Below are positions 1 to 64,000 of a stretch of DNA of 64,000 nucleotides, piece after piece. Position numbers and translations under genes: made by a program. This stretch comes from Embleya scabrispora DSM 41855 (GTDB lineage: Bacteria; Actinomycetota; Actinomycetes; Streptomycetales; Streptomycetaceae). The DNA is taken from the NCBI RefSeq assembly GCF_000372745.1, contig NZ_KB889640.1, positions 124,194-188,193 on the forward strand, in the 5' to 3' direction. The notes under the pieces are model-generated. The model searched no databases. It saw only the letters and a program-made list of their open reading frames with translations, and was not told where the DNA came from. Position 1 is the stretch's first letter. Each line of letters starts with the position of its first letter.

Positions 1-623
1 AGATGTTGCACCTGCGGGCGGCCGGCGCGGCGGGTGAGACCGATGCCGCCACTTTGGAGGCGGGGCTTTACGACCGGCGGTACCTGATCGCCCGGCCGGT
101 GTTGCGGGCGATCGAGGCGGCACCGGCGGTGCTGCTCGTGGACGAGGTGGATCGGGCCGACGACGAGTTCGACGCGTTCCTGCTGGAGGTGCTGTCCGAT
201 TTCGCGGTGACGGTGCCCGAGTTGGGCCGGATCGCCGCGAAGGTGCCGCCGCTGGTGGTGCTGACCTCCAACCGCACCCGCGAACTGCACGACGCGCTCA
301 AGCGGCGCTGCCTCTACCACTGGCTCGACCACCCCGACCACGCGCACGAGGTGGCGATCGTGCGCCGCCGGCTGCCCGAGGTGAGCGCCCGTCTGGCCGA
401 GGACGTGGTCCGCGCGGTCGGCCGGCTGCGCGGGGCCGACCTGGTCAAGCCGCCCGGTGTGTCCGAGACGCTGGACTGGGCCTGCGCGCTGCTCGTGCTG
501 GGCGTGCGCGACCTGGACCCGGACAGCGCGGCACGCACCCTCGGCGCGGTGCTCAAGCATCGCGAGGACCTGGACGGCATCCGCACGGCCGGGCTCGACC
601 GGCTGCTCGCGGCGGGCGACTGA
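1..623 (+). CDS. MoxR-family AAA ATPase, CoxD-like (5' partial)
   Basis: This gene runs off the left edge, so the Walker A loop lies outside the window. What remains has a Walker B segment (AVLLVDEVDRAD, about residues 42-53 of the visible part), a sensor region (LVVLTSNRTRELHDALKRR) and the helical lid of MoxR ATPases. Family members remodel or insert metal cofactors; CoxD does this for the molybdenum site of CO-dehydrogenase-type enzymes. It ends one base before the VWA gene, and MoxR plus VWA is the classic CoxD/CoxE pair. An XdhC homologue follows. I infer that the three genes mature the molybdenum hydroxylase encoded at 10.7-14.5 kb. Confidence 0.85.
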   Translation, partial: MLHLRAAGAAGETDAATLEAGLYDRRYLIARPVLRAIEAAPAVLLVDEVDRADDEFDAFLLEVLSDFAVTVPELGRIAAKVPPLVVLTSNRTRELHDALKRRCLYHWLDHPDHAHEVAIVRRRLPEVSARLAEDVVRAVGRLRGADLVKPPGVSETLDWACALLVLGVRDLDPDSAARTLGAVLKHREDLDGIRTAGLDRLLAAGD

Positions 624-624
624 G

Positions 625-1791
625 ATGGCCGGGCACAGCCCCCTCGACGCCGCCACGGTGCGTGCCGCCGCGGCCGCGCCGACGCGCCGAGACGGGGTGG
701 AGACCCTGGTCGCCTTCGCCCGTACCGTGCGGGCCGCCGGCGTCGCGGCCGACCCGGGACGAGTGCAGGTCTTCCTGGCCGCCGCGGCCGAGCTGGGCGT
801 CGACGAACGGGCGGGCACGTACTGGGCGGGCCGGCTCGCGCTGTGCTCCGGCCCGCAGGAGCTGGCCCGCTACGACGCCGCGTTCACCGCGTACTTCGGC
901 TGCGAACAACCGCCGCCGGGCCGCCGCCGGCCCGCCGTGGACACCGAGCGCGCGGTGGGCCTGCCGGGCACCGACCGGGCACCGGAGGCCGGCGAGACCG
1001 AGCACGAACCCCGGGTCGCCGCGGCCGACCGCACCGAGATCCTGCGCCGGCGCGACATCGCCGCGCTGGATCCGGCCGCGCGCGCCGAGCTGCGCCGCCT
1101 GCTCGCGCTGCTGCGCCCGGCCGCGCCGATGCGCCGCACCCGGCGTCGGCGGCCGGCCCGGCACGGCCGGATCGACCGCATCCGCACGGTGCGCGCGGCG
1201 CTGCGGACCGGCGAGGTGGACCGGCTGCGCCACACCGAGCGGGTCGTGCGGCCGCGCCGCCTGGTGCTGCTGCTCGACGTCAGCGGGTCGATGGCCCCGT
1301 ACGCGGACGCGCTGCTGCGCCTGGGCCACGCCGCGGTTCGCCGGCGTCGCGGTACCGAGGTGTTCACCATCGGCACCCGGCTCACCCGGATCAGCCGCGA
1401 ACTGGGCCACACCGATCCCAACCGGGCACTGGCCGCCGCGTCCGCCGCGGTGCCCGACTTCAGCGGCGGCACCCGGCTCGGCGACCAGCTGCACGCCTTC
1501 CTGGCCGGCTGGGGCCGGCGCGGCGTGGCCCGCGGCGCGGTGGTGGTGATCGCCTCCGACGGGTGGGAACGCGGCGATCCGGACCGGCTCGCGGTGGGCA
1601 TGGCGCGGCTGCATCGGCTCGCCCATCGGGTGGTCTGGGTCAATCCGCATCGGGCCCGCGAGGGGTATCAACCCCTTGCGGGCGGTATGGCCGCGGCCCT
1701 GCCGTACGTTGACGACTTTGTCGCCGGGCACAGCCTGGCGGCGCTGGAGGAATTGTGTGCACTGCTGGTCGACGAGCGACGGACCGGGTGA
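625..1791 (+). CDS. VWA-domain protein, CoxE-like
   Basis: This 388-residue protein carries a C-terminal von Willebrand factor A domain. The metal-ion-dependent adhesion motif DVSGS starts at about residue 218, with a conserved Thr/Gly patch (FSGGTRLGD) and the ASDGWE strand downstream. The Arg-rich middle part (residues 150-215) is typical of CoxE proteins. Family members act with MoxR ATPases in assembling Mo- or metal-dependent enzymes. The ATG at 625 follows the stop of the ATPase gene by one base, which implies translational coupling. An earlier in-frame start at 457 would overlap the ATPase gene deeply and is not needed for the domain. Confidence 0.85.
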   Translation: MAGHSPLDAATVRAAAAAPTRRDGVETLVAFARTVRAAGVAADPGRVQVFLAAAAELGVDERAGTYWAGRLALCSGPQELARYDAAFTAYFGCEQPPPGRRRPAVDTERAVGLPGTDRAPEAGETEHEPRVAAADRTEILRRRDIAALDPAARAELRRLLALLRPAAPMRRTRRRRPARHGRIDRIRTVRAALRTGEVDRLRHTERVVRPRRLVLLLDVSGSMAPYADALLRLGHAAVRRRRGTEVFTIGTRLTRISRELGHTDPNRALAAASAAVPDFSGGTRLGDQLHAFLAGWGRRGVARGAVVVIASDGWERGDPDRLAVGMARLHRLAHRVVWVNPHRAREGYQPLAGGMAAALPYVDDFVAGHSLAALEELCALLVDERRTG

Positions 1792-1797
1792 ACGACG

Positions 1798-2907
1798 ATG
1801 CGTGAACTGCTCGACCGGCTGGAGGCGTGGTATCGGGACGGGCGCACCTTCGCGCTGGCCACGGTGGTGTCCACGCTGCGCAGCGCCCCGCGCGACGCGG
1901 GCGCGGTGATGGCGGTGTCCGCCGACGGTGTGGCGCTGGGCAGCGTGTCGGGCGGGTGCGTCGAGGGCGCGGTGTACGAGTTGGCGCTGGAGGTCATCGC
2001 GGAGGGCCGGCCGCGCACCGCCGCCTACGGGATCAGCGACGACGACGCGCTGATGGTGGGTCTGACCTGCGGCGGCACGCTGGAGGTCTACGTCGAGCCG
2101 GTCGACCCGGTGCGGTATCCGGAGTTCTTGGAGCTGGTCGCCGCACTGCGCGAGGGTCGGCCGCTCGCGGTCGCCACCGTGGTCGCCACACCCGACGCGG
2201 ATCGGCTCGGCGCCCGGGTGGTGGTCGGCCCGGACCGAGAGGTCGCCGGCGACGAGGAGAGCGGCCCGTTCGTGCTCGCGCTGCGCGAGCTGCTCGCGGC
2301 CGACCGGACCACGCTGGCCCGGGCGGACGGCGAGGCACTGCTCCCGGTCGAGGCGCTGGGCGTGCGCCAGGACGAGATCGTCTTCGTGCGCTCGCACGTG
2401 CCGCGCCCGCGCCTGCTGGTCTTCGGCTCCAACGACTACGCGGTGGCGATGGCCCGGATGGGCGCGTTGGCCGGGTTCCGGGTGACCGTGTGCGACGCGC
2501 GCCCGGTGTTCGCGACGGCGGAGCGTTTTCCGGACGTCGACGAGCTGGTGGTGGACTGGCCCGACCGTTATCTGGCGGGCACCCGGGTGGACGGGCGCAC
2601 TGCGGTGTGCGTGCTCACCCACGACCCCAAGTTCGACGTTCCGGTGCTGGTCCGGGCGTTGCGGCTGCCGGTCGCCTACGTCGGCGCGATGGGCAGCCGA
2701 CGTGCGCACGCGGACCGGCTGATCCGGCTGCGCGAGGCGGGCGTGACCGAGGCCGAGCTGACGCTGCTGCACTCCCCGATCGGCCTGGACCTGGGCGCGC
2801 GCACGCCGCAGGAGACCGCGATCGCGGTGCTCGCCGAGATCATCCAGGCCCGACACGGCGGCTCCGCGCGCCCGCTGTCGCTCACCGACGGCCGCATCCA
2901 CCGCTGA
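1798..2907 (+). CDS. XdhC/CoxF-family molybdenum cofactor maturation protein
   Basis: A 369-residue XdhC-family protein. The N-terminal half has the XdhC/CoxI pattern (FALATVVSTLRSAPRDAG, then SVSGGCVEGAVYE) with the conserved Cys in GGC and another in LTCGGTLEV. The C-terminal half is a Rossmann-like domain (LLVFGSNDYAVAMARMGALAGF, split here at DYAVAM; and YVGAMGS). XdhC binds molybdenum cofactor and promotes its sulfuration before insertion into xanthine-dehydrogenase-type enzymes. It lies 6 bases after the VWA gene, in one operon. The client is probably the hydroxylase at 10.7-14.5 kb, the only such enzyme in the window. Confidence 0.9.
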   Translation: MRELLDRLEAWYRDGRTFALATVVSTLRSAPRDAGAVMAVSADGVALGSVSGGCVEGAVYELALEVIAEGRPRTAAYGISDDDALMVGLTCGGTLEVYVEPVDPVRYPEFLELVAALREGRPLAVATVVATPDADRLGARVVVGPDREVAGDEESGPFVLALRELLAADRTTLARADGEALLPVEALGVRQDEIVFVRSHVPRPRLLVFGSNDYAVAMARMGALAGFRVTVCDARPVFATAERFPDVDELVVDWPDRYLAGTRVDGRTAVCVLTHDPKFDVPVLVRALRLPVAYVGAMGSRRAHADRLIRLREAGVTEAELTLLHSPIGLDLGARTPQETAIAVLAEIIQARHGGSARPLSLTDGRIHR

Positions 2908-3049
2908 GCACCGGACGGCGGAGTCCCGCAGACTGGGCGCCACGCGGCGGACCACCGCAGGTTGGGCGGCACGCCCCACGGGCCGAGCGCCGCACGGCCG
3001 AGCACCACAGGCTGAGCGCCGCACACACGAAGTCGAGCCCCACGCACGT

Positions 3050-3088
3050 CAGGGAGCCCGCCGCGCGAATCGCGTGGCGGGCTCCCTG
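3050..3088. terminator. Bidirectional hairpin terminator
   Basis: An 18-bp inverted repeat with a 3-base loop; 17 Watson-Crick pairs and one G:T pair. It lies between the convergent xdhC-like gene and the DUF1116 gene. There is no T-tract, as is common for actinomycete terminators. The 140 bases between the xdhC stop and this hairpin hold only imperfect GC-rich repeats. Confidence 0.75.
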
Positions 3089-3099
3089 CCTCGTGTACC

Positions 3100-4521
3100 T
3101 CAGCCGATCGGCGGGGTCGCCTCGGCCAGTGCCTCGATCGCGGCGACGAAACAGTCCGCCGGCGGGGTGACCAGGCCCGCGCCGACCTGGCCGGTGCCCG
3201 CGACCTTGCCGGCGATACCGGTGTTGATCTGCGGCAGGATGCCGGTGCGCACCACCTTGGTCACGTCGATCCCGGTCGGCGTGCCGCGGAAGTCCAGCAC
3301 CGGAATCTGGTAGGCCGGGTTCTCCGCGAGGGTGATCTCGTACATCCGCCGGGTCGCGGCCAGCGCGTCGTCCACCTCGCCGCCGATGAACCGCACGATC
3401 GCCGGCGCCGCGGCCATCGCGAAGCCGCCGATGCCCGCGGTCTCGGTGATCGCCGAGTCGCCGATGTCGGGGTTGGCGTCCTCCGGGCCGTACGCGCCCA
3501 GGTACAGGCCGTCCGGGACCTCGGCGGGGCCGGTGTACCAGCGGTCGCCGGTGCCGGAGACCTGGATGCCGAAGTCGGTGCCGTTGCGGGCCATGGCCAC
3601 CACGAGCGAGGAGCCGGGCACATCGCGCCCCGCGTCCATCGCCAGCTTGCAGGCGGGCATGTCCAGGTTCAGGAAGAAGTGGTCGTTGCCGCCGACGAAG
3701 CGGGCCGCCTCGGCGATGTCCGAGGTCGGCGCGCCGCTGTCGATCATGTTCGGCAACAGTTCGCGCAGCAGCATCAGGGTGCCCGCGCGGTTGCGGTTGT
3801 GGCCCTCGTCGCCCATCTGCAACATCTGCGCGATGATCGCCCGGATGTCGATCGGTTCACCCGCGCGCACCGCGGTGCGCAGCAGCGGGCCCAGCACCGC
3901 CGACATCCAGCGCAGCCGGTCGATCACCTCGGATCCGTACGCGCCGTAGCGCAGCACCTTGCCCAGACCCTCGTTCAGCGAGCACCACGCGCGGGTGCCG
4001 TGGGTGGTGTCCTCCAGTTCGAACATCCACATCGACGGGCTGACCACGCCCGCCATCGGCCCCACCGCGTGGTGGTGGTGGCACGAGTCCAGTTCGGCGT
4101 GGCCCTGGGCGAGGAACTTCTCCGCCGCCTCGGGCGAGTCGGCCAGGCCCTCGAAGAGCACCGCGCCGATCAGCGCGCCGCGCATCGGCCCCGACGCCCG
4201 GGCCCAGTCGATCGGCGGTCCCGCGTGCCGGAACTGGCCGGCCGTCAGACCCAGCGCCTCGCTCGCGGGCTTGACGTCCACCAGATGCGGCGTGGACGCC
4301 AGAACCCGTTCGATCGCGACCTTGTTGGCCGCCTCGCGGCGCGCGTCGGCGAGCACCGCGGCCAGCGCGTCGGCGGTGCCGGGCAGCGGCGGGCGCCAGT
4401 CGACGGCGGTCACCGGTACGGCCTGGGCGGCCAGCGCGTCGGCGAGCAGTTCGGCGCCGACGGTCACCACCGACGGGTCGCGGGTCAGCAGCGCGCTGCC
4501 TCGGGGGTTGGGAGCACTCAC
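3100..4521 (-). CDS. DUF1116 protein, YlbE/AllG-like subunit of oxamate-carbamoyltransferase-type complex
   Basis: A 473-residue DUF1116 protein. Members are encoded beside FdrA, as E. coli ylbE is. E. coli FdrA, YlbE and YlbF have been assigned as an oxamate carbamoyltransferase that makes oxamate and carbamoyl phosphate from oxalurate in allantoin degradation (recalled from the literature). Visible signatures include a His-rich segment (SCHHHHAVGPM), EGLGKVLRYGA, and QMGDEGHNRNRAGT. The GTG start at 4521 overlaps the fdrA stop in a GTGA tetranucleotide, so translation is coupled. The annotated longer reading frame reaching 5370 is antisense to nothing real and overlaps fdrA, so it is rejected. 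No allantoinase or ureidoglycolate gene is nearby, which makes the substrate open. Confidence 0.85.
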   Translation of the reverse strand: MSAPNPRGSALLTRDPSVVTVGAELLADALAAQAVPVTAVDWRPPLPGTADALAAVLADARREAANKVAIERVLASTPHLVDVKPASEALGLTAGQFRHAGPPIDWARASGPMRGALIGAVLFEGLADSPEAAEKFLAQGHAELDSCHHHHAVGPMAGVVSPSMWMFELEDTTHGTRAWCSLNEGLGKVLRYGAYGSEVIDRLRWMSAVLGPLLRTAVRAGEPIDIRAIIAQMLQMGDEGHNRNRAGTLMLLRELLPNMIDSGAPTSDIAEAARFVGGNDHFFLNLDMPACKLAMDAGRDVPGSSLVVAMARNGTDFGIQVSGTGDRWYTGPAEVPDGLYLGAYGPEDANPDIGDSAITETAGIGGFAMAAAPAIVRFIGGEVDDALAATRRMYEITLAENPAYQIPVLDFRGTPTGIDVTKVVRTGILPQINTGIAGKVAGTGQVGAGLVTPPADCFVAAIEALAEATPPIG

Positions 4522-5996
4522 GCGTCGAGCCCTTCTACGATCGCCACGGCGCGCCGGGCGGCCTCGGCATTGGACAGGTGGACCTCGGCGCCGGCGGCGG
4601 TGAGCGTGCGGGCCTGGGCGGCCAGATCCTGCGGGTCCAGGTCGGTGCCGCACAGCGAGATCAGTACGGTGGGCGAGTTCGGCCCGGCCGCGCGCAGCAC
4701 CTCGGCCAGGTCGGCGGCCGGGTCCGGGTGCGCACCGTGTCCGAGCACGACGTCCAGGAGCAGTACGGCGCAGGCCGGGTCGGCCAGTTCCTCGGCGAGT
4801 CGCTCCAGGCGCAGGCTCGGGTCGATCATCGGGTGCGGGCGGCCCGCGGTCAGGCCGTCGTCGCCGAAGTCGATCATCAGGTGCCCGGCGGCGTGCAGGT
4901 CCGCGGGCAGCGCCCAATCGGCGCGCAGCGGGATGTTGGACGCGATCGGCCCGAGCCGGTCGGCGGCGATGATCATCGCCTCGTCGCACAGCGTGCCGCC
5001 GCAGAACAGCCCGCGCAACGCGCCGGTGCGGGTGGGCGCCGCCTGCTCGGGTCGCCAGACCCGGCCCTGGACCCCGGGATGTCCGATGGCGGCCAGCGCC
5101 TTGGTCGCGGCGGCCGTCAGGTCGTCGCGGCCCTGCCCGAGGAAGGCCAGTTGCACCGGCGTGGCCAGCGTCGCCGCGTAGCGCTCGACCTCGGCCGCGA
5201 CCGCGTCGGCGGGCGGCTTGGAGACCACCACGATCAACTCGGTGGCCGGGTCCGCGTCCAGCATCGCCAACGCCTGGAGCGTCGAGCGCGCGCCGACCGC
5301 CTCGCTCAGGTCGCGTCCGCCCACGCCCAGACAGTGGCTGACACCGCTGCCGGCCGCGTGCAGCAGACACATCAGTTCCTGCGACCCGGTACCGGAGGCG
5401 GCCACGATGCCGATCGGGCCCGGGCGCACCGAGTTGGCGAAGCCGAGGCCGACGCCGCCGACCAGTGCGGTGCCGCAGTCGGGGCCCATCACCAGGAGTC
5501 CGCGTTCGCGGCCGACGTCCTTGAGTCGGATCTCCTGCTCGACGGGCACGTTGTCGCTGAAGATCAGCACGTCCAGGCCGGCTTCGAGGGCATCCATCGC
5601 CTCGGCGAACGCGTGCGGCCCGGGCACCGAGACCAGGGCCAGGCTCGCACCGGGCGTGGCACCCGCCGCGGTGCGGATCGTGCGCGGCGGGACACCGGCG
5701 GCGGAGCCGATCCCGGTGCCGCCGCCGGTGGACAGCACCAGGGCCTCTTCGAGCACCTCGCGGGCACGCCGCAGCGCGTCCTCGTCGTCGGCCCGGATGG
5801 CCACGATCAGGTCGTTGGGTCCGGCGCCGTCGGGGGTCTCGAAGCCCATGCCCGCCAACAGGCCGACGTTGAGTTCCGTCGCCATGGCGACGAGCGCCTT
5901 GGTCACCCCGTCCACCGCGGATACCGATCGGCTCACCTGCATCAGGCTGACCGAGTCTCGGTATGTTCCGCGGCGCAGCTCAAGCGCGCTGCTCAC
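4518..5996 (-). CDS. fdrA: FdrA-family protein (AllF-like), acyl-CoA-synthetase-like fold
   Basis: A 492-residue FdrA homologue, related in fold to succinyl-CoA synthetase alpha chains. It shows nucleotide- or ligand-binding loops typical of that fold (LLVMGPDCGTALVGGVGLGF about residues 170-190, IVAASGTGSQEL about 197-208) and a second Rossmann-like half (LFCGGTLCDEA). In E. coli FdrA is part of the oxamate carbamoyltransferase complex. The GTG start at 5996 has a strong GGAAGGAG site upstream. It overlaps the DUF2877 gene by 17 bases and the DUF1116 gene by 4. The complete trio on one message argues for an intact complex. Confidence 0.9.
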   Translation of the reverse strand: MSSALELRRGTYRDSVSLMQVSRSVSAVDGVTKALVAMATELNVGLLAGMGFETPDGAGPNDLIVAIRADDEDALRRAREVLEEALVLSTGGGTGIGSAAGVPPRTIRTAAGATPGASLALVSVPGPHAFAEAMDALEAGLDVLIFSDNVPVEQEIRLKDVGRERGLLVMGPDCGTALVGGVGLGFANSVRPGPIGIVAASGTGSQELMCLLHAAGSGVSHCLGVGGRDLSEAVGARSTLQALAMLDADPATELIVVVSKPPADAVAAEVERYAATLATPVQLAFLGQGRDDLTAAATKALAAIGHPGVQGRVWRPEQAAPTRTGALRGLFCGGTLCDEAMIIAADRLGPIASNIPLRADWALPADLHAAGHLMIDFGDDGLTAGRPHPMIDPSLRLERLAEELADPACAVLLLDVVLGHGAHPDPAADLAEVLRAAGPNSPTVLISLCGTDLDPQDLAAQARTLTAAGAEVHLSNAEAARRAVAIVEGLDA

Positions 5997-6930
5997 GGGC
6001 GCTCCTTCCTTCGGGGTACGGGAGTTCGGTTCCGTCGCCGCGCCCGTACGGGGCTGCGGCCACGGCTGGTACGGCGCCTGCGTCGGCTGCCTCGGCCCCG
6101 GCCAGGACGCCGTGGGCGAGGTCCGCGCCGGAGGTGTGGCCCACCGTCAGCAGGCGGTGCAGGCGAGGGAGTACGTCGGTGCTGCGGCCCACCGCGCCGA
6201 TCAGGTCGACCAGTTGCGCGCAGCCGTCGCCGCGGGCGGCGTGGCCGAGCAGGGCGGCGGACAGGTCGGTGGTGCGGCCGGGGGCGTGTGCCGCGACGCG
6301 GGCACCGAGGGTGTCCGCGCGCCGGCCGCCGGTCGGTTCGGGGTCCAGCAGGCGCTGCGCGAGCAGGAAGCCGCACAGGGCGTCGTCGCCGCTGGGGGTC
6401 AGGCCCGGGCCCAGGCCGATCAGGCGCAGCGCGGCGGCGCCGGCCCGCTCGGAGTCGGTCGCCGCGTACCGGCCAAGGTCGGCCAGGTCGGCTCGGGCCC
6501 GGCCGGACAGCCCGGTGCGTACCGGCCCCAGCGCGGTGCGCAGCGCGGCGCGGCCGGTCCGGACGGTTTCGGCGTCGCCCGGTGCGGGCGGCCGCGGCGG
6601 GGTCCACCAGCGGACCACCGTCACGTCCAGCGCACCCAGGCTCACCCGCCCGTCACCGATCCGGGCGTCGGCGCGGGCTGCCAGTGCGGGGAAGGGCGAT
6701 GCGGCGGTGCGGGCGGCGAGGACGACGGCGTTGGGCAGCCGTACCGCGTCGTGGGTGCACAGCGCGAGGACGTTTCGCTCCGGGTCGGCCAGGTAGATCG
6801 CGGCCGGGAAGACGCCGAGCACCCGCGCCGGCCGGGTCGGTCCTTCCAGCGCCGCACGAACGCGCACCGACGCCGAGCCCGGCACCGGCGTCGTCGACAC
6901 CGGATCGGCGTGTTCTCCCGGGTCTACCAC
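5980..6930 (-). CDS. DUF2877 protein, YlbF/AllH-like subunit
   Basis: A 316-residue DUF2877 protein, the first gene of the fdrA operon. The hallmark is GLGPGLTPSGDDALCGFL near the middle. E. coli YlbF has the same motif and is the third component of the oxamate carbamoyltransferase set. I chose the GTG at 6930 because GGGAGG lies about 7 bases upstream. A longer frame to 7134 adds about 68 low-complexity residues that overlap the divergent promoter. The gene is divergent from the PucR regulator, so both are probably controlled from the 6931-7150 interval. Confidence 0.85.
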   Translation of the reverse strand: MVDPGEHADPVSTTPVPGSASVRVRAALEGPTRPARVLGVFPAAIYLADPERNVLALCTHDAVRLPNAVVLAARTAASPFPALAARADARIGDGRVSLGALDVTVVRWWTPPRPPAPGDAETVRTGRAALRTALGPVRTGLSGRARADLADLGRYAATDSERAGAAALRLIGLGPGLTPSGDDALCGFLLAQRLLDPEPTGGRRADTLGARVAAHAPGRTTDLSAALLGHAARGDGCAQLVDLIGAVGRSTDVLPRLHRLLTVGHTSGADLAHGVLAGAEAADAGAVPAVAAAPYGRGDGTELPYPEGRSAREQRA

Positions 6931-7117
6931 GATGGTGCCTCCCGGGAACGGTGCGGAATCGAAGCGGTGCGAATTGATGCGGTGCGGAACCGAGGCGATA
7001 CGGAACGAAGCGCCGCGCGTCGGTGGTGAACGCGGTGTGGTCGAGGCCCCCGGGTCGGGTGAGCAACGGTGTGGCCGCTCTTCCGGAACGACTTGAATCG
7101 GACCGGCTCTATGTCTG

Positions 7118-7150
7118 TTGTGAACGTAATCCAATGGCTATGGTCCTCGA
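7118..7150 (+). promoter_or_regulatory. Candidate leaderless promoter of the PucR gene
   Basis: TATGGT at 7139-7144 fits a -10 box and ends 7 bases before the ATG at 7151, the spacing seen in leaderless actinomycete transcripts. TTGTGA at 7118-7123 is a possible -35 box, though the 15-base spacer is short. No Shine-Dalgarno sequence precedes the ATG, which agrees with a leaderless start. Confidence 0.4.
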
Positions 7151-8878
7151 ATGGAGCAAGTTGCCAACCTTGGCGCACTTAATTCGCGTAATTTGCCAAG
7201 CCCTGGCGGGAGTCCCGGGGGCGTGCGAACCGCGAGTACCGGCACGCTCGTTCGCGGCGTGTCGGTCCGCGACGTGCTGAGCCTCTCCAGCCTGTCCGGC
7301 GCCCGGCTGATGGCCGGCGAGCGCGGATTGGATCGTGTCGTGCAGCGGCTCAACGTGATGGAGGTCCCGGACATTCTGCCCTGGACCAAGCCGCACGAAC
7401 TCCTGCTGACCACCGGCTACCCGCTGCGCGAGACCCCACAGTCCCTGTGCGACCTGGTCACCGAGCTGGAGTCGCGCCGACTCGCCGCGGTGGGCATCAA
7501 GCTGGGCCGCTACCTGGACGAGTTGCCCGCCGACATGCTGGACGCCGCCGATCGGGTGGGCCTGCCGATCATCCGGCTGCCCGACGACGTCGCCTTCGAC
7601 GACATCCTCAACCAGGTGCTCACCGACATCCTCAACCGCCAGGCCGCGGTCTTGGCCCGCTCCGAGGAGGCGCATCGCGCGCTGGTCAGCGTGGTGCTCG
7701 CGGGCGGCGGCCTGGAGGCGATCACCGACGAACTCAGCCGGCTGCTCGGCGGCACCGTCATGGTCACCACGCCCGACGGCCGACTGCTGGCCTCCTCCGC
7801 CTCGGAGGACGTCGAGGCCAAGGCGTCCGGACGCGGCGTATTCGACGCCACCGGCCGCTTCCGGGTCGAGCGCTTCAAGCACGGCGCACGGGCCCTGGAG
7901 GAACCCGCCACCGGGGTGGCGCTGGTGCCGATCCTGGCCGGCGCCCTCGACCACGGCCGGGTCGTGCTGATCTCCGCCGGACGCACGCTCGACGAGAGCG
8001 ACATCCAGGTGTTGGAACGCGCCGCCGCCACCGCCGCGCTGGTGATCACCAAGGAACTCGCGGTCGCCGCCGTGGAGAGCAAGTATCAGGGCGACTTCAT
8101 GCGCGACCTGCTGGCCGGCCGGGCAGGCGACCCGGCGCACACCGTACGGCACTGCGCGTCCCTCGGCTGGGCGATCGACCGCCCGCTGACCGTGGTGGTC
8201 GCCCAACTCGAACCCGGCGAGGGCCCCGACCCGGAAAGCGACGACCTGCGGCCCGCGCACGAACGCTTCGCCACCGCGTGGGGCATCGTCGTGCGCGAAC
8301 GCGATCCGCGCGCGGCCGTGGTCGGCTACAGCCAGGAGGTCGTGGTGGTGATGGGCGCTTCCGAGCGCACCCCGCCCGGCGAGTTGGTGCGGCACATGGT
8401 CGCCCAGGTCTCCGGTGACGGCGGCGGCGGACGCCGCTCGTTCTCCACCGGCGTCAGCCGCGTGGTCACCGATCCCGCGCTGCTGCCCGAGGCATACGAA
8501 CAGGCCCGCCGCGCGGCCAAGGTCGGCCGGCAGATGCACGGCCCGGGCGGCATCGCCGACTTCGACAGCCTGGGCGTGTACCGCCTGCTCAGCCTGGTCC
8601 CCGACTCCGCCGAACTGACCAGTTTCATGCGGGAGACGCTCGGGGAACTCGCGAGTCGCGAGGACGAGGAGACCACCGATCTGCGCACCACCCTGGAGGT
8701 GCTGCTCGACACCAATCTCAACGTGGCCGAGACGGCCCGGATCCTGCATTTCCACTACAACACGCTGCGCTACCGGATCGGCAAACTGGAACGGTTGCTC
8801 GGCGCGTTCACCACCGACTCGCATTTGCGGCTCAACATCATGCTGGCGCTCCAGGTTCGCCGCATGCGCGGGCTGTAG
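7151..8878 (+). CDS. PucR-family transcriptional regulator (first copy)
   Basis: A 575-residue PucR-type regulator with an N-terminal PucR sensor domain (about residues 40-160, VRDVLSLSSLSGARLMAGE), a GGDEF-like CdaR middle domain, and a C-terminal HTH_30 domain (LLDTNLNVAETARILHFHYNTLRYRIGKLERLLG, about residues 520-555, read in parts). PucR controls purine degradation in Bacillus, and relatives often sit beside the nitrogen catabolic genes they control. It is divergent from the fdrA operon and followed by the permease-hydroxylase operon, so it is the obvious local regulator. The start is ATG 7151 if leaderless; GTG 7259 is a plausible alternative that keeps the whole PucR domain. Confidence 0.9.
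   Translation: MEQVANLGALNSRNLPSPGGSPGGVRTASTGTLVRGVSVRDVLSLSSLSGARLMAGERGLDRVVQRLNVMEVPDILPWTKPHELLLTTGYPLRETPQSLCDLVTELESRRLAAVGIKLGRYLDELPADMLDAADRVGLPIIRLPDDVAFDDILNQVLTDILNRQAAVLARSEEAHRALVSVVLAGGGLEAITDELSRLLGGTVMVTTPDGRLLASSASEDVEAKASGRGVFDATGRFRVERFKHGARALEEPATGVALVPILAGALDHGRVVLISAGRTLDESDIQVLERAAATAALVITKELAVAAVESKYQGDFMRDLLAGRAGDPAHTVRHCASLGWAIDRPLTVVVAQLEPGEGPDPESDDLRPAHERFATAWGIVVRERDPRAAVVGYSQEVVVVMGASERTPPGELVRHMVAQVSGDGGGGRRSFSTGVSRVVTDPALLPEAYEQARRAAKVGRQMHGPGGIADFDSLGVYRLLSLVPDSAELTSFMRETLGELASREDEETTDLRTTLEVLLDTNLNVAETARILHFHYNTLRYRIGKLERLLGAFTTDSHLRLNIMLALQVRRMRGL
7161..7200 (+). promoter_or_regulatory. Candidate PucR operator half-sites
   Basis: TTGCCAACCTTGGC at 7161-7174 is an imperfect palindrome, and TTTGCCAAG follows at 7192-7200. 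The same CTTGGCA core recurs near 28361 and on the minus strand near 38431. The sites lie inside the first codons of the PucR gene, just past its likely transcription start, which would suit autorepression. This is motif recurrence only; no binding data exist here. Confidence 0.3.
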
Positions 8879-8902
8879 CGTAACGCGCACGTACGGAGAG
8901 AC

Positions 8903-8950
8903 CCTTGGTTGTTCATCCATACGCCGACACACGAAGGCAACAAACCTTGG
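8903..8950 (+). promoter_or_regulatory. Candidate regulatory region of the uracil permease-hydroxylase operon
   Basis: The 259-base gap upstream of the permease contains CCTTGGTT at 8903-8910 and CCTTGG at 8945-8950. The first resembles the CNTTGGTT core of the Bacillus PucR box. Both lie 190-235 bases before the permease start. No clear -10/-35 pair is evident. The permease ATG at 9138 is preceded by GGAAGG. Confidence 0.3.
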
Positions 8951-9137
8951 GTGAATTCCACAACACCACCAGGCCGGCTCTGTCAGCTATCACCCAAGCC
9001 GCAGTGTCCGACCCGTCCATAACCTTCCCCCAACCTCGTGGCGAGAACGGCGGACAACACCGGATCGCGCTCACCGTGCCGGGTCGTGCGACAGCGAATC
9101 GCCCTCGCACCCCCCTACGCCTGGAAGGCGGCTGAAC

Positions 9138-10610
9138 ATGGCACTCGGCTTGGGATGGAAGCTCTACGGGGACGGCAGTACCCCACCTCCGGGTGAGGTC
9201 GTACGCCCCGACGAACGGCTCTCGTGGGGTCGGACCATCGGTCTGGGCGCACAACACATCGTCGCGATGTTCGGCGCGACATTCGTATTCCCGGTAGTCA
9301 TGGGTCTGGACCCGAACCTGGCGATCATGATGTCGGGTGTGGCCACCGTGGTCTTCCTGCTCATCGTGCAGGGCAAGATCCCCAGCTACCTCGGTACCAG
9401 CGCCGCGTTCGTCGGCGCGGTCGCCACCATTCGCGCCTCCGGCGGATCCAGCGCGACGGTGACCGGATCGATCCTGATCGCCGGCGCCGTACTCGCCCTC
9501 GCCGGCGTACTGATCCACCTGCTCGGCGCCGAACTCGTCAACAAGGCACTGCCGCCGGTGGTCACCGGCGCCGTGGTGATGTTGATCGGCTTCAACCTGG
9601 CGCCCGTGGTGGCCGACGTGTACTGGCCGCAGGACCAGTGGATCGCCATCCTGACGATGACCGCGGTGATCGCGATGACCGTGCTGCTGCGCGGCTTCTG
9701 GTCCCGGATCGCGATCTTCCTCGGTCTGATCTTCGGTTACGCGATGTCGTGGCTGTTCGACAAGGGCTTCGGGCAGATCACCTCGGTCCAGCCCGGTCAG
9801 CACGACGGCAAGGAGTTCGCGCACGACCGGGTCGACTTCTCCGGCGTCACCTCCGCCGACTGGTTCGGGCTGCCCACAACACACGCCCCGGACTTCAAGA
9901 CCTCGGCGATCCTGGTCGCGCTGCCCGCCGTGATCGCACTGATCGCGGAGAACGCCGGCCACGTCAAGGCGGTCTCCGAGATGACCGGCGCCGATCTGGA
10001 CGGGAGCCTGGGCAAGGCGATCACCGCGGACGGCCTGGGCACCGTGATGGCCAGCGCGGTGGGCGGCTCGCCCACCACCACCTACGCCGAGAACATCGGC
10101 GTCATGGCGGCCACCCGGGTCTACTCCACCGCCGCGTACTACGTGGCGGCCGTCGTCGCCGTGCTGTTCGGCCTGTGTCCCAAGTTCGGCGCGCTGATCG
10201 CGGCCACCCCCGGCGGCGTGCTCGGCGGGATCACCGTGGTGCTCTACGGCATGATCGGCCTGCTCGGCGCGAAGATCTGGATCGAGAACAAGGTCGACTT
10301 CGCCAACCCGATCAACCTCGTCCCGATCGCGGCCGGCATCGTGATCGGCATCGGCGGCGTCGCGATCAAGATCAACGACGACTTCGTCATCGAGGGCATC
10401 GCGCTGGGCACCATCGTCACCCTGGTGGCCTACCACACCCTGCATGCCCTGGCTCCCGCACACATGCGCGACCCCAAGGCGCCCGCCGACGTCGAACTGG
10501 AGGGCGGCACCGCGCTGTCCCTGGGCACGGTGGAGGAACACCAGCCCGCGGAGCAGCCGTTGGCCGGCTCCACCGCCGTCGCTCCGCCGACGAAGACACC
10601 GCCGAGCTGA
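9138..10610 (+). CDS. NCS2-family uracil/pyrimidine permease, RutG-like
   Basis: A 490-residue membrane protein with the NCS2 layout of about 14 segments. It resembles E. coli RutG in MFGATxxxPxxMGLDPN (residues 44-60), IPSYLGTSAAFVG, and TTTYAENIGVMAATRVYST (about 313-330). The substrate-binding glutamates of UraA correspond to E271 in AENAGHVKAVS and E318 in TYAENIG. The xanthine/urate branch instead carries QNNG-type motifs at the second site, so uracil or a related pyrimidine is the better prediction. It opens the operon with the molybdenum hydroxylase, which points to import of that enzyme's substrate. The C-terminal 50 residues form a cytoplasmic tail. Confidence 0.88.
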   Translation: MALGLGWKLYGDGSTPPPGEVVRPDERLSWGRTIGLGAQHIVAMFGATFVFPVVMGLDPNLAIMMSGVATVVFLLIVQGKIPSYLGTSAAFVGAVATIRASGGSSATVTGSILIAGAVLALAGVLIHLLGAELVNKALPPVVTGAVVMLIGFNLAPVVADVYWPQDQWIAILTMTAVIAMTVLLRGFWSRIAIFLGLIFGYAMSWLFDKGFGQITSVQPGQHDGKEFAHDRVDFSGVTSADWFGLPTTHAPDFKTSAILVALPAVIALIAENAGHVKAVSEMTGADLDGSLGKAITADGLGTVMASAVGGSPTTTYAENIGVMAATRVYSTAAYYVAAVVAVLFGLCPKFGALIAATPGGVLGGITVVLYGMIGLLGAKIWIENKVDFANPINLVPIAAGIVIGIGGVAIKINDDFVIEGIALGTIVTLVAYHTLHALAPAHMRDPKAPADVELEGGTALSLGTVEEHQPAEQPLAGSTAVAPPTKTPPS

Positions 10611-10664
10611 CGCCGCCCCACCCACGCGCACCACCGCACGCGAACACCAGGAGGAGACGACACC

Positions 10665-11579
10665 GTGAAGCCGCCGGCATTCCGATATCACGCACCGACC
10701 GATCTGGCCGAGGCCCTCGACGCCCTCGACGGGGTCGGCCACGACGGAAAGGTCCTCGCCGGCGGCCAGAGTCTGATCCCGATGCTCAACATGAGACTCG
10801 CGGCCCCGGCCCACCTGGTCGACATCAACGGGCTCGCCGAACTCTCCTACGTCCGCACCGACCCCGGCGGCGTCGCGGTGGGCGCGCTCGCCCGGCACGC
10901 CGAGGTCGAGGCGGACGAGGCCGCACACGCGGTCGTACCCCTGCTGCGCCAGGGCCTGCGCCTGGTCGCCCACCCGGTGATCCGCAACCGCGGCACCACC
11001 GTGGGCAGCCTCGCGCACGCCGACCCCTCCGGCGAGATGACCGCCGTGCTGGCCCTGCTCGGCGGCTCGATGACGCTGGCCCGCAAGGGCGCCACCCGCA
11101 CCGTCGCCGCCGAGGACTTCTTCCTCGGCCCGCTGGAGTCGTGCATCGAGCCCGGCGAACTGGCCGTGGCCGCCTACTTCCCGCGCCTGCCCGGCCGCAC
11201 CGGCACCGAGTTCGTGGAGATCGCCCGCCGACACGGCGACTACGCGATGTGCGGCGTCGCGGCGGCGGTCACCGTCGACGACGATCTGCGGATCACTTCG
11301 GCTCGCACCGCCTACCTCTCGCTCTCGCCCGTCCCGCTCGTGCTCGACCTGACCGACGCGCTGATCGGCCGCACCGCCGACACCGCGGAGTGGAACGACG
11401 CGGCGACGCTCGCGGGCGCGAGCCTGGAGCCCGAGCCGGACATCCACGCCACCGCCGAATACCGCGCCCAGCTGGCCCGCGTACTGACCGTCCGTGCCCT
11501 GCGTACCGCCACCGAACGCGCGGCCCGGGTCGAGCCGAACCCCACCGCACCGAGCACCACCGACGAGCGGAGCGCCTGA
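10665..11579 (+). CDS. Molybdenum hydroxylase FAD subunit, CoxM-like
   Basis: A 304-residue FAD-binding medium subunit of the xanthine dehydrogenase/CO dehydrogenase family. It has the two FAD motifs AGGQS (32-36) and TTVGSLAHAD (111-120; TIGG is more usual in the second, so Val replaces Gly at one position). The GTG start at 10665 follows an AGGAGGAG site. It transfers electrons from the iron-sulfur subunit to an acceptor. The stop overlaps the next ATG by one base, giving a tightly coupled M-S-L order. Confidence 0.92.
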   Translation: MKPPAFRYHAPTDLAEALDALDGVGHDGKVLAGGQSLIPMLNMRLAAPAHLVDINGLAELSYVRTDPGGVAVGALARHAEVEADEAAHAVVPLLRQGLRLVAHPVIRNRGTTVGSLAHADPSGEMTAVLALLGGSMTLARKGATRTVAAEDFFLGPLESCIEPGELAVAAYFPRLPGRTGTEFVEIARRHGDYAMCGVAAAVTVDDDLRITSARTAYLSLSPVPLVLDLTDALIGRTADTAEWNDAATLAGASLEPEPDIHATAEYRAQLARVLTVRALRTATERAARVEPNPTAPSTTDERSA

Positions 11580-12112
11580 TGACCGAGACGCAGATCCCCA
11601 CCGAGCAACGCCTCGACATCCGGCTGAACGTGAACGGCGTCCTGCGCACCGCCACCGTCACCCCGCGCCGCCTGCTCTCCGACTGCCTGCGCCACGACCT
11701 GGGCCTGACCGGCACCCACGTGGGCTGCGAGCACGGGGTGTGCGGCGCGTGCACGATCCGCGTCGACGGCAAGCCGATGCGCGGCTGCCTGATGTTCGCC
11801 GTCAGCGCTCAGGGCCACGAGATCACCACGGTCGAGGGACTGGCCGACGCCGACGGCACCATGCATCCCGTGCAGCAGGCGTTCCGCGAGTGCCACGGCC
11901 TCCAGTGCGGATTCTGCACACCCGGTTTCCTCACCGTGGTCTCCGCCTTCCTGGAGGAGAACCCGACGCCCACCGAGGAGGAGGCCCGCGAGGCCATCTC
12001 CGGCAACCTGTGTCGCTGTACCGGGTACCAGAACATCGTGAAGTCGGTGCTGCGCGCCGCCGAGATCACCCACGAACGCCGGGCCGAGCAGGCCGAGGGG
12101 GACGCCCGATGA
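11579..12112 (+). CDS. Molybdenum hydroxylase 2Fe-2S subunit, CoxS-like
   Basis: A 177-residue small subunit with both iron-sulfur clusters. The plant-ferredoxin-type cluster ligands are C50, C55, C58 and C70, and the second, helical cluster uses C110, C113, C145 and C147 (CGFC...CRC). It carries electrons from the molybdenum site to the FAD subunit. ATG 11579 overlaps the preceding stop, and the gene's own stop overlaps the next start as ATGA. Confidence 0.94.
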   Translation: MTETQIPTEQRLDIRLNVNGVLRTATVTPRRLLSDCLRHDLGLTGTHVGCEHGVCGACTIRVDGKPMRGCLMFAVSAQGHEITTVEGLADADGTMHPVQQAFRECHGLQCGFCTPGFLTVVSAFLEENPTPTEEEAREAISGNLCRCTGYQNIVKSVLRAAEITHERRAEQAEGDAR

Positions 12113-14538
12113 CCACCAAGATGTTCGGCGCACCCGTACAACGCACCGAGGACCTGCGCCTTCTGGTCGGCAACGGCCGCTACCTCGACGACCTGGGCGA
12201 GGGCGCCTACGAGGCGGCGTTCGTGCGCAGCCCGCACGCCCGGGCCCGGGTCACCGGGATCGACGTCACCGGCGCGCTCGACGTCGACGGCCTGGTCGCG
12301 ATCTACACCTACGAGGACCTGTCCGGCCGGGTCGCCGAGCCGCTCCCGCTGCTCATCCCGCACCCCGCGCTCACCCACGGCCGCACCGCCTACCCGCTGG
12401 CCAAGGAGTTCGTCAACCACGTCGGCGAGGCCGTGGTGATGGTCGTCGCCCGGGACCGTTACCTGGCCGAGGACGCCTGCGAGCGAATCACCGTCGAGTA
12501 CGAACCGCTGCCGCCCGTGGTCGGCATCGAGAACGCGCACCGCGCCGACCGCCTCGTGCACGAGGACGTGCCCGGCAACTGCGCCGCGCACCTCGTCCAG
12601 GAGGTCGGCGACGCGCCCGCCGCGATCGCCGCAGCGCCCAATCGGCTGGAGCTGAGGCTCGACATCGAGCGCAGCGCGTGCATGCCGATGGAGGGCCGCG
12701 GCGTCTACGCCCGCTGGGACGCGGCCGACGCGAGTCTGCGCGTGTACACCTCCACGCAGACCTCCACCGGCGTGCGCGCGGCCGTCGCGGCCAAGCTGGA
12801 CCTGCCGCTGGACCGGGTCGAGTGCGTGACCCCCGACGTCGGCGGCGGCTTCGGCGTCAAGATCGTGCACCCGTGGCCCGAGGAGATCCTGATCCCGTGG
12901 GCGGCCCGGCTGCTCGACCACGAGGTCAAGTGGACCGAGGACCGCCGCGAGCACTTCATCTCCGCCGCCCACGAGCGCGGCCAGTTGCAGACCGTACGGG
13001 TCGGTTTCGACGACGACGGCCGACTGCTCGGCCTGGACGTGGAGATCCTGCACGACAACGGCGCGTACACGCCGTACGGGATCATCGTCCCGATCATCAC
13101 CTCCACCCAGTTGCTCGGACCGTACAAGCCCGGCGCCTACCGGGTGGACTTCCGCAGCCTCTACACCAACACGGTGATAGTCACCCCCTATCGCGGCGCC
13201 GGTCGCCCGCAGGGCGTGTTCGCGATGGAGCGCGCGATGGACGCGATCGCCGACCACCTGGGCAAGGACCGCACCCAGGTGCGCGCGATCAACTTCATCA
13301 AGCCCGAGGAGATGCCCTACGACCACGGCCTGCTCTTCCAGGACGGCCGACCGCTGATCTACGACTCGGGTGACTTCCCCGCCTCGCTGGACGCGCTCAA
13401 GAAGCTGGTCGGCTGGGACGAGTTCGAGGCGTACCGGGCGCAGGCGCGCGCCGAGGGCCGCCGGGTCGGCATCGGCGTCGCGTGCTATGTCGAGGGCACC
13501 GGCGTGGGGCCGTACGAGGGCGGCCACGTGCAGATCGAGACCACCGGCAAGGTCAACGTCGCCACCGGTCTGACCAGCCAGGGCCAGGGCCACCAGACGG
13601 TGTTCGCCCAGATCGTCGCCGACGAACTGGGCGTACCGCTCGAAGACGTCACGGTGACCACCGGCGACACCCGCCGATTCCCGTACGCGGTCGGCACGTT
13701 CGCGTCGCGGGCGGCGGTGATGAGCGGCAACGCCATCGCGCTGGCCGCGCGCAACGTCAAGGCCAAGGCGCTGCGGATCGCCGGCGAGGCGCTGGAGGCG
13801 GACCCGCGCGACCTGGAAATCGTCGACGGCCATGTGCGGGTCAAGGGCAGCCCGGGGTCCTCGGTCGCGCTCGGCACGGTCGCGGTGTTGTCCAACCCGC
13901 TGCGCTACGCCTTCGACGAGGCGTCCCAGGCGGCCACCCAACTGACCGGCGCCGCCGACTTCTCCAAGCCGCCGGTCGCCGAGGACGACGAACCCGGCCT
14001 GGAGGGCCGCGACTACTACTCGCCGCCGACCGCCACCTTCGCCAACGGCATGCACGCCGTGATCGTGGAGACCGATCCGGACACCGCCGAGATCCGCATC
14101 CTGCGCTACTGCGTCGTGCACGACTGCGGACACCTGATCAACCCGATGATCGTCGAGGGTCAGGTGCACGGCGGCGTCGCGCAGGGCGTCGGCGGCGCGC
14201 TGTACGAGCGCATGGAGTACGACGAGCACGGCCAGTTGGTCAACGCCTCGTTCATGGACTTCCTGATGCCGTACGCGAGCGAGGTGCCCAAGATCGAGAT
14301 CGACCACCTGGAGACCCCCTCCCCGCTCAACCCGCTCGGCATCAAGGGTGCGGGCGAGGCGGGCGTGATCCCCGCGGCGGCCGTGTTCGCCTCCGCGATC
14401 GAGGACGCCGAGGGCTTCCCGATCGTGCGGATGCCGATCCAGCCGTCCGAACTCTTCCATCTGCGCAAGCGGTTCGCCGCCGGCGAGATCCCGGCGCTGC
14501 GCCGCGGCGCCGACCATGCCGCCGGCACCCACCGTTAA
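12109..14538 (+). CDS. Molybdenum hydroxylase large subunit, CoxL form II type
   Basis: An 809-residue molybdopterin-cytosine-dinucleotide-type large subunit. The active-site loop reads PYRGAGRP (360-367), the form II signature. True CO dehydrogenase has AYRCSFR with the Cys that holds copper, which is absent, so CO oxidation is unlikely. The catalytic base is probably E750 in KGAGEAG. Q-loop and cofactor segments (GGGFGVK, TSQGQGHQT) are intact. The enzyme should hydroxylate a heterocycle. The RutG-like permease upstream and the barbiturase and CodA genes in the window make uracil -> barbiturate an attractive reaction; purine substrates are the alternative. Confidence 0.9.
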   Translation: MTTKMFGAPVQRTEDLRLLVGNGRYLDDLGEGAYEAAFVRSPHARARVTGIDVTGALDVDGLVAIYTYEDLSGRVAEPLPLLIPHPALTHGRTAYPLAKEFVNHVGEAVVMVVARDRYLAEDACERITVEYEPLPPVVGIENAHRADRLVHEDVPGNCAAHLVQEVGDAPAAIAAAPNRLELRLDIERSACMPMEGRGVYARWDAADASLRVYTSTQTSTGVRAAVAAKLDLPLDRVECVTPDVGGGFGVKIVHPWPEEILIPWAARLLDHEVKWTEDRREHFISAAHERGQLQTVRVGFDDDGRLLGLDVEILHDNGAYTPYGIIVPIITSTQLLGPYKPGAYRVDFRSLYTNTVIVTPYRGAGRPQGVFAMERAMDAIADHLGKDRTQVRAINFIKPEEMPYDHGLLFQDGRPLIYDSGDFPASLDALKKLVGWDEFEAYRAQARAEGRRVGIGVACYVEGTGVGPYEGGHVQIETTGKVNVATGLTSQGQGHQTVFAQIVADELGVPLEDVTVTTGDTRRFPYAVGTFASRAAVMSGNAIALAARNVKAKALRIAGEALEADPRDLEIVDGHVRVKGSPGSSVALGTVAVLSNPLRYAFDEASQAATQLTGAADFSKPPVAEDDEPGLEGRDYYSPPTATFANGMHAVIVETDPDTAEIRILRYCVVHDCGHLINPMIVEGQVHGGVAQGVGGALYERMEYDEHGQLVNASFMDFLMPYASEVPKIEIDHLETPSPLNPLGIKGAGEAGVIPAAAVFASAIEDAEGFPIVRMPIQPSELFHLRKRFAAGEIPALRRGADHAAGTHR

Positions 14539-14553
14539 GGAGCACGTCGCACC

Positions 14554-15201
14554 ATGAAGGTCCAAGGAAACGCCATCCTGAACGCGCCGGCCGACAAGGT
14601 CTGGGCGGCGCTGAACGATCCGGCCGTACTCACCCGCACCATCCCCGGTTGCGAGAAGCTCGAGGAGACCGGCCCGGACGCGTACCGGATGACGGTGACG
14701 ATGGGCGTCGCCTCGATCAAGGGCACCTACCTGGGCAACGTGCAGCTCACCGACCAGGTACCGCCGGGCTCGTTCATGCTCAAGGCGTCCGGCTCGGGCG
14801 GTCCGGGCACGGTCAGCGCCGAGGTCAAGGTCACCCTGGCGGACATCGACGGCGGGCGGACCCGGCTGGAGTACGACGCCGAGGCCGTGGTGGGCGGGGT
14901 CATCGGCGGGGTCGGCCAGCGCATGCTGACGGGTGTCGCCAAGAAGACGGCGGGTGAGTTCTTCAAGTCGGTCGACAAGATACTGACCGGGCAGACGCCA
15001 CTGACGCCGGTGCCCGCGGCGGTCAACGGCACTCCCGTGCCGGCCGCGGCCGATGGCGCCGCGGTCACCGCGCCGGCCGCGGCCGCGTATGCGGCGCCGA
15101 CCCCCTCGCTCGGCGACGACTTCGCCAAGGGCGCCCTGTTCGGCGCGGCGGTGGCCCTGCTCGGCGCGATCGTCGGCGGCGTGATCGCCCGTCGTCGCTG
15201 A
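14554..15201 (+). CDS. CoxG-family SRPBCC protein with C-terminal membrane anchor
   Basis: A 215-residue CoxG-type protein. Residues 1-145 form an SRPBCC fold (MKVQGNAILNAPADKVWAAL, split as usual at the first helix, and IPGCEKLEETGPD). A Pro/Ala linker leads to one transmembrane helix near 190-212 ending in RRR. In CO-oxidising bacteria CoxG recruits the dehydrogenase to the membrane. The same role is likely for the hydroxylase encoded 15 bases upstream. AAGGAG precedes the ATG. Confidence 0.85.
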   Translation: MKVQGNAILNAPADKVWAALNDPAVLTRTIPGCEKLEETGPDAYRMTVTMGVASIKGTYLGNVQLTDQVPPGSFMLKASGSGGPGTVSAEVKVTLADIDGGRTRLEYDAEAVVGGVIGGVGQRMLTGVAKKTAGEFFKSVDKILTGQTPLTPVPAAVNGTPVPAAADGAAVTAPAAAAYAAPTPSLGDDFAKGALFGAAVALLGAIVGGVIARRR

Positions 15202-15226
15202 TCCACTTCTCGGGAAGGGAGTAACC

Positions 15227-16126
15227 ATGCGTGCGTTCACGGCGGCGGCCGTCCAGGTCGTCCCCCGGCCCGGCCCGCTCACGGCGGCGGTGGTGCAGGC
15301 GAACATCGTCCACGCGCTGGACTGGGTGACCCGCTGCGTCGAGTCCACCGGTGCCGAGTTGGTGGTCCTGCCGGAGAGCGTGACCACCGGCTTCACCCCG
15401 GCGCTGGGTGCCGAGGAGTTGTGGGACCTGATCGACGACGTTCCCGGCGCGCTCACCGAGCCGTTCCAGGAGCGGGCCCGGGAATTGGGCGTGCACCTGG
15501 TCTGGGGCACCTACGAGCGCGGTGACGACCGGGGCGTGGTGTACAACTCCTCCGTGCTGGCCGGGCCGGACGGCCGGGTCCTGGGCGTCTACCGCAAGAC
15601 CCACCCGTTCGGGCCCGAACTGCGCTCGCGCGGCGGGTGGGTGACGCCGGGCGAGTACGTCAGCGTGGTGGAGACCGACCTCGGTCGGATCGGCATGATC
15701 ATCTGCTTCGACGGCGACTACCCGGAGCTGAGCCGGATCCAGGCGGTGCACGGCGCGGAGGTCATCTGCCGCCCGTCGGCCCTGCTGCGCTCCGCCGACC
15801 TGTGGGAACTCACCTGCCGGGCACGGGCGTACGACAACCACGTCTACGTGATCGGCGCCAACGCCACCGGCAGCGACCCGGCCGGCGTGCTGTACTTCGG
15901 CAACTCGATGATCGTCACCCCGGGCGCCGAGGTCGTCGCCCGCGGCTCCTCGCACGAGGGTTGGGTCTCGGCCCGCCTGGACCCCGAGCGCGCGTTGGCG
16001 TCGCTGACCCCGGGTTCGAACATCCCCCAGGTCTTCGACCACTTGGCCGACCGCAACCTGGACCTGATCACGAACTACGCGGACGACCTGGTCCGCCCGG
16101 CGAAGACGACGTTCCCGCACGGCTGA
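15227..16126 (+). CDS. Nitrilase/carbamoyl-amidohydrolase superfamily protein
   Basis: A 299-residue carbon-nitrogen hydrolase with the Glu-Lys-Cys triad at E50 (LPES), K124 (YRKTHPFGPE) and C160 (IICFDGDYPE). The cysteine context is of the amidase/carbamoylase type. It is the last gene of the permease-hydroxylase operon, 25 bases after coxG with GGGAAGGGAG before the ATG, and a strong hairpin follows. Its substrate is probably a linear amide or ureido acid made downstream of ring opening. Candidates are malonamate, 3-oxo-3-ureidopropanoate or a ureide. The sequence alone does not decide among them. Confidence 0.85.
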   Translation: MRAFTAAAVQVVPRPGPLTAAVVQANIVHALDWVTRCVESTGAELVVLPESVTTGFTPALGAEELWDLIDDVPGALTEPFQERARELGVHLVWGTYERGDDRGVVYNSSVLAGPDGRVLGVYRKTHPFGPELRSRGGWVTPGEYVSVVETDLGRIGMIICFDGDYPELSRIQAVHGAEVICRPSALLRSADLWELTCRARAYDNHVYVIGANATGSDPAGVLYFGNSMIVTPGAEVVARGSSHEGWVSARLDPERALASLTPGSNIPQVFDHLADRNLDLITNYADDLVRPAKTTFPHG

Positions 16127-16140
16127 CCACCCCACGAACG

Positions 16141-16176
16141 CGACGCCCCGGCCCGGCGGATCGGGTCGGGGCGTCG
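16141..16176. terminator. Hairpin terminator after the nitrilase gene
   Basis: A 15-bp inverted repeat (one G:T pair) with a 6-base loop, 14 bases after the nitrilase stop. It also faces the convergent uppS-like gene, so it can stop transcription from both sides. Confidence 0.7.
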
Positions 16177-16237
16177 TGCCGGCGGTGGTGGGGCTCGCCG
16201 CCTGCCCGCTCCGGGTGCCGGCCTGCGCCGACGGCGG

Positions 16238-17020
16238 CTATTTGCCGAATCGTCGTTCGCGGCTGGCGTACGAGCGGAGTGCGCGCAGGAAGTCCACGTG
16301 GCGAAACGCCGGCCAGTAGCAGTCCACCCAGTGCATCTCGGCGTACGCGGACTGCCAGAGCAGGAAGCCGGACAACCGCTGCTCGCCGGAGGTTCGGATG
16401 ATGAAGTCGGTGTGGGCGGCGGTCGGCGAGTACAGGTGTCGGGAGATGTCCTCGATCTCGAACCGCGCGACCAGCTCGGCCGGGTCGCCACCGGCCGCCA
16501 TGTGTGCCTCGAAGGCGCTCTTCACCGCGTCGACGATCTCCCGCCGGCCGCCGTAGCCGACCGCGACGTCCACCTTGAGCCCACCGCGCCCGACCGTCGC
16601 GGCGGTGGCCTCCTTGAGCACCCGGGCGCCGGCGCCGGGCAGCATGTCGAGCGAGCCGATCACCTGGACCTCCCAGGGGCGGCCTTCGGCGGTGATGTCC
16701 CGGACGGTCTCCTCGATGATCTCGATCAGCGGGCCGAGCTCTGCCGCGGGACGATTGAGGTTGTCGTCGGAGAGCATGAACAGGGTCACGTGCTCGATTC
16801 CCGCCGCGGTGCACCAGCCCAGGAACTCGGTCGCCTTGGCGCCGCCGGCCCGGTATCCCTCGCGGACGTCCGCGTGTCCCGCCTGTCGGGCCCAGCGCCG
16901 GTTGCCGTCGAGCATGATCCCGACGTGCTGTGGGCGCGGCAGCCCCACCAGTGTGGTGGCCAGTCGACGCTCGTACACCGCCTCGATCGGCCGCCGGAGG
17001 AACAGCGGGAGCAGCTTCAT
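16238..17020 (-). CDS. Isoprenyl (cis-prenyl) diphosphate synthase
   Basis: A 260-residue cis-prenyltransferase (UppS family). The pyrophosphate-binding motif HVGIMLDGNRRWAR contains the catalytic D38, and the C-terminal signature RTSGEQRLSGFLLWQSAYAE is present, followed by a conserved Trp-rich stretch. It adds isopentenyl diphosphate in cis to an allylic primer for polyprenyl carriers. Actinobacteria often have two paralogues, one a short-chain Z,E-farnesyl synthase; which one this is cannot be read by eye. ATG 17020 is chosen because GGAGAGG precedes it; a longer frame to 17116 lacks such a site. Confidence 0.9.
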   Translation of the reverse strand: MKLLPLFLRRPIEAVYERRLATTLVGLPRPQHVGIMLDGNRRWARQAGHADVREGYRAGGAKATEFLGWCTAAGIEHVTLFMLSDDNLNRPAAELGPLIEIIEETVRDITAEGRPWEVQVIGSLDMLPGAGARVLKEATAATVGRGGLKVDVAVGYGGRREIVDAVKSAFEAHMAAGGDPAELVARFEIEDISRHLYSPTAAHTDFIIRTSGEQRLSGFLLWQSAYAEMHWVDCYWPAFRHVDFLRALRSYASRERRFGK

Positions 17021-17283
17021 GAACCCTCTCCATCGCGTGGCGAAACCCTCGGCGGACCCTACCAGGGACTTCGTCCCCCCGACCTCGACGAACGCATCAA
17101 GGGCGTTGGCGCGCAAGCCACTTGGTCAGGGAAAACAGGCGGATCGGTTCCCCGGCGACCGGCGGCCCACTCCGGTGCCCCGGCGCGCCGGACAAGGCCG
17201 GCCCGCCGACGGTGCGCGAATGCGACGGCCCGGCAGGCCGTAAGGCCCTGGGAGGTCCTGGGAACGGGCGGTCTCCTCTGGTT

Positions 17284-19410
17284 CTACCGGCTGCGCAAGA
17301 GGAGCAGGGCGATGTCGTCGGTGCGGGTGTGACGAAGGCCGGCGTGGTGAAGGAGGCTGTCGGCCAGCTCGTCGAGCGGCCGATCGCCGTTCCGGGTGAG
17401 GTGGTGGGCAAGGTCTGTGATGGAGTCGGTGATGTCGGTGTCGGGGGTTTCCACGAGGCCGTCGGTGTAGAGCGCGAGGAGGGATCCGGCGGGCAATGCG
17501 GCGGTGGTGACCGGGTAGTCGGCCTCGGTGCACAGTCTGATGCCGAGCAGGGGACCGGGCTCCAACTCGAGCGCGATGGTTCGTGGTGACGGGGTGGGGC
17601 TGCGTAGAAGCGGGGGCGGATGTCCCGCGCCGGCCAGGTGGAGGCGTCGCTCGGCGAGGTCGATGTGGATGTACAGGCAGGAGACGAACAGGTCGGTTTC
17701 GAGATCCATCAGGACGCGGTTGGTGCGGGCCAGGACTTCGCCGGGCAGTGTGCCGGCGGTGGCGTGGACGGCCGTGCGCACCTGGCCCATGAGGGCCGCG
17801 GCGTTGATGTTGTGCCCCTGCACGTCTCCGATGACGGCGGCGACGGTCGTGTCACCGAGGCGGATCAGGTCGTAGAAGTCGCCGCCGATGTCGATGCCGT
17901 GGGCGGCCGGCAGGTAACGGGCGGCGACGGCGAGGTTGGGGATGACGGGCAGGGTCACCGGCAGCAGGGCCTGCTGCAGGCCGTGGGCGAGGTCGTGCTT
18001 GGCGTCGTACAGGAGGGCGCGGTCCATGGCTTGGGCGATGAGCCCGGCCAGTGACACCAGGACGGCGCGGTCGCTCGCGCTGAAGGGGTGCGGATGGTCA
18101 TAGGACAGGACGCAGCAGCCGACGCGGCGCTCGGAGACCACCAGGGGCAGGAACGCCCAGGCCTGTTTGCCGCTCAGGGCGGGTACCTGCGGGTGGGCGC
18201 GGGCCATCTCGGCGGGGTCGGCGAAGAAGGCCGGGATGCCGCTTCGCAGGACACGGCCGGCGGGGGTGATGTCGGTGTCCAGATACAGGCCGTCCAGGCG
18301 GGCGACGTTGCGCGGATCGTAGCCTCGGTGCCCGATGATCCTCAGGCGTCCGGCGTCGGCTGCGGAGATGACCATGCCCTGCGCTCCGAAGGCGGGCAGG
18401 ATCTGGTCGGCCACCATGCTGATCACGTCCGCCACGGTGACGGTCTGGCTCAAGCCGGCCGCCAGGTGGATCAGCTGGTGGATCCGCCCCGTGCCGGTTG
18501 CCTCCGGTGCGGCGCCCAGGTCCACGGTGACGCGGGGCGGTGGAGCGGCGGCCGGCTGCCGGCTGAGGTTGGCGGAGATGAGCGCGCTGATGCCGCTGTC
18601 GTCCGGGTAGAGCCGGATGTCGAGCCAGTGGTCCGGCGGGCGCAGCGCGGTGTAGGCGACGGGCTCGCGGCTGAAGACGGCGGTGCGGTAGTGGTCCTCG
18701 TGGATCGGCGCGTCGAGCCAGGGCACGGTCTGCCACGGCAGGGTGCCCAGGAGGCTTTCCGCGCTGCGGCCGAGCAGTCGGGCGGCGGCGTCGTTGAGGT
18801 AGGTGATGCGGCCCTGCAGGTCGAAGCCGAGGGCGCCGAGGGGCAGCCGCTGCAGCAGGTCGGCGGCGGCGAGCCCGGCCTGTGCCGGGTCCGGACCGGG
18901 TCGGAGCAGCGGCACGGCTCGCGGCTGATCAGGAATGCTCCATGGAGCGGGCGCCTGGTCCAACACCCGGGTGATGCGGCTTGCGCTGGACAGGATTTGG
19001 CCGCGTTCACGACGGGTCAGCGAGGGCGGGCGGTCCTTGAGCCAGACCAGCACCAGTGCCCCCCGGCGGCGAACACCGTGCAGGGGGGCGAAGGCCAGGG
19101 CGAACTGGTACGGCAGCCCGGCCGCGGTGTTCGGATACAGGCGAGCCATGTCCTCCTGCCGCCCCACCCACACCAGGTGGTCCTCCCGTACCGCTTCGGA
19201 CAGCGGCCCGGTGGTCGACACCGCTACCCGCCGCCACGGTGCCGCCGCCATCACCGGCAGCCCACACAGCGCCGTCAGGTACAACACCGGCTCGTCGGCC
19301 GAGAGCAGGTACACGCCCGCCGCCAACGCCCCCGTACGCTGCACCGTCCCGCTGAGCACCCGGTCCAGAGACACTCCGTCGCCGGATGCGATGCAACTGT
19401 CATCACTCAC
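17284..19410 (-). CDS. SpoIIE-family PP2C serine phosphatase with GAF and PAS domains
   Basis: A 708-residue sensor phosphatase. The order is an N-terminal GAF-like domain (about 15-165), a PAS domain (about 195-310, LGALGFDLQGRITYLNDAAARLLG), a second GAF domain (about 335-490) and a C-terminal PP2C/SpoIIE domain (about 505-705) with metal motifs GGDFYDL and IGDVQGHN. Such proteins dephosphorylate anti-anti-sigma factors in actinomycetes. No anti-sigma partner is adjacent. GTG 19410 is preferred; there is no Shine-Dalgarno site, and TACTGT lies 7 bases upstream, so the message may be leaderless. The next 414 bases to the right hold no gene that I can support. Confidence 0.88.
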   Translation of the reverse strand: MSDDSCIASGDGVSLDRVLSGTVQRTGALAAGVYLLSADEPVLYLTALCGLPVMAAAPWRRVAVSTTGPLSEAVREDHLVWVGRQEDMARLYPNTAAGLPYQFALAFAPLHGVRRRGALVLVWLKDRPPSLTRRERGQILSSASRITRVLDQAPAPWSIPDQPRAVPLLRPGPDPAQAGLAAADLLQRLPLGALGFDLQGRITYLNDAAARLLGRSAESLLGTLPWQTVPWLDAPIHEDHYRTAVFSREPVAYTALRPPDHWLDIRLYPDDSGISALISANLSRQPAAAPPPRVTVDLGAAPEATGTGRIHQLIHLAAGLSQTVTVADVISMVADQILPAFGAQGMVISAADAGRLRIIGHRGYDPRNVARLDGLYLDTDITPAGRVLRSGIPAFFADPAEMARAHPQVPALSGKQAWAFLPLVVSERRVGCCVLSYDHPHPFSASDRAVLVSLAGLIAQAMDRALLYDAKHDLAHGLQQALLPVTLPVIPNLAVAARYLPAAHGIDIGGDFYDLIRLGDTTVAAVIGDVQGHNINAAALMGQVRTAVHATAGTLPGEVLARTNRVLMDLETDLFVSCLYIHIDLAERRLHLAGAGHPPPLLRSPTPSPRTIALELEPGPLLGIRLCTEADYPVTTAALPAGSLLALYTDGLVETPDTDITDSITDLAHHLTRNGDRPLDELADSLLHHAGLRHTRTDDIALLLLRSR

Positions 19411-19824
19411 ATATACGACAGTAAGCCGCCGAAGGTGTGAAAGTACTGATATGCAATAGCGCAGCTCACTTTCCGGCAGGGGCCGCGCGCCACGCCCTTC
19501 GCCGAAGTGGACGCGGTCTCGCGCCGCGAAGGCACCCGCGCTTGACGAGCACGCCGTTCGTTCTCGGCTCGGGCCGGCGTTCGGGCCGGCGCCCCTCGCC
19601 GGCCGGAGCCGAGGATCTTTGTCGTGGCGAGCACATTCGGGCTGCGGTTGCCGTGCCGCCTTCGCCACCGAGCCGACCCGAAGGTGGATCCGCCGAGCGG
19701 CGGGATCGCGGGACCGGCCCGGCCGGACATCCGGGAACCGGACCGCCGGCTTCGTGTCGATCGACAGGTCGGGCGGTCTCTCGTACTGTGCGTGCCGACG
19801 ACGGCGTCACTCATGGGGGTCGAC

Positions 19825-20448
19825 ATGGAGTATCTCTTCTACTGTCGCGACAAGCCGGGAACCAGGGCGTTGCGCGACGAACTTCTCGAAGCCCATTGGT
19901 CGTTCATGGACGGGTACGCCGAGGGGATGATCGCCCGAGGGCCGACGTTCGCCCCCGACGGGGAGACGGTGACCGGCAGCGTCCACATCGTCGACCTGCC
20001 GGACGCCGATGCCGCGCGCGTGTTCGCGTTCGACGAGCCGAACCACCGGGCGGGGGTGTACGAAGAGGAGGTGCTCATCCGGCGTTGGCGCAACATGCTC
20101 GGTCGGAAGATGTGGGACTTCGAAGGGGGTTCGGAAGGCCACCCGCGCTTCCTGATCCTCGGTCACGGCAAGGCCGGCACGACCGCCACCGGCGACCGGT
20201 CGCACGATGAGCGGTCGCGCCTGCTGATCGACGGGGACCACGGTGAAAACCTGATCGCCTGCGGGCCGTTGCTCTCCGACGACGACACCGAGGAATGGCT
20301 GGGCACCGCGATCCTGGCCGAACTGCCGGACCGCACGGCCGCCGAACGTCTATTGGCTCAGGGGCCGGATGCCCGGGCCGACCTGTACGAGAGCATCGAG
20401 GTCCACGACTGGTGCTTCGGCGGCCGAGCGCGGGCGGAGGCGGAGTAG
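19825..20448 (+). CDS. YciI-like protein with two tandem domains
   Basis: A 207-residue protein resembling two fused YciI/DGPF-type ferredoxin-like domains. The first covers about residues 1-95 (MEYLFYCRDKPGTRALRDELLEAHWSFM, split at RDE) and the second about 110-200 (RFLILGHGKAGTTATGDRSHDER). Each half has the pattern of a short strand, helix, GPxxxDDGE-type turn and final strand. No catalytic function is established for most of the family. I chose ATG 19825 because GGGGG lies 6 bases upstream; ATG 19813 is an alternative. No operon partner is apparent. Confidence 0.65.
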   Translation: MEYLFYCRDKPGTRALRDELLEAHWSFMDGYAEGMIARGPTFAPDGETVTGSVHIVDLPDADAARVFAFDEPNHRAGVYEEEVLIRRWRNMLGRKMWDFEGGSEGHPRFLILGHGKAGTTATGDRSHDERSRLLIDGDHGENLIACGPLLSDDDTEEWLGTAILAELPDRTAAERLLAQGPDARADLYESIEVHDWCFGGRARAEAE

Positions 20449-20719
20449 GACCACTCGGCCGCCATCAGCGGGCGAATCGGCCGAACTCCCGCCCGACGTC
20501 GTGTCCGAGTGGGTCTGAGGTCGGTCCACCTCCGAACCGGTCGACGCCAAGAAGGCACCACCCGCTCGCACCTCTGGTACGAGGGGCCATCCGCCACGCG
20601 CAACCGGGGCCGAATCGCCATCGAAGGCCGTCGCCACCGGCTGGATGTGGCTACCCCGCCTTCGGAGCCGGCCACGTCTGCGAGTCCTCCACCTCGTCGT
20701 CGCTGCCGGCATCCGCCTG

Positions 20720-20755
20720 TGGACTTACAGTCCAGTCTGGACTTACAGTCCAAGC
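20720..20755 (+). promoter_or_regulatory. Leaderless promoter overlapped by two identical palindromes
   Basis: A 15-base sequence TGGACTTACAGTCCA occurs twice, at 20720-20734 and 20738-20752, 18 bases apart centre to centre. Each holds the perfect palindrome GGACT-TAC-AGTCC. TACAGT at 20744-20749 fits a -10 box, TGGACT at 20720-20725 a -35 box with an 18-base spacer, and the ATG at 20756 is 7 bases past the -10 box, so a leaderless message is likely. A repressor on both palindromes would cover the whole promoter. Confidence 0.6.
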
Positions 20756-21400
20756 ATGGGCAATGTCGAAGAGAATCCGGACCCTCGGGTTCGGACGTGG
20801 GCGCCGGTGTGCCGGGCCGTCGCGCTGCTGCTCGGGCCGTACGCCGAGGTCGTCCTGCACGATCCGCGGACCGACCGAGTGCTGGAAATCTGGAACCCGA
20901 TGACCTCCCGCGGCCCTGGCGACCCGTCACTGCTCGGCGAACTGGACGACCTCACCCCGTCGGCGCACGACGTGTACGGGCCGTACGAGAAACTGCTCGC
21001 GGACGGTCGCCGTCTGTCCTCGGTCAGCGCGGTCCTGCGGGATGCGCGCGACGCGCCGTCGGCGGTGCTGTGCATCAACCTCGACCGCACACCGCTGGAA
21101 CAGGCAGCGGCGGTCCTGTCCGCCTTCGGCGCCCCGACCGTGCAGCGTCCCGAGCCGCTGTTCGAACAGGACTGGTCCGAGCGCGTCCAGCACGTGATCG
21201 GAACCTATGTCCGCGAAACCGGCCGCCCGATCGAGCGCATGACCCGCCAGGACCGTCTGGCCGTCCTCGGCCGCCTCGACGAGGCCCGAGTATTCGCGGT
21301 GCGCCGCGCCGCCCCGGTCGTCGCCGGGGCCCTGAGGGTGTCCAGGTCCACCGTCTACGGCCTGCTGGCCGAGCTCAGAGCACCAAGCGCAAGGGACTGA
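20756..21400 (+). CDS. YheO/DauR-like PAS-HTH transcriptional regulator
   Basis: A 214-residue regulator of the YheO family: an N-terminal PAS-like sensor (about residues 10-125, LLGPYAEVVLHDPRTDRVLEIWNP) and a C-terminal helix-turn-helix (about 155-210, RLAVLGRLDEARVFAVRRAAPVVAGAL then VSRSTVYGLLAELR). DauR, a relative, controls D-arginine use in Pseudomonas. The gene starts 4 bases after two palindromes, probably its own operators, and ends 5 bases before an aminotransferase gene. That places it as a local regulator of amino-acid or imino-acid metabolism. Confidence 0.8.
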   Translation: MGNVEENPDPRVRTWAPVCRAVALLLGPYAEVVLHDPRTDRVLEIWNPMTSRGPGDPSLLGELDDLTPSAHDVYGPYEKLLADGRRLSSVSAVLRDARDAPSAVLCINLDRTPLEQAAAVLSAFGAPTVQRPEPLFEQDWSERVQHVIGTYVRETGRPIERMTRQDRLAVLGRLDEARVFAVRRAAPVVAGALRVSRSTVYGLLAELRAPSARD

Positions 21401-21405
21401 CCACC

Positions 21406-22539
21406 ATGACCCGACTGCCCGACTTCCGCCTGGAAACGTACTTCTCCCGCTGGGAGTTCACCGCCCGCCACCACCTGACCGCCTCCGACGCCCAGACCAT
21501 GACACTGAGCGAGCTGCTCGCCCTGGCCGACGACAAGGATCGCGACGCCTTCGAGAACCTGTCCCTGGGCTACACCGAGACCTTCGGCGACCCGGCCCTG
21601 CGCGCGGCGATCGCCCGGACCTACGAGCACGCCGACGCCGACGACGTCATCTGCTTCGCGGGCGCCGAGGAAGCCCTCTACCTGGCGATGAACGTCCTGC
21701 TCGACACGGGCGACCACGCGGTGGTGGTGACCCCGAACTACCAGGCCGCCGAGACCGTGCCGTTGGCACTGTGCGAGGTCACCGGCGTGGCTCTGGATCC
21801 GGACCGCGACTGGGCTCTGGACCTCGACGCGGTGGCCGCGGCGATCCGGCCGAACACCCGCCTCGTCTCGGTGAACTTTCCCAACAACCCCACCGGCAAG
21901 GTCGTCGACGCCGCCGACTTCACCGCGCTGGCCCGGCTGTGCGACGAGCGCGGCATCCACCTGTTCAGCGACGAGGTCTACCGCGGCCTGGAGCGTGACC
22001 CGGCCCGCACCCTGCCGCAGGCCGCCGACCTGTCCGAGCACGCACTGTCCTTGAACGTGACCTCGAAGTCCCTGGGCCTGCCCGGGCTGCGGATCGGCTG
22101 GATCACCTGCCGCGACCGTGCGCTGCGCTCGCGCCTGGAGCGGGCCAAGCACTACACCACCATCTGCAACTCCGCGCCCAGCGAGGTCCTGGCCCGTATC
22201 GCGCTGAAGGCCCGCGCCACGATCCTGGACCGCAACCGGGCCCTGATCGCGGCCAACCTGTCGGCCTTCGACGCGTTCTTCGCCGAGTTCACGGAAGACT
22301 TCCAGTGGCAGGCCCCGGACGGCGGATGCGTCGCCTACCCCCGCTACCTCGGCGCCGACGGGGTGGAGGAGTTCTGCACCCGCCTGGTGGAGGAGGCCGG
22401 CGTCCTGCTGCTGCCCGCGAGCATCTACCGCTCCGACCTCACCGCCACTCCCACCGACCGGTTCCGCATCGGCGTCGGCCGCCGCGACCCGGAGGAGGGC
22501 CTGGCCGCCTTCGCCCAGTGGATGCGAGCACGCCGATGA
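21406..22539 (+). CDS. PLP-dependent aminotransferase, class I/II
   Basis: A 377-residue fold-type I aminotransferase. It has NFPNNPTGK (substrate and cofactor binding), SDEVYRGLE with the pyridoxal-contacting Asp and Tyr, and the Schiff-base Lys in SKSLGLPGLRIGW. The C-terminal Arg in RFRIGVGRRD should bind the substrate carboxylate. It lies 5 bases after the YheO-like regulator, and its stop overlaps the start of an ornithine-cyclodeaminase remnant. The substrate is unknown; the partnership suggests a basic or cyclic amino acid. Confidence 0.85.
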   Translation: MTRLPDFRLETYFSRWEFTARHHLTASDAQTMTLSELLALADDKDRDAFENLSLGYTETFGDPALRAAIARTYEHADADDVICFAGAEEALYLAMNVLLDTGDHAVVVTPNYQAAETVPLALCEVTGVALDPDRDWALDLDAVAAAIRPNTRLVSVNFPNNPTGKVVDAADFTALARLCDERGIHLFSDEVYRGLERDPARTLPQAADLSEHALSLNVTSKSLGLPGLRIGWITCRDRALRSRLERAKHYTTICNSAPSEVLARIALKARATILDRNRALIAANLSAFDAFFAEFTEDFQWQAPDGGCVAYPRYLGADGVEEFCTRLVEEAGVLLLPASIYRSDLTATPTDRFRIGVGRRDPEEGLAAFAQWMRARR

Positions 22540-22668
22540 CCCTCCGCGTCTTCGAGGCGGCCGCCGGCAAGAAGGCCGTCACCTCGTAACCGGTCCTCGA
22601 CACCATCCGCGAAGCGCTGATCGCCCACGCCGAAGGCCGCGCCGGCGTGCCCTCGCCGCCGCGCATGG
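22536..22668 (+). pseudogene. Ornithine cyclodeaminase family remnant
   Basis: An ATG overlapping the aminotransferase stop (ATGA) opens a frame reading MTLRVFEAAAGKKAVTS, then TAA at 22587-22589. In the same frame it continues as PVLDTIREALIAHAEGRAGV and PSPPRMAREYRA. That continuation resembles the N-terminus of ornithine cyclodeaminase/mu-crystallin proteins. Nothing after about 22668 continues the homology, so the gene has an internal stop and a large 3' deletion. It was probably the third gene of the regulator-aminotransferase operon. Confidence 0.55.
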
Positions 22669-22828
22669 CACGTGAGTACCGAGCGGCATCGGCGGGTGCG
22701 TTCTGGAGGAGGCGACGTCTCCGGCGAAGCGGCCGGGACCGGCGTCCGTATGGCCCCCACGGTGGTGCCGGCCAGGGCCGCCGCCTGCAACCCATCGACA
22801 CCGCAAGGCGGCAGCGACCCGACCGGAG

Positions 22829-22881
22829 CACACGGCAGCGGCCACCGCCCCGGGACGAGGGGCGGTGGCCGCTGCCGTGTG
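22829..22881. terminator. Strong bidirectional terminator, 23-bp perfect stem
   Basis: A perfect 23-bp inverted repeat with a 7-base loop (GGGACGA) stands between the aminotransferase/remnant genes on the plus strand and the barbiturase-family gene ending at 22901 on the minus strand. The rest of the 22670-22900 stretch holds nothing that I recognise. Confidence 0.85.
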
Positions 22882-22900
22882 GGTTCGGCGAAAAGCCGCG

Positions 22901-24025
22901 TCAGTCCATCCGCACGATCGCCGCGACCGGGCCGCCACCGGACGGGCCCTGGTGGACGGCCGCGACCGAGACGAAAACTGCCGGGTCGCCGGTGACGGCC
23001 GCGGTCACGCCGCCGACGGTGGCCTTGATCTGGCGGTGCCAGTGCACGTCCGAGTCGTCGAGCATGATGTTGCGCCGTCCGCGCACGCTGCCGCTCGGGT
23101 CCGCCTCGCACTTGAGGAACACGTTGACCAGGCGGTCGCCCAGGTCGGAGGTGTGCGGACGCTCCGGCAGCTCGATGCCGGCCGAGCGGATCGCCGACCA
23201 GATGCCGTCCGCGTCCAGCGCGTCCTTCATCACGTCGTGGCCGACCCGGAACGGACCACCCACGCCGCGCACGTTGCCGACCACGACGATCTGCGCGCAG
23301 TCGAGCTCGACGCCGGAGGAGCACGACGCCACCGACGAGTACAGCGACAGGTCGCGGTGGATCTGCTCGGCGGTCGGCAGCTCGATCTCGCCCAGCGCCA
23401 CCGCGATGCCCAGCGCGGTGGTGGAGTTGGAGACGTCCATCGACTTGAGGGTGTCCTCGGTCCACACGTCGAACCCGCGCGACTTGGCGTCGTTGATGGT
23501 GTCCAGCACCAGCAGCGGCGTCTTGGTCTGCACGTAGTGCACGTCGGCCGGGTCGGTGATGCCCGCGACCGCCATCGCCTTGCGTACGCCGGCGGCGACC
23601 TTCTCCACCATCGGCACACGGCCGATGTCCTCGGGCAGGATCTGCTCGCTCATCGCGACGCCGACCGACACGCGCGGCTCGTCGGTGGGCTCGTACCGGT
23701 TCTCCGGCGCGTACGCGAAGACCGTCGCGTGCGGGGAGATCACGCCGTCGGTACCGCCGGACCACACCAGCGGAACCTGCTGCGCCTCCTCGACCGAGCG
23801 CTTGCCCTTGGCGACCAGCACCTCGCGGAAGGCGCGGTCGGCCAGGATGCGGGTGTAGTCGTTGACCCCGCCGTTGCCCTCGGTCTTGCCGATGACGGCG
23901 AGCACGTCGTCCGCGGCGAACACACCGTCGTCGATGAGCTTGGCCAATCCGGACGCGTCGGTGACGCTCTCGATGGCGACCTTGTGAACCTCGATCGGCC
24001 TGGGCACTCGTTCCACCTCGTTCAT
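22901..24025 (-). CDS. Ring-opening amidohydrolase: barbiturase/cyanuric acid hydrolase family
   Basis: A 374-residue protein of the cyanuric acid hydrolase/barbiturase family, which has three repeated domains around a threefold active site. The Ser-Lys pairs are visible at K47/S89 ([15 protein letters not shown]), K168/S237 ([16 protein letters not shown]) and K305/S362 ([16 protein letters not shown]). Barbiturase opens barbiturate to 3-oxo-3-ureidopropanoate in oxidative pyrimidine breakdown; cyanuric acid hydrolase opens the triazine ring. The pyrimidine genes in this window favour barbiturase. Carbamate kinase lies upstream on the same strand. ATG 24025 lacks a good ribosome site; GTG 24007 (residue 7) has AGGTGG upstream and may be the real start. 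Confidence 0.9.
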
Positions 24026-24199
24026 TGGAGTTCGTTGAATTCCGTGCAGTCCGCAGTCGTCGACCGTCGTTGACTTTTATCGACCGTTGTCGACTGTCAC
24101 TGAATGTCTTTTGAATACTGTGCGGCTGCGTGCTGTGCAGCCGGATGTCGTGCGGCCTCCACCGTCGGTCGAGACCGCCACGCCGTGTGTCGCGGGCCG

Positions 24200-25156
24200 T
24201 TACGCGCCCGACTCCACGACCGTCCCGGATTCGCCCGCCACCGCGGCGGTGATCCGATCCAGCGACGTGATCACCGAGCGCCGGCCGCCGTTCTCGACGA
24301 AGCGCACCGCCGCCTCGACCTTGGGTCCCATGCTGCCACCGGCGAACTGGCCGGCCGCGGCATGCTCGCGCAGTTCTTCGGGGGTGACCCGGCCGATCAC
24401 CCGCTCGTTCGCGGTGCCGTAGTCGAGCATCGCGTTGGGCACGTCGGTCGCGATCACCAGCACGTCCGCGTCCACCGAGGCGGCGAGCAGGGCGGCGGTG
24501 AGGTCCTTGTCCAGGACCGCCTCCACGCCGCGCTCGGCGCCGTCCGCGTCGCGCACCACCGGGATGCCGCCGCCACCGGCCGCGATCGTGGTGAAGCCCG
24601 CCGCGACCAGCGTCCGGACAGCCGGCGCGTCGACCACTTCCAGCGGATCCGGCGACGGTACGACCCGCCGCCAGCCCTTCGCGCCCCGGTCCTCCCAGCG
24701 CTGACCGAGCGCGACGAAACGCTCCGCCTCGGCCTGCGGCAGGTGCCGGCCGACCGGCTTGGTGGGGTGCTCGAACGCCGGGTCGGCGGCGTCCACGAGC
24801 GTGCGGGTGACCACGGCCGCCACCGGCGCCGCCAACCCGCGGCGCCGCAGCGCGGCCTCCAGGGCGGAGACGATGGTGAAGCCGAGGGTGCCCTGTGTCT
24901 GCGCGCCGCACCAGTCCAGGGTCACCGGAGGGACGACGTGCGCGGTGAGTTCGTTCTTGACCAGCAGGTTGCCCACCTGCGGTCCGTTGCCGTGGGTGAG
25001 CACCACCTCGACGCCGGAGGCGATCAGGTCGGCCACCGCTTCCATCGCCACCGCGACGGCGGCCCGCTGGGCGTCCGGGGTGGCGCTGCCGTCGGGTCCG
25101 GTCATGGCGTTTCCGCCGAGGGCGATGAGTACTCTCCCGGTGCGGGGAGTTGGCAT
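24200..25156 (-). CDS. arcC: Carbamate kinase
   Basis: A 318-residue carbamate kinase with all family motifs: ALGGNAM (substrate loop), THGNGPQVG, AAGGGGIPV and the DKDL phosphate-binding segment, with FAGGSMGPKV near the end. It converts carbamoyl phosphate and ADP to ATP, CO2 and ammonia. No ornithine carbamoyltransferase or arginine deiminase gene is nearby. The only visible source of carbamoyl phosphate is the FdrA-type complex at 3.1-6.9 kb. It is followed, after 174 bases, by the barbiturase-family gene. That gap is unusually AT-rich and contains imperfect CGACCGT-type repeats near 24060-24095. Confidence 0.93.
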   Translation of the reverse strand: MPTPRTGRVLIALGGNAMTGPDGSATPDAQRAAVAVAMEAVADLIASGVEVVLTHGNGPQVGNLLVKNELTAHVVPPVTLDWCGAQTQGTLGFTIVSALEAALRRRGLAAPVAAVVTRTLVDAADPAFEHPTKPVGRHLPQAEAERFVALGQRWEDRGAKGWRRVVPSPDPLEVVDAPAVRTLVAAGFTTIAAGGGGIPVVRDADGAERGVEAVLDKDLTAALLAASVDADVLVIATDVPNAMLDYGTANERVIGRVTPEELREHAAAGQFAGGSMGPKVEAAVRFVENGGRRSVITSLDRITAAVAGESGTVVESGA

Positions 25157-25274
25157 GTGTCGAACTCTCCTGTTCCTGTCGTACGCGGGAGTCCCGTCCG
25201 TCCGGGACTTGGGACTCTAGGCGGGTGACCAGGTCGATGGCTTGGGAGTTTGTTGACCACAAAAGCCGATCGAT

Positions 25275-25291
25275 CTGGCAGAACTTGCCGA
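25275..25291 (+). promoter_or_regulatory. Candidate operator shared with the hyuA upstream region
   Basis: CTGGCAGAACTTGCCGA here matches TTGGCAGAAGTTGCCGA (minus strand, 38418-38434) at 15 of 17 positions. The core GGCA-N5-TGCC is palindromic. It lies about 120 bases upstream of the carbamate kinase start; the second copy lies about 100 bases upstream of hyuA. Confidence 0.4.
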
Positions 25292-25312
25292 GCAGTGCGC
25301 GGTGCGGTCGGA

Positions 25313-25363
25313 TACGGACCGCAGTTGGTACGGGCCGCAGTTGGTACGGACCGCAGTGGGTAC
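25313..25363 (+). repeat. Three tandem 16-bp repeats upstream of the carbamate kinase gene
   Basis: The unit TACGGACCGCAGTTGG is repeated at 25313-25328, 25329-25344 and 25345-25360 with one difference in each of the second and third copies, followed by TAC. The array lies in the 230-base interval between the carboxyltransferase stop and carbamate kinase start, 157-207 bases upstream of the latter. Confidence 0.8.
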
Positions 25364-25386
25364 CCCCGCCACGGCCCGACCAGACC

Positions 25387-26928
25387 TCAGCAGCCCAGCC
25401 GGGCGTACCGTTCCAACCGAGCCGCACGCCGTTCGGCCGTGGGTCGGCGCAACAGCCCGACCAACTCGTACTCCAATACCTGGGCCAGCCGGGCCAGGAA
25501 CGCGACCGGCTCGTCGGCCGCATCGGGCCGCTCGGCCACGATCCGGTCCACCACCCCGTCGCGCAACAGGTCCAGCGACCTGATGCCCTGCGCGGCGGCG
25601 ATCTCCGCGCCCCGGGACGGCGTCCGGTAGCGCAGCGCCGACGCACCCTCGGGCGGCAACGGCGACAACCAACCGTGCTGCGCGCACAACACCCGGTCGG
25701 CGGGCAACAGCGCGAGCGCGCCGCCGCCCGCGCCCTGTCCGAGCAACAGGCACAACGTCGGGGTGGGCAGGGTGACCAACTCGGCCAGACAGCGGGCTAT
25801 CTCACCGGCCAGGCCACCCTCCTCGGCCTCCCGGCTGAGCGCCGCGCCTCCGGTGTCCACGACGCTGACCAGCGGCAGGTCGAGTTCGGCGGCCAGCCGC
25901 ATGCCGCGCCTGGCCACCCGCAGCCCGGCCGGGCCGAACGGTCCGTGACTGGACTGCCGGGCCCGGTCCTGGGCCAGCACCACGCACGGCGCACCGCCGA
26001 ACCTGGCCAGCGCGAGCAGCAGACCGGGGTCGCTCTCGCCCTGTCCGGTCCCGTGCAGCGGCACCACCGCGCTCGCCGCGTGCCGCAACAGGGCCCGGGC
26101 GCCCGGGCGTTCGGAACGACGGGAGAGTTCGACCGAGGTCCACGCCGGAACGTCGGCCAGGTCCTCGACAGGCAACGGCGCGACGTCGGGCAGCTGTTCA
26201 CGCGGCGCGGTGACGATGTCCAGGACTCGTGCGGCCACTTCGCCGAGCCGATCGGGCTCGACGACGGCGTCCACCAGGCCGTGCGCGTACAGGTTCTCCG
26301 CGACCTGGACACCCTCAGGAAAGGGTTGCCCGTGCAGAGCCTCGTACACGCGCGGACCGAGGAAGCCGATCAGCGCGCCGGGTTCGGCGGCGGTGACGTG
26401 GCCGAGTGAGCCCCACGAGGCGAGCACACCACCGGTGGTGGGGCCCCGCAGGTAGACGAGGTACGGCAGGCCGGCGCTCTTGTGCGCGGCGACGGCGGCG
26501 CTGATCCGCACCATCTGGAGAAAGGCGACCGTGCCCTCCTGCATCCGAGTACCCCCGGAGGTCGGCGATGCGACCAGCGGCAGCCGTTCGGCGGTGGCGC
26601 GTTCGATCGCGGCCACCAGGCGCGAGGACGCGGCCACCCCGATCGAGCCGGCCAGGAAGTCGAATTCGCAGGCCACCACGGCCACTCGGCGACCCCGGAT
26701 CCGGCCCTCGCCGGTGACCACCGACTCGTCCACGCCACTCTTGGCGGCGGCGGCTCGCAGTTCGTCGACGTACCCCGCATCCAGCCGTTCCGGGCGGTGC
26801 GGCGCGCTGTCCCAACTCGTCCAGGTGTCGGAGTCCAGGACCAGGCGGATCAACTCGTGCGCTCCGACGCGGGTGCGGCGGGTGGGTACCGGCGCGGACG
26901 CGGACGCCGGCCCGGGCGCGGTGTTCAT
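25387..26928 (-). CDS. Fused acyl-CoA carboxyltransferase (AccD-AccA-like)
   Basis: A 513-residue protein with two crotonase-fold carboxyltransferase halves. The beta-like half is about residues 40-255 (SPTSGGTRMQEGTVAFLQMV and GPTTGGVLASWGSLGHV). The alpha-like half is about 290-510 (VSVVDTGGAALSREAEEGG and LGQGAGGGALALLPADRVL). The AccD zinc-ribbon cysteines are not visible at the N-terminus. No biotin carboxylase or biotin carrier gene is in the window. It overlaps the CoA-transferase stop in ATGA. It may serve acetyl-CoA carboxylase, or, given context, act on malonyl-CoA as malonate decarboxylase carboxyltransferases do; the second idea is inference. Confidence 0.8.
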   Translation of the reverse strand: MNTAPGPASASAPVPTRRTRVGAHELIRLVLDSDTWTSWDSAPHRPERLDAGYVDELRAAAAKSGVDESVVTGEGRIRGRRVAVVACEFDFLAGSIGVAASSRLVAAIERATAERLPLVASPTSGGTRMQEGTVAFLQMVRISAAVAAHKSAGLPYLVYLRGPTTGGVLASWGSLGHVTAAEPGALIGFLGPRVYEALHGQPFPEGVQVAENLYAHGLVDAVVEPDRLGEVAARVLDIVTAPREQLPDVAPLPVEDLADVPAWTSVELSRRSERPGARALLRHAASAVVPLHGTGQGESDPGLLLALARFGGAPCVVLAQDRARQSSHGPFGPAGLRVARRGMRLAAELDLPLVSVVDTGGAALSREAEEGGLAGEIARCLAELVTLPTPTLCLLLGQGAGGGALALLPADRVLCAQHGWLSPLPPEGASALRYRTPSRGAEIAAAQGIRSLDLLRDGVVDRIVAERPDAADEPVAFLARLAQVLEYELVGLLRRPTAERRAARLERYARLGC

Positions 26929-28133
26929 GCGCGCCGCGCGGCGTGCAGGGCGCGAGCATCCTCGGCGTCGAGCCACGCCTGCACGCTGTCCGTGTGCTGG
27001 CCCAGCGTCGGCGGAGCCTCGTGTCGGCGCCGACCGCCGTCCGCCGCGTCGCCGGCCACGCCGTCGAGGCGGATCGGCGGGCCGGGCAGGGTGATCGGAC
27101 CGAGCGTGCTGTGCATGACGTCGAGCAGCAGACCCTGTGACTTGGTCTGATCCCACTCGTAGACCCGGTCGATCGTGCGCACCTCGCCGGCCGGTATGCC
27201 CGCGGCGGCCAGTTCCGGCAACAACTCGTCCACGGCGCGCTCGGCGAACGCGGCGTTGATGGCGTCCGCCAGTTCGGCCCGATTGACCACGCGGTCGGCG
27301 TTGACCGCGAAGCGCGCGTCGTCCACCGCCAGGCCGACCATCGGCGCGAACTTGGCCCACAACTTCTCGCTGCCCACCGCGACCTGGATGATCGCGTCCC
27401 GGCAGCGGTAGGAGCCGTACGGCTGGAGCGAGGGGTGCAGGTTGCCCTGCGCGCGCCCGACCTGGCCGGCCACGGTGTAGTTGGTGCCCTGGAAGGCGTG
27501 TACGCCGACGATCGCGGCGAGCAGCGAGGTGCGCACGACCCGGCCCAGGCCGGTGCGTTCGCGCTCGTGCAGCGCGGCGACCACGCCGTAGGCGCCGTAC
27601 ATCCCGGCCAGCAGGTCGCCGATCGGCACACCGATCCGGGTGGGGTCGTCGGGACCGGGGCCGGTCAGGCTCATCAGACCGGCCTCGCCCTGGGCGATCT
27701 GGTCGTAGCCGGGCCGGCCGCCCTGCGGACCGTCGTGCCCGAAGCCGGTGATGGACAGCACCACCAGGCGCGGGTTGAGCCGGGTCAACTCCTCCATCGG
27801 GAAGCCGAGTCGATCGAGCACGCCGGTGCGGAAGTTCTCCACGAGCACGTCGCTGTGCCGGATCAGGCGGGCCAGCGTCCGTCGGCCCTCCTCGGTCTTC
27901 AGGTCGAGGACGATCGACTCCTTGTTGCGGTTGCAGGACAGGAAGTAGGTCGACTCACGCGCGTCCTCGGCCCCGACGAACGGCGGACCCCAGCCACGGG
28001 TGTCGTCCCCGCCGTCCGGGTTCTCCACCTTGATGACACGGGCGCCCATGTCGCCGAGCATCATCGCGGCGTGCGGGCCGGCGAGGGCGCGGGAGAGGTC
28101 GAGCACGACGAGGTCGCAGAGCGGTCCGCTCAC
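26925..28133 (-). CDS. Class III (CaiB/BaiF) CoA-transferase family protein
   Basis: A 402-residue protein with the family N-terminus (LCDLVVLDLSRALAGPHAAMMLGDMGA, in parts), IKVENPDGGDDTRGWGPPF and NRNKESIVLDLK. The family moves CoA between carboxylates. By eye the catalytic Asp position of formyl-CoA transferase (D169, in VDVSLLDA-type segments) aligns with A206 in RTSLLAAIVG, so the mechanism may differ or the alignment may be off. GTG 28133 is chosen because AAGGGG lies upstream and it starts at the usual family position. It overlaps the carboxyltransferase gene. Activation of malonate fits the neighbourhood but is not proven. Confidence 0.82.
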   Translation of the reverse strand: MSGPLCDLVVLDLSRALAGPHAAMMLGDMGARVIKVENPDGGDDTRGWGPPFVGAEDARESTYFLSCNRNKESIVLDLKTEEGRRTLARLIRHSDVLVENFRTGVLDRLGFPMEELTRLNPRLVVLSITGFGHDGPQGGRPGYDQIAQGEAGLMSLTGPGPDDPTRIGVPIGDLLAGMYGAYGVVAALHERERTGLGRVVRTSLLAAIVGVHAFQGTNYTVAGQVGRAQGNLHPSLQPYGSYRCRDAIIQVAVGSEKLWAKFAPMVGLAVDDARFAVNADRVVNRAELADAINAAFAERAVDELLPELAAAGIPAGEVRTIDRVYEWDQTKSQGLLLDVMHSTLGPITLPGPPIRLDGVAGDAADGGRRRHEAPPTLGQHTDSVQAWLDAEDARALHAARRA

Positions 28134-28332
28134 GTCGAAACACCCCTTTCTGCAGGTATGCGGCGTTGCGCGTCCGTCCATCCGTGCATCCGTGCGGTGT
28201 GCGGGTGTGGTGCGTGACGCGTGGTGGCAGTGCGTGTATGCGCGTGCGGGTGGCCGGTCGCGGTGCGTGGTGCGGTGCGCCGTCCGGCGCCGAATGCGTC
28301 CAAGCTAGGCGGCTTCGGGGCCTTGCTCGCCG

Positions 28333-29259
28333 TCAGTTACTGCCCAAGGAATCGCGCTCGCTTGGCAATACTTGGTGTTGGAAGCCCGGTGCGTAGTGCG
28401 CGTCGTCGGGCCCGAACGCCCGGCGGGCGAAGTCCACGAAGCGGGTCGGCGCACGATCGAGCAGCGCGGCCAGGGTGCGCGGGTTGCCGGTCAGGCCGTG
28501 CCGGTCGTAGAACGCGAACATGGCGGTGAGGGTGTCCAGCGCATAGCCGGACAGCCCGCCGGCGCGGGCCTCCTCGCACCAGTCGCGCGGGTCGATCCGG
28601 CGCGCGGTCACCGGCCGGCCCAGCACCTCGGCCAGGTGCCCGGCGATCTGCCGTGGGGTCAGCGCCTCGGGACCGGCCAACTCGTACACCGCGTCCTCGT
28701 GGCCCTCCTCGCACAACACCACGGCCGCCGCCTGCGCGACGTCGCGCAAATCGACGGCGGCGAACGGCGCGTCCACCCGGTACGGCACCGCGAAGTCGCC
28801 GATCCGCGTGATCGCGTCACGCGCGTCGAGGGTGTTCTGCTGATACGGGCCCGGCTGCAACACCGTCACCGCGAGGCCCGACTCGAACAGGGCCTCCTCC
28901 ACCCGCGCCTTCGCCTCGTGGTGCGGCATCGCCCGCAACTGGGGGCGCAGCACCGAGTGGAACACGAACCGCCCGACCCCGGCCCGCCGCGCCGCCGCGA
29001 TCACGGCGCGGCCGATGGCCGGCTCGTCCGGGTGCACGTTCGGCGCGATGTGATAGACCGCCGCGCACCCGCGCAGCGCCTCGTCCAGGTCCGCCGGCTC
29101 GCCCACCTCCCCCACGACGGCCTCGACGGCCCCCGCCGCAAGCGCCACGGCGACCTGCTCGGGCCGGCGCACGAACGCCCGCACCCGCGCCCCACGCTCC
29201 GCCAACGCCCAGGTGAGCGCCCGCCCGGTCTTCCCCGCAGCCCCAGTGATCACGATCAT
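28333..29259 (-). CDS. NmrA-like NAD(P)-binding protein
   Basis: A 308-residue Rossmann-fold protein of the NmrA/atypical short-chain dehydrogenase group. The dinucleotide motif is GAAGKTGRALTWAL (residues 6-19), followed by FVRRPEQ, where Arg favours NADP. It has a PGPYQQN segment rather than a complete YxxxK catalytic site, so it may sense redox state or act as a quinone reductase. It precedes the CoA-transferase gene by 200 bases. That gap is a GT-rich low-complexity stretch that probably holds the CoA-transferase promoter. Its 3' end contains CTTGGCAA motifs at 28361. Confidence 0.8.
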   Translation of the reverse strand: MIVITGAAGKTGRALTWALAERGARVRAFVRRPEQVAVALAAGAVEAVVGEVGEPADLDEALRGCAAVYHIAPNVHPDEPAIGRAVIAAARRAGVGRFVFHSVLRPQLRAMPHHEAKARVEEALFESGLAVTVLQPGPYQQNTLDARDAITRIGDFAVPYRVDAPFAAVDLRDVAQAAAVVLCEEGHEDAVYELAGPEALTPRQIAGHLAEVLGRPVTARRIDPRDWCEEARAGGLSGYALDTLTAMFAFYDRHGLTGNPRTLAALLDRAPTRFVDFARRAFGPDDAHYAPGFQHQVLPSERDSLGSN

Positions 29260-29444
29260 GCACCCACGCTAGGCAGCAATCCCATCCGCCATCACCGTCC
29301 GCCCTCGCCAACCCGCCCACCCCGAATCGGGCACATCCTGCCGAAGCCCTTCTCCGCGGCCTGGCCCACCGAATTCATGAAAGAGCTCCTGTAGGCAGCC
29401 GGCTGGTTGTTCACGGCCGCTCCCAGGCCGGAGCCGGACAGGGC

Positions 29445-31166
29445 CTAGGGCGGGTGCGGGCCTCGGGTGGCCAGGAGGGTGCGGGCGGTCAGGGCGGCGC
29501 GTAGGGGGCCCTGGCGGTCGGGGGCGTCGGGGCTGACCCGCAGGAGGGACTCGATCAGGGCCAGGCGTTGGTGTACCGACTGGCGGCGCAGGAACAGCAC
29601 GCCGGCGGTTTCGGTCTTGGAGCAACCGCAACGCAGGTACGCCTCCAGGGTGTCCACCAGGCCCGTGCCGCGCGCTGCGTCCGAGGCGAGCAACGGGCCG
29701 AGTTGGTCCTCGACCAGGTCGGCGAGTTCCTCCGGGGTCAGCCGGTCCAGTACGCGCTCCAGGGCCCAGGCGTCGGCGAGCACGGTGTCGGCGATCGCCG
29801 CGGACCGCACCGGGCGAAGCCGCCGGGCCAGCCGCAGCGTGTCCCGCGCGGCGCGCAGGCTGTGCCCGACTCGGGCGACGTCGCGCACGAGCGGCCCCAG
29901 CGCCGAGGTCGGCTCGTCGCCCGTCACCGTCGGCAGGCCCAGGCGCGTGAGCAGTTCGGCGACGTGCGTGTCCCGGTCGAGCGCGATCAGCGCGTACGCT
30001 CCGCCCGGCCCGTCGCTGACCAGGCCCCGGCCGCCGCACGCGCGCAGCCCCTCGTACAGCACCGTCACCGCCCGCACCGGATCCGGCAGGTGCAGCGCGA
30101 CGCTCGCCCAGGCCGCCGTCCCGGCCGGGACCAGGCCGCAGACCGTCAGCCGCGCCGCCACCTCGCGCGGCGGCAGCACGTCCCGCAGCAGACCCTCGAC
30201 GAGTTCACGACGCTCGCGCCCGACCCACCCGTCCCGATCCGCCAACCGCAGCAGGGCCGGCGCGAACACCTGCGCCGCGTGCTCGGCCACCTCCGCCGCG
30301 ACCTCGGCGCTCGCCCGCGACCACGACCCGGCACCCGCGTGCTCGTCGGCGGCGCCGGACCGGGCGATCGCCGTCGTGTCCCCGGCCCCTCCGGGCAACC
30401 CACCGGCCACCGCACCCGCACGACCGTCGCCATACCCCTCGCCCGGCCGCACGCCCCCCGGCCCGGCCCCGACCTCGGCTCCGCCGTCGACCCCGTCCGC
30501 CCCGCCCACCCCCGAGGCGCCCAGCAGCAACCGCCCCCACAGCGCCCCGCGCAGTTCCACCCCGGCCTCCGCCGCCGGCGCTCCCACCACCTCGGTCGGA
30601 GCGTCGGTGCCGGCCCAGGACGTGATCGTGCCGTCGATGCCGGCCAGGACCACCGGTCGATCGGTGAGGCGGGACAGGGTGCGGGACAGCTCGTCCACAC
30701 CCGCGCCGCGCGCGAGCACCCCGGACAGGACCCGGACGATCTCGTTGACGTGCCGCAGCCGCGTCACCGCCGAGTCGAGGATGGCCGCGTTGACCGCCTC
30801 GGCGATCTCCACGAACGGCACCACCCCGCGCAGCACGACCAGCGGCAACCGCGCCTGGGCCGCCGCGCGCACCACGTCGGCCGGCACCTCGCCGAACGTA
30901 CGACCCACCTCGAACGCCACCCCCGCCACGCCCGCCGCCGCGAGGTCGACGACGTAGCGCCGCCGCTCGCCCGCGTTCCGCCCGGCCAGGCCCAGACCGG
31001 TGGTGAGCAGCAGTTCGTCGCCGCGCAACAGCGGCGCGATCTCGTAGATCTCACTGGAATGCACCCAGCGCACCGGGCGCTCCAGATCGGCGCGCGGATC
31101 CGGCACCACGGGATCGGCGGCACGCAGCAGGGGGTGCGCGAGGACCGCTCGCAGGGACAGCGTCAT
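29445..31166 (-). CDS. PucR-family transcriptional regulator (second copy)
   Basis: A 573-residue PucR-type regulator. The N-terminal sensor (about 1-135) contains LLRGDELLLTTGLGLAGRN. A middle domain has an unusual Gly/Ala/Asp-rich insert at about residues 220-285. The C-terminal HTH_30 (about 510-560) reads LEAYLRCGCSKTETAGVLFLRRQSVHQRLALIESLL, in parts. The start ATG 31166 has GGAG 8 bases upstream. It is divergent from the cytosine permease-deaminase operon and probably regulates it. The 195-base divergent gap holds a TCACGG direct repeat at 31202 and 31217 and a C/A-rich stretch, but no clear promoter. Confidence 0.88.
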   Translation of the reverse strand: MTLSLRAVLAHPLLRAADPVVPDPRADLERPVRWVHSSEIYEIAPLLRGDELLLTTGLGLAGRNAGERRRYVVDLAAAGVAGVAFEVGRTFGEVPADVVRAAAQARLPLVVLRGVVPFVEIAEAVNAAILDSAVTRLRHVNEIVRVLSGVLARGAGVDELSRTLSRLTDRPVVLAGIDGTITSWAGTDAPTEVVGAPAAEAGVELRGALWGRLLLGASGVGGADGVDGGAEVGAGPGGVRPGEGYGDGRAGAVAGGLPGGAGDTTAIARSGAADEHAGAGSWSRASAEVAAEVAEHAAQVFAPALLRLADRDGWVGRERRELVEGLLRDVLPPREVAARLTVCGLVPAGTAAWASVALHLPDPVRAVTVLYEGLRACGGRGLVSDGPGGAYALIALDRDTHVAELLTRLGLPTVTGDEPTSALGPLVRDVARVGHSLRAARDTLRLARRLRPVRSAAIADTVLADAWALERVLDRLTPEELADLVEDQLGPLLASDAARGTGLVDTLEAYLRCGCSKTETAGVLFLRRQSVHQRLALIESLLRVSPDAPDRQGPLRAALTARTLLATRGPHPP

Positions 31167-31361
31167 GGACACTCCGTCCGGAAGATGCGTCAGTATCCCG
31201 GTCACGGTGTCCGTTGTCACGGCCCCCCAGCCCGAGGAACCTTCGGTGATCACCCCACACGACCACTCATCACAGGCTCACCACACACCCACCACACCCG
31301 CACCATCGCACCCGCCCCACCACCCCACCGCCGTGCTCGCTCCGCCCCACCGGAGGTCTCC

Positions 31362-32774
31362 GTGGCAATCCTCGAACAGCCCGCGCAACCGGCAGAACCC
31401 GCTCACACCGTCGACCACACCCAGTCCCTGGAACCGGTGCCCGACGAGGCCCGCGATTCGACCCCCGCGCACCAGTTCTGGATCTGGGCGGGCGCCAACA
31501 TCGCGCCGATCAACTGGGTACTGGGCGCCCTGGGCATCGTGCTGGGCCTCGGCCTCCTCGACACCGTGCTGGTGCTGGTCGTGGGCAATCTCGTGGGCAT
31601 GGGCGTCTTCGGCCTGTTCGTCCTGATGGGCCAGCGCACCGGCGTGACCCAGATGGTGCTGGCCCGGGCCGCCTTCGGCCGGCGCGGCGCGTACCTGCCC
31701 GCCGCCGTCCAGGGGGTGATCTCCGCCGGTTGGTGTGCGATCAACACCTGGATCGTGCTCGACCTGGTGATGGCCCTGCTGGACAGCGTCGGCTACGTCG
31801 GCGGCAACGGCACCAAGGTCGTGGTCGTCCTGGTCGTGATGGCCGCCCAGATCGCGATCGCCGCGTCCGGCTTCGGCGCGATCGCCGGCTTCGAGCGCTG
31901 GACGGTGCCCGCGACCCTGGTCGTCCTGGCCGCGATGACCGTGGTGGCCTGGACCCGGCTGGACATCGACTGGGGCCACGCGAGCACGTTGAGCGGCGGC
32001 GACCGGTGGTCGGCGATGAGCACGGTGATGACCGCGATCGGTGTCGGCTGGGGCATCACCTGGTTCGCCTACGCCTCGGACTACTCCCGCTTCGTCCCGC
32101 GCACCACCTCCCGGCGCAAGCTGTACGCGGCCAGCGTGCTCGGCCAGTTCCTCCCGGTGGTCTGGCTCGGCGTGCTCGGCGCCTCGCTGGCCACGGTCAA
32201 CGCCAAGGCCGACCCCGGCCGACTGATCGTCGACTCGTTCGGCGGCCTGGCCATCCCGGTGCTGCTTCTGGTCCTGCACGGGCCGATCGCGACGAACATC
32301 CTGAACCTGTACAGCTGTTCGTTGTGCGCCCAGACCCTGGACATCAAGGTCTCCCGGCGCGTGTTGTCCTGCCTGGTGGGCGCGTTCGCCACCGTCTTCA
32401 CGCTGTTCCTGGTGTTCCGGGCGAGCCTGGCGCACACCCTGGACACGTGGCTCGCGGGCATGGTCACGTGGGTCGCGCCGTGGGCGGCGGTGATGCTGGT
32501 GCACTTCTACGTCTTCGCCCGGCAGCGGATCGACGTGCCCGCGCTGTACGCCGCGCCGCGCCGCGGTCTGCTCGCGGACGTGCGCTGGTCGGCGATCGTC
32601 GCACTGGTGTGCGGCATGGTCGCGACGTGGTGCTTCGAGTACGGCGTGCCGCAGGCGCTGCGCGGCCCCGGAGCCGAGGCGATCGGCAATGTGGACCTGT
32701 CCTGGCTGGCCGGCTCGCTGGTCGCGGGCGGCCTGTACCTGGTGCTCGGCCGACGCGACCGAGCCGAGCGGTGA
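31362..32774 (+). CDS. codB: Cytosine permease, NCS1 family
   Basis: A 470-residue NCS1 transporter with about 12 membrane segments. CodB-like segments include FWIWAGANIAPINWVLGALG (residues 40-59), GVISAGWCAINTWIV, and ITWFAYASDYSRFVPRTTS. The GTG start at 31362 has GGAGG 6 bases upstream. The next gene is an unmistakable cytosine deaminase, as in the E. coli codBA operon, which supports cytosine as the substrate. It is divergent from a PucR regulator. Confidence 0.88.
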   Translation: MAILEQPAQPAEPAHTVDHTQSLEPVPDEARDSTPAHQFWIWAGANIAPINWVLGALGIVLGLGLLDTVLVLVVGNLVGMGVFGLFVLMGQRTGVTQMVLARAAFGRRGAYLPAAVQGVISAGWCAINTWIVLDLVMALLDSVGYVGGNGTKVVVVLVVMAAQIAIAASGFGAIAGFERWTVPATLVVLAAMTVVAWTRLDIDWGHASTLSGGDRWSAMSTVMTAIGVGWGITWFAYASDYSRFVPRTTSRRKLYAASVLGQFLPVVWLGVLGASLATVNAKADPGRLIVDSFGGLAIPVLLLVLHGPIATNILNLYSCSLCAQTLDIKVSRRVLSCLVGAFATVFTLFLVFRASLAHTLDTWLAGMVTWVAPWAAVMLVHFYVFARQRIDVPALYAAPRRGLLADVRWSAIVALVCGMVATWCFEYGVPQALRGPGAEAIGNVDLSWLAGSLVAGGLYLVLGRRDRAER

Positions 32775-32845
32775 CCGAGAGAGGGCGGTGGGCAAAAGCC
32801 CGCAGTGACCCGACGAATCCACCGCGACCCCTGGAGCCATCCGAC

Positions 32846-34135
32846 ATGCAGGGCAACAGCCGCACCGTGACCGACTGCCGACTCCCGGACCGCCCGGAAC
32901 GCGTGGACATCGCGATCGAGGCCGGCATCGTCACGAGCATCACCCCCACCGGCGGCACTCCCCCGGCCGGCCCCGTCCTCGACGCCGCCGGCGCCCTGGT
33001 CACCCCGCCCTACGTCGAGCCGCACATCCACCTCGACACCGCGCTGACCGCCGGACAGCCGCGCTGGAACGTCTCGGGCACGTTGTGGGAGGGCATCGAA
33101 CGGTGGTCCGAGCGCAAGGCCATGCTGACCCGCGAGGACGTACTGGCCCGTGCCGAGGAGGTTTTGCGCTGGCAGGTCGCGAACGGCGTGCTGCACGTGC
33201 GCAGCCACTGCGACGTGACCGACCCCGAACTGACCGCCCTGCACGCCCTGGTCGAATTGCGCGAGCGGGTACGGGACGTACTCGACCTCCAGGTGGTGGC
33301 CTTCCCGCAGGAGGGCATCGTCTCCTTCCCCGACGGCGAGCGGCTGATGGCCCGTGCCGTCGAGGCGGGCGCCGATGTGCTCGGGGCGATCCCGCACTTC
33401 GAGGACACCCGCGAGGACGGCGTGCGCTCGTTGCAGATCGTCTTCGAACTGGCCGAGCGACACGGCCTGTCGGTGGACGTGCACTGCGACGAGATCGACG
33501 ACGAGCAGTCCCGTTTCGTCGAGGTGGTCGCCACCCTCGCGCACCGCACCGGGCTGAAGCAGCGGGTGACGGCCAGTCACACCACCGCGATGGGCTCCTA
33601 CAACGGCGCCTACAGCCGCAAGCTCCGTCGGATCATCGCCCGTTCGGGCATCCACCTGGTCTGCAACCCGATGGTGAACCTGACCCTCCAGGGCCGCTTC
33701 GACGACTATCCCAAACGACGCGGCCTCACCCAGGTCAAGGAGATGCTCGCGGCGGGGGTCAATGTGGCGTTCGGTCACGACGACGTGATGGACCCGTGGT
33801 TCCCGCTCGGGACGGCGAACCCGATCCAGGTCGCGCACGCCGGCGTCCTGGCCGCCCAGATGTCCGGACAGGACGAGATGAACGAAGTGTTCGCGATGGT
33901 CACCGAGCGGGCGGCGCGGGTGCTCGACCTCGGCGAGCGGTACGGCCTGGCCGTCGGCCGCTCGGCCGACTTCCTGATCCTGCCCGCCGATTCGCCCTTC
34001 GACGTGCTGCGCCGCCAGGTCCGCCCGAGCCATGTGATCTCCCGAGGCCGCGTGGTCGCCGAGACCCCGGCCACGCCCACCCGGCTGACCTGGCCGGGCC
34101 GGCCGCCGCGGGACGTGGACTTCGTACGGCGGTGA
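32846..34135 (+). CDS. codA: Cytosine deaminase
   Basis: A 429-residue amidohydrolase with close resemblance to E. coli CodA. The metal and catalytic residues line up with a shift of one: H60 and H62 (HIHLDT), H213, E216 (VHCDEIDDE), H245 (ASHTTAMGSYNGAY) and D312 (GHDDVMDPW). The segment QGRFDDYPKRRGLTQVKEML is also CodA-like. It converts cytosine to uracil and ammonia. With CodB 71 bases upstream it forms a salvage or catabolic pair. In this island uracil would feed the putative oxidative route rather than only salvage. Confidence 0.93.
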   Translation: MQGNSRTVTDCRLPDRPERVDIAIEAGIVTSITPTGGTPPAGPVLDAAGALVTPPYVEPHIHLDTALTAGQPRWNVSGTLWEGIERWSERKAMLTREDVLARAEEVLRWQVANGVLHVRSHCDVTDPELTALHALVELRERVRDVLDLQVVAFPQEGIVSFPDGERLMARAVEAGADVLGAIPHFEDTREDGVRSLQIVFELAERHGLSVDVHCDEIDDEQSRFVEVVATLAHRTGLKQRVTASHTTAMGSYNGAYSRKLRRIIARSGIHLVCNPMVNLTLQGRFDDYPKRRGLTQVKEMLAAGVNVAFGHDDVMDPWFPLGTANPIQVAHAGVLAAQMSGQDEMNEVFAMVTERAARVLDLGERYGLAVGRSADFLILPADSPFDVLRRQVRPSHVISRGRVVAETPATPTRLTWPGRPPRDVDFVRR

Positions 34136-34140
34136 CGCGA

Positions 34141-34174
34141 ACGGCCGCGCCCCGAAGACCGGGGGCGCGGCCGT
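34141..34174. terminator. Hairpin terminator after codA
   Basis: A 13-bp perfect inverted repeat with an 8-base loop, 5 bases after the codA stop. It is the first of two hairpins between the convergent codA and hyuB genes. Confidence 0.75.
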
Positions 34175-34188
34175 GTCGTCGGCGGAAG

Positions 34189-34218
34189 CCGGCCCGACCG
34201 TCGAAACGGTCGGGCCGG
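34189..34218. terminator. Second hairpin terminator between codA and hyuB
   Basis: A 13-bp perfect stem closed by a CGAA tetraloop. With the preceding hairpin it isolates two convergent transcription units. Confidence 0.75.
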
Positions 34219-34295
34219 GCTCCGGTGGCGCGGGGTCGACGGGCGCGCGAGGCGGGGACTCGGCCCACCACTCGCGCCCACCGCGCCGGGTCGGT

Positions 34296-36170
34296 CTACA
34301 GCAGGTCCACCGCCGGGTAGGCGTCGCCGCCGGACAGCAGCGCGTAGCCGGGACCGCGGTCGAAGAACGGCTCGACCTCGGGGCGCGATGCGCGAACCGA
34401 GGCGCGCAGCGCGGCGGTTGCCGCCTCGTCCACGGCCAGGTCGTCGCCTTCGCCGGTGAGCACGACGCCGTAGTCGTCGGCCGCGGCGCCGCGCGAGACC
34501 TTGCCCCACTGCACGTCGCGCAGCACCGATTCGGTCTTGCGGTCCAGCGGGTCGCCCCAGCCGCCACCGCCGGTGGTGCGGATCCGGATCACCTCGCCGG
34601 CCTTGACCGGCTCGTCGTCGACCAGGCCCTCCATCTCACGCTCGTTGGGGCCGCCCGGGTCGATCACCACCTGGAAGGAGCGCCCGGCCTTGCCGCCCTT
34701 GACGCCCCAGCAGGACAGGATCGAGCGGTCGGCGATGGACATGAAGGACGCGTCGAGCAGCATCCGGATGTGCTTCTCGTAGCCCAGGCCGCCGCGGAAC
34801 TGCCCGGGGCCGCCGGAGTCGGTGGCCAGTCCGAGCCGCTCGACCAGGAACGGGAAGCGGGATTCGGTGAATTCGGTGGGCAGGTTGCGCGAGTCGGGCA
34901 CCACGTGGATGGTGTCCTCGCCGTCCGCGTAGTAACGCCCGCCGGAACCGCCGCCGAGCACCTCGCGCATCAGGTACGAGCGACCGTCCGCGTCGTGTCC
35001 GTACACACCGGTGTAGCGGATCGTCTCCTGGTCGGCGGGCATCTTGCCGTCGACGGCCTTGGCCAGCACGCCGGCGAGCACGCCGAGCAGGCGCAGGATG
35101 ACGAACGTGCGGGCGTTGGTGGGCGCCGGGAAGATCGGCGTGAGCAGCGTGCCCTTTTCCGGGAACTTCATCTCGATCAGCGGCACCACGCCCTCGTTGA
35201 CGTCGAGCTCGGCCATCCGCTCGGGGGTGTCCGCGAGGTTGCGCAGGATCGGCGCGAGCCACTTCTTGAGGAAGTTGCCGTCCGCGTAGTCGCCGCAGTG
35301 GTTGATCGGACCCTTGGCCTGCCGGGACGTGCCGGTGAAGTCGATGACGATCTTCTCGGGCGTCTTGGTCAGGGTGATCCGCTGCGTGTGCAGCATCGGC
35401 TCGTCCACGCCGTCGTGTTCGGCGTAGTCCTCCCACACGTACTCGCCGTCCGGGATCTTGGACAGGATCTCGCGCCGGTAGGTCTCGGTGGTCTTGTCCA
35501 GGATCGCGTCGAAGCACGCCTCGACGGTCTCCCGGCCGTAGCGCTCGAAGAGTTCGCCCAGTCGACGCGAGCCCATCAGACACGCCGAGCACTCGGCGTC
35601 CAGGTCGGCGGCGAGCGAGTCGGGCATCCGCGAGTTGCGGGTCATGATGCGCAGCGCGGCCTGGTTCGGCACGCCCTGGTCCCACAGCTTGATCGGCGGG
35701 ACCATCAGGCCCTCTTCGTACACGCTGGTCGCACCCGAGGGCATCGACCCGGGGCAGCAGCCGCCGATGTCGTCGTGGTGGCCGAACGCCTGGACGAACG
35801 CGACCACCTGCCCGTCGGCGAAGACGGGAACGGTGACACACAGGTCGGGCAGGTGGCCGATGCCGCCCTCGGACTCGTAGACGTCGTTGTGGAAGAACAC
35901 ATCTCCCGGACGCATCGTCTCCAGCGGGAAGTCCCGGGCCACCGGGTGGACCAGCGCCGAGTACGAACGGCCGGTCAGCTTACGCAACTTGCGGTCGTGG
36001 ATGCCGGCCCGGAAGTCGTGCGCGTCACGGATCATCGGCGAGCGCGAGGTACGGCCGATCGCGGTCTCGACCTCCATCTCGACCGAGGCGAGGGTGCCCT
36101 CGACGATCTCCAGGAGCACGGGGTCCACACCGTGCAGCGCGTCCTGCGGGGTGGTGGCGGTGGCGCTCAT
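34296..36170 (-). CDS. hyuB: Hydantoinase B/oxoprolinase family subunit
   Basis: A 624-residue HyuB protein with family segments VFFHNDVYESEGGIGHLPDL, VQAFGHHDDIGGCCPGSMP, DFTGTSRQAKGPINHCGDYA and GGPGQFRGGLGYEKHI. HyuA/HyuB enzymes open five-membered cyclic imides or lactams with ATP (N-methylhydantoinase, 5-oxoprolinase) or, in related carboxylases, add CO2. It follows hyuA by 2 bases; GGGAG lies 9 bases before the ATG. The likely substrate is a hydantoin-like ring, in line with the nitrogen-heterocycle theme, but acetone/acetophenone carboxylase relatives cannot be fully excluded. Confidence 0.88.
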   Translation of the reverse strand: MSATATTPQDALHGVDPVLLEIVEGTLASVEMEVETAIGRTSRSPMIRDAHDFRAGIHDRKLRKLTGRSYSALVHPVARDFPLETMRPGDVFFHNDVYESEGGIGHLPDLCVTVPVFADGQVVAFVQAFGHHDDIGGCCPGSMPSGATSVYEEGLMVPPIKLWDQGVPNQAALRIMTRNSRMPDSLAADLDAECSACLMGSRRLGELFERYGRETVEACFDAILDKTTETYRREILSKIPDGEYVWEDYAEHDGVDEPMLHTQRITLTKTPEKIVIDFTGTSRQAKGPINHCGDYADGNFLKKWLAPILRNLADTPERMAELDVNEGVVPLIEMKFPEKGTLLTPIFPAPTNARTFVILRLLGVLAGVLAKAVDGKMPADQETIRYTGVYGHDADGRSYLMREVLGGGSGGRYYADGEDTIHVVPDSRNLPTEFTESRFPFLVERLGLATDSGGPGQFRGGLGYEKHIRMLLDASFMSIADRSILSCWGVKGGKAGRSFQVVIDPGGPNEREMEGLVDDEPVKAGEVIRIRTTGGGGWGDPLDRKTESVLRDVQWGKVSRGAAADDYGVVLTGEGDDLAVDEAATAALRASVRASRPEVEPFFDRGPGYALLSGGDAYPAVDLL

Positions 36171-36172
36171 GC

Positions 36173-38317
36173 TCAGGCTCCCTTCGAGGCGGTGTCGGCG
36201 GCGTCGCGGGTGACCACGACGTTGCCGTAGGTGTCCACGCGGGCGTCGAAGCCCGGGTGGATCGGGATGGTGGAGCCGAACTCCTCGATGATGGCCGGGC
36301 CGCGGACCAGGTCGCCCGGGGCCAGTTCGGCGCGCGCGTACACGGCGGTGTCCAGGTAGCCGTCGCGGTCGACGAAGCACACCGGGCGGGTGCCGGTCCG
36401 GGCCCGCTCGACGTCGCCGTCGCGGCCGGGCAGTTCGCGCAGTTCGGGGCGGCGGATCGGGCCGACGCCGGTGACCCGCAGGTTCACCCACTCCACGGGC
36501 TGGCTCGCGTCGCCGCGGAAGTTGTAGCCGTACAACTGCTCGTGCGCGGCGTGGAATGCCTCGGCGACGGTGTCGGCGAGCGCGGCGTCGAACGGACCGT
36601 CCGGCACCGGGACGCGCACCTCGAACGCCTGGCCGAAGTAGCGCAGGTCGGCGGTGCGCACGTAGCGGTGGTCCTCGGCCGCGAAGCCCTCCTTGTCGAG
36701 GGCCTCGCCCGCCTTGCCCGCCAGTTCGGCGTAGATGCCCGCCACCTTGGGGTGGTCGAGGTCCGGGTGGCCGCCGACGGCGGTCTGCACGTAGTCGCAG
36801 CGCACGTCGACGGTGAGCAGGCCGAAGGCCGAGACGTTACCGGGGTCGCGCGGCACGATGACGCCGGCGAGGCCGAGGATGTCGATGAGGCGGCACAGCA
36901 GCAGGGAGCCGGAGCCGCCGAAGGTGGCCATGGTGAAGTCGCGGACGTCCAGGCCGCGCTTGACGGTGATCTGCCGCAGCGCGTTGGCCTGGTTCCAGGC
37001 GGAGATCTCCAGGATGCCGGTGGCGCACTGTTCGACACCGATGCCCAGTTCGGCGGCGAACTTGGTCAGGCCCTCGCGGGCGGCGTCCACGTCGAGCGGG
37101 ATCTCGCCGCCGAGCAGGTGCGGGGGGATCCGACCGAGCAGGACGTGCGCGTCGGTGATGGTCGGCTCGGTGCCGCCCTTGCCGTAGCACAGCGGGCCCG
37201 GGTCGGCGCCGGCCGAGCGGGGACCGACCTTGAGCGTGCCCTCGGGCGAGATCCAGGCGATCGAGCCGCCGCCGGCGCCGACGGTGACCACGTCGATCAT
37301 CGGGATCTTGGACGGGTAGCGGCCGATCGAACCCTCGGTGGTCAGCGTCGGCTCGCCGCTCAGGACCACCGACACGTCGGTCGAGGTGCCGCCGCCGTCG
37401 CAGGTGAGCACCTTGTCGAAGCCGGCCTTCTCGGCGATCAGCGCGGCGCCGAGGGCACCGGCGGCCGGACCGGACAAGACCGTGGTGATCGGCTGGTGCA
37501 CGACCTCCTCGGCGGAGAGCACGCCGCCGTTGGACTTCATGATCGCGAACGGCACGCGGCGCGCGGCGTCGGTGCCGCCGGCGGCGGTGAACTCGTCCAG
37601 GCGCCGGCGGATGCCGCTGACGTAGCGGGCCACCCGCGGCTTGACCGCCGCGTCCACGAGCGTGGTCATCGAGCGCTCGTACTCGCGGTATTCGCGCAGT
37701 ACCTCGGAGCTGATCGAGACGATCGCGTCGGGGTGCTCCTCGCGCAGGATCTCGCGCATCCGCAGCTCGTGCGCGGGGTTGGCGTAGGAGTGCAGCAGGC
37801 ACACGCCGATCGTCGCGATGCCCTGCTCGCGCAGTCGACGGGCGGCGGTACGGGCGCCCTCCTCGTCGAACGGGCGGACCTCGTTGCCCTTGTAGTCGAA
37901 CCGGCCGCCGACGGTGTGCACCAGGTCGACGGGCACGATCCGGTCGGGCTTGACCCAGAAGTAGGAGTTGCCGTAGCCGTCCGGGACCGCCTGGCGGGCG
38001 ATCTCCAGGATGTACTCGTAGCCCTCGGTGGTGATGAACCCGAGGCGGTCGATCTTGTCCTCGAGGAGCTGGTTGGTGGCCACCGTGGTTCCGTGCGCGA
38101 CGGCGGTGACGTCGGCTCCGGTGCAGCCGAGCAGGCCCAGCACCTTGTCGATGCCGTTCATGAAGCCGTCGGCCGGGTCGGCGGGCGTGGACGGCGTCTT
38201 GGTGGTGACGAGCTCGCCGGACTCCTCGTCCAGTGCGACCACGTCGGTGAAGGTTCCGCCGGTGTCGATACCGATCCGGATCCGTCGGCGGGGTCCCGCC
38301 GTTGCGGCAGGCGTCAT
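36173..38317 (-). CDS. hyuA: Hydantoinase A/oxoprolinase family subunit
   Basis: A 714-residue HyuA protein with the ASKHA nucleotide-binding fold. It has IGIDTGGTFTDVVALD near residue 15, AHGTTVATNQLLED, LSGPAAGALGAA and CDGGGTSTDVSVV (the second phosphate loop), and GSGSLLLCRLIDIL. It couples ATP hydrolysis to ring opening with HyuB. ATG 38317 has GGAG upstream and starts just before the ASKHA domain. The 372-base region upstream is rich in candidate operators, so tight control is likely. Confidence 0.9.
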   Translation of the reverse strand: MTPAATAGPRRRIRIGIDTGGTFTDVVALDEESGELVTTKTPSTPADPADGFMNGIDKVLGLLGCTGADVTAVAHGTTVATNQLLEDKIDRLGFITTEGYEYILEIARQAVPDGYGNSYFWVKPDRIVPVDLVHTVGGRFDYKGNEVRPFDEEGARTAARRLREQGIATIGVCLLHSYANPAHELRMREILREEHPDAIVSISSEVLREYREYERSMTTLVDAAVKPRVARYVSGIRRRLDEFTAAGGTDAARRVPFAIMKSNGGVLSAEEVVHQPITTVLSGPAAGALGAALIAEKAGFDKVLTCDGGGTSTDVSVVLSGEPTLTTEGSIGRYPSKIPMIDVVTVGAGGGSIAWISPEGTLKVGPRSAGADPGPLCYGKGGTEPTITDAHVLLGRIPPHLLGGEIPLDVDAAREGLTKFAAELGIGVEQCATGILEISAWNQANALRQITVKRGLDVRDFTMATFGGSGSLLLCRLIDILGLAGVIVPRDPGNVSAFGLLTVDVRCDYVQTAVGGHPDLDHPKVAGIYAELAGKAGEALDKEGFAAEDHRYVRTADLRYFGQAFEVRVPVPDGPFDAALADTVAEAFHAAHEQLYGYNFRGDASQPVEWVNLRVTGVGPIRRPELRELPGRDGDVERARTGTRPVCFVDRDGYLDTAVYARAELAPGDLVRGPAIIEEFGSTIPIHPGFDARVDTYGNVVVTRDAADTASKGA

Positions 38318-38417
38318 CAGCGCGCTCCAATCGGAGGGGGCAGGTAAATCGCATTCGCGGAGGGCGGGTCGCCCGGCTGCTGTCAGCGATTCAACTTCGC
38401 CACGCCCTGCCACGGAA

Positions 38418-38453
38418 TCGGCAACTTCTGCCAAGGGACTCGGCAACAGTTGG
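38418..38453 (-). promoter_or_regulatory. Candidate operators upstream of hyuA
   Basis: TCGGCAACTTCTGCCAA at 38418-38434 is, on the minus strand, the near-copy of the site at 25275. A second TCGGCAAC at 38439-38446 repeats its half 21 bases on, and the minus strand also carries CCTTGGCA. These resemble the motifs in the first PucR gene. Confidence 0.4.
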
Positions 38454-38501
38454 TGATTCCCGTGAGCAGGCACAAGCGCCCCCGCCGGCGGCACCACCAT
38501 G

Positions 38502-38539
38502 AGGTCTGAACCAATTCGGACGATGAGGTCTGGACCAAT
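38502..38539 (-). promoter_or_regulatory. Chitinase-promoter-type direct repeats
   Basis: On the minus strand TGGTCCAGACCT (38526-38537) and TGGTTCAGACCT (38502-38513) lie 24 bases apart. TGGTCCAGACCT is the 12-bp direct repeat known from Streptomyces chitinase promoters and overlaps DasR-type sites. The nearest minus-strand gene is hyuA; no chitinase is adjacent. Confidence 0.45.
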
Positions 38540-38689
38540 CCACCGAATACTCCCGTCACGCACCCCGCTTCGCGCCCGAACTCACGGGAAAGGAAGGGAA
38601 GTTGCCGGGAATTCGAAACGACTCGGATAGGGTCGGCGCACGCGGATGTCGCAGAGGGTGACTCCACGACGCACCGACGGGAAGCAGCC

Positions 38690-39538
38690 GTGGTCGAGCG
38701 CGAGCAGGACGAGTGGGGCTTTTCCACACCACCGGCGGGCGAGTCGCCGGAGGAATGGGCACCGACCGGCATCGACGTCACGGTGCCCAGCGTCGCCCGG
38801 GTGTACGACGCCATCCTGGGCGGCAAGAACAACTTCGCGGTGGACCGCGCGATAGCCGACGAGGCGCTCAAGGATCTGACCAACGAGGGCGCCTGGGCCA
38901 ACCGACACATCCTGGCCCGCGGCGTGCGCTACCTGGCGTCCGAGGGCATCGACCAGTTCGTGGACCTGGGATCCGGGCTGCCGACGGTGCAGAACACGCA
39001 CGAGGTCGCCCAGGAAATGAACCCGAACGCCGCAGTCGTGTACGTGGACAACGACCCGATCGTGCTCGCCCACGGTCGCGCGCTGCTCGCCGACAACCAC
39101 CGCACCCGGGTGGTCACCGCCGACCTGCGCGACCCGGCGGACGTGCTCGCCCGCCCGGAGCTGCGCGAACTGGTGGACCTGACGCGGCCGGTGGGCCTGC
39201 TCCTGGTGGGGGTCCTGCACCACCTCGCCGACCACGAGGACCCGGCCGGCGTGGTCCGCGCCTACCGTGACGCACTGGCGCCGGGGAGCTACATCTTCAT
39301 CACCCACTTCTGCGACTCCACTCCGGAGGGGCGGGCCTTGGAGAAGATTTTCCTGAGCCGGCTGGGCAGCGGACGCTTCCGCGCCCTGGAGGAGATCGAG
39401 GGCTACTTCGAGGGCCTGGAACCGGTCGAACCCGGCGTGGTCCTGCTGCCGCTGTGGCGTCCGGACGAGCCGGTGACCGAGCCGCTCAGCCCCGAGGGTC
39501 ACCTGTCGGTCGGCGGCATCGGCCGGCTGCCCCGATAG
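38690..39538 (+). CDS. DUF574-type SAM-dependent methyltransferase
   Basis: A 282-residue member of the actinomycete SAM-dependent methyltransferase family once called DUF574. Hallmarks are the N-terminal PSVARVYDAILGGKNNFAVD, then the SAM loop FVDLGSGLPTVQNTHEVAQ, VYVDNDPIVLAHGRALL, and DLTRPVGLLLVGVLHHL. The family is greatly expanded in Streptomyces and relatives, and its substrates are mostly unknown. GTG 38690 is the start that the frame allows; no strong ribosome site precedes it. It is divergent from hyuA. Confidence 0.85.
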   Translation: MVEREQDEWGFSTPPAGESPEEWAPTGIDVTVPSVARVYDAILGGKNNFAVDRAIADEALKDLTNEGAWANRHILARGVRYLASEGIDQFVDLGSGLPTVQNTHEVAQEMNPNAAVVYVDNDPIVLAHGRALLADNHRTRVVTADLRDPADVLARPELRELVDLTRPVGLLLVGVLHHLADHEDPAGVVRAYRDALAPGSYIFITHFCDSTPEGRALEKIFLSRLGSGRFRALEEIEGYFEGLEPVEPGVVLLPLWRPDEPVTEPLSPEGHLSVGGIGRLPR

Positions 39539-39606
39539 CCTCGACGTCCGACCGTCACCGCCGCCCGCCTCGCCCGGCCCCCTCGCTCGACCCCCTCGGG
39601 AGCACC

Positions 39607-40548
39607 ATGAAGATCGCCATCCTCGACGACTACCAGGACGTGGCCCGGGGTCTGGCCGACTGGGATTCGCTCGGCGCGGACGTCCGGGTGTTCACCGAGC
39701 CGTTCGCGGACGCGGCCGCGGTGGCGCGGGCGCTGGCGGGCTTCGCGGTGATCGTCGCGATGCGCGAGCGCACCCGGTTTCCGGCCGACGTGCTGGCCGG
39801 ATTGGCCGGCCTGCGGCTCCTGGTCACCACCGGACCGGTGAACGCGGCCATCGACGTCGCCGCCGCGCGCGAGCTGGGCATCGTGGTGTGCGGGACCGGA
39901 TACGTCGCGTACCCGACCGCCGAGCTGACCTGGGCGCTGATCCTGGCCGCCGCCCGCAACCTCCCGGCCCAGGTGCACTCGATGCGCGAGGGAGGCTGGC
40001 AGGTCGGGCTCGGCGTCGGATTGCGCGGCAAGGTGCTCGGCCTGCTGGGCCTGGGCCGGCTCGGCACGGAGGTGGCCCGGATCGGTCAGGCGTTCGGCAT
40101 GGAGTGCGTGGCCTGGAGCGGGAACCTCACCGTCGAACGGGCCGCCGAACACGGCGTGACCGCGGTGGCCCGGGACGAGTTGTTCGCCCGCGCCGACGTG
40201 CTCTCCATCCACACCGTGCTCAGCGCCCGTACCCGGGGCCTGGTCGGCGCGGCCGAGCTGGGGCTGATGAAGCCGACCGCGATCCTGGTGAACACCTCGC
40301 GTGGCCCGATCGTGGACGAGGCCGCGTTGCTGGGCACGCTGCGCGCGGGGTCGATCGCCGCGGCGGCGCTGGACGTCTTCGACGTCGAGCCGCTGCCCGC
40401 CGACCACCCGCTGCGCGGCTTGGACAACGTGGTCCTCACACCGCACGTCGGCTACGTCACGCGCGAGTTGTACGAGACGTTCTACCGCGACGCGGTCGAG
40501 GACATCGCCGCCTTCCGCGCGGGCCGGCCGATCCGCGTGCTCGAGTAG
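39607..40548 (+). CDS. D-isomer-specific 2-hydroxyacid dehydrogenase family protein
   Basis: A 313-residue NAD-dependent dehydrogenase. The dinucleotide loop is LLGLGRLGTEVARIG, and the catalytic Arg, Glu and His lie in NTSRGPIVDE, DVEPLPADHPLR and LTPHVGYVT. The family reduces 2-oxoacids or oxidises D-2-hydroxyacids. GGGAG stands 7 bases before ATG 39607. It lies 68 bases after the methyltransferase gene, with no functional link that I can see. Glyoxylate or phosphoglycerate-like substrates are possible, but nothing in the sequence fixes the substrate. Confidence 0.85.
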   Translation: MKIAILDDYQDVARGLADWDSLGADVRVFTEPFADAAAVARALAGFAVIVAMRERTRFPADVLAGLAGLRLLVTTGPVNAAIDVAAARELGIVVCGTGYVAYPTAELTWALILAAARNLPAQVHSMREGGWQVGLGVGLRGKVLGLLGLGRLGTEVARIGQAFGMECVAWSGNLTVERAAEHGVTAVARDELFARADVLSIHTVLSARTRGLVGAAELGLMKPTAILVNTSRGPIVDEAALLGTLRAGSIAAAALDVFDVEPLPADHPLRGLDNVVLTPHVGYVTRELYETFYRDAVEDIAAFRAGRPIRVLE

Positions 40549-40592
40549 CCGGTCGCACGGGCCGGAAGGCCGATGCGCCGGCGCGAGGGGCC

Positions 40593-40610
40593 GATCGACC
40601 TTCGTCGATC
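40593..40610. terminator. Short hairpin between convergent genes
   Basis: A 7-bp perfect stem (GATCGAC/GTCGATC) with a CTTC loop lies between the dehydrogenase stop and the DUF3040 stop. A second GC-rich palindrome follows at 40618-40637 inside the DUF3040 gene. Confidence 0.5.
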
Positions 40611-41079
40611 ACCGTGTCCGGCCCGGTTCCGGGCCGGGGTCGTCAGGGTCGCTGCCTCGGTCGTGGCCCGTGCGCGTCCGACCCTGTACCTGGGTGGGAT
40701 CAGCCCGATGCGGCACCTGCGCCGCACCTCGGGCGTCCGGGCGCAGCCACCGCAGGTATCCGAACACGCCCACCACGAGCAGCATGAGCACGGTCACGCA
40801 GATCGCCGCCTGCTCGACCGCCGCGGCGCCGGTGAGGAGCGCGGCTACCAACAGGCCCATCGCCGCGCCCGACAAGATCAGGGCCGACCACTTCGATATG
40901 GCCGTGCAATCGGGTACTCGGACCCGCACGCGACGGCGACGCGGAGCCGAGGCGGGCATCGGGTCCTCGAACACACGCAGAAGCGCGACGAGCTGTTCGT
41001 CCTGTAGAAGCGACTTCTCCAGCCGCGCGAGGGCCCGACGTTCCCGGGCCGAAAGCGTAGGTCCGTCCACCACATCCAC
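40609..41079 (-). CDS. DUF3040-type small membrane protein
   Basis: A 156-residue protein with the DUF3040 N-terminal pattern (LSARERRALARLEKSLLQDE) followed by two transmembrane helices (about residues 62-82 and 90-108) and a charged tail. DUF3040 proteins are small actinobacterial membrane proteins of unknown function. The GTG at 41079 is the listed start; GTG 41073 has GGGAGG at better spacing. It is downstream of the SPW-repeat gene on the same strand. Confidence 0.65.
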   Translation of the reverse strand: MDVVDGPTLSARERRALARLEKSLLQDEQLVALLRVFEDPMPASAPRRRRVRVRVPDCTAISKWSALILSGAAMGLLVAALLTGAAAVEQAAICVTVLMLLVVGVFGYLRWLRPDARGAAQVPHRADPTQVQGRTRTGHDRGSDPDDPGPEPGRTR

Positions 41080-41259
41080 CTCCCACCCGGGAACGCGAGC
41101 GGGGCCGAGAGGCGGGGTACGCCGGGCGGTATCCGCCGAGGCGAACCGTTCGCCGGCGGAACCGACCGGCGGCCCGGTCTTGGGTTCGGATCACTCAGAT
41201 TTCGGATCTTTGATCGCATCACCGATTCGTGTGCCGTCTCGGATCACCGATGCGGATCG

Positions 41260-41703
41260 CTACAACCGGCGAAGCCCGACGACGCCTCGCAACGCGAGAA
41301 CGAGTGCCATCAGGCACGCCACGCCGCCCACGATCACGTTGCTCGTGATGGTGCGGGTGGTGTCCACGGCCCCGGTCACGGCCCAGGGGGCCACGATCGT
41401 CCAGGCGCCGATGCAGAACGCGGCCCAGCTCATCGCATGCGTGCGCTCGTAGGCGGAACCGAAGCCGCCCATCAGAAACGCGAGCGCCACGCCGCAGATC
41501 AGGTTGACCGTCGCCAGAGTCGTGAAGCCGTTGAACCCCACGATCCACGGGGACGCCGCCAGGTACACGCCACACAGCGTGCCCAGGGCTTCCGCCGCCT
41601 GTGCCATCGGACCGCTCGCGGCCCGTTCCGAGCGAACTCGGAGGGAGACTATGTCCGGATGCTGGTCAATCGGTGACGCTGTCGACGAGGACACGTCCAC
41701 CAC
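41260..41703 (-). CDS. SPW-repeat membrane protein
   Basis: A 147-residue protein with four predicted membrane segments and two SPW-type repeats, ASPWIVGF (about residue 50) and VAPWAV (about 106). SPW-repeat proteins are widespread small membrane proteins of unknown function. The GTG start at 41703 opens a 35-residue polar N-terminus. The next gene on the strand encodes another small membrane protein, so both may respond to the same envelope signal. Confidence 0.75.
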   Translation of the reverse strand: MVDVSSSTASPIDQHPDIVSLRVRSERAASGPMAQAAEALGTLCGVYLAASPWIVGFNGFTTLATVNLICGVALAFLMGGFGSAYERTHAMSWAAFCIGAWTIVAPWAVTGAVDTTRTITSNVIVGGVACLMALVLALRGVVGLRRL

Positions 41704-41835
41704 CCTCTTTCCGAGGAATCGCGGTCCCCTGGTTGATAGCCATCACACCCATGGCCAACCCACCTAAATCCTAATATTTACCGCATATTTTCCCCATCGT
41801 GCGCTCGCCGTGAGTCGCCGGTTGACACCACCCCT

Positions 41836-41943
41836 GAGGACGCGGGCCTGCTCGACTCGGAACGCATCGGCAAGTGGACCTACTACCGCCGCAACGAGCG
41901 GGCGATCGCCGACTTCGCCGAGCACGTGCGCACCCGACTCTGA
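41836..41943 (+). pseudogene. ArsR-family regulator C-terminal remnant
   Basis: The frame reads EDAGLLDSERIGKWTYYRR and then NERAIADFAEHVRTRL before TGA. That is the wing and last helix of an ArsR/SmtB regulator (the usual form is AGLVxxERxGRWxYYRL). No recognition helix or start codon precedes it in frame. The DNA just upstream (41740-41800) is unusually AT-rich. This is a fragment left by deletion. The rest of the 41704-42073 gap shows nothing else. Confidence 0.5.
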
Positions 41944-42073
41944 CCGGATCGGAACGGATCATCCCCGCCGTGTTCCACCCGGTGTTCTTCTCGGTCGCGC
42001 CGGCCACCGCGGCGAAGCCGGTGCCCGCGCGGGACGCGATCCGGGCCACCACGCGCGTGTTCGCCTGGGACGC

Positions 42074-42829
42074 TCAGGACGTGGGCTCGGTGAGCGCGGC
42101 GATCAGCGCGCGATACTCCTCCTTCATCGGCAGCTCCCGCTCCACCCGCGCCCGCCGCCGCACGGCCGCGACCTCGACCTCGCGCACCGGGTCGTAGCCG
42201 ACGCGCTCGAAGCTCTCCCACCACACGCCGACCCCGCGCCGCTGCCACGCGGGCAGTTCGGCGAAGTTCACGCCGTGTGCGAAGAGCAACTCGTTCTTGT
42301 CCGCCTTCGAACTCCGCGCCAACACCTGCGTGGCGGCCCGGGCGGACTTGCCGTCCTTGCGCAGCGTCCAGTAGCACCAGCCGTTGAGCGCGCACCGCGC
42401 GGCGTCGGCCTGCCGCCAGGAGAAGTAGTCGACCACGTCACCGACGCTCGTCCCCATCCAGATGCGGCTGTCGAAGTGAGCCGGTATGCCCGCCCGGTGG
42501 GTGAACGTCGCGGACGCGATCCCGGCGGTCACCGAGACCAGCTTCTCCACCTCCCGCCCGAACATGTCGAACGACGGGTCCAGCAGGACCGATATCTCAT
42601 CGCTCTCGGTGTAGGCGTAGCGGGCGTCCAGTTCGGTGAACAGCGTCTGCGCGGTCTCGGCCATGAGCGCACCGAACCGCTCGTCGAAGGGCTTGTCGAA
42701 GTGTTCCTCGGTGAAGCGGGAGAACGACCGACCGTCCACCCTGATCACCGTCCACGCACCGGGCAGCAACACCAACGAGTGGAACCACTCCCGCGACCGT
42801 TGCATCGCCTCGAACCGATCGGCGTCCAT
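42074..42829 (-). CDS. Thg1-like 3'-5' RNA polymerase
   Basis: A 251-residue homologue of tRNA-His guanylyltransferase. The palm-domain metal motifs are IRVDGRSFSRFT (D32) and YTESDEISVLL (S76-D77-E78). The family signatures FGREVEKLVSV, WRQADAARCALNGWCYW and KNELLFAHGVNFAELPAWQRRG are all present. Bacterial Thg1-like proteins add nucleotides in the 3'-5' direction to 5'-truncated tRNAs, a repair reaction. A P-loop kinase gene ends 7 bases upstream, so the two are co-transcribed. Confidence 0.88.
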   Translation of the reverse strand: MDADRFEAMQRSREWFHSLVLLPGAWTVIRVDGRSFSRFTEEHFDKPFDERFGALMAETAQTLFTELDARYAYTESDEISVLLDPSFDMFGREVEKLVSVTAGIASATFTHRAGIPAHFDSRIWMGTSVGDVVDYFSWRQADAARCALNGWCYWTLRKDGKSARAATQVLARSSKADKNELLFAHGVNFAELPAWQRRGVGVWWESFERVGYDPVREVEVAAVRRRARVERELPMKEEYRALIAALTEPTS

Positions 42830-42836
42830 CGCCCCG

Positions 42837-43295
42837 TCACCCCTCGCTCGCCACCTCGACCACGAACCCGCCCGCACCGTCGAATCGCACGACATACAGG
42901 GCGTCGAACCCCTCGTCCGCCCCCGGCGCCCGCAGCCGACTCAGCGTGGCACGAACGCCGACCTCGGGCACCCGGGTTTTCCCCACCCGCTCGGCATTGC
43001 GCGCCAAGGACCCGGCGGGGTCCGGCGGAAACCAGTAGCCGACCACCTGCGCGCCCCACACCCGAGCGAGTTCGACGATCGGCCGGCGGTCCTCCGGCGC
43101 CGGGTTGGTGTTGTCGACGGCCACATCGCGACCGGCAGCCAACGCCTCCTCGATCAGCCGCTGCTGCCGACGCTGTCGGTTCCGGGCCCGAGGGAAGTCG
43201 TCCTTGCTCACGTGCACGTGCGTTGCGGCCAGAACGGTCCGGTGGAAGGTCGACTTGCCCGACGCCTGGAGCCCCATCAATATCGCGACCCGCAT
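42837..43295 (-). CDS. Small P-loop kinase, polynucleotide-kinase-like
   Basis: A 152-residue AAA_33-type P-loop protein with Walker A GLQASGKST (residues 8-16), HVSKDDFPRARNRQRRQQRL and VAVDNTNPAPEDR. That layout is typical of polynucleotide 5'-kinase and related phosphotransferases. It lies directly upstream of the Thg1-like gene. A 5'-kinase could prepare damaged RNA ends for a 3'-5' polymerase, so I read the pair as an RNA-repair module. Specificity for RNA is inference. Confidence 0.8.
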   Translation of the reverse strand: MRVAILMGLQASGKSTFHRTVLAATHVHVSKDDFPRARNRQRRQQRLIEEALAAGRDVAVDNTNPAPEDRRPIVELARVWGAQVVGYWFPPDPAGSLARNAERVGKTRVPEVGVRATLSRLRAPGADEGFDALYVVRFDGAGGFVVEVASEG

Positions 43296-43428
43296 GCTCG
43301 CTCCGCTCTCCCGCCCGCTACGAGCATTGTGTCGGGTGGGCGCGCGGACCGGTGCCGTGGCCCGGGTGGGGTTCGATCGGGTGGGGTCGTTCGGGGGTTT
43401 GGTGATCGGGCATGTGCACACTGTGAGC

Positions 43429-43761
43429 ATGGAAAAGCTCTCCCTGGATGCCCAGGTCCGCGAACTGCTCAAGCTCGCCGCAGCCTCGTCGACGGGACGC
43501 AGTGCCCATACGGTGTACGGCGGTCACGAGCACGTGTTGCGCCAGACCCTGATCGTGCTGACCGCGGGCACCGTGCTGGCCGAGCACGAGAATCCCGGTG
43601 AGGCGACGTTGCTGGTGCTGCGCGGGCGAATCGTGCTCGTCAGCGGCGAGACGTCGTGGGAGGGCCGGTCCGGCGATTTCCTGGTCGGCCCGAAGGCGCG
43701 GCACAGCGTGGAGGCGCTGGAGGATGCGGCGGTGCTGCTCACCGTGGCCAAGCACGGCTGA
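43429..43761 (+). CDS. Small cupin-domain protein
   Basis: A 110-residue single cupin. It has LAEHENPGEATLLVLRGRIVL and GDFLVGPKARHSVEALEDAAVLL, with His and Glu at most metal-ligand positions of the two cupin motifs. Such stand-alone cupins bind a metal and small ligands; no specific reaction is implied. ATG 43429 is used; GTG 43423 is an alternative. It is divergent from the kinase/Thg1 pair. Confidence 0.75.
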   Translation: MEKLSLDAQVRELLKLAAASSTGRSAHTVYGGHEHVLRQTLIVLTAGTVLAEHENPGEATLLVLRGRIVLVSGETSWEGRSGDFLVGPKARHSVEALEDAAVLLTVAKHG

Positions 43762-43929
43762 CCGGCGCCGGTCACGGCTCGACAACCGGCCCGGGCGGGA
43801 GCGCGTGCCGCCCGGGCCGGACGGGTCGACCGCGACGGCCGCCCGCGGCTCACGCGGCACGGTCTCGCCCGGTACGCCGGCATCATGGCCGTGCCGGAGC
43901 GGCCCCGATCCCGAGTAGGCAGGCACGTG

Positions 43930-44493
43930 ATGAACCCGTTCGACATCGAGACGCTACCGGTCGGCCGCTGGCGCAACGGCGGCGGCGACACCCGCGAAAT
44001 CGGGTCCCAATCGCCGACCCACGCCGCCGAGGCGGACTTCGACTGGCGCGCGAGCATCGCGACGATCGCCGCCGACGGCCCCTTCTCCACATTCCCCGGC
44101 GTCGACCGCACGATCACCCTGCTGGCGGGCGAGGGGGTGCGTCTGGTCGGCGACGATGGGCTCGACCACCGCCTGAACCGGCCCGGCGAGCCGTTCGCCT
44201 TCTCCGGCGACGCGCACCTGCGCGCCACACTGCTCGGCGGTGACACCCGGGTGCTCAACATCATGACCAGGCGCGGACGATGGGCCGCACGGGTACACCG
44301 GGTCCAGGCGCCGGTGGTCCCACCCGCCGGGCACGCCGGCGTGTTGTACGTCCTGTCCGCACCGGCCGGCGACGGGTCCGGGTCGGCGCTGCGAGCGGGA
44401 CAGGGGGTGTGGTGGGCGAGTGGCGCCGCCGACCCGGCGGCGCCACTCGCGAGCGGTACGGTCGCGCTGTGGGCGGACCTTCGTCCGCTGTAG
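43930..44493 (+). CDS. HutD-family protein
   Basis: A 187-residue HutD homologue (bicupin fold). Signatures are LPVGRWRNGGGDTREIGSQ near the N-terminus, DWRASIATIAADGPFSTFPG, and a central FSGDAHLRATLLGG. HutD accompanies histidine-utilisation genes in proteobacteria and is thought to limit pathway flux by binding an intermediate. No hut genes are nearby, so it is an orphan here. ATG 43930 is preceded in frame by GTG 43927. Confidence 0.8.
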   Translation: MNPFDIETLPVGRWRNGGGDTREIGSQSPTHAAEADFDWRASIATIAADGPFSTFPGVDRTITLLAGEGVRLVGDDGLDHRLNRPGEPFAFSGDAHLRATLLGGDTRVLNIMTRRGRWAARVHRVQAPVVPPAGHAGVLYVLSAPAGDGSGSALRAGQGVWWASGAADPAAPLASGTVALWADLRPL

Positions 44494-44532
44494 TGGCTGT
44501 ATGTGCTTGTGCTACCGCCGGCGCGCGGACCG

Positions 44533-45305
44533 TCAGGGCATCGTGCGCAGGTGCGCCGCGATGGTGTCGGCCAGGGCGTAGCCGGCGGTCGCGTCCCAGT
44601 TGACCGACCACGTCATCGCGCCGCGGATGCCCGGCCAGGTGGTGGTGGGTCGGTAGCTCCCGCAGTTGGTTCCCGCGGCCAGGCAGTCCAGGGCGTTGTT
44701 CACCACGCCGGGCGAGACGTGGCCGCTGCCGGCCGCGCGCTCGGTGGCCGGCACACCGAGCGCGACCTGATCGGGGCGCAGGCCGCCCTGGAGTTGGATG
44801 CACGCCTGGGCGGTCAGGAAGTCGACACCGCCCTGGGCGTAGAGCTTCCGGTCGCAGCCGAACATGGTTCCGGAGTTGCCTTGAGGTCGGCGTCGGTGTA
44901 GCCGCCGAGGGCGGTGGACAGGCCCGGGTCGACACCGAAGGTGACCGCGCCCCAGCGGGTGCGGTCGGCCTCGGCGAACGCCACCGCGACCAGGTTGTAC
45001 GACGCGGGGACGTCGCGCAGGCGCAGGTTCGTGGAGCCGTTGACGAAGTTGTGCCAGTAGCCGGTCATCACGCGCTTGGGCAGGCCGGTCGGGTCCTGGC
45101 CGGTGGGCCCGTCCGGACCGGTGGTGGCGGTGACCGGGGCCGAACGCGCGGACGTTCCGGCGCTGTTGGTCGCGGCGACGGAGAAGGTGTAGGTCGTTTC
45201 GGGGGTCAAGCCCGGTATCTCGGCGGCGGGGCCGGCGACGGTGGCCACCTTGGTGTCCGCGCGGAAGACGTCGTAGGCGGTCGCGCCGGGTACCGCGGAC
45301 CAAGG
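44533..45305 (-). pseudogene. Decayed GH18 chitinase with fibronectin type III domain
   Basis: The 5' part reads as a fibronectin III domain (VPGATAYDVFRADTKVATVAG...TYTFSVAATNSAG), then the start of a GH18 barrel (VMTGYWHNFVNGSTNLRLRD and GYTDADLKA). At about 44880 the frame shifts and the sequence jumps to the end of the barrel (NSGTMFGCDRKLYAQGG, then AMTWSVNWDATAG). About 200 residues with the DxxDxDxE catalytic motif are missing, and the signal peptide and binding domain are absent. It is a dead chitinase. A chitinase-type promoter repeat survives about 145 bases upstream. Confidence 0.75.
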
Positions 45306-45450
45306 GTGGGCCCGGTCGGCACCGCACTGCCTGATGGGACGTCAGGCTGCCTCGGCGCAGGGCGTGCGCAGGCCGTCCGGGCGCACCCGAGGGTGCCGGG
45401 GGTGCCTGTGTGCCAGACGAGTTGACCGCCGAGGCGAGTGAACTGTCAAT

Positions 45451-45465
45451 AGGTCTGGACCAATT
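45451..45465 (-). promoter_or_regulatory. Chitinase-type repeat (DasR-like site) upstream of the dead chitinase
   Basis: The minus strand reads AATTGGTCCAGACCT, containing the exact 12-bp TGGTCCAGACCT repeat of Streptomyces chitinase promoters. It faces the chitinase remnant, about 145 bases away, and looks like a relic of its promoter. Confidence 0.5.
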
Positions 45466-45503
45466 GGCTCCGCCGGCCTCGATCCCCCGGGCGGCCGGCG
45501 GGC

Positions 45504-46682
45504 TCAGGCGCTCGGGACGGGCCGGGGTGGTCGCGGGCCGGTGTAGCGGGCGATCGGGCGGATGATCTTGGTGTCCTCGGCCTGTTCCAGGATGTTCGCG
45601 CACCACCCGACCACCCGGCTCGCGGTGAAGGTCGGGGTGAACATGCTCCGCGGGATCCCGCACAGCTGCATCACCACGCCGGCGTAGAACTCCACATTGA
45701 CGTGCAGCTCGCGTCCGGGCTTCAACTCGGCCAGGATCCCGGTCACCCGACGGTGTACCGCGGCGGCGAACTCCACCAGTTCCAGGCCCTGCGCGTCGGC
45801 GTGTTCGGCGAGTTCGCCGGCGATCTCGGCCAGCATCACCGCGCGCGGATCCTCGGTGCGGTAGACCGCGTGACCGAAGCCCATGATCCGATCCCCCGCG
45901 GCGATCCGGCCGCGCACCCACGAGTCGATCCGCTCCGGCGAACCGATCTCGTCCAGCGCCTCCAGGGCCCGATCCGGCGCACCACCGTGCAGCGGGCCGG
46001 AGAACGCGCCGATCGCGCCGGCCACCGCGGAGACCAGGTCCGCGCCCGAGGAGGCGATCACGCGCGCGGTGAACGTGGAGGCGTTGAAGCCGTGGTCGAT
46101 GGTCGCGATCAGGTAGCGCTCGATCGCGGCCACCGCGGCCGGCCCGGGCTCTTTCCCGGTCACCATGCGCAGCCAGTTGGCCGCCGTGGACAGGTCCTCC
46201 CGCGGTTCCACCGGCTCGGCGCCGGCGCGGATGCGGTACAGCGCCGCCAGGATGGTCGGGGTCACCGCGCCGACCAGCAGCGCGTCCGCCGCGCGCCGCT
46301 GCGGTGCGGACTCCCACAAGGGCGGCAGGTTGCGCGCGGCGCCGATCAGCGACAGGGCGGTACGCAGTCCGGCGAGCGGGTCGAACCGCTCGCCCGCCAT
46401 GGCGATGGACCGCAACACCGGACGCAGTTCCTCGGGCAACACCCGCAGTCGGGCGATCTCCGCGGCGAACGGCGCCCGTTCCTCGGCCGCGGGCAACCGG
46501 CCGTGCACGAACAGGAACCACACGTCCTCGAAGGAGCGGGTGCGGGCCAACTCGATCGCCGAGTACTGCCGATAGTGGTAAAAGCCCTCGGTGCCCCGCA
46601 CATCGCCCAGTTCGGTGGTGGTGACCACCACCCCCTTCAGGCCCCTGGGTACGTCGATCCGCTCGTCGCCGGCGACCGCCAT
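45504..46682 (-). CDS. Citrate synthase family protein (catalytic-type paralogue)
   Basis: A 392-residue citrate/2-methylcitrate synthase family protein. The two catalytic histidines lie in PLHGGAPDRA and GFGHAVYRTEDPRA. The third residue, Asp in NVDFYSG of E. coli GltA, is Glu here (HVNVEFYAGVVMQL). MFTPTFTASRVVGWCANILEQ near the end is typical. It condenses acetyl- or propionyl-CoA with oxaloacetate. GGGAGG lies 8 bases before ATG 46682. A divergent paralogue with a DNA-binding domain shares its promoter region. Whether Glu substitutes functionally needs a wider alignment. Confidence 0.85.
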   Translation of the reverse strand: MAVAGDERIDVPRGLKGVVVTTTELGDVRGTEGFYHYRQYSAIELARTRSFEDVWFLFVHGRLPAAEERAPFAAEIARLRVLPEELRPVLRSIAMAGERFDPLAGLRTALSLIGAARNLPPLWESAPQRRAADALLVGAVTPTILAALYRIRAGAEPVEPREDLSTAANWLRMVTGKEPGPAAVAAIERYLIATIDHGFNASTFTARVIASSGADLVSAVAGAIGAFSGPLHGGAPDRALEALDEIGSPERIDSWVRGRIAAGDRIMGFGHAVYRTEDPRAVMLAEIAGELAEHADAQGLELVEFAAAVHRRVTGILAELKPGRELHVNVEFYAGVVMQLCGIPRSMFTPTFTASRVVGWCANILEQAEDTKIIRPIARYTGPRPPRPVPSA

Positions 46683-46757
46683 GACATGCCTCCCATCCTC
46701 GGCCGAGCCGCACGGCCCGCCCACCACGAATGTCGATCACGTCGTCAAGTATCGTCA

Positions 46758-46776
46758 ATGTTGATTTCGTCAACAT
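46758..46776. promoter_or_regulatory. Palindrome between the divergent citrate synthase genes
   Basis: ATGTTGA-TTTCG-TCAACAT is a perfect 7-5-7 inverted repeat. CGTCAA occurs three times in the vicinity (46743, 46753 and 46769). It lies 21 bases before the start of the helix-turn-helix citrate synthase and is a natural autoregulatory operator. Confidence 0.5.
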
Positions 46777-46796
46777 GAGGCGGAGGTTCGAACGAA

Positions 46797-48107
46797 ATGG
46801 CTTGTCGGCGCAAGGTTGCGGGCGACGCGAGTGAGCAGGATTACCCGTCGGACTACCTGACCACGGCCCAGGCCGCGCAGCGGTTGGGGGTCAAGCCCGA
46901 GACGATCTACGCCTACGTCAGCCGTGGCCTGTTGACCAGCGTGCGCGAGTCCCGGCAACGCGGCAGCCGGTTCGCCACCGCCGAGGTCGAGGCGCTGGCG
47001 GAGCGCACCGGCGGGCGGCGCGAGCCCAACGGCTCGATCGAGCGCATCCACACCCATCTGACCCTGTTGGCCGGCGACCGCCTGTACTACCGCGGCCGGG
47101 ACGTGAGCGAACTGGCCGAATACCGTCTCGAATCGGTGGCGCACTGGCTGTGGCGGGCCGAACTCGCCGATGTGTCCCCGTTCGAGGTCACTGCCGAACG
47201 GGCCGACTCGGTCCGCCGCACGGTCGCCCTCCTGCCGGACACCGCCCGGCTGATCGACCGCATCCGGATGATCGTGGCCGCGACCGGAACGACCGATCCG
47301 CTGCGCTACGACCTGTCCGAACCGGCGGTCGTGCGCGGCGGCGAGACCCTACTCGCGATGATCGTCGACGCCCTGCCGTCGTGTGCCGGTGCCCAGCCGC
47401 CGACCGGCCGCGCCCTGGCCGAGCGACTGTGGCCGAAACTCACCGCTCGGCCGGCCACACCGGCACGATTGCGCCTGCTGAACGCCGCGCTGGTGTCGAT
47501 GGCCGACCACGACCTGGCGGTGTCGACGCTGGCCGCGCGGGTGGCGGCGAGCGCGCGGGCGGACGTGTACGCGGTGGTGTCCGCCGGTCTGGGTGTGGTC
47601 GACGGTCGCCACCACGGCGCCGCGATCGGCCTCGCCCACCGCTTCCTGCGCGACGCGCTGGACCCCGCGGGCGGGCCCACCATCGCGGTCGCCGACCGCC
47701 TCCGCGCCGGCGAACACCTGCCCGGCCTGGGCCACGTGCTCTACGTGGACCGCGATCCGCGCGCCGACCTGGTGCTGGACCTGCTGCGCGAGCAGGCCCG
47801 GGACGACGATCGGGTCGCCCGGGTGACCTCGGCCGTGGATGCCCTGACCCGGGAAACCGCGGCCCGCGAGAACATGTTCGCCAACGTCGACCTGGCCCTC
47901 GCGGCGCTGACACACGCACTGGACATGCGACCGGACGCCGGCGAGGCGATCTTCGCGATCGCCCGATCGATCGGCTGGCTCGCCCACGCCCTGGAGGAGT
48001 ACCAACAACCCGGCCTCCGCTACCGGGCCGTCGGCGTCTACACCGGCCCGCGTCCCGCCGGCGGCACCGCTGCCGACGCCGGCGATCCGAAGACGCGTCG
48101 GGCCTGA
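46797..48107 (+). CDS. Citrate synthase paralogue with N-terminal helix-turn-helix domain
   Basis: A 436-residue protein. Residues 18-75 form an excisionase/MerR-type helix-turn-helix (YLTTAQAAQRLGVKPETIYAY, VSRGLLTSVRES), and residues 85-425 a citrate synthase fold. Catalytic-region counterparts are GRHHGAAIGLAHRF, LGHVLYVDRDPRA and FANVDLALAALTH, so the Asp is kept. GGAGG precedes ATG 46797. Such fusions occur in actinobacteria next to an ordinary paralogue. The fusion suggests an enzyme, or former enzyme, that senses an acyl-CoA or citrate and controls its own locus. Confidence 0.82.
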   Translation: MACRRKVAGDASEQDYPSDYLTTAQAAQRLGVKPETIYAYVSRGLLTSVRESRQRGSRFATAEVEALAERTGGRREPNGSIERIHTHLTLLAGDRLYYRGRDVSELAEYRLESVAHWLWRAELADVSPFEVTAERADSVRRTVALLPDTARLIDRIRMIVAATGTTDPLRYDLSEPAVVRGGETLLAMIVDALPSCAGAQPPTGRALAERLWPKLTARPATPARLRLLNAALVSMADHDLAVSTLAARVAASARADVYAVVSAGLGVVDGRHHGAAIGLAHRFLRDALDPAGGPTIAVADRLRAGEHLPGLGHVLYVDRDPRADLVLDLLREQARDDDRVARVTSAVDALTRETAARENMFANVDLALAALTHALDMRPDAGEAIFAIARSIGWLAHALEEYQQPGLRYRAVGVYTGPRPAGGTAADAGDPKTRRA

Positions 48108-48109
48108 GC

Positions 48110-48162
48110 GCCGCCATCCGGCCGCGAGGACGATTCGATGTTCGGTTCGCGGCCGGCGGCGT
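48110..48162. terminator. Hairpin between convergent genes
   Basis: A 10-bp stem (CCGGCCGCGA/TCGCGGCCGG) extended past a small bulge by 5 further pairs, with a loop of about 20 bases, sits between the citrate synthase stop and the epimerase stop. Confidence 0.5.
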
Positions 48163-49091
48163 CAGTGCCTCTCGGTCCACGCGCGCAGGCCCCACCGGAA
48201 GACGTGCTCGGCACCGGGCTCGAGTTCCACCAGGCCGGCGCGGCTGCGGAACGCGTCCGCCGGGCAGGACATCGGCTCCACCGCGATGCCTCTGCGCCGA
48301 GCCGGCTCGGGAAGTGTGTCTCCCGTGTACACCTGCACGAACTCGGCTCCTTCACCGAGCCACAGGTCGGTGCCGTGCGACCCCGAAGGGTGCGCGAGCC
48401 GCACCACGGCAAGACCGGAGGCGTCCCGCTCCAGCTCGGCGAAGGCCGTGTCCAGGCGCTGTGTGCCCACAGCCCTCGGCGTGCGGAAGTCGAAGGGTGT
48501 GCCGACCACCGGTTCGGCCGCGGCGGGCATGCCCAGGTCGTCGACCACGAGCCGTTCGCGGGCCGGGAGGGTGAGCACCGCGTCGTCCACCAGGTCGGTG
48601 CCCACGGTGAGGTAGGGATGCTGGCCGACACCGTAGGGCGCCGCGCCGGTACCGAGGTTTCGGGCGACCACGGCCACCGCCAGCCCTGTTGCCTCGAGCG
48701 TGTACTCCACCCGGACATGGAGGTGGAACGGGTAGCCCGGCTGCGGCCAGAGGGTGACCCCGAGAAGGACGCGGTCCTCCTGCTCTTCGACCACCTGCCA
48801 GGACATCCAGCGCAGCAGCCCATGGATGGCGTTGCCCTTCTCCGGCTCGGTCAGCGGGAGTCGCAGCTCTTCGCCGTTCCAGCGGTACCGCCCTCCGCCG
48901 ATCCGATTCGGCCACGGTACGAGGACCTGACCACGACCTCCCACGATGCGCTCGTCGGCGGAGAAGCCGTCCAGTACCGGCCGTCCACCGACCGAGTAGC
49001 CGCGCAGCGCACCGCCGAGTTCCACAACGACCGCGCTCTGCTCGCCTTTGCGCAGCACGATCTGCCGCCCTGTCGGACTTTCGGACACCAT
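48162..49091 (-). CDS. Aldose 1-epimerase (mutarotase) family protein
   Basis: A 309-residue galactose mutarotase-like protein. It has VPWPNRIGGGRYRWNGEE, GNAIHGLLRW (substrate His), and GVGQHPYLTVG (second His). A C-terminal Glu (IAVEPMSCPADAF) should be the base. It interconverts anomers of aldoses. ATG 49091 has GGAGG just upstream. Neighbours are a ClC channel and a GH15 glycosidase, so a general sugar-metabolism role is plausible. Confidence 0.88.
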   Translation of the reverse strand: MVSESPTGRQIVLRKGEQSAVVVELGGALRGYSVGGRPVLDGFSADERIVGGRGQVLVPWPNRIGGGRYRWNGEELRLPLTEPEKGNAIHGLLRWMSWQVVEEQEDRVLLGVTLWPQPGYPFHLHVRVEYTLEATGLAVAVVARNLGTGAAPYGVGQHPYLTVGTDLVDDAVLTLPARERLVVDDLGMPAAAEPVVGTPFDFRTPRAVGTQRLDTAFAELERDASGLAVVRLAHPSGSHGTDLWLGEGAEFVQVYTGDTLPEPARRRGIAVEPMSCPADAFRSRAGLVELEPGAEHVFRWGLRAWTERH

Positions 49092-49161
49092 CGGCCTCCA
49101 TCTCGGGTTCGGGGCTCGGTGCACACGCCGCGAACGGGCGCACACCGGAACGGGCGTCGGA

Positions 49162-50526
49162 CTACGACGGGCCGGCCTGCCCGCCGAAGGGCGGGGCGGC
49201 GGCCGGGGCGGCGGGCACGGGGGTGAGTCTCAGCGAGACGACATACGAGACCACCACCGCGACGATCACGAGCGGCATCACGGTAAGCCCCGGCGACCCC
49301 AGCAGCAGGGTGGCCAGCAGCACCGAGGTCATCGGGAGCTTCAGCATCGCCACGCACATGGCGCCGATACCCATCGCGAATCCGGACGTCAGGTCCAGCC
49401 CGGGAAGACGGGACAGGGCGATCCCGCCCACCGCGCCCATGAACATCGAGGGGAAGACGAGGCCACCGCGAAAGCTGCTCAGTGACGCGCAGTACGCCAC
49501 CGACTTGCAGACGATGAGCAACACCAGCGCGCCCGCCGAGTATCCGGCACTGTGGGCGAGCAGTGGCTCCAGCCCGTGCTGCCCCGAGTACAGCACCTGC
49601 GACCCGTCGTATCCCGACCCTTCGGCGTACACGAGCGCGGCCAGTCCGACGAATGCCCCCATCATCACTGTGGCCGGCACCCTTCGCCGCTCGATTCGCG
49701 CCTGCGCGTAAAGGGCGCCCCGACGGATGCCCGTGCCGAGGAAGGCCGCCGCAAGCCCGATGACGAGAGCCCAGCCGAATGACGCGGCATCCGGCAGATC
49801 GGCGTGGGGCACGTTGTCCAAGGTCAGGGAGTACGTGCCCAGGCCGGTCCACGAGCCCAGGCCGATGAAGACGAGCGAACCGACGCCGGCGGCCAGCAGG
49901 CCCGGCACCAGCACCACCCCGAGCATCGGCCCGCCGAGGCCCGATGCCTCCATCAGCAGGAACGCCCCCAGCAGCGGTGATCCCAGCAGCGCGCTGATCG
50001 CGGCGAAACTCCCGGCAGCGCCCACGACGCCGCTCGCCTTCGGCTCGATGTCGCGCTTCACCAGCCGTGCGCCGAACACGGCAAGGCCGCCGCCGAGGGT
50101 GATGAGCGGCGCCTCGGGCCCGAGGACGACGCCCATCCCGAGGGAGACCAGTGCCGCGAGCGCGATACCGGGCAGCTCCACCGCGGACGGCGCGCCCGTC
50201 GAGGCAACGCCCTCGGCCGGCTTGTGCCCGCCTTCCCCCGGCAGATGGCGAATGATCAGTCCGACCAGCAGCCCCGCCACGGCGAGCAGCGGCACCGGCC
50301 ACCACGAGGGCGTGCCGTCGAAGCCCAACGCCTCGGGCAGGTCGGTGTAGGTCAGCGACTCCAGTCGCGAGACAAGGGCGAGGAATCCGAACGCCGCCGC
50401 CGAGATCGGGACTCCGAGGACCGCCGTCATCACCAGGAGCCCCACGTATCCGTGGGCACGGACGGGCGCGAAGGGGTCCGGTGGCGCGGTTTCGGGCACT
50501 CCGGCAGGCGTGGCCGACACTCTCAT
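49162..50526 (-). CDS. ClC-family chloride channel/antiporter
   Basis: A 454-residue membrane protein of the voltage-gated ClC type with about ten or more membrane helices. The selectivity motif GREGP is GPEAP here (VVLGPEAPLITLGGGLAV), and SFRGGLVFPSMFMGA corresponds to the GGxFxP loop. The changed first motif leaves ion specificity and the channel-versus-exchanger choice open. AGGAG precedes ATG 50526. The 397-base interval to the divergent GH15 gene holds no gene that I can support. Confidence 0.85.
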   Translation of the reverse strand: MRVSATPAGVPETAPPDPFAPVRAHGYVGLLVMTAVLGVPISAAAFGFLALVSRLESLTYTDLPEALGFDGTPSWWPVPLLAVAGLLVGLIIRHLPGEGGHKPAEGVASTGAPSAVELPGIALAALVSLGMGVVLGPEAPLITLGGGLAVFGARLVKRDIEPKASGVVGAAGSFAAISALLGSPLLGAFLLMEASGLGGPMLGVVLVPGLLAAGVGSLVFIGLGSWTGLGTYSLTLDNVPHADLPDAASFGWALVIGLAAAFLGTGIRRGALYAQARIERRRVPATVMMGAFVGLAALVYAEGSGYDGSQVLYSGQHGLEPLLAHSAGYSAGALVLLIVCKSVAYCASLSSFRGGLVFPSMFMGAVGGIALSRLPGLDLTSGFAMGIGAMCVAMLKLPMTSVLLATLLLGSPGLTVMPLVIVAVVVSYVVSLRLTPVPAAPAAAPPFGGQAGPS

Positions 50527-50923
50527 CGTCTCCTCAGCATCGGAACCCGCACGAAGGCGTCGGCTCACAAGCCTTTGTCCGGTGATACCACGCGGCAGGA
50601 GCGGGCCCTGCCCGCCCCGCCTGCGGCACTCCGGTACGCCCCGCACCGTCATGCCCACGGCCCAATGGGACCGCGACCGGGCCGCCGCCCGAGGCTTCGA
50701 CCCCCGGGCGCCCCCACCGACGTGACCACGGCCGTCAGCCGGACTGCCGCGCGGGGAACGGGGTCGTCGAGGGGCTCCTTCCAGCCAACGCCGCAGGCGT
50801 GCCGTTCGGCAATCGGGCCCTCGCCGCCACGAGAGCGCACCGCTCGCGCCGGCTCCGAAGGGCACGAAGCCGGCGCCTGCCGGATAGTGGATCGGGTAGG
50901 GACCCGGCTGAGATTGGACCCTC

Positions 50924-52747
50924 ATGGACCGCTACCCTCCCATCGCGGAACACGGCCTGATCGGCGATCTGCAGACCGCGGCGCTGGTTTCCTCACAAGG
51001 CGTCGTCGACTGGTTCGCCGCGCCCCGGTTCGACTCCCCCAGCATTTTCGCGGCGTTGCTCGACCACGATCGGGGCGGCTTCTTCCGAGTGGCCCCGGAT
51101 GCCTCGGAAGCCACCTGCAAGCAGCTGTACTACCCCGACACCGCGCTTTTGGTGACCCGGTTCATGTCCCCGGACGGTGTCGGCGAGGTGATCGACTGGA
51201 TGCCGCCGAACAACAGCCGAATACCCAGCGACCGGCACACCCTGCTGCGCGCCGTGCGCACGGTGCGCGGCACCGTTCGGTTCGATCTGGAGTGCCGACC
51301 GCGTTTCGACTACGGCCGGGCCGCCCACCGGCTCGATCTGGGGGCCGACGGCGGCGTGTTTCGGGCCCCGGGCGTCACCGCGTACCTGCGGAGCAGTTTT
51401 CCGCTGGAGCGGGACGGCGACGATGTGCGGGGATCGATCACCCTGAGCGTCGGCCAGGAGGCGGGAGCCGTCTTCACCGTCTGCGACGGCGACGGCCAGG
51501 CCCCGCCGCCGCCGTTCACCATCGCCGCGGGCACCGAACAGCTGTGGCATGCCGCCGACTTCTGGCAGCAATGGGTAGACGGCTCCAACTACCGCGGCCG
51601 CTGGCCCGACATGGTCAATCGCTCCGCCATCACCCTGAAGCTGCTCACCTACGCCCCCACCGGCGCGCCGGTGGCCGCGGCCACGATGGGCCTGCCCGAG
51701 CAGGTGGGCGGCGAGCGCAACTGGGACTACCGCTACACCTGGGTGCGCGACGGGTCGCTCTCCGTCCGGGCCCTGTTGGACCTCGGCTTCGTCGAGGAGG
51801 CGACGGACTTCACACACTGGATCGGCGACCGGCTCCGTGCCTCGGCCGGGCAGGAGGGGGAGCCGCTCCGGATCATGTACCGGGTCGACGGTGAGCCGTT
51901 GGTGACGGAAGAGATCCTCGACCACTTCGAGGGCTACCGAGGCTCCGCGCCGGTGCGGCTCGGCAACGCGGCTGCCGACCAGTTGCAGTTGGACATCTAC
52001 GGCGAGGCCCTCTACGCCCTGTCGGAGGGGCGCGAGGTCGCCATCCAGGCCGGCTACCAAGGCTGGAAGGTCATGTCCCGCACCCTGGACTGGCTGGCCG
52101 ACTCCTGGGACCGGCCCGACGAGGGCATCTGGGAAACCCGCGGCGGACGCAAGGATTTCACCTACAGCCGGGTCATGTGCTGGGCGGCCTTCGACCGCGG
52201 CCTGCGGATGGCAAGAGACTTCAGCCGACCCGCCGACACCGTGCGCTGGACCGAGGCCCGCGACGCCGTTTTGGAACAGGTCATGGCACGCGGTTGGGAC
52301 GAGTCCGGTCAGGCCTACGTCCAACACTACGGCGGGGATCCCGTCCTGGACGCGTCGCTGCTGCTGATGCCCCGGGTCGGCTTCATCGCGCCCAGGGACC
52401 CGTCCTGGCTGTCCACCCTGGACGCCATTGACCGCACGCTGGTCTCCGACAGCCTGGTCTACCGGTACGACCCGGCCGCCTCTCCGGACGGCCTGCGCGG
52501 CTCCGAGGGCACGTTCAGCCTCTGCACCTTCCTCTATGTGGACGCGCTGGCGCGGGCCGAACGCCTGCGTCCCGCCCAGTACACGTTCCAGAAGATGCTC
52601 ACCTACGCCAACCACGTCGGCCTCTTCGCCGAGGAGGTGGGCCCCAGCGGCGAGCAACTGGGGAACTTCCCACAGGCGTTCACCCACCTCTCACTCATCA
52701 CGGCCGCCTGCACCCTGGACGAGGCCCTCGACCACCGGCGCGGCTGA
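50924..52747 (+). CDS. Glycoside hydrolase family 15 protein (glucoamylase/trehalase type)
   Basis: A 607-residue GH15 protein. The N-terminal beta-domain (about 1-230) opens with YPPIAEHGLIGDLQTAALVS. The (alpha/alpha)6 barrel contains NWDYRYTWVRDGSLSVRALL with the catalytic-site Trp/Arg/Asp, and GIWETRGGRKDFTYSRVMCWAAFDR. Near the C-terminus EGTFSLCTFLYVDAL provides the second acid region. In actinobacteria this architecture includes cytosolic trehalases. There is no signal peptide, so the enzyme is intracellular. A GMC oxidoreductase follows 92 bases later. Confidence 0.88.
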   Translation: MDRYPPIAEHGLIGDLQTAALVSSQGVVDWFAAPRFDSPSIFAALLDHDRGGFFRVAPDASEATCKQLYYPDTALLVTRFMSPDGVGEVIDWMPPNNSRIPSDRHTLLRAVRTVRGTVRFDLECRPRFDYGRAAHRLDLGADGGVFRAPGVTAYLRSSFPLERDGDDVRGSITLSVGQEAGAVFTVCDGDGQAPPPPFTIAAGTEQLWHAADFWQQWVDGSNYRGRWPDMVNRSAITLKLLTYAPTGAPVAAATMGLPEQVGGERNWDYRYTWVRDGSLSVRALLDLGFVEEATDFTHWIGDRLRASAGQEGEPLRIMYRVDGEPLVTEEILDHFEGYRGSAPVRLGNAAADQLQLDIYGEALYALSEGREVAIQAGYQGWKVMSRTLDWLADSWDRPDEGIWETRGGRKDFTYSRVMCWAAFDRGLRMARDFSRPADTVRWTEARDAVLEQVMARGWDESGQAYVQHYGGDPVLDASLLLMPRVGFIAPRDPSWLSTLDAIDRTLVSDSLVYRYDPAASPDGLRGSEGTFSLCTFLYVDALARAERLRPAQYTFQKMLTYANHVGLFAEEVGPSGEQLGNFPQAFTHLSLITAACTLDEALDHRRG

Positions 52748-52839
52748 GACGAGGCGAGCAACGATGTCCACGGGCGCACCGGTGACCGGCAACCCGCCGG
52801 CGGAGGCATTCGCCCGAACTCACGACCTCAGGTGGCGAC

Positions 52840-54420
52840 ATGGCCGACAACGATCACTACGACATCATCATCATCGGCACCGGCGCGGGCGGCGGCACGC
52901 TCGCCCACCGGCTCGCCGCCACCGGCAAACGCGTTCTGATGCTGGAACGCGGCGGCTACCTCCCCCGGGAGCGGGACAATTGGGAATCGACCGCGGTGTT
53001 CGTCAAGGGGAAGTACCGCGCCCCGGAGTTCTGGTTCGACAAACACGGCGACCGATTCCCGCCCGAGGTCAACTACTACGTCGGCGGGAACACCAAGTTC
53101 TACGGCGCGGCGCTGTTCCGCCTGCGCCCCCAGGACTTCGGCGAACTGCGCCACCACGGCGGCCTGTCCCCCGCGTGGCCGATCCGCTACGAGGACCTGG
53201 AGCCCTACTACACGCAGGCCGAGCACCTCTACCTCGTGCACGGCCGACACGGCGAGGACCCGGGTGAGGGGCAGGTCAGCGCGCAATACGCCCACCCCCC
53301 GGTACAACACGAACCGCGGATCCAGCAGCTGAGCGACGACATGGAGAAGCGCGGACTGCACCCGTTCCACCTGCCCATCGGCGTCAACCTCACCCAGGAC
53401 GAGCACGGTCGGGCCACTCACGAGAGTGTGTGCATCCGGTGCAACCGGGTGGACGGCTTCCCCTGCCTGGTGCGCGGCAAGGCGGATGCGCAGGTGATCT
53501 GCGTCGACCCCGCGCTGGAGTTCCCCGACGTGCGGATGGAAACCGGCACCAACGTGCGGCGGCTGGAGACCGATCCGAGCGGGCGGACCGTCACCTCGGT
53601 GGTGGCCGAACTGGAGGACGGGACGATCACCCGGTTCCGCTCCGACATCGTGGTGGTCGCCTGCGGGGCGGTGAACTCCGCCGCGCTGCTCCTGCGTTCG
53701 GCGAACGAGCGGCATCCGAACGGATTGGCGAACAGCTCGGGCGTGGTCGGTCGCCACTACATGCGGCACAACAACCTCGCGCTGATGGCGATTTCCAAGG
53801 AACCGAACGACACCCTGTTCCAGAAGACCCTCGCCATGAACGACTGGTACCTGGGCGCGGACGACTGGGATTATCCGCTCGGCGGCATCCAGATGCTGGG
53901 CAAGTCGGACTCCGACCAGATCCGGGGCGAGGCACCGCGCTGGGCCGGGATGGCCTCGCCGGACATGCCCTTCGAGGTACTGGCCCACCACGCCGTGGAC
54001 TTCTGGCTGTGCGGGGAGGACCTCCCGCAGCCCGAGAACCGCGTCACCCTGGACGACCAGGGCGAGATCCACCTGGTGCTGGACGAGAAGAACAACATCA
54101 AGGGACTCGAACGCCTACAGCACAAGCTCCAAGGCAACCTCAAACACCTGGGGATGCACCCGCACCACCTGCTCCCGCACAGCCTCTATCTGCACAAGGG
54201 GATGCCGATCGGCGCCACCGCGCACCAGGCGGGCACCGTGCGATTCGGCACCGATCCGCGGAGTTCGGCCCTCGACGTCGACTGCAAGGCCCACGACCTG
54301 GACAATCTGTACGTCGTGGACACGAGCTTCTTCCCGAGCATCGGCGCGGTCAATCCCTCGCTGACCGCCATCGCGAACGCCCTGCGGGTCGGCGACCACC
54401 TGGCGGAGCGCCTGGGTTGA
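52840..54420 (+). CDS. GMC-family FAD oxidoreductase
   Basis: A 526-residue glucose-methanol-choline type flavoprotein. FAD binding is shown by DIIIIGTGAGGGTLAHRLA (residues 9-27) and LMLERGGYLPRE. The C-terminal active-site region reads AVNPSLTAIANALRVGDHL. A Cys-containing insertion CIRCNRVDGFPC (about residues 198-209) is notable and recalls the cysteine loop of bacterial GMC enzymes that act on sugars or alcohols. There is no export signal. It follows the GH15 gene, so it may oxidise a sugar; the electron acceptor is unknown. Confidence 0.85.
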   Translation: MADNDHYDIIIIGTGAGGGTLAHRLAATGKRVLMLERGGYLPRERDNWESTAVFVKGKYRAPEFWFDKHGDRFPPEVNYYVGGNTKFYGAALFRLRPQDFGELRHHGGLSPAWPIRYEDLEPYYTQAEHLYLVHGRHGEDPGEGQVSAQYAHPPVQHEPRIQQLSDDMEKRGLHPFHLPIGVNLTQDEHGRATHESVCIRCNRVDGFPCLVRGKADAQVICVDPALEFPDVRMETGTNVRRLETDPSGRTVTSVVAELEDGTITRFRSDIVVVACGAVNSAALLLRSANERHPNGLANSSGVVGRHYMRHNNLALMAISKEPNDTLFQKTLAMNDWYLGADDWDYPLGGIQMLGKSDSDQIRGEAPRWAGMASPDMPFEVLAHHAVDFWLCGEDLPQPENRVTLDDQGEIHLVLDEKNNIKGLERLQHKLQGNLKHLGMHPHHLLPHSLYLHKGMPIGATAHQAGTVRFGTDPRSSALDVDCKAHDLDNLYVVDTSFFPSIGAVNPSLTAIANALRVGDHLAERLG

Positions 54421-54549
54421 GCATCCCTGCACCGAGCGTTCCAGACGCCCGGGCCACGGGCGTCTGGCTCCCGCGAAGCCGCGCGGGTGGACTCGGCAGG
54501 ATGGCGATGTCCCCGGTCCGCGGGGTCGGGACACTGGTCTCGGTGACCG

Positions 54550-54690
54550 GTGCGGCTTTGCCGCGGGAGACCGCCTCCCGGGCGCACGGGAACTGACTCG
54601 TGAGGTTCACGTCCGGCACCTTCTGCCACTGGGCGAGCGTCATCTCGGTGAAGGCGGCGTCCCGCTGGAGCCCGGCGTTGGTCGTGTCAG
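54550..54690 (-). pseudogene. Short-chain dehydrogenase fragment
   Basis: The minus strand reads NAGLQRDAAFTEMTLAQW and QKVPDVNLTSQFPCAREAVSR. This is the NAG motif and the following helix of a classical short-chain dehydrogenase (residues 90-130 of about 250). There is no Rossmann start, no YxxxK and no flanking homology. It is a 3'- and 5'-truncated relic between the GMC gene and the TIGR03084-like gene. Confidence 0.5.
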
Positions 54691-55484
54691 GCGAATTGGC
54701 CGGGGGCGCGGCCCGGTCCGGGTGGGCCGGCGTAGGACTGGGTGATGTCCAGCCAGCGCACGGCCTCGGCGCCGTGCGCACGGACGGCGAGGTCGTCGGC
54801 GTGCCGGCGTCGGGTGACCAGGAGGCAGAAGTCGAGCAAGGGGCCGGTCACCCGCTCGGCCGCGTCCTCGGGGCCGTACGTCCAGGCGCCGCCGACCTCG
54901 GGCCCACCGCTCAGTTCGATCCGGAACTCCCGCTCGGGCGGGCGCAGACCGTGCACGGAGTAGGCGTAGTCCCGGGCCCGGACACCGATCCGGGCCACGT
55001 GGCGCAGCCGGGCGGTGGGCGGGAGCCGCACGCCGAGCGTGTCGGCGACGTCCTGTCCGTGCGCCCACGTCTCCATGATCCGGGCACCGGCCATCGACGC
55101 GGCGCTCATCGGCGGTCCGTACCAGGGCAACCGCCCGCCCGCCGGTACCGCCGCCAGCACCTTCGCCACGGCGTCGCGACCGGCCCGCCAGCCGGCCAGG
55201 ATCCGTTCCGGCGCCGCCGCCGCGCCCCGCTCGGCCCCTCGGTCCACGAAGCCGTCGGGATCGGCCGCTGCCTCCGCGACGGCGGCGGCGAAGCCGGTCG
55301 GGTCGGTCGCCGCGAGCCGGACCCGGTCGTCGGTCCAGGCCAGGTGCGCGATCTGATGAGCGATGGTCCACCCCGGCGCGGGCGTCGGCGTGGCCCACGC
55401 CTGCGGCGCCAACTCGCCGACGAGTCGGTCCAGCGCGGCACCCTCCGCCGCCAGGTCGTCCAGAACGGCCGCGAGATCCACCAT
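54687..55484 (-). CDS. TIGR03084-like DinB/maleylpyruvate isomerase superfamily protein
   Basis: A 265-residue member of the actinobacterial metal-binding DinB-like superfamily (TIGR03084 type). It shows LAPQAWATPTPAPGWTIAHQ followed by IAHLAWTDDRVRLA (metal His residues), and AGARIMETWAHGQDVADTLG (third His). Relatives include mycothiol-dependent isomerases. GGGAGG lies 9 bases before ATG 55484. It is divergent from the response regulator gene. Its reaction is unknown. Confidence 0.8.
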   Translation of the reverse strand: MVDLAAVLDDLAAEGAALDRLVGELAPQAWATPTPAPGWTIAHQIAHLAWTDDRVRLAATDPTGFAAAVAEAAADPDGFVDRGAERGAAAAPERILAGWRAGRDAVAKVLAAVPAGGRLPWYGPPMSAASMAGARIMETWAHGQDVADTLGVRLPPTARLRHVARIGVRARDYAYSVHGLRPPEREFRIELSGGPEVGGAWTYGPEDAAERVTGPLLDFCLLVTRRRHADDLAVRAHGAEAVRWLDITQSYAGPPGPGRAPGQFA

Positions 55485-55646
55485 CGTTCCCGTCCTCCCA
55501 TCACCGACCGACGCCCACGCACACCGCGAGCCCCGATCGCCGACCCGACACACGAGCCCCCGGCAGCGTTCCACCACGTCCCGCCACACACAAGCCCCGA
55601 CGCGGCGCGCACTATCACATACGGCGATCAAGCGCGCACGCGTAGT

Positions 55647-56324
55647 ATGTACCGCGTGGTTGGGGAGAGTGGTTCCAAGGCAGTGCGGGTCGTGATCGTC
55701 GACGACCATCCGTTGTTCCGGGCGGGATTGCGGGCCGCGCTGGAGAGCGCCGCCGACATCGTGGTGGTCGCGGAGGTGGAGACGGCCGCGGCGGTGCCGG
55801 ATACGGTTGCCGAGCAGCGTCCGGATCTGGTGGTGATGGACCTGTCGCTGCCGGACGGCTCCGGGATCGACGCCACCCGCAGGATCGCGGCCGATACGCC
55901 CGCCGTGCCGGTTCTGGTGCTGACCATGTCCGACGACGACGGCAGCCTGCTCGCCGCGATGCGTGCCGGCGCGGGCGGTTACCTGGTCAAGGGCGCGGGC
56001 CGGGACGAGGTGCTGCACGCGGTGCGTACGGTCGCGGCCGGTGGCGCGGTGTTCGGCGCGCAGACGGTGCCCCGGTTGACCGCGCTGTTGGCGGGCGGTG
56101 CCCCGCGCGCCGCCGAACGGGTCTTCCCCGAGCTGACCGACCGCGAGTGCGAGGTGCTGGACCTGCTCGCCCGCGGCCTGGACAACCGGAACATCGCCCG
56201 CAGGCTGTTCCTCGCCGAGAAGACCGTGCGCAACCACATCACGCACATCTTCGAGAAGCTGCACGTCGGCACCCGCGCGGAGGCGGTGGCCCACGCCCGC
56301 AACTTCGGCCTGGGCGCCGACTGA
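55647..56324 (+). CDS. NarL/LuxR-type response regulator
   Basis: A 225-residue two-component regulator. The receiver domain (about 13-130) has the acidic pair in VIVDDHPLF, the phosphoacceptor D65 (VVMDLSLPDG) and the Lys in GGYLVKGAG. The LuxR helix-turn-helix is at about 160-215 (LTDRECEVLDLLARGLDNRN). The start is uncertain: ATG 55647, GTG 55656 (7 bases after TAGTAT at 55643-55648, so possibly leaderless) and GTG 55683 all keep the receiver. The sensor kinase gene follows after 267 bases. Confidence 0.9.
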   Translation: MYRVVGESGSKAVRVVIVDDHPLFRAGLRAALESAADIVVVAEVETAAAVPDTVAEQRPDLVVMDLSLPDGSGIDATRRIAADTPAVPVLVLTMSDDDGSLLAAMRAGAGGYLVKGAGRDEVLHAVRTVAAGGAVFGAQTVPRLTALLAGGAPRAAERVFPELTDRECEVLDLLARGLDNRNIARRLFLAEKTVRNHITHIFEKLHVGTRAEAVAHARNFGLGAD

Positions 56325-56591
56325 TCCGGCGACCGTCCGCCCGACGGCCCGCCCCACCGCGCACCACCGCGCCGACGGGGCCGGCCCGAGCCCGCACCGG
56401 GACACCGGCCGGGCCCGAATCGGGACCCGGATGGGACCGGTGCCTCCTGCGCACGGGACGCCGCGACGGCCATTCTGGGAATTCCGAACCACTCCGGGCA
56501 CCGCACCCCGGAACCGCTCGGCGTCGTTCGGTCCCACCCGGCTCCACTCGTCCGCGCCGTCGCTCGCCGACGTCCCGTGAGGAGGCGCCAG

Positions 56592-58676
56592 ATGCCCATG
56601 AGCAACCGAGAGCAACGCTCCGGCCTCGACCGGGCCTACGCGGTATGCGGCGCCTCCCTGGTCGGCGGCCTGATCACACTGGTCCTGCTGCTCACCCACC
56701 TCGACGACCCGAGGATGTCCCCGCGGCCCGCCCTGATCGGCGTGTCCACCCTCCAGGGCATCGCCTTCGCGCTCTCCGGGCTGTTCGTCATCTCGCGTCG
56801 ATCCGCACCCGGCCTGGGCTGGTTGTTGTTGTGGACCGGCCTGGCCTATCCACTGTCGAGCGCGGTCCTGTTCAGCGCCGTGTTCGCCGACGCCGGACCC
56901 GTCTGGGCCGGAGTGGCGATTGCTTTGTGGCTGGTCGCCGACGCGGTGTTCCTGTTCGGCATGTACGCACTGCCGCTGTGGCTCCCGAACGGATCCCTGC
57001 CCAGGGCCCGATTCGTCCGGATCTACGCCGTGCTGGTCGCGCTGTGGAGCGCCCTGCACGCGTACAACGACTACGCCGGGTCCGACTGGCACGGACTGCC
57101 CAGCTTCCTGCGACACGGGGCCTGGGCCGTCGGGCAGCGGTGGCTGGACGGGTGGCTGACCCCGCGCCTGGACCTGATTCCACCCCTGGTCATCCTCACC
57201 AGCCTCGGCGTGATGACCGTCTGCTGGGTGCGCTCGCCCCGACCGCGCCCGATGCGGCTGGTACCGCTGTTGCCCTACCTGCTGTGGCTGGCCGTGAGCT
57301 TCCTCGGCTACCACCTCGAACTCTCGGATCTGCTCTATGAATTCCTGCTCTACGCAGGCGTGCTGGTGTGGCAGCTGTGCTTCGCGTACGCCTTCGCCCG
57401 GGACCGGCAGTGGCACCTCGACCGCTCCGCGCGCAAGGTGTTGGCCGCCTTCTCGCTGGCCGCGGTGCTGATGGGCGGCTACTTCGGGATCGCCGTCGCG
57501 CTGTCCGGCGTACTGCCCGGCGCGCGCACCACCGGCGCACTGGTGATGGCGGCCGGCGCACTGGTGATCGGTGCCCTGCTGCGCCCGACCGTCGGCTGGG
57601 CGATGCGTGTCGTCGACCGCTTCTACTACGGCGAACGGGCTCGGCCCTACCAGGTCGTTCGCGACCTCTCCGAGCAGCTGAGCCGGGCACCGGCGCCCGG
57701 GGCGGCACCGACCCTGCTCTGCCGAACCGTCGTGCACACGCTGGGCCTGCCCGGCGCCGGCGTGGTGGTCGACACCCGGCACGGCGAACGCGAACTCGCC
57801 CGGATCGGCGATGCCGGCGCCGATCGCGTCGACTTCCCGCTCACCTACGAGGGCGTCGTGATCGGCCGACTCTCCGCACCGCCCCGGCCCGGACAGGACA
57901 CCCTGGACCGCCAGGACCTCGAGGTGCTGCGCTTCCTCGCCGACCAGGCGGCTCCCGCGATCGCGTCCTTGCGCCTGTACGAGGAACTCCAGGAGACCCG
58001 CGAGCACATCGTGCTCGCCCGCGAGGAGGCCCGCCGCCGACTGCGCCACGATCTGCACGACGGCCTCGGCCCCGCGCTGTCCGGCACCCGGCTCCAAGTC
58101 GACACCGCGCGGGCCTGCGTACCGCCGGGCACCCCGGCCGAGGGCACGCTGGCCATCGCGTCGCGCAGCATCGGCGAGGCGATCACCGAGCTGCGCCGGA
58201 TCACCGACGGCCTCGCCCCCGCCGCACTCGCCCGACTCGGCCTGGCCGACGCGCTGCGCGAATGCGCCGGCCGGCTGGACGGCGGCGGCGGCACCCACCC
58301 GCGCATCCGGGTCGCCTTCGATCCCGATCCACCACCGCCGCTGCCCGCCGCCGTGGAGGTCGCGGTCTACCGGATCTGCGGCGAGGCACTGACCAACGTC
58401 GTGCGGCACGCCCGGGCCCGCAATGCCACGCTCGACGTCCGGGTCACCGACACCCGCGTCGTTCTCGAGGTGGCCGACGACGGAGTCGGGAACCGCGAGC
58501 GCGAACGCGGCGCGGCGACGGAAGGTGTCGGCCTGGCCTCGATGGCCGAACGCGCCGAGGAACTGGGCGGAACTTTCACCGCGGGCGGCGACGAACACGG
58601 CACTGTCGTGCGCGCGGTCATCCCACGACCCGGGACCGACTCCCGGGACCAATCCGGGACAGACCCGGGACCGTGA
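56592..58676 (+). CDS. HisKA_3-type sensor histidine kinase
   Basis: A 694-residue membrane kinase. There are about eight membrane segments in residues 18-330, then a GAF-like region (about 355-465), the dimerisation/phosphoacceptor helix with H486 (RRRLRHDLHDGLGPAL), and a HATPase_c domain (about 575-675, with GEALTNVVRHARA and ADDGVG). It should phosphorylate D65 of the regulator encoded just upstream. GGAGG lies 6 bases before ATG 56592. The membrane part resembles quorum-sensor-like seven-helix sensors. The ligand is unknown. Confidence 0.9.
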   Translation: MPMSNREQRSGLDRAYAVCGASLVGGLITLVLLLTHLDDPRMSPRPALIGVSTLQGIAFALSGLFVISRRSAPGLGWLLLWTGLAYPLSSAVLFSAVFADAGPVWAGVAIALWLVADAVFLFGMYALPLWLPNGSLPRARFVRIYAVLVALWSALHAYNDYAGSDWHGLPSFLRHGAWAVGQRWLDGWLTPRLDLIPPLVILTSLGVMTVCWVRSPRPRPMRLVPLLPYLLWLAVSFLGYHLELSDLLYEFLLYAGVLVWQLCFAYAFARDRQWHLDRSARKVLAAFSLAAVLMGGYFGIAVALSGVLPGARTTGALVMAAGALVIGALLRPTVGWAMRVVDRFYYGERARPYQVVRDLSEQLSRAPAPGAAPTLLCRTVVHTLGLPGAGVVVDTRHGERELARIGDAGADRVDFPLTYEGVVIGRLSAPPRPGQDTLDRQDLEVLRFLADQAAPAIASLRLYEELQETREHIVLAREEARRRLRHDLHDGLGPALSGTRLQVDTARACVPPGTPAEGTLAIASRSIGEAITELRRITDGLAPAALARLGLADALRECAGRLDGGGGTHPRIRVAFDPDPPPPLPAAVEVAVYRICGEALTNVVRHARARNATLDVRVTDTRVVLEVADDGVGNRERERGAATEGVGLASMAERAEELGGTFTAGGDEHGTVVRAVIPRPGTDSRDQSGTDPGP

Positions 58677-58718
58677 CCACATGCGAGTGGACCCGGAGCG
58701 AGCGAAAGTGGAGGAGCA

Positions 58719-58982
58719 GTGATCGACCCCGATCACCTTCTCCCCCTCACACCACGGAGATCGATGATGTCGACGAACCCACGGCCGAAAGGCGGCGAAC
58801 CGCCGCCCGGGTCCAACCAGCCCGACGAATCGTTCGGCTGTCACCCGCCCAATCACCCGTGCGACGGTCCGGAGCCGCCCGATTCGTCGAAACAGACGGA
58901 TCCGGGCAGCGACCACCCGCCGCATCGGGCCGACGCACCGGGCCCTCCCGCTGAGCCGGACACCCACCACCCACCGGCCTGA
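58719..58982 (+). CDS. Small Pro-rich hypothetical protein
   Basis: An 87-residue Pro/Asp/His-rich frame of low complexity following the histidine kinase gene by 42 bases. GTG 58719 has GGAGGAG very close; ATG 58764 has GGAG at better spacing and would give a 72-residue product. No domain is visible. A terminator follows 24 bases after the stop, so if real it is the last gene of the two-component operon. It may be a chance frame. Confidence 0.3.
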   Translation: MIDPDHLLPLTPRRSMMSTNPRPKGGEPPPGSNQPDESFGCHPPNHPCDGPEPPDSSKQTDPGSDHPPHRADAPGPPAEPDTHHPPA

Positions 58983-59006
58983 ACCGACCCGAAGGGCAAA
59001 CTCGAT

Positions 59007-59041
59007 CGCCGCCCCCACCGTCCTCGACGGTGGGGGCGGCG
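59007..59041. terminator. Bidirectional hairpin terminator
   Basis: A 16-bp perfect inverted repeat with a CTC loop, between the two-component operon and the convergent rppA-cupin operon. Confidence 0.8.
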
Positions 59042-59069
59042 GCGTGTGCGCGGGCCGCGGCGCGCGGGC

Positions 59070-59411
59070 TCACCCGGCGTGGCGGTGACGGCTCGGTGGG
59101 GCCACGGCCGCGCCGGGCGCGCCGGTGCGGATGACGTCGGCGAGGGCCTGCAACCGGACCCCGGCCGCGCCAGTCGGCGGCGGTGCGGTGCCGGGGTTCG
59201 AAGGCGAGCACCTCCAGTTCGCCCTGAGCACGTAGAACAGCTCCTCGCCGTGCGCGTGCACGTGTGCGCCGACCTCGAAGCCGGGGGGCACCACCCCCTC
59301 GAAGGTCGAGGTGTGTCGGGCGTGCGCGCCGGTGACCTTGTAGGTGACCTCCTCTGCGGCGGTCACCAGCCGCCGGCTCGCCCCGGGCGGGATGATCAGG
59401 CCGTCGACCAT
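59070..59411 (-). pseudogene. Frameshifted cupin, MomA-like, downstream of rppA
   Basis: The frame starts as a good cupin (VTYKVTGAHARHTSTFEGVV and HVHAHGEELFYVL) and then turns to nonsense (RANWRCSPSNPG) before a stop at 59070. In the neighbouring frame the expected continuation appears: GELEVLAFEPRHRTAADWRG. A single-base deletion near 59225, where the family would read VLEGELEVL, explains this; the part after DWRG also looks degraded or deleted. In Streptomyces antibioticus the cupin monooxygenase MomA beside rppA turns tetrahydroxynaphthalene into flaviolin; this would be its broken homologue. A sequencing error must be excluded. Confidence 0.65.
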
Positions 59412-60508
59412 GACGGCACGTCCTTCGCCGCGTACCGGCGATCACCGCGGCCCGGTGGTCCGGGTTCGACCCAGGAGCCGACCGCCATCTCGGCGGTGAT
59501 CCCCGGGCCGAAGCCGGCCACGATGCCGCGTCCGCCGGCGGCCGGCCCGCCCGCCGCGAACAATCGGTCCAGGGCGTCGAAGACCACCGCGCTCGCGATG
59601 TTCCCGTACTCGGTGAGGGTGGCCCGGCTGTGCCGGAACGCCTCGGGAGCGACGCCGAGGAATCCGCTCAGGTCGTCCAGGATCCGCGGACCGCCGGCGT
59701 GCACGACGTAGAAGTCCAGCGCCGAGGCGTCCCACCCGTGGCGGGCGACCAGTTCCTCGATCACCGGCGCGAGCGGCTCCATCGTGGTGGGCACCCGCTT
59801 GTCCAGCCGGAAGTGGAATCCGGTGTCCTTGACCGCGTAGGAGATCCAGTCCTGGGTGTGCGGAATGAGGTAGGAGCCGTTGCGTTCGAGCCGGACGCCG
59901 GTGCCGCCCGCGCCGCGCACCACGGCTGCCGCGACCGCGTCGCCGAACAGGCCGTCGGAGAGCAGCGCCCCGATGTCGGCGTCCTCGGGCTGGTAGCACA
60001 GCGAGCAGAACTCACAGGCCACGATCAGCGCGTTGAGCCCGGGATGGGCGGTGCAGAAGTCGTGTGCGCGGTTGATCGCGGCGCCGCCGGCCGCGCAGCC
60101 GAGCTGGGCGATCGGCAGTTGGCGGGTATCGGAGCGCATGCCCAGCTCGTTGATCAGCCAGGCGGTCATCGACGGCATGCCGAATCCGGTGCACGAGACG
60201 TAGATCAGCAAGTCGACGTCGCGCGCGTCCAGTTCCGCGTTGGCCAGTGCCCGGCGGATCACCGGGGGCACGCGCAGTTTCGCCTGCTCGTGGTAGAGGA
60301 GGTTGCGGGCCTCGAAGCCGGGGTGGCGCAGGGTGCGTTCGATCGGTTGCACCAGATGTCGTTTGCGCACGCCGGTGTTCGCGATCAGCCGCAGCGCGAG
60401 CGGCAGTCGGGGATTGGTCGCGTGGAGTCGGCGGGCGATCTCCAGCGACTCGTCCATGGTGATGACGTTTTCGGGGACGGCCACGGCGGGCCGGCACAGG
60501 ATACTCAC
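59396..60508 (-). CDS. rppA: Type III polyketide synthase, 1,3,6,8-tetrahydroxynaphthalene synthase
   Basis: A 370-residue chalcone-synthase-fold enzyme very like Streptomyces RppA. The catalytic triad falls at exactly the RppA numbers: C138 (IAQLGCAAGG), H270 (VVHAGGPRIL) and N303 (EYGNIAS); C106 (YVSCTGFG) is also present. It makes tetrahydroxynaphthalene from five malonyl-CoA units, a precursor of flaviolin and melanin-like pigment. GTG 60508 has GGAAG upstream. The stop overlaps the start of the frameshifted cupin gene by 16 bases. Confidence 0.92.
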   Translation of the reverse strand: MSILCRPAVAVPENVITMDESLEIARRLHATNPRLPLALRLIANTGVRKRHLVQPIERTLRHPGFEARNLLYHEQAKLRVPPVIRRALANAELDARDVDLLIYVSCTGFGMPSMTAWLINELGMRSDTRQLPIAQLGCAAGGAAINRAHDFCTAHPGLNALIVACEFCSLCYQPEDADIGALLSDGLFGDAVAAAVVRGAGGTGVRLERNGSYLIPHTQDWISYAVKDTGFHFRLDKRVPTTMEPLAPVIEELVARHGWDASALDFYVVHAGGPRILDDLSGFLGVAPEAFRHSRATLTEYGNIASAVVFDALDRLFAAGGPAAGGRGIVAGFGPGITAEMAVGSWVEPGPPGRGDRRYAAKDVPSWSTA

Positions 60509-60609
60509 GAGCTGTCTTCCTTGCGTGGTACGAAACCGCGGAGAACCGATGCGGTTCTCCGCGGTTTCGGGGGGTGGTTTCTCGCGTCGGTGTCGCGCGC
60601 TGAGCCCGG

Positions 60610-60828
60610 CTACCGGGCCGCCTGCATCGGGATCGGGATCGACCCGGACGGGCGCACGCGGTGCGGGGGTTCGATCGCACCGTCGGGCAGCAGCGCGCCG
60701 GTGTCCTCGAAGATCACCACGCCGTTGCACAGCAGGCTCCAGCCCTGCTCGGGATGGCTCTGTACGACGTGTGCCGCGAGGTGGTCGGAGGCCGAGGCGG
60801 CGGGACAGGGGGGAGAATGCCGGCACAT
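60610..60828 (-). CDS. Small Cys/His protein, DUF5999-like
   Basis: A 72-residue protein beginning MCRHSPPCPAASASDHLAAHVVQ (in two parts) and containing HPEQGWSLLCNGVVIFEDTG and LLPDGAIEPPHR. This is the layout of small actinomycete DUF5999 proteins, which have CxH...C residues at the N-terminus and no known function. GGAAGGATC precedes ATG 60828. It lies 100 bases upstream of rppA on the same strand. Confidence 0.75.
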   Translation of the reverse strand: MCRHSPPCPAASASDHLAAHVVQSHPEQGWSLLCNGVVIFEDTGALLPDGAIEPPHRVRPSGSIPIPMQAAR

Positions 60829-61059
60829 GGTCCTGATCCTTCCGGGAGTGCCGTGGTCGGCAGCGGGTCGACGAGCTGCCGCGGGATGCGTCGGTTGTTC
60901 GGTCACACGCCAACCGTGCGCCGCCCGCGGTCCCGGGCGGATGAGCCCACGGCCCCGAATCCGACGGCCGCTGTCCCGAGCCGGGCGGGCGGCCTCCCGG
61001 GCCTCCCGTTCGGAAACGGCGCCACCCATCGAGCGGACTCTCGCTCACGCGTTCGGAAT

Positions 61060-61344
61060 ATGCTGCCGGACGTGAACGACGACGAGCCGATCTTCAAGCG
61101 GGACAAGCGGGGACCGGGCCCCTACGTATACAACGTCCGCAATCCCATCGGTCTGGCACTGACCGCGATCACCCTGATCCTGCTCGTGATCATGCTGGTC
61201 CTGATGAACAAGCGCGTGGGCCCGTTCGCGCCGCCGTCCTCTCCGGAACGGCCCCCCTCGCGCGATTGGGAGTGGTCGCCGACGTCGCGACCGACGCCGT
61301 GGACGACGCCCGCGCCGACCACGGCGGCGCCGACCACCGGATAG
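61060..61344 (+). CDS. Small single-pass membrane protein
   Basis: A 94-residue protein with a charged N-terminus (DDEPIFKRDKRGPGPYVYNVRN), one transmembrane helix (about residues 29-50, PIGLALTAITLILLVIMLVL) and a Pro/Thr-rich tail. The KRGPGPYVYN segment is recurrent in small actinomycete membrane proteins. GTG 61072 is an alternative start. The function is unknown. It is divergent from the DUF5999-like gene. Confidence 0.55.
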   Translation: MLPDVNDDEPIFKRDKRGPGPYVYNVRNPIGLALTAITLILLVIMLVLMNKRVGPFAPPSSPERPPSRDWEWSPTSRPTPWTTPAPTTAAPTTG

Positions 61345-61364
61345 CCGCACCCCGCGCAGACGCG

Positions 61365-62576
61365 TCAGTTCCGGTGCGCCGCCTTGTCGTCGCGCAACCG
61401 CCGGGCCCGAAGCACCAGTTCCAACTCGAAACGGCGATCCGGTTCGTCCATCTCCTCACCCAGCAACTCACGGATCCGGCGCAGCCGATAGCGTACGGTC
61501 TGCGCGTGCACCCCCAGCCGTGCCGCGATCTCCGGGGCGCCGCCGCGCGTCTCCAGCCAGGCGAGCAGCGTCTCGGCCAGCCGACGCGAGTGCGCGGGCG
61601 GGCAGTTGTCCAGTGGCGCCAGACAGCGACGGGCCAGGTCCTCGATCAATTCCTCGGGCGGCAGCAACACCAGCGCCTCGGTGTGCTCGGTGCAGCGGAT
61701 AACCCGCCCGTGCGGCAGTTGCCCGCGTTCCATCAGGCGCAGCGCGGTACAGGCCCAGTGCAGCGACTTGGCCGCGTCGGCCAGCGGCACGGACGGACCG
61801 ATCGCGCCCGACCAACCCGCCATCGCCCGGCGCAGCAGTTCGGGACGGCCGGCCGCGTCCGGATCGGGCAGGATCATCCGCGGCCGTTCGCACTCCATGT
61901 CCAAGAGCACGTCCCGGCCCACCGCGGGCGCGACCGCGTCCGGCGCGGGTCGCAACAGCACGCCCACCGCGACCTGTTCGGGCAGTATCCAGCCGATCCG
62001 AGCGGCATGTTCGGCGAGCGCGCTCGCGGGTTCGGTCCCGTACTCGGTGAGCATCAGCTTGATCAGGCGTTTCTGCGCCCACAGGCGTTCGCCCACCTGG
62101 CGGGCCGCGGCTTCGGCGTAGCCGTGCACGGACTGGGCGACCAGGCCGTCGAGGTATTCGAAGCCCGCCTCGGCGAGTTCGTACATCGCCGGCGGCGGGA
62201 TCTCCACCTGCTGGCCGATCTCGGCCAGCCGCCGCCACGCGAGTCGCACGCCGAGCCGGTAGACCGCCTGCAACGAGTCCAGGCTGCGCCCCTGGAGCAC
62301 CTCGGCGCGGCCGAACATCTCGAACAGTTCCAGGCGTTCGTGCTGCCGGTCGCCGGTGGCGAGCAGGTGCTCGACGAAGTCGACCAGGGCGCGCCGGATG
62401 GCGACCAGGGCCATCGGTTCGCCGGACTCGTCCGGGACCAGCGGCAGTGTGGGGTATTCGATCCGGATGTCGCGCAGGATGTCCTGCGCCAGGTCGGGGA
62501 TCTCGGCGATGGCCAGATCGGCGAACCGGCGCAGTTGCGGCCGAGGCACATTCCGCCATGCGGTGCGCACCGTCAT
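61365..62576 (-). CDS. PucR/CdaR-type helix-turn-helix regulator
   Basis: A 403-residue regulator. The N-terminal 170 residues are an RsbR-like or RsbT-co-antagonist-like helical domain (FADLAIAEIPDLAQDILRDI). A GGDEF-like middle and a C-terminal HTH_30 follow (LAWLETRGGAPEIAARLGVHAQTVRYRLRRIRELLG, in parts, about 340-375). It differs from the other two PucR proteins in lacking the PucR sensor domain. GAGG precedes ATG 62576. Its targets are unknown; it is not adjacent to the nitrogen genes. Confidence 0.85.
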   Translation of the reverse strand: MTVRTAWRNVPRPQLRRFADLAIAEIPDLAQDILRDIRIEYPTLPLVPDESGEPMALVAIRRALVDFVEHLLATGDRQHERLELFEMFGRAEVLQGRSLDSLQAVYRLGVRLAWRRLAEIGQQVEIPPPAMYELAEAGFEYLDGLVAQSVHGYAEAAARQVGERLWAQKRLIKLMLTEYGTEPASALAEHAARIGWILPEQVAVGVLLRPAPDAVAPAVGRDVLLDMECERPRMILPDPDAAGRPELLRRAMAGWSGAIGPSVPLADAAKSLHWACTALRLMERGQLPHGRVIRCTEHTEALVLLPPEELIEDLARRCLAPLDNCPPAHSRRLAETLLAWLETRGGAPEIAARLGVHAQTVRYRLRRIRELLGEEMDEPDRRFELELVLRARRLRDDKAAHRN

Positions 62577-62665
62577 GTCGCCTCTTCCTCGCGGCGGATG
62601 GTCAGTGCCCTCGACGGGGGCGCGTAGCCGTGGCCGGACCCGTTTCCCGGCATGCGGTGCCGGCA

Positions 62666-62830
62666 TCAGGGCTGCGGGTTCGGCGCTGTGGGATCGGTGC
62701 GGAAGGTCACGAGCGGGACGTTGGGTTGCTCGGGAGTCTTGTGCAACGCGGCGACGATGCCGAACGCGGCACCGACGGCGAGGGCGGCGGCGAGGATCGC
62801 GGTCAACCCGGCGGCGAGCAGTCTGTGCAT
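62666..62830 (-). CDS. DUF2613-like small membrane protein
   Basis: A 54-residue protein with one N-terminal hydrophobic helix (about residues 4-28, LLAAGLTAILAAALAVGAAF) and a short Pro-rich tail. This matches the size and layout of actinobacterial DUF2613 proteins of unknown function. It is divergent from the DUF3068 gene. Confidence 0.6.
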   Translation of the reverse strand: MHRLLAAGLTAILAAALAVGAAFGIVAALHKTPEQPNVPLVTFRTDPTAPNPQP

Positions 62831-62883
62831 GCTTCGACGAGCCTCTCGATCGGAGGGCACCCCGCCCATTCCCATGCACCGGC

Positions 62884-62970
62884 TCTGTGATGAACACAGT
62901 GTGCGAGGTGTATTGACACTCCGTCAAGAGTGCGCCTACGGTTCCCGGCCTGAGACGGACGTGCACGTCC
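62884..62970 (+). promoter_or_regulatory. Promoter and palindromes upstream of the DUF3068 gene
   Basis: TTGACA at 62913-62918 and TACGGT at 62937-62942 form a housekeeping-type promoter with an 18-base spacer. CTGTG-ATGAA-CACAG (62884-62898) lies upstream, and the perfect palindrome GGACGTGCACGTCC (62957-62970) sits just past the expected start of transcription, where a repressor could act. Confidence 0.6.
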
Positions 62971-62999
62971 CCGAGGCCCTTTGCCGTCAGGAGTGCCCG

Positions 63000-64000
63000 A
63001 TGCGCCGCGCCATTTCCTCCCGTTCCCCGATCCTTTCCCTGGCTCTGCTCGGAGTCGGAGTCTTCCTGCTCGTGCTGGCCGCGATGCTGGCCTGGTACGT
63101 CGAGCCGCAGGCCCGGCGCACCCCTCTCGACATCGACGACACCGTGGTGTTCGCCGGTACCGGGAGCTATTTCGACACCGCCTCGCTGCGGCCGGTGCAC
63201 GGCGAGACGCTCACCGTGACCCGCCGGGTGGTGGGCGATGTGGTGGAGGCCGAGCGCAGCGGTCGGGCGGTGTGGGACGTGTCGACCACGATCGACACCC
63301 CCGCCACCCTGGCCGAGCACGATCCGCGTCGTTCCTACCAGTGGACGGTGGCGCGCTGGGTGACCGACCGGCGCACCAACGCCCCCGTGCACTGCTGCGG
63401 GGAGACGCCGGCGATCCAGGGCGAGGCGTTCCTGAAGTTCCCGTTCGACCTGGAGAAGCGAAGTTACCGCTGGTGGGACGAGACGTTGGGGGCGGCGATC
63501 CCGCTGGACTACCGGGGCACGGTGAAGGTGCGCGGACACCGCGGCTATCGCTTCACCGGCACCGTCCCGGACACCCGGGTCGGCGGCCGACAGGTCCCGG
63601 GCAGCCTCATCGGCGTCGCACAACCGCAGGTGCTCGCCGAGGAGTGGTACACGAACGCCGGTGTCGACCTGGTCGTCGACCCGCGCACCGGCCGGGTCAT
63701 CGACGCCAGGATCGCTCCGCGCAAGACCCTGCGGGCACCCGGCGCGAGTTCGGCCTCGGTGGTGCTGCTGGACAGCGCCGAAATCCGCTTCACCCCCGAA
63801 ACCCGGCGCCGGCAGGTCGATTTGGCGAAGAAGGACGATGCCAAGCTGGTGCTGGTCGGGGAGACCGCACCGGTCGCCGCCGGTGGCGCGGGGGCCGTGC
63901 TCGCCGCGCTCGGGGTGGTGTCGGTGGTCCGCGGACCACGGCGCGACGGGCCCGGTGCCGAGCCGGCCGCCGATCGGGACGCGCGGGTCCGCCGACGCCG
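63000..64000 (+). CDS. DUF3068 membrane-anchored protein (3' partial)
   Basis: The frame from ATG 63000 (AGGAG upstream) is open to the right edge, giving at least 333 residues. It has an N-terminal signal-anchor (residues 10-32, ILSLALLGVGVFLLVLAAML) and a long extracytoplasmic domain with DUF3068 features (TGSYFDTASLRPV, a Cys pair in VHCCGETP, and KFPFDLEKRSYRWWDETLG). A second hydrophobic segment lies near residues 292-310, before a charged cytoplasmic tail. The family includes actinobacterial porin PorA-like annotations; the function here is unknown. Confidence 0.8.
   Translation, partial: MRRAISSRSPILSLALLGVGVFLLVLAAMLAWYVEPQARRTPLDIDDTVVFAGTGSYFDTASLRPVHGETLTVTRRVVGDVVEAERSGRAVWDVSTTIDTPATLAEHDPRRSYQWTVARWVTDRRTNAPVHCCGETPAIQGEAFLKFPFDLEKRSYRWWDETLGAAIPLDYRGTVKVRGHRGYRFTGTVPDTRVGGRQVPGSLIGVAQPQVLAEEWYTNAGVDLVVDPRTGRVIDARIAPRKTLRAPGASSASVVLLDSAEIRFTPETRRRQVDLAKKDDAKLVLVGETAPVAAGGAGAVLAALGVVSVVRGPRRDGPGAEPAADRDARVRRR

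Follow-up and report, generated by a model that had tools for sequence, protein, structure and literature searches.

The window, by which we mean the whole analysed stretch of 64,000 nucleotides, was searched for open reading frames with a home-made and rather crude codon-usage gene caller, and families were assigned by profile searches against Pfam and NCBIfam. The genes relevant here are the following (coordinates within the window):

625-1791, plus strand: flanking gene for a CoxE-like protein (PF05762), probably for molybdenum (Mo) hydroxylase maturation
1798-2907, plus strand: flanking gene for an XdhC-like protein (PF02625/PF13478), probably also for Mo hydroxylase maturation
3100-4521, minus strand: AllG (DUF1116), subunit of the carbamoyltransferase AllFGH (PF06545, 325 bits)
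4518-5996, minus strand: AllF (FdrA) subunit (NF004760, 428 bits; PF00549)
5980-6930, minus strand: AllH (DUF2877) subunit (PF11392, 82 bits, cut-off 25)
7223-8878, plus strand: PucR-type regulator, divergent from allHFG (PF07905, PF13556)
9138-10610, plus strand: NCS2 permease of the uracil/xanthine type (PF00860, 249 bits)
10665-11579, plus strand: Mo hydroxylase, FAD subunit (PF00941, PF03450)
11579-12112, plus strand: Mo hydroxylase, 2Fe-2S subunit (PF01799, PF00111)
12109-14538, plus strand: Mo hydroxylase, large subunit, candidate uracil dehydrogenase (NF040766, 1549 bits, cut-off 950)
14554-15201, plus strand: CoxG-like protein (PF06240)
15227-16126, plus strand: CN-hydrolase of the nitrilase superfamily (Nit), proposed malonamate amidase (PF00795, 153 bits)
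22901-24025, minus strand: barbiturase (PF09663, 497 bits; best PDB match 5hwe)
24200-25105, minus strand: carbamate kinase (CK; PF00696; NF009007, 283 bits, cut-off 266)
25387-26928, minus strand: fused AccD-AccA carboxyltransferase (AccDA; PF01039, PF03255), proposed to act in malonyl-CoA decarboxylation
26925-28133, minus strand: class III CoA-transferase, proposed malonate CoA-transferase (PF02515, 391 bits)
29571-32774, plus strand: open frame with an NCS1 (CodB-like) permease (PF02133 at residues 622-1046)
32846-34135, plus strand: cytosine deaminase CodA (NF006685, 587 bits, cut-off 483)
34296-36170, minus strand: HyuB, hydantoinase B/oxoprolinase (PF02538, 468 bits)
36173-38317, minus strand: HyuA, hydantoinase A/oxoprolinase (PF01968, PF05378)

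The start of the NCS1 permease is uncertain and probably lies at ~31.4 kb, with the transporter domain beginning at ~31434. The top NCBIfam match of the NCS2 permease is RutG, with a score (366 bits) far below the cut-off of 759, and carbamate kinase stays below the TIGR00746 cut-off (326 versus 358 bits). All genes named in the first-pass annotation were recovered through Pfam, NCBIfam and PDB matches, and the window holds a family-level match for every step proposed below, that of HyuAB excepted. The annotation had described a single island; the genes are indeed present, but their linkage is loose here, the two halves lying 16 kb apart with unrelated genes between them (for UppS, a SpoIIE-type phosphatase, a YCII protein, a PAS regulator and an aminotransferase). 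The gene set also extends past position 34135, as HyuB and HyuA (nearest PDB structure 7hk5, an N-methylhydantoinase), both absent from that annotation, are part of it in relatives.

The protein encoded at 22901-24025 shares 75.6% identity with PDB entry 5hwe, 'Barbiturase' (599 bits; 322 bits for the best cyanuric acid hydrolase, CAH), and carries Asn200 at the position of CAH Arg188, where cyanuric acid hydrolases keep Arg and where 5hwe, according to the alignment, likewise has Asn. The accessible text of an earlier study gives Gln at this position for the barbiturase subgroup (PMC4051656), so that the exact residue differs from that paper. Close homology suggests that the window protein opens the ring of barbiturate and not that of cyanurate. 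A pathway starting from cyanuric acid, with AllFGH splitting biuret, could draw on the NCBIfam cyanuric acid amidohydrolase profile NF052395, which the protein passes (486 bits, cut-off 360), and on comammox bacteria, for which allFGHK is reported next to triuret/biuret genes in the available part of the source (PMC12625717); given the PDB scores, the Asn residue, and a uracil-type permease, cytosine deaminase and malonate-type genes that are unsuited to cyanurate, we regard it as very improbable. A residue-type table was compiled for the 41 of the 52 PF09663 genomes for which a locus was at hand, leaving 11 without one. AllG is present in 34 of the 35 Asn-type genomes, while it is missing from five of the six others; in the remaining genome a distant AllG lies 7.6 Mb off. 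At the level of sequence, barbiturase-type genes are recognised by an Asn where CAH has Arg188. Rhodococcus is the experimentally studied host of barbiturase. In the genus of G196, suspected to be Rhodococcus, 27 of 148 genomes gave a barbiturase-family match, four at E 1e-138 to 1e-142 and the others at 1e-113 to 1e-120; the 15 loci inspected were all of the Arg type, 37-43% identical to the window barbiturase, and none was 5hwe-like. A plasmid search returned homologues from Enterobacteriaceae and Rhizobium with less than 60% identity.

The three AllFGH subunits are encoded next to each other, AllF overlapping AllG by 4 bp and AllH overlapping AllF, and PF06545, PF00549 and PF11392 all exceed the Pfam cut-offs. 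AllG is 50% identical to E. coli AllG over 408 amino acids (PDB 3clq is a relative) and AllF is 42% identical to its E. coli counterpart (PDB match 3dmy), its FdrA profile score lying 5 bits below the cut-off of 433. The E. coli enzyme interconverts oxalurate plus phosphate with oxamate plus carbamoyl phosphate and, in the part of the report available to us, is characterised on oxamate/oxalurate only (PMC11326118). Ureidomalonate (3-oxo-3-ureidopropanoate), the product expected from barbiturase, is the homologue of oxalurate that is longer by one CH2. No sequence feature for ureidomalonate binding was found in AllFGH; in a phylogenetic tree, AllG proteins of barbiturase-linked loci form one group with moderate support (86/87), and E. 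coli AllG falls apart from it.

The first-pass annotation had predicted that barbiturase and AllG co-occur, and this was borne out: across the phylum they are found together and are often linked. Among 396 Actinomycetota genomes (the counts for both genes were taken to refer to the same 396 on the basis of shared genome handles), 27 have a barbiturase-family gene, 49 have AllG and 22 have both, with five carrying the hydrolase only, 27 AllG only and 342 neither. An overlap of 3.3 genomes (27 x 49 / 396) would be expected by chance (Fisher p ~4e-18, a value that ignores relatedness). As 27 genomes possess AllG without the hydrolase, AllFGH serves other uses too. In 17 of the 22 pairs the genes reside on one contig, 3.7-44 kb apart. 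The 100 relatives comprise 22 genomes with both genes, two with AllG only, 72 with neither and four with the hydrolase only, namely G063 (100% complete, 680 contigs), G073 (6% contamination, 870 contigs), G075 (81% complete) and G089 (72% complete). Of the 80 named barbiturase loci, 50 were evaluated at the genome level; 48 of these genomes contain AllG, in 35 cases on the same contig (defined as contig sizes equal within 100 bases) at a median distance of 33 kb; in L002 the second AllG is the linked one and was used for this count.

In E. coli, the enzyme making oxalurate from purines is AllD. Allantoin genes elsewhere had been named beforehand as a possible refutation; AllD exceeded its cut-off in none of the 100 relatives (weaker matches in 27, best 214 bits, cut-off 496) and gave no match at E 0.001 in the window's own genome, and homologues of AllB, AllC and AllD were not found in the window. 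The purine route to oxalurate was set aside with AllD not found. More broadly, AllFGH could be an ordinary oxalurate enzyme running parallel to barbiturase, with purines as the source of oxalurate, or else a hydantoin/parabanate branch made up of the Mo hydroxylase and HyuAB. The documented activity of E. coli AllFGH on oxalurate (PMC11326118, as far as accessible), the Pfam naming of PucR for purine catabolism, a single AllB-like gene among 26 mapped regions (in the cluster of G263) and two genomes with Mo hydroxylase (53%), HyuAB and AllFG but without barbiturase (G179, G301) would fit such a reading. It is nevertheless distinctly unlikely in view of the AllD results and of smaller clusters that combine barbiturase, AllFGH and CK and in which no HyuAB was recognised (G447, G456, G157).

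Relatives carry compact clusters, in contrast to the loose linkage in the window. In G024, all cluster genes except CodAB form a single string, G447 has on one strand the order barbiturase, CodA homologue, permease, CK, AllH, AllF, AllG, the FAD, FeS and large subunits of the Mo hydroxylase, CoxG and amidase, and in G443 AllH begins 28 bp past barbiturase. G093, G221 and G447 have a PF01425 amidase in the slot behind CoxG that Nit takes in the window, and in G418 an asparaginase adjoins AllH. The 26 mapped regions, picked for holding barbiturase and AllG, contain HyuA in 14, HyuB in 13, an XdhC homologue in seven, a CodA homologue in five, Nit in 11 (two being ~33% identical paralogues), the CoA-transferase in six and AccDA in five cases, all of them lower bounds because several regions stop at contig ends. 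CodAB, which the first-pass annotation had put first, thus exists in the window but is optional. Nit, CoA-transferase and AccDA are scarce, so that support for the part of the pathway downstream of malonamate is weak beyond the window's own relatives. AllH was not recognised beside AllF in any of the four mapped Catenulispora-type genomes. HyuAB lies in the same gene string as the cluster in relatives; it belongs to the conserved cluster, without an assigned pathway step. A creatinine route via the CodA-like deaminase and HyuAB, neighbours in the window, was set aside because Catenulispora-type genomes have HyuAB without CodA, beside Nit, CK and barbiturase.

Loci without AllG bear on the question of how ureidomalonate is cleaved. 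Two genomes without AllG likewise lack a linked carbamate kinase. The Halopolyspora locus (L006) retains the Mo enzyme, HyuAB, barbiturase, CoA-transferase and AccDA but has no Nit; its genome showed no AllG and, in a carbamate kinase search that also covered L032 and three other genomes, no full-length match. In Marinactinospora (L032), no other cluster gene was recognised near a close barbiturase. In three of five divergent hydrolase loci without AllG (G323, G333, G436; the genomes are 74-89% complete, so that the absence of AllG is uncertain), a PF01425 amidase directly adjoins the hydrolase. This amidase would be a fit candidate for ureidomalonase, the described enzyme for ureidomalonate (PMC3758960, available in part), and has relatives in three of the 26 AllFGH regions. 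The cluster might thus operate the established hydrolytic route, in which ureidomalonase forms urea and malonate, with AllFGH and carbamate kinase merely co-located parts of another pathway. We consider this unlikely, since neither the window nor any of the 80 named barbiturase loci showed a relative of that amidase, and since AllFGH and carbamate kinase are built into barbiturase operons in several families. We know of no sequence for ureidomalonase.

The large subunit of the Mo hydroxylase matches a family annotated in NCBIfam as CODH_aero_grp5. Form I, the CO-oxidising enzyme, is characterised by the motif (A/S)YRCS(F/L)R, and form II by AYRGAGR. The form I motif is not present in the large subunit from the window, the loop of which reads PYRGAGR, with P replacing A at the first position of the form II motif, such that the earlier designation 'form II' is approximate. 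PYRGAGR recurs in 24 of 27 homologues; the other three show no such pattern, two being cut by the end of the locus and one being only 29% identical. The closest annotated family, the three subunits and the nearby CoxG, CoxE and XdhC resemble aerobic CO dehydrogenase of form II, the activity of which is called unresolved in the consulted part of a 2026 survey (PMC13240472). However, the best PDB matches are enzymes for N-heterocycles and nicotine derivatives (7dqx, 1t3q), ahead of CO dehydrogenases, and the enzyme follows barbiturase and AllG across genomes: NF040766 is over cut-off in 24 of the 100 relatives, all of which have PF09663 (one as a fragment). These features make it a candidate uracil dehydrogenase. 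To our knowledge, no gene for uracil/thymine dehydrogenase has been identified. That this 'CO dehydrogenase' might be re-read had not been raised in the earlier annotation.

Gene content, linkage and co-occurrence make it quite probable that the cluster represents a branch of oxidative pyrimidine catabolism that proceeds by phosphorolysis and yields ATP. Uracil would enter via the permease, and cytosine, where imported, would be deaminated by CodA; the Mo hydroxylase would convert uracil to barbiturate, the ring of which would be opened to ureidomalonate by barbiturase. In the key step, AllFGH would cleave ureidomalonate with phosphate to malonamate and carbamoyl phosphate, from which carbamate kinase, going by its family function, would form ATP (from ADP), CO2 and ammonia. 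An amidase, nitrilase-like in the window and an amidase-signature or asparaginase-type enzyme in some relatives, would release malonate and ammonia from malonamate, and CoA-transferase and AccD-AccA, where present, may lead from malonate via malonyl-CoA to acetyl-CoA, PucR being the presumed regulator. The succession already put forward in the first-pass annotation, AllFGH acting on 3-oxo-3-ureidopropanoate followed by carbamate kinase and an amidase yielding malonate, is supported, its chemistry being what we infer.

The course from uracil to barbiturate, the ring opening and the malonate end are shared with the barbiturase/ureidomalonase pathway (Soong et al. 2001, 2002, as rendered in the accessible parts of PMC3758960 and PMC4051656), where, however, the second cleavage is hydrolytic (urea and malonate), whereas here it would be phosphorolytic (carbamoyl phosphate, ATP, malonamate). 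A three-subunit carbamoyltransferase coupled to carbamate kinase, acting on an N-acylurea carboxylate, also describes the AllFGH-AllK oxamate branch of anaerobic allantoin degradation in E. coli (PMC11326118, same portion), with AllB/C/E/D as neighbours there, and barbiturase and Mo hydroxylase here. The replacement of a hydrolytic purine step by phosphorolysis plus carbamate kinase is likewise described for the Rubrobacter ureidoglycine carbamoyltransferase, an ATCase homologue (PMC4016543, available sections), while AllFGH is unrelated to ATCase (PMC11326118). Our literature search, with subscription journals and preprints mostly outside its reach, returned no proposal that links barbiturase to either AllFGH or carbamate kinase.

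A wider set of assumptions, which we judge about as likely to hold jointly as to fail, is that AllFGH is a general N-acylurea phosphorylase recruited in Actinomycetota to barbiturate catabolism, turning a urea-forming step into substrate-level phosphorylation, that NF040766 comprises uracil/thymine dehydrogenases and that ureidomalonase corresponds to the PF01425 amidase encoded next to divergent barbiturase-like genes. If true, genes would be proposed for both uracil dehydrogenase and ureidomalonase, and a family annotated as CO dehydrogenase would be reinterpreted as a pyrimidine enzyme, with consequences for annotation-based counts of CO oxidisers. Oxidative uracil catabolism would conserve energy, with one ATP recovered, and about one in 18 Actinomycetota genomes of the sample (both genes in 22 of 396) may carry the route. 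In this soil actinobacterium and in many of its relatives, AllFGH, so far known from allantoin breakdown, probably serves the breakdown of uracil through barbiturate.

All genes named by the first-pass annotation were recovered when proteins called on the basis of codon usage were scanned with Pfam (30 proteins) and NCBIfam (20 proteins) models, and according to these family scans the space between the two halves of the cluster is filled with unrelated genes:

3.1-16.1 kb, first half: allGFH, divergent from pucR-permease-Mo hydroxylase-coxG-nit
28.1 down to 22.9 kb, second half: CoA-transferase-accDA-carbamate kinase-barbiturase
29.6-38.3 kb, far side of the second half: codBA and hyuBA

A profile search of the host genome (11.4 Mb, 190 contigs) yielded a single match to PF09663, the barbiturase/cyanuric acid hydrolase family, and a single match to PF06545 (AllG, DUF1116), both inside the window. 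The window also holds, on the minus strand at 42074-42829, a gene of the Thg1 (tRNAHis guanylyltransferase) family that is unrelated to the pyrimidine cluster.

Annotation alone would mislead here, because the window barbiturase also passes the cut-off of the NCBIfam model for cyanuric acid hydrolase. Against 5hwe, the PDB entry for Barbiturase, it reaches 599 bits and against cyanuric acid hydrolases at most 322 bits, and its closest named barbiturase matches are from Embleya sp. NBC_00888 (98.9%) and Streptomyces sp. SID3343 (95%). Barbiturases are reported to have Gln where cyanuric acid hydrolase has Arg188 (PMC4051656). Counted from the conserved Lys, the equivalent residue is Asn in both the window protein and 5hwe. 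Asn was found in 134 loci (68-100% identity to the window protein), Arg in 24 (37-43%) and Gly, Tyr or Phe in three (40-42%), a single genome being able to contribute several loci. Family members also reside on replicons filed as plasmids: a linear 5.7 Mb Embleya record (NZ_CP108785.1) bears a barbiturase gene, many Enterobacteriaceae plasmids carry 'ring-opening amidohydrolase' genes of the family (46% identical), and Rhizobium is the commonest organism among plasmid records with a match (67 of 132).

The first-pass annotation had proposed that barbiturate formed from uracil is opened to ureidomalonate, which the AllFGH complex would cleave phosphorolytically to malonamate and carbamoyl phosphate, and had suggested a co-occurrence search. 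This search indeed placed barbiturase and AllG together in 22 of 100 relatives (PF09663 in 26, PF06545 in 24, neither in 72) and in 22 of 396 Actinomycetota genomes (27, 49 and 342, respectively), with Fisher p values of 5e-16 and 4e-18 that, the genomes being related, do not count independent origins. The 22 relatives include G020, with divergent copies 7.6 Mb apart on one contig, and G097, whose contig breaks off within the hydrolase to leave a fragment of only 25 positions. In eleven pairs the two genes share a contig and are no more than 65 kb apart, and in ten they are on different contigs. In the phylum set, 17 of the 22 pairs share a contig at distances of 3.7-44 kb, and Asn occupies the Arg188-equivalent position in all 18 of the 22 pairs that were checked. 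The five genomes of the phylum set whose hydrolase is divergent have no AllG match, three of them being only 74-89% complete. Among named genomes with barbiturase, 48 of 50 (from 80 loci) encode AllG, and 35 pairs assigned to the same contig on the basis of its length are 4.7-102 kb apart (median 33 kb). As a genomic hypothesis the phosphorolytic pathway is well supported, its chemistry being a proposal. A literature search, which left out preprints and most subscription journals, retrieved no paper linking barbiturase with AllFGH or carbamate kinase.

Gene order adds detail to this picture. In 66 of the 80 loci, some of which begin just before barbiturase, carbamate kinase is encoded on the barbiturase strand and starts 885-1287 bp upstream of that gene. 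In genome G024 the components form a single string, XdhC and AllG-AllF-AllH divergent from PucR-permease-MoFAD-MoFeS-MoL (the Mo hydroxylase subunits)-CoxG-Nit-HyuA-HyuB-CoA-transferase-AccDA-carbamate kinase-barbiturase. In G062, which together with its genus mates we term Catenulispora-type (10.5 Mb, one contig), the genes Nit-HyuA-HyuB-carbamate kinase-barbiturase-XdhC abut or overlap. Other families have a smaller set: G447 carries, on one strand, barbiturase-CodA homologue-NCS2 permease-carbamate kinase-AllH-AllF-AllG-MoFAD-MoFeS-MoL-CoxG-amidase, and in G443 AllH lies 28 bp downstream of barbiturase, and the Mo enzyme that follows AllG is a different one (29%). In 26 mapped regions, picked for holding both barbiturase and AllG, we counted at least 24 with carbamate kinase, 23 permease, 22 AllH, 22 PucR, 21 MoFAD, 20 MoFeS, 19 MoL, 18 CoxG, 14 HyuA, 13 HyuB, 11 Nit, 7 XdhC, 6 CoA-transferase and 5 each AccDA, CodA and NmrA. 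At a threshold of E 1e-10, Escherichia coli AllB, AllC and AllD had no match in the window and a single one in the 26 regions, an AllB-like gene in G263.

Loci lacking AllG serve as natural controls. Halopolyspora algeriensis combines Mo enzyme, HyuAB, permease, barbiturase, CoA-transferase and AccDA in one locus that holds neither Nit nor carbamate kinase; its genome has no AllG and only partial matches to the carbamate kinase profile (at most 28 bits). Such joint absence with the rest present, seen in this one genome, is as expected if AllFGH, carbamate kinase and Nit make up a single sub-pathway for which hydrolysis straight to malonate can substitute. Marinactinospora also lacks AllG and has neither carbamate kinase nor other cluster genes next to barbiturase; a carbamate kinase is encoded elsewhere in its genome. 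Divergent-hydrolase genomes G323, G333 and G436, to which the amidase scan was confined (G196 and G332 were left out), have no AllG match, and their barbiturase-like gene directly adjoins a PF01425 amidase (L271 10539-12047, L272 3881-5221, L273 923-2293; mutual identity 59-68%), a candidate ureidomalonase. A Mo hydroxylase 51% identical to that of the window adjoins this pair in G323 and is located on another contig in G333 and G436.

Malonamate, the proposed AllFGH product, would need an amidase, and the proposed step predicts that one amide hydrolase can be swapped for another. In the window, Nit lies directly downstream of CoxG; in G093, G221 and G447 a PF01425 amidase follows CoxG directly and Nit was not found there, in G418 an asparaginase adjoins AllH, and in G263 a different CN-hydrolase adjoins barbiturase. 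In most smaller clusters this survey was confined to the mapped region. Judged from family membership, malonate would be processed further through the CoA-transferase and AccDA.

HyuAB is the clearest gap in the proposed pathway. Since G179 and G301 carry the string Mo hydroxylase-HyuA-HyuB-AllF-AllG without barbiturase, HyuAB may, as a guess, be a second ring-opening enzyme that consumes ATP and acts on another oxidised pyrimidine or on a hydantoin, and the two strings possibly represent a related pathway for another heterocycle.

In a 47-row AllG tree, one branch with support of 86/87 comprises 34 of the 35 barbiturase-linked rows, G443 being unplaced. This agrees with a specialised AllG subgroup at moderate branch support; the test of the tree program did not show a single origin. 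E. coli AllG clusters with the sequence from G518, and YahG of E. coli with that from G050; neither genome has a PF09663 gene. In G050 and G078, the latter likewise devoid of a PF09663 gene, AllF-AllG adjoin carbamate kinase. A further pathway using the AllFGH family is likely, because the G050 protein groups with YahG.

The distribution of the Mo hydroxylase follows that of barbiturase and AllG. Matches to NF040766, a model that bears the name aerobic CO dehydrogenase group 5, exceed the cut-off in 24 of the 100 relatives, all within the 26 with PF09663. At a threshold of E 1e-250 the enzyme occurs in 30 of the 396 phylum genomes, among them 21 of the 22 with barbiturase and AllG; the remaining nine are G161, G175, G179, G279 and G301 (AllG present, hydrolase not found), G323, G333 and G436 (divergent hydrolase) and G516 (neither). 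PYRGAGR is the sequence of the active-site loop in 24 of 27 homologues, and no such pattern was found in the other three, two of which are truncated by the locus end. Form I CO-oxidising enzymes have the motif (A/S)YRCS(F/L)R (PMC13240472). Because the NF040766 members lack this CO-oxidation motif and track barbiturase and AllG, the name aerobic carbon-monoxide dehydrogenase (window 12109-14538) is probably wrong. The best PDB matches of MoL are 6-hydroxypseudooxynicotine dehydrogenase (444 bits) and quinoline 2-oxidoreductase (443 bits), with CO dehydrogenases reaching at most 393. We know of no gene so far identified for uracil dehydrogenase, and we infer that the NF040766-type Mo hydroxylase family fulfils this role.
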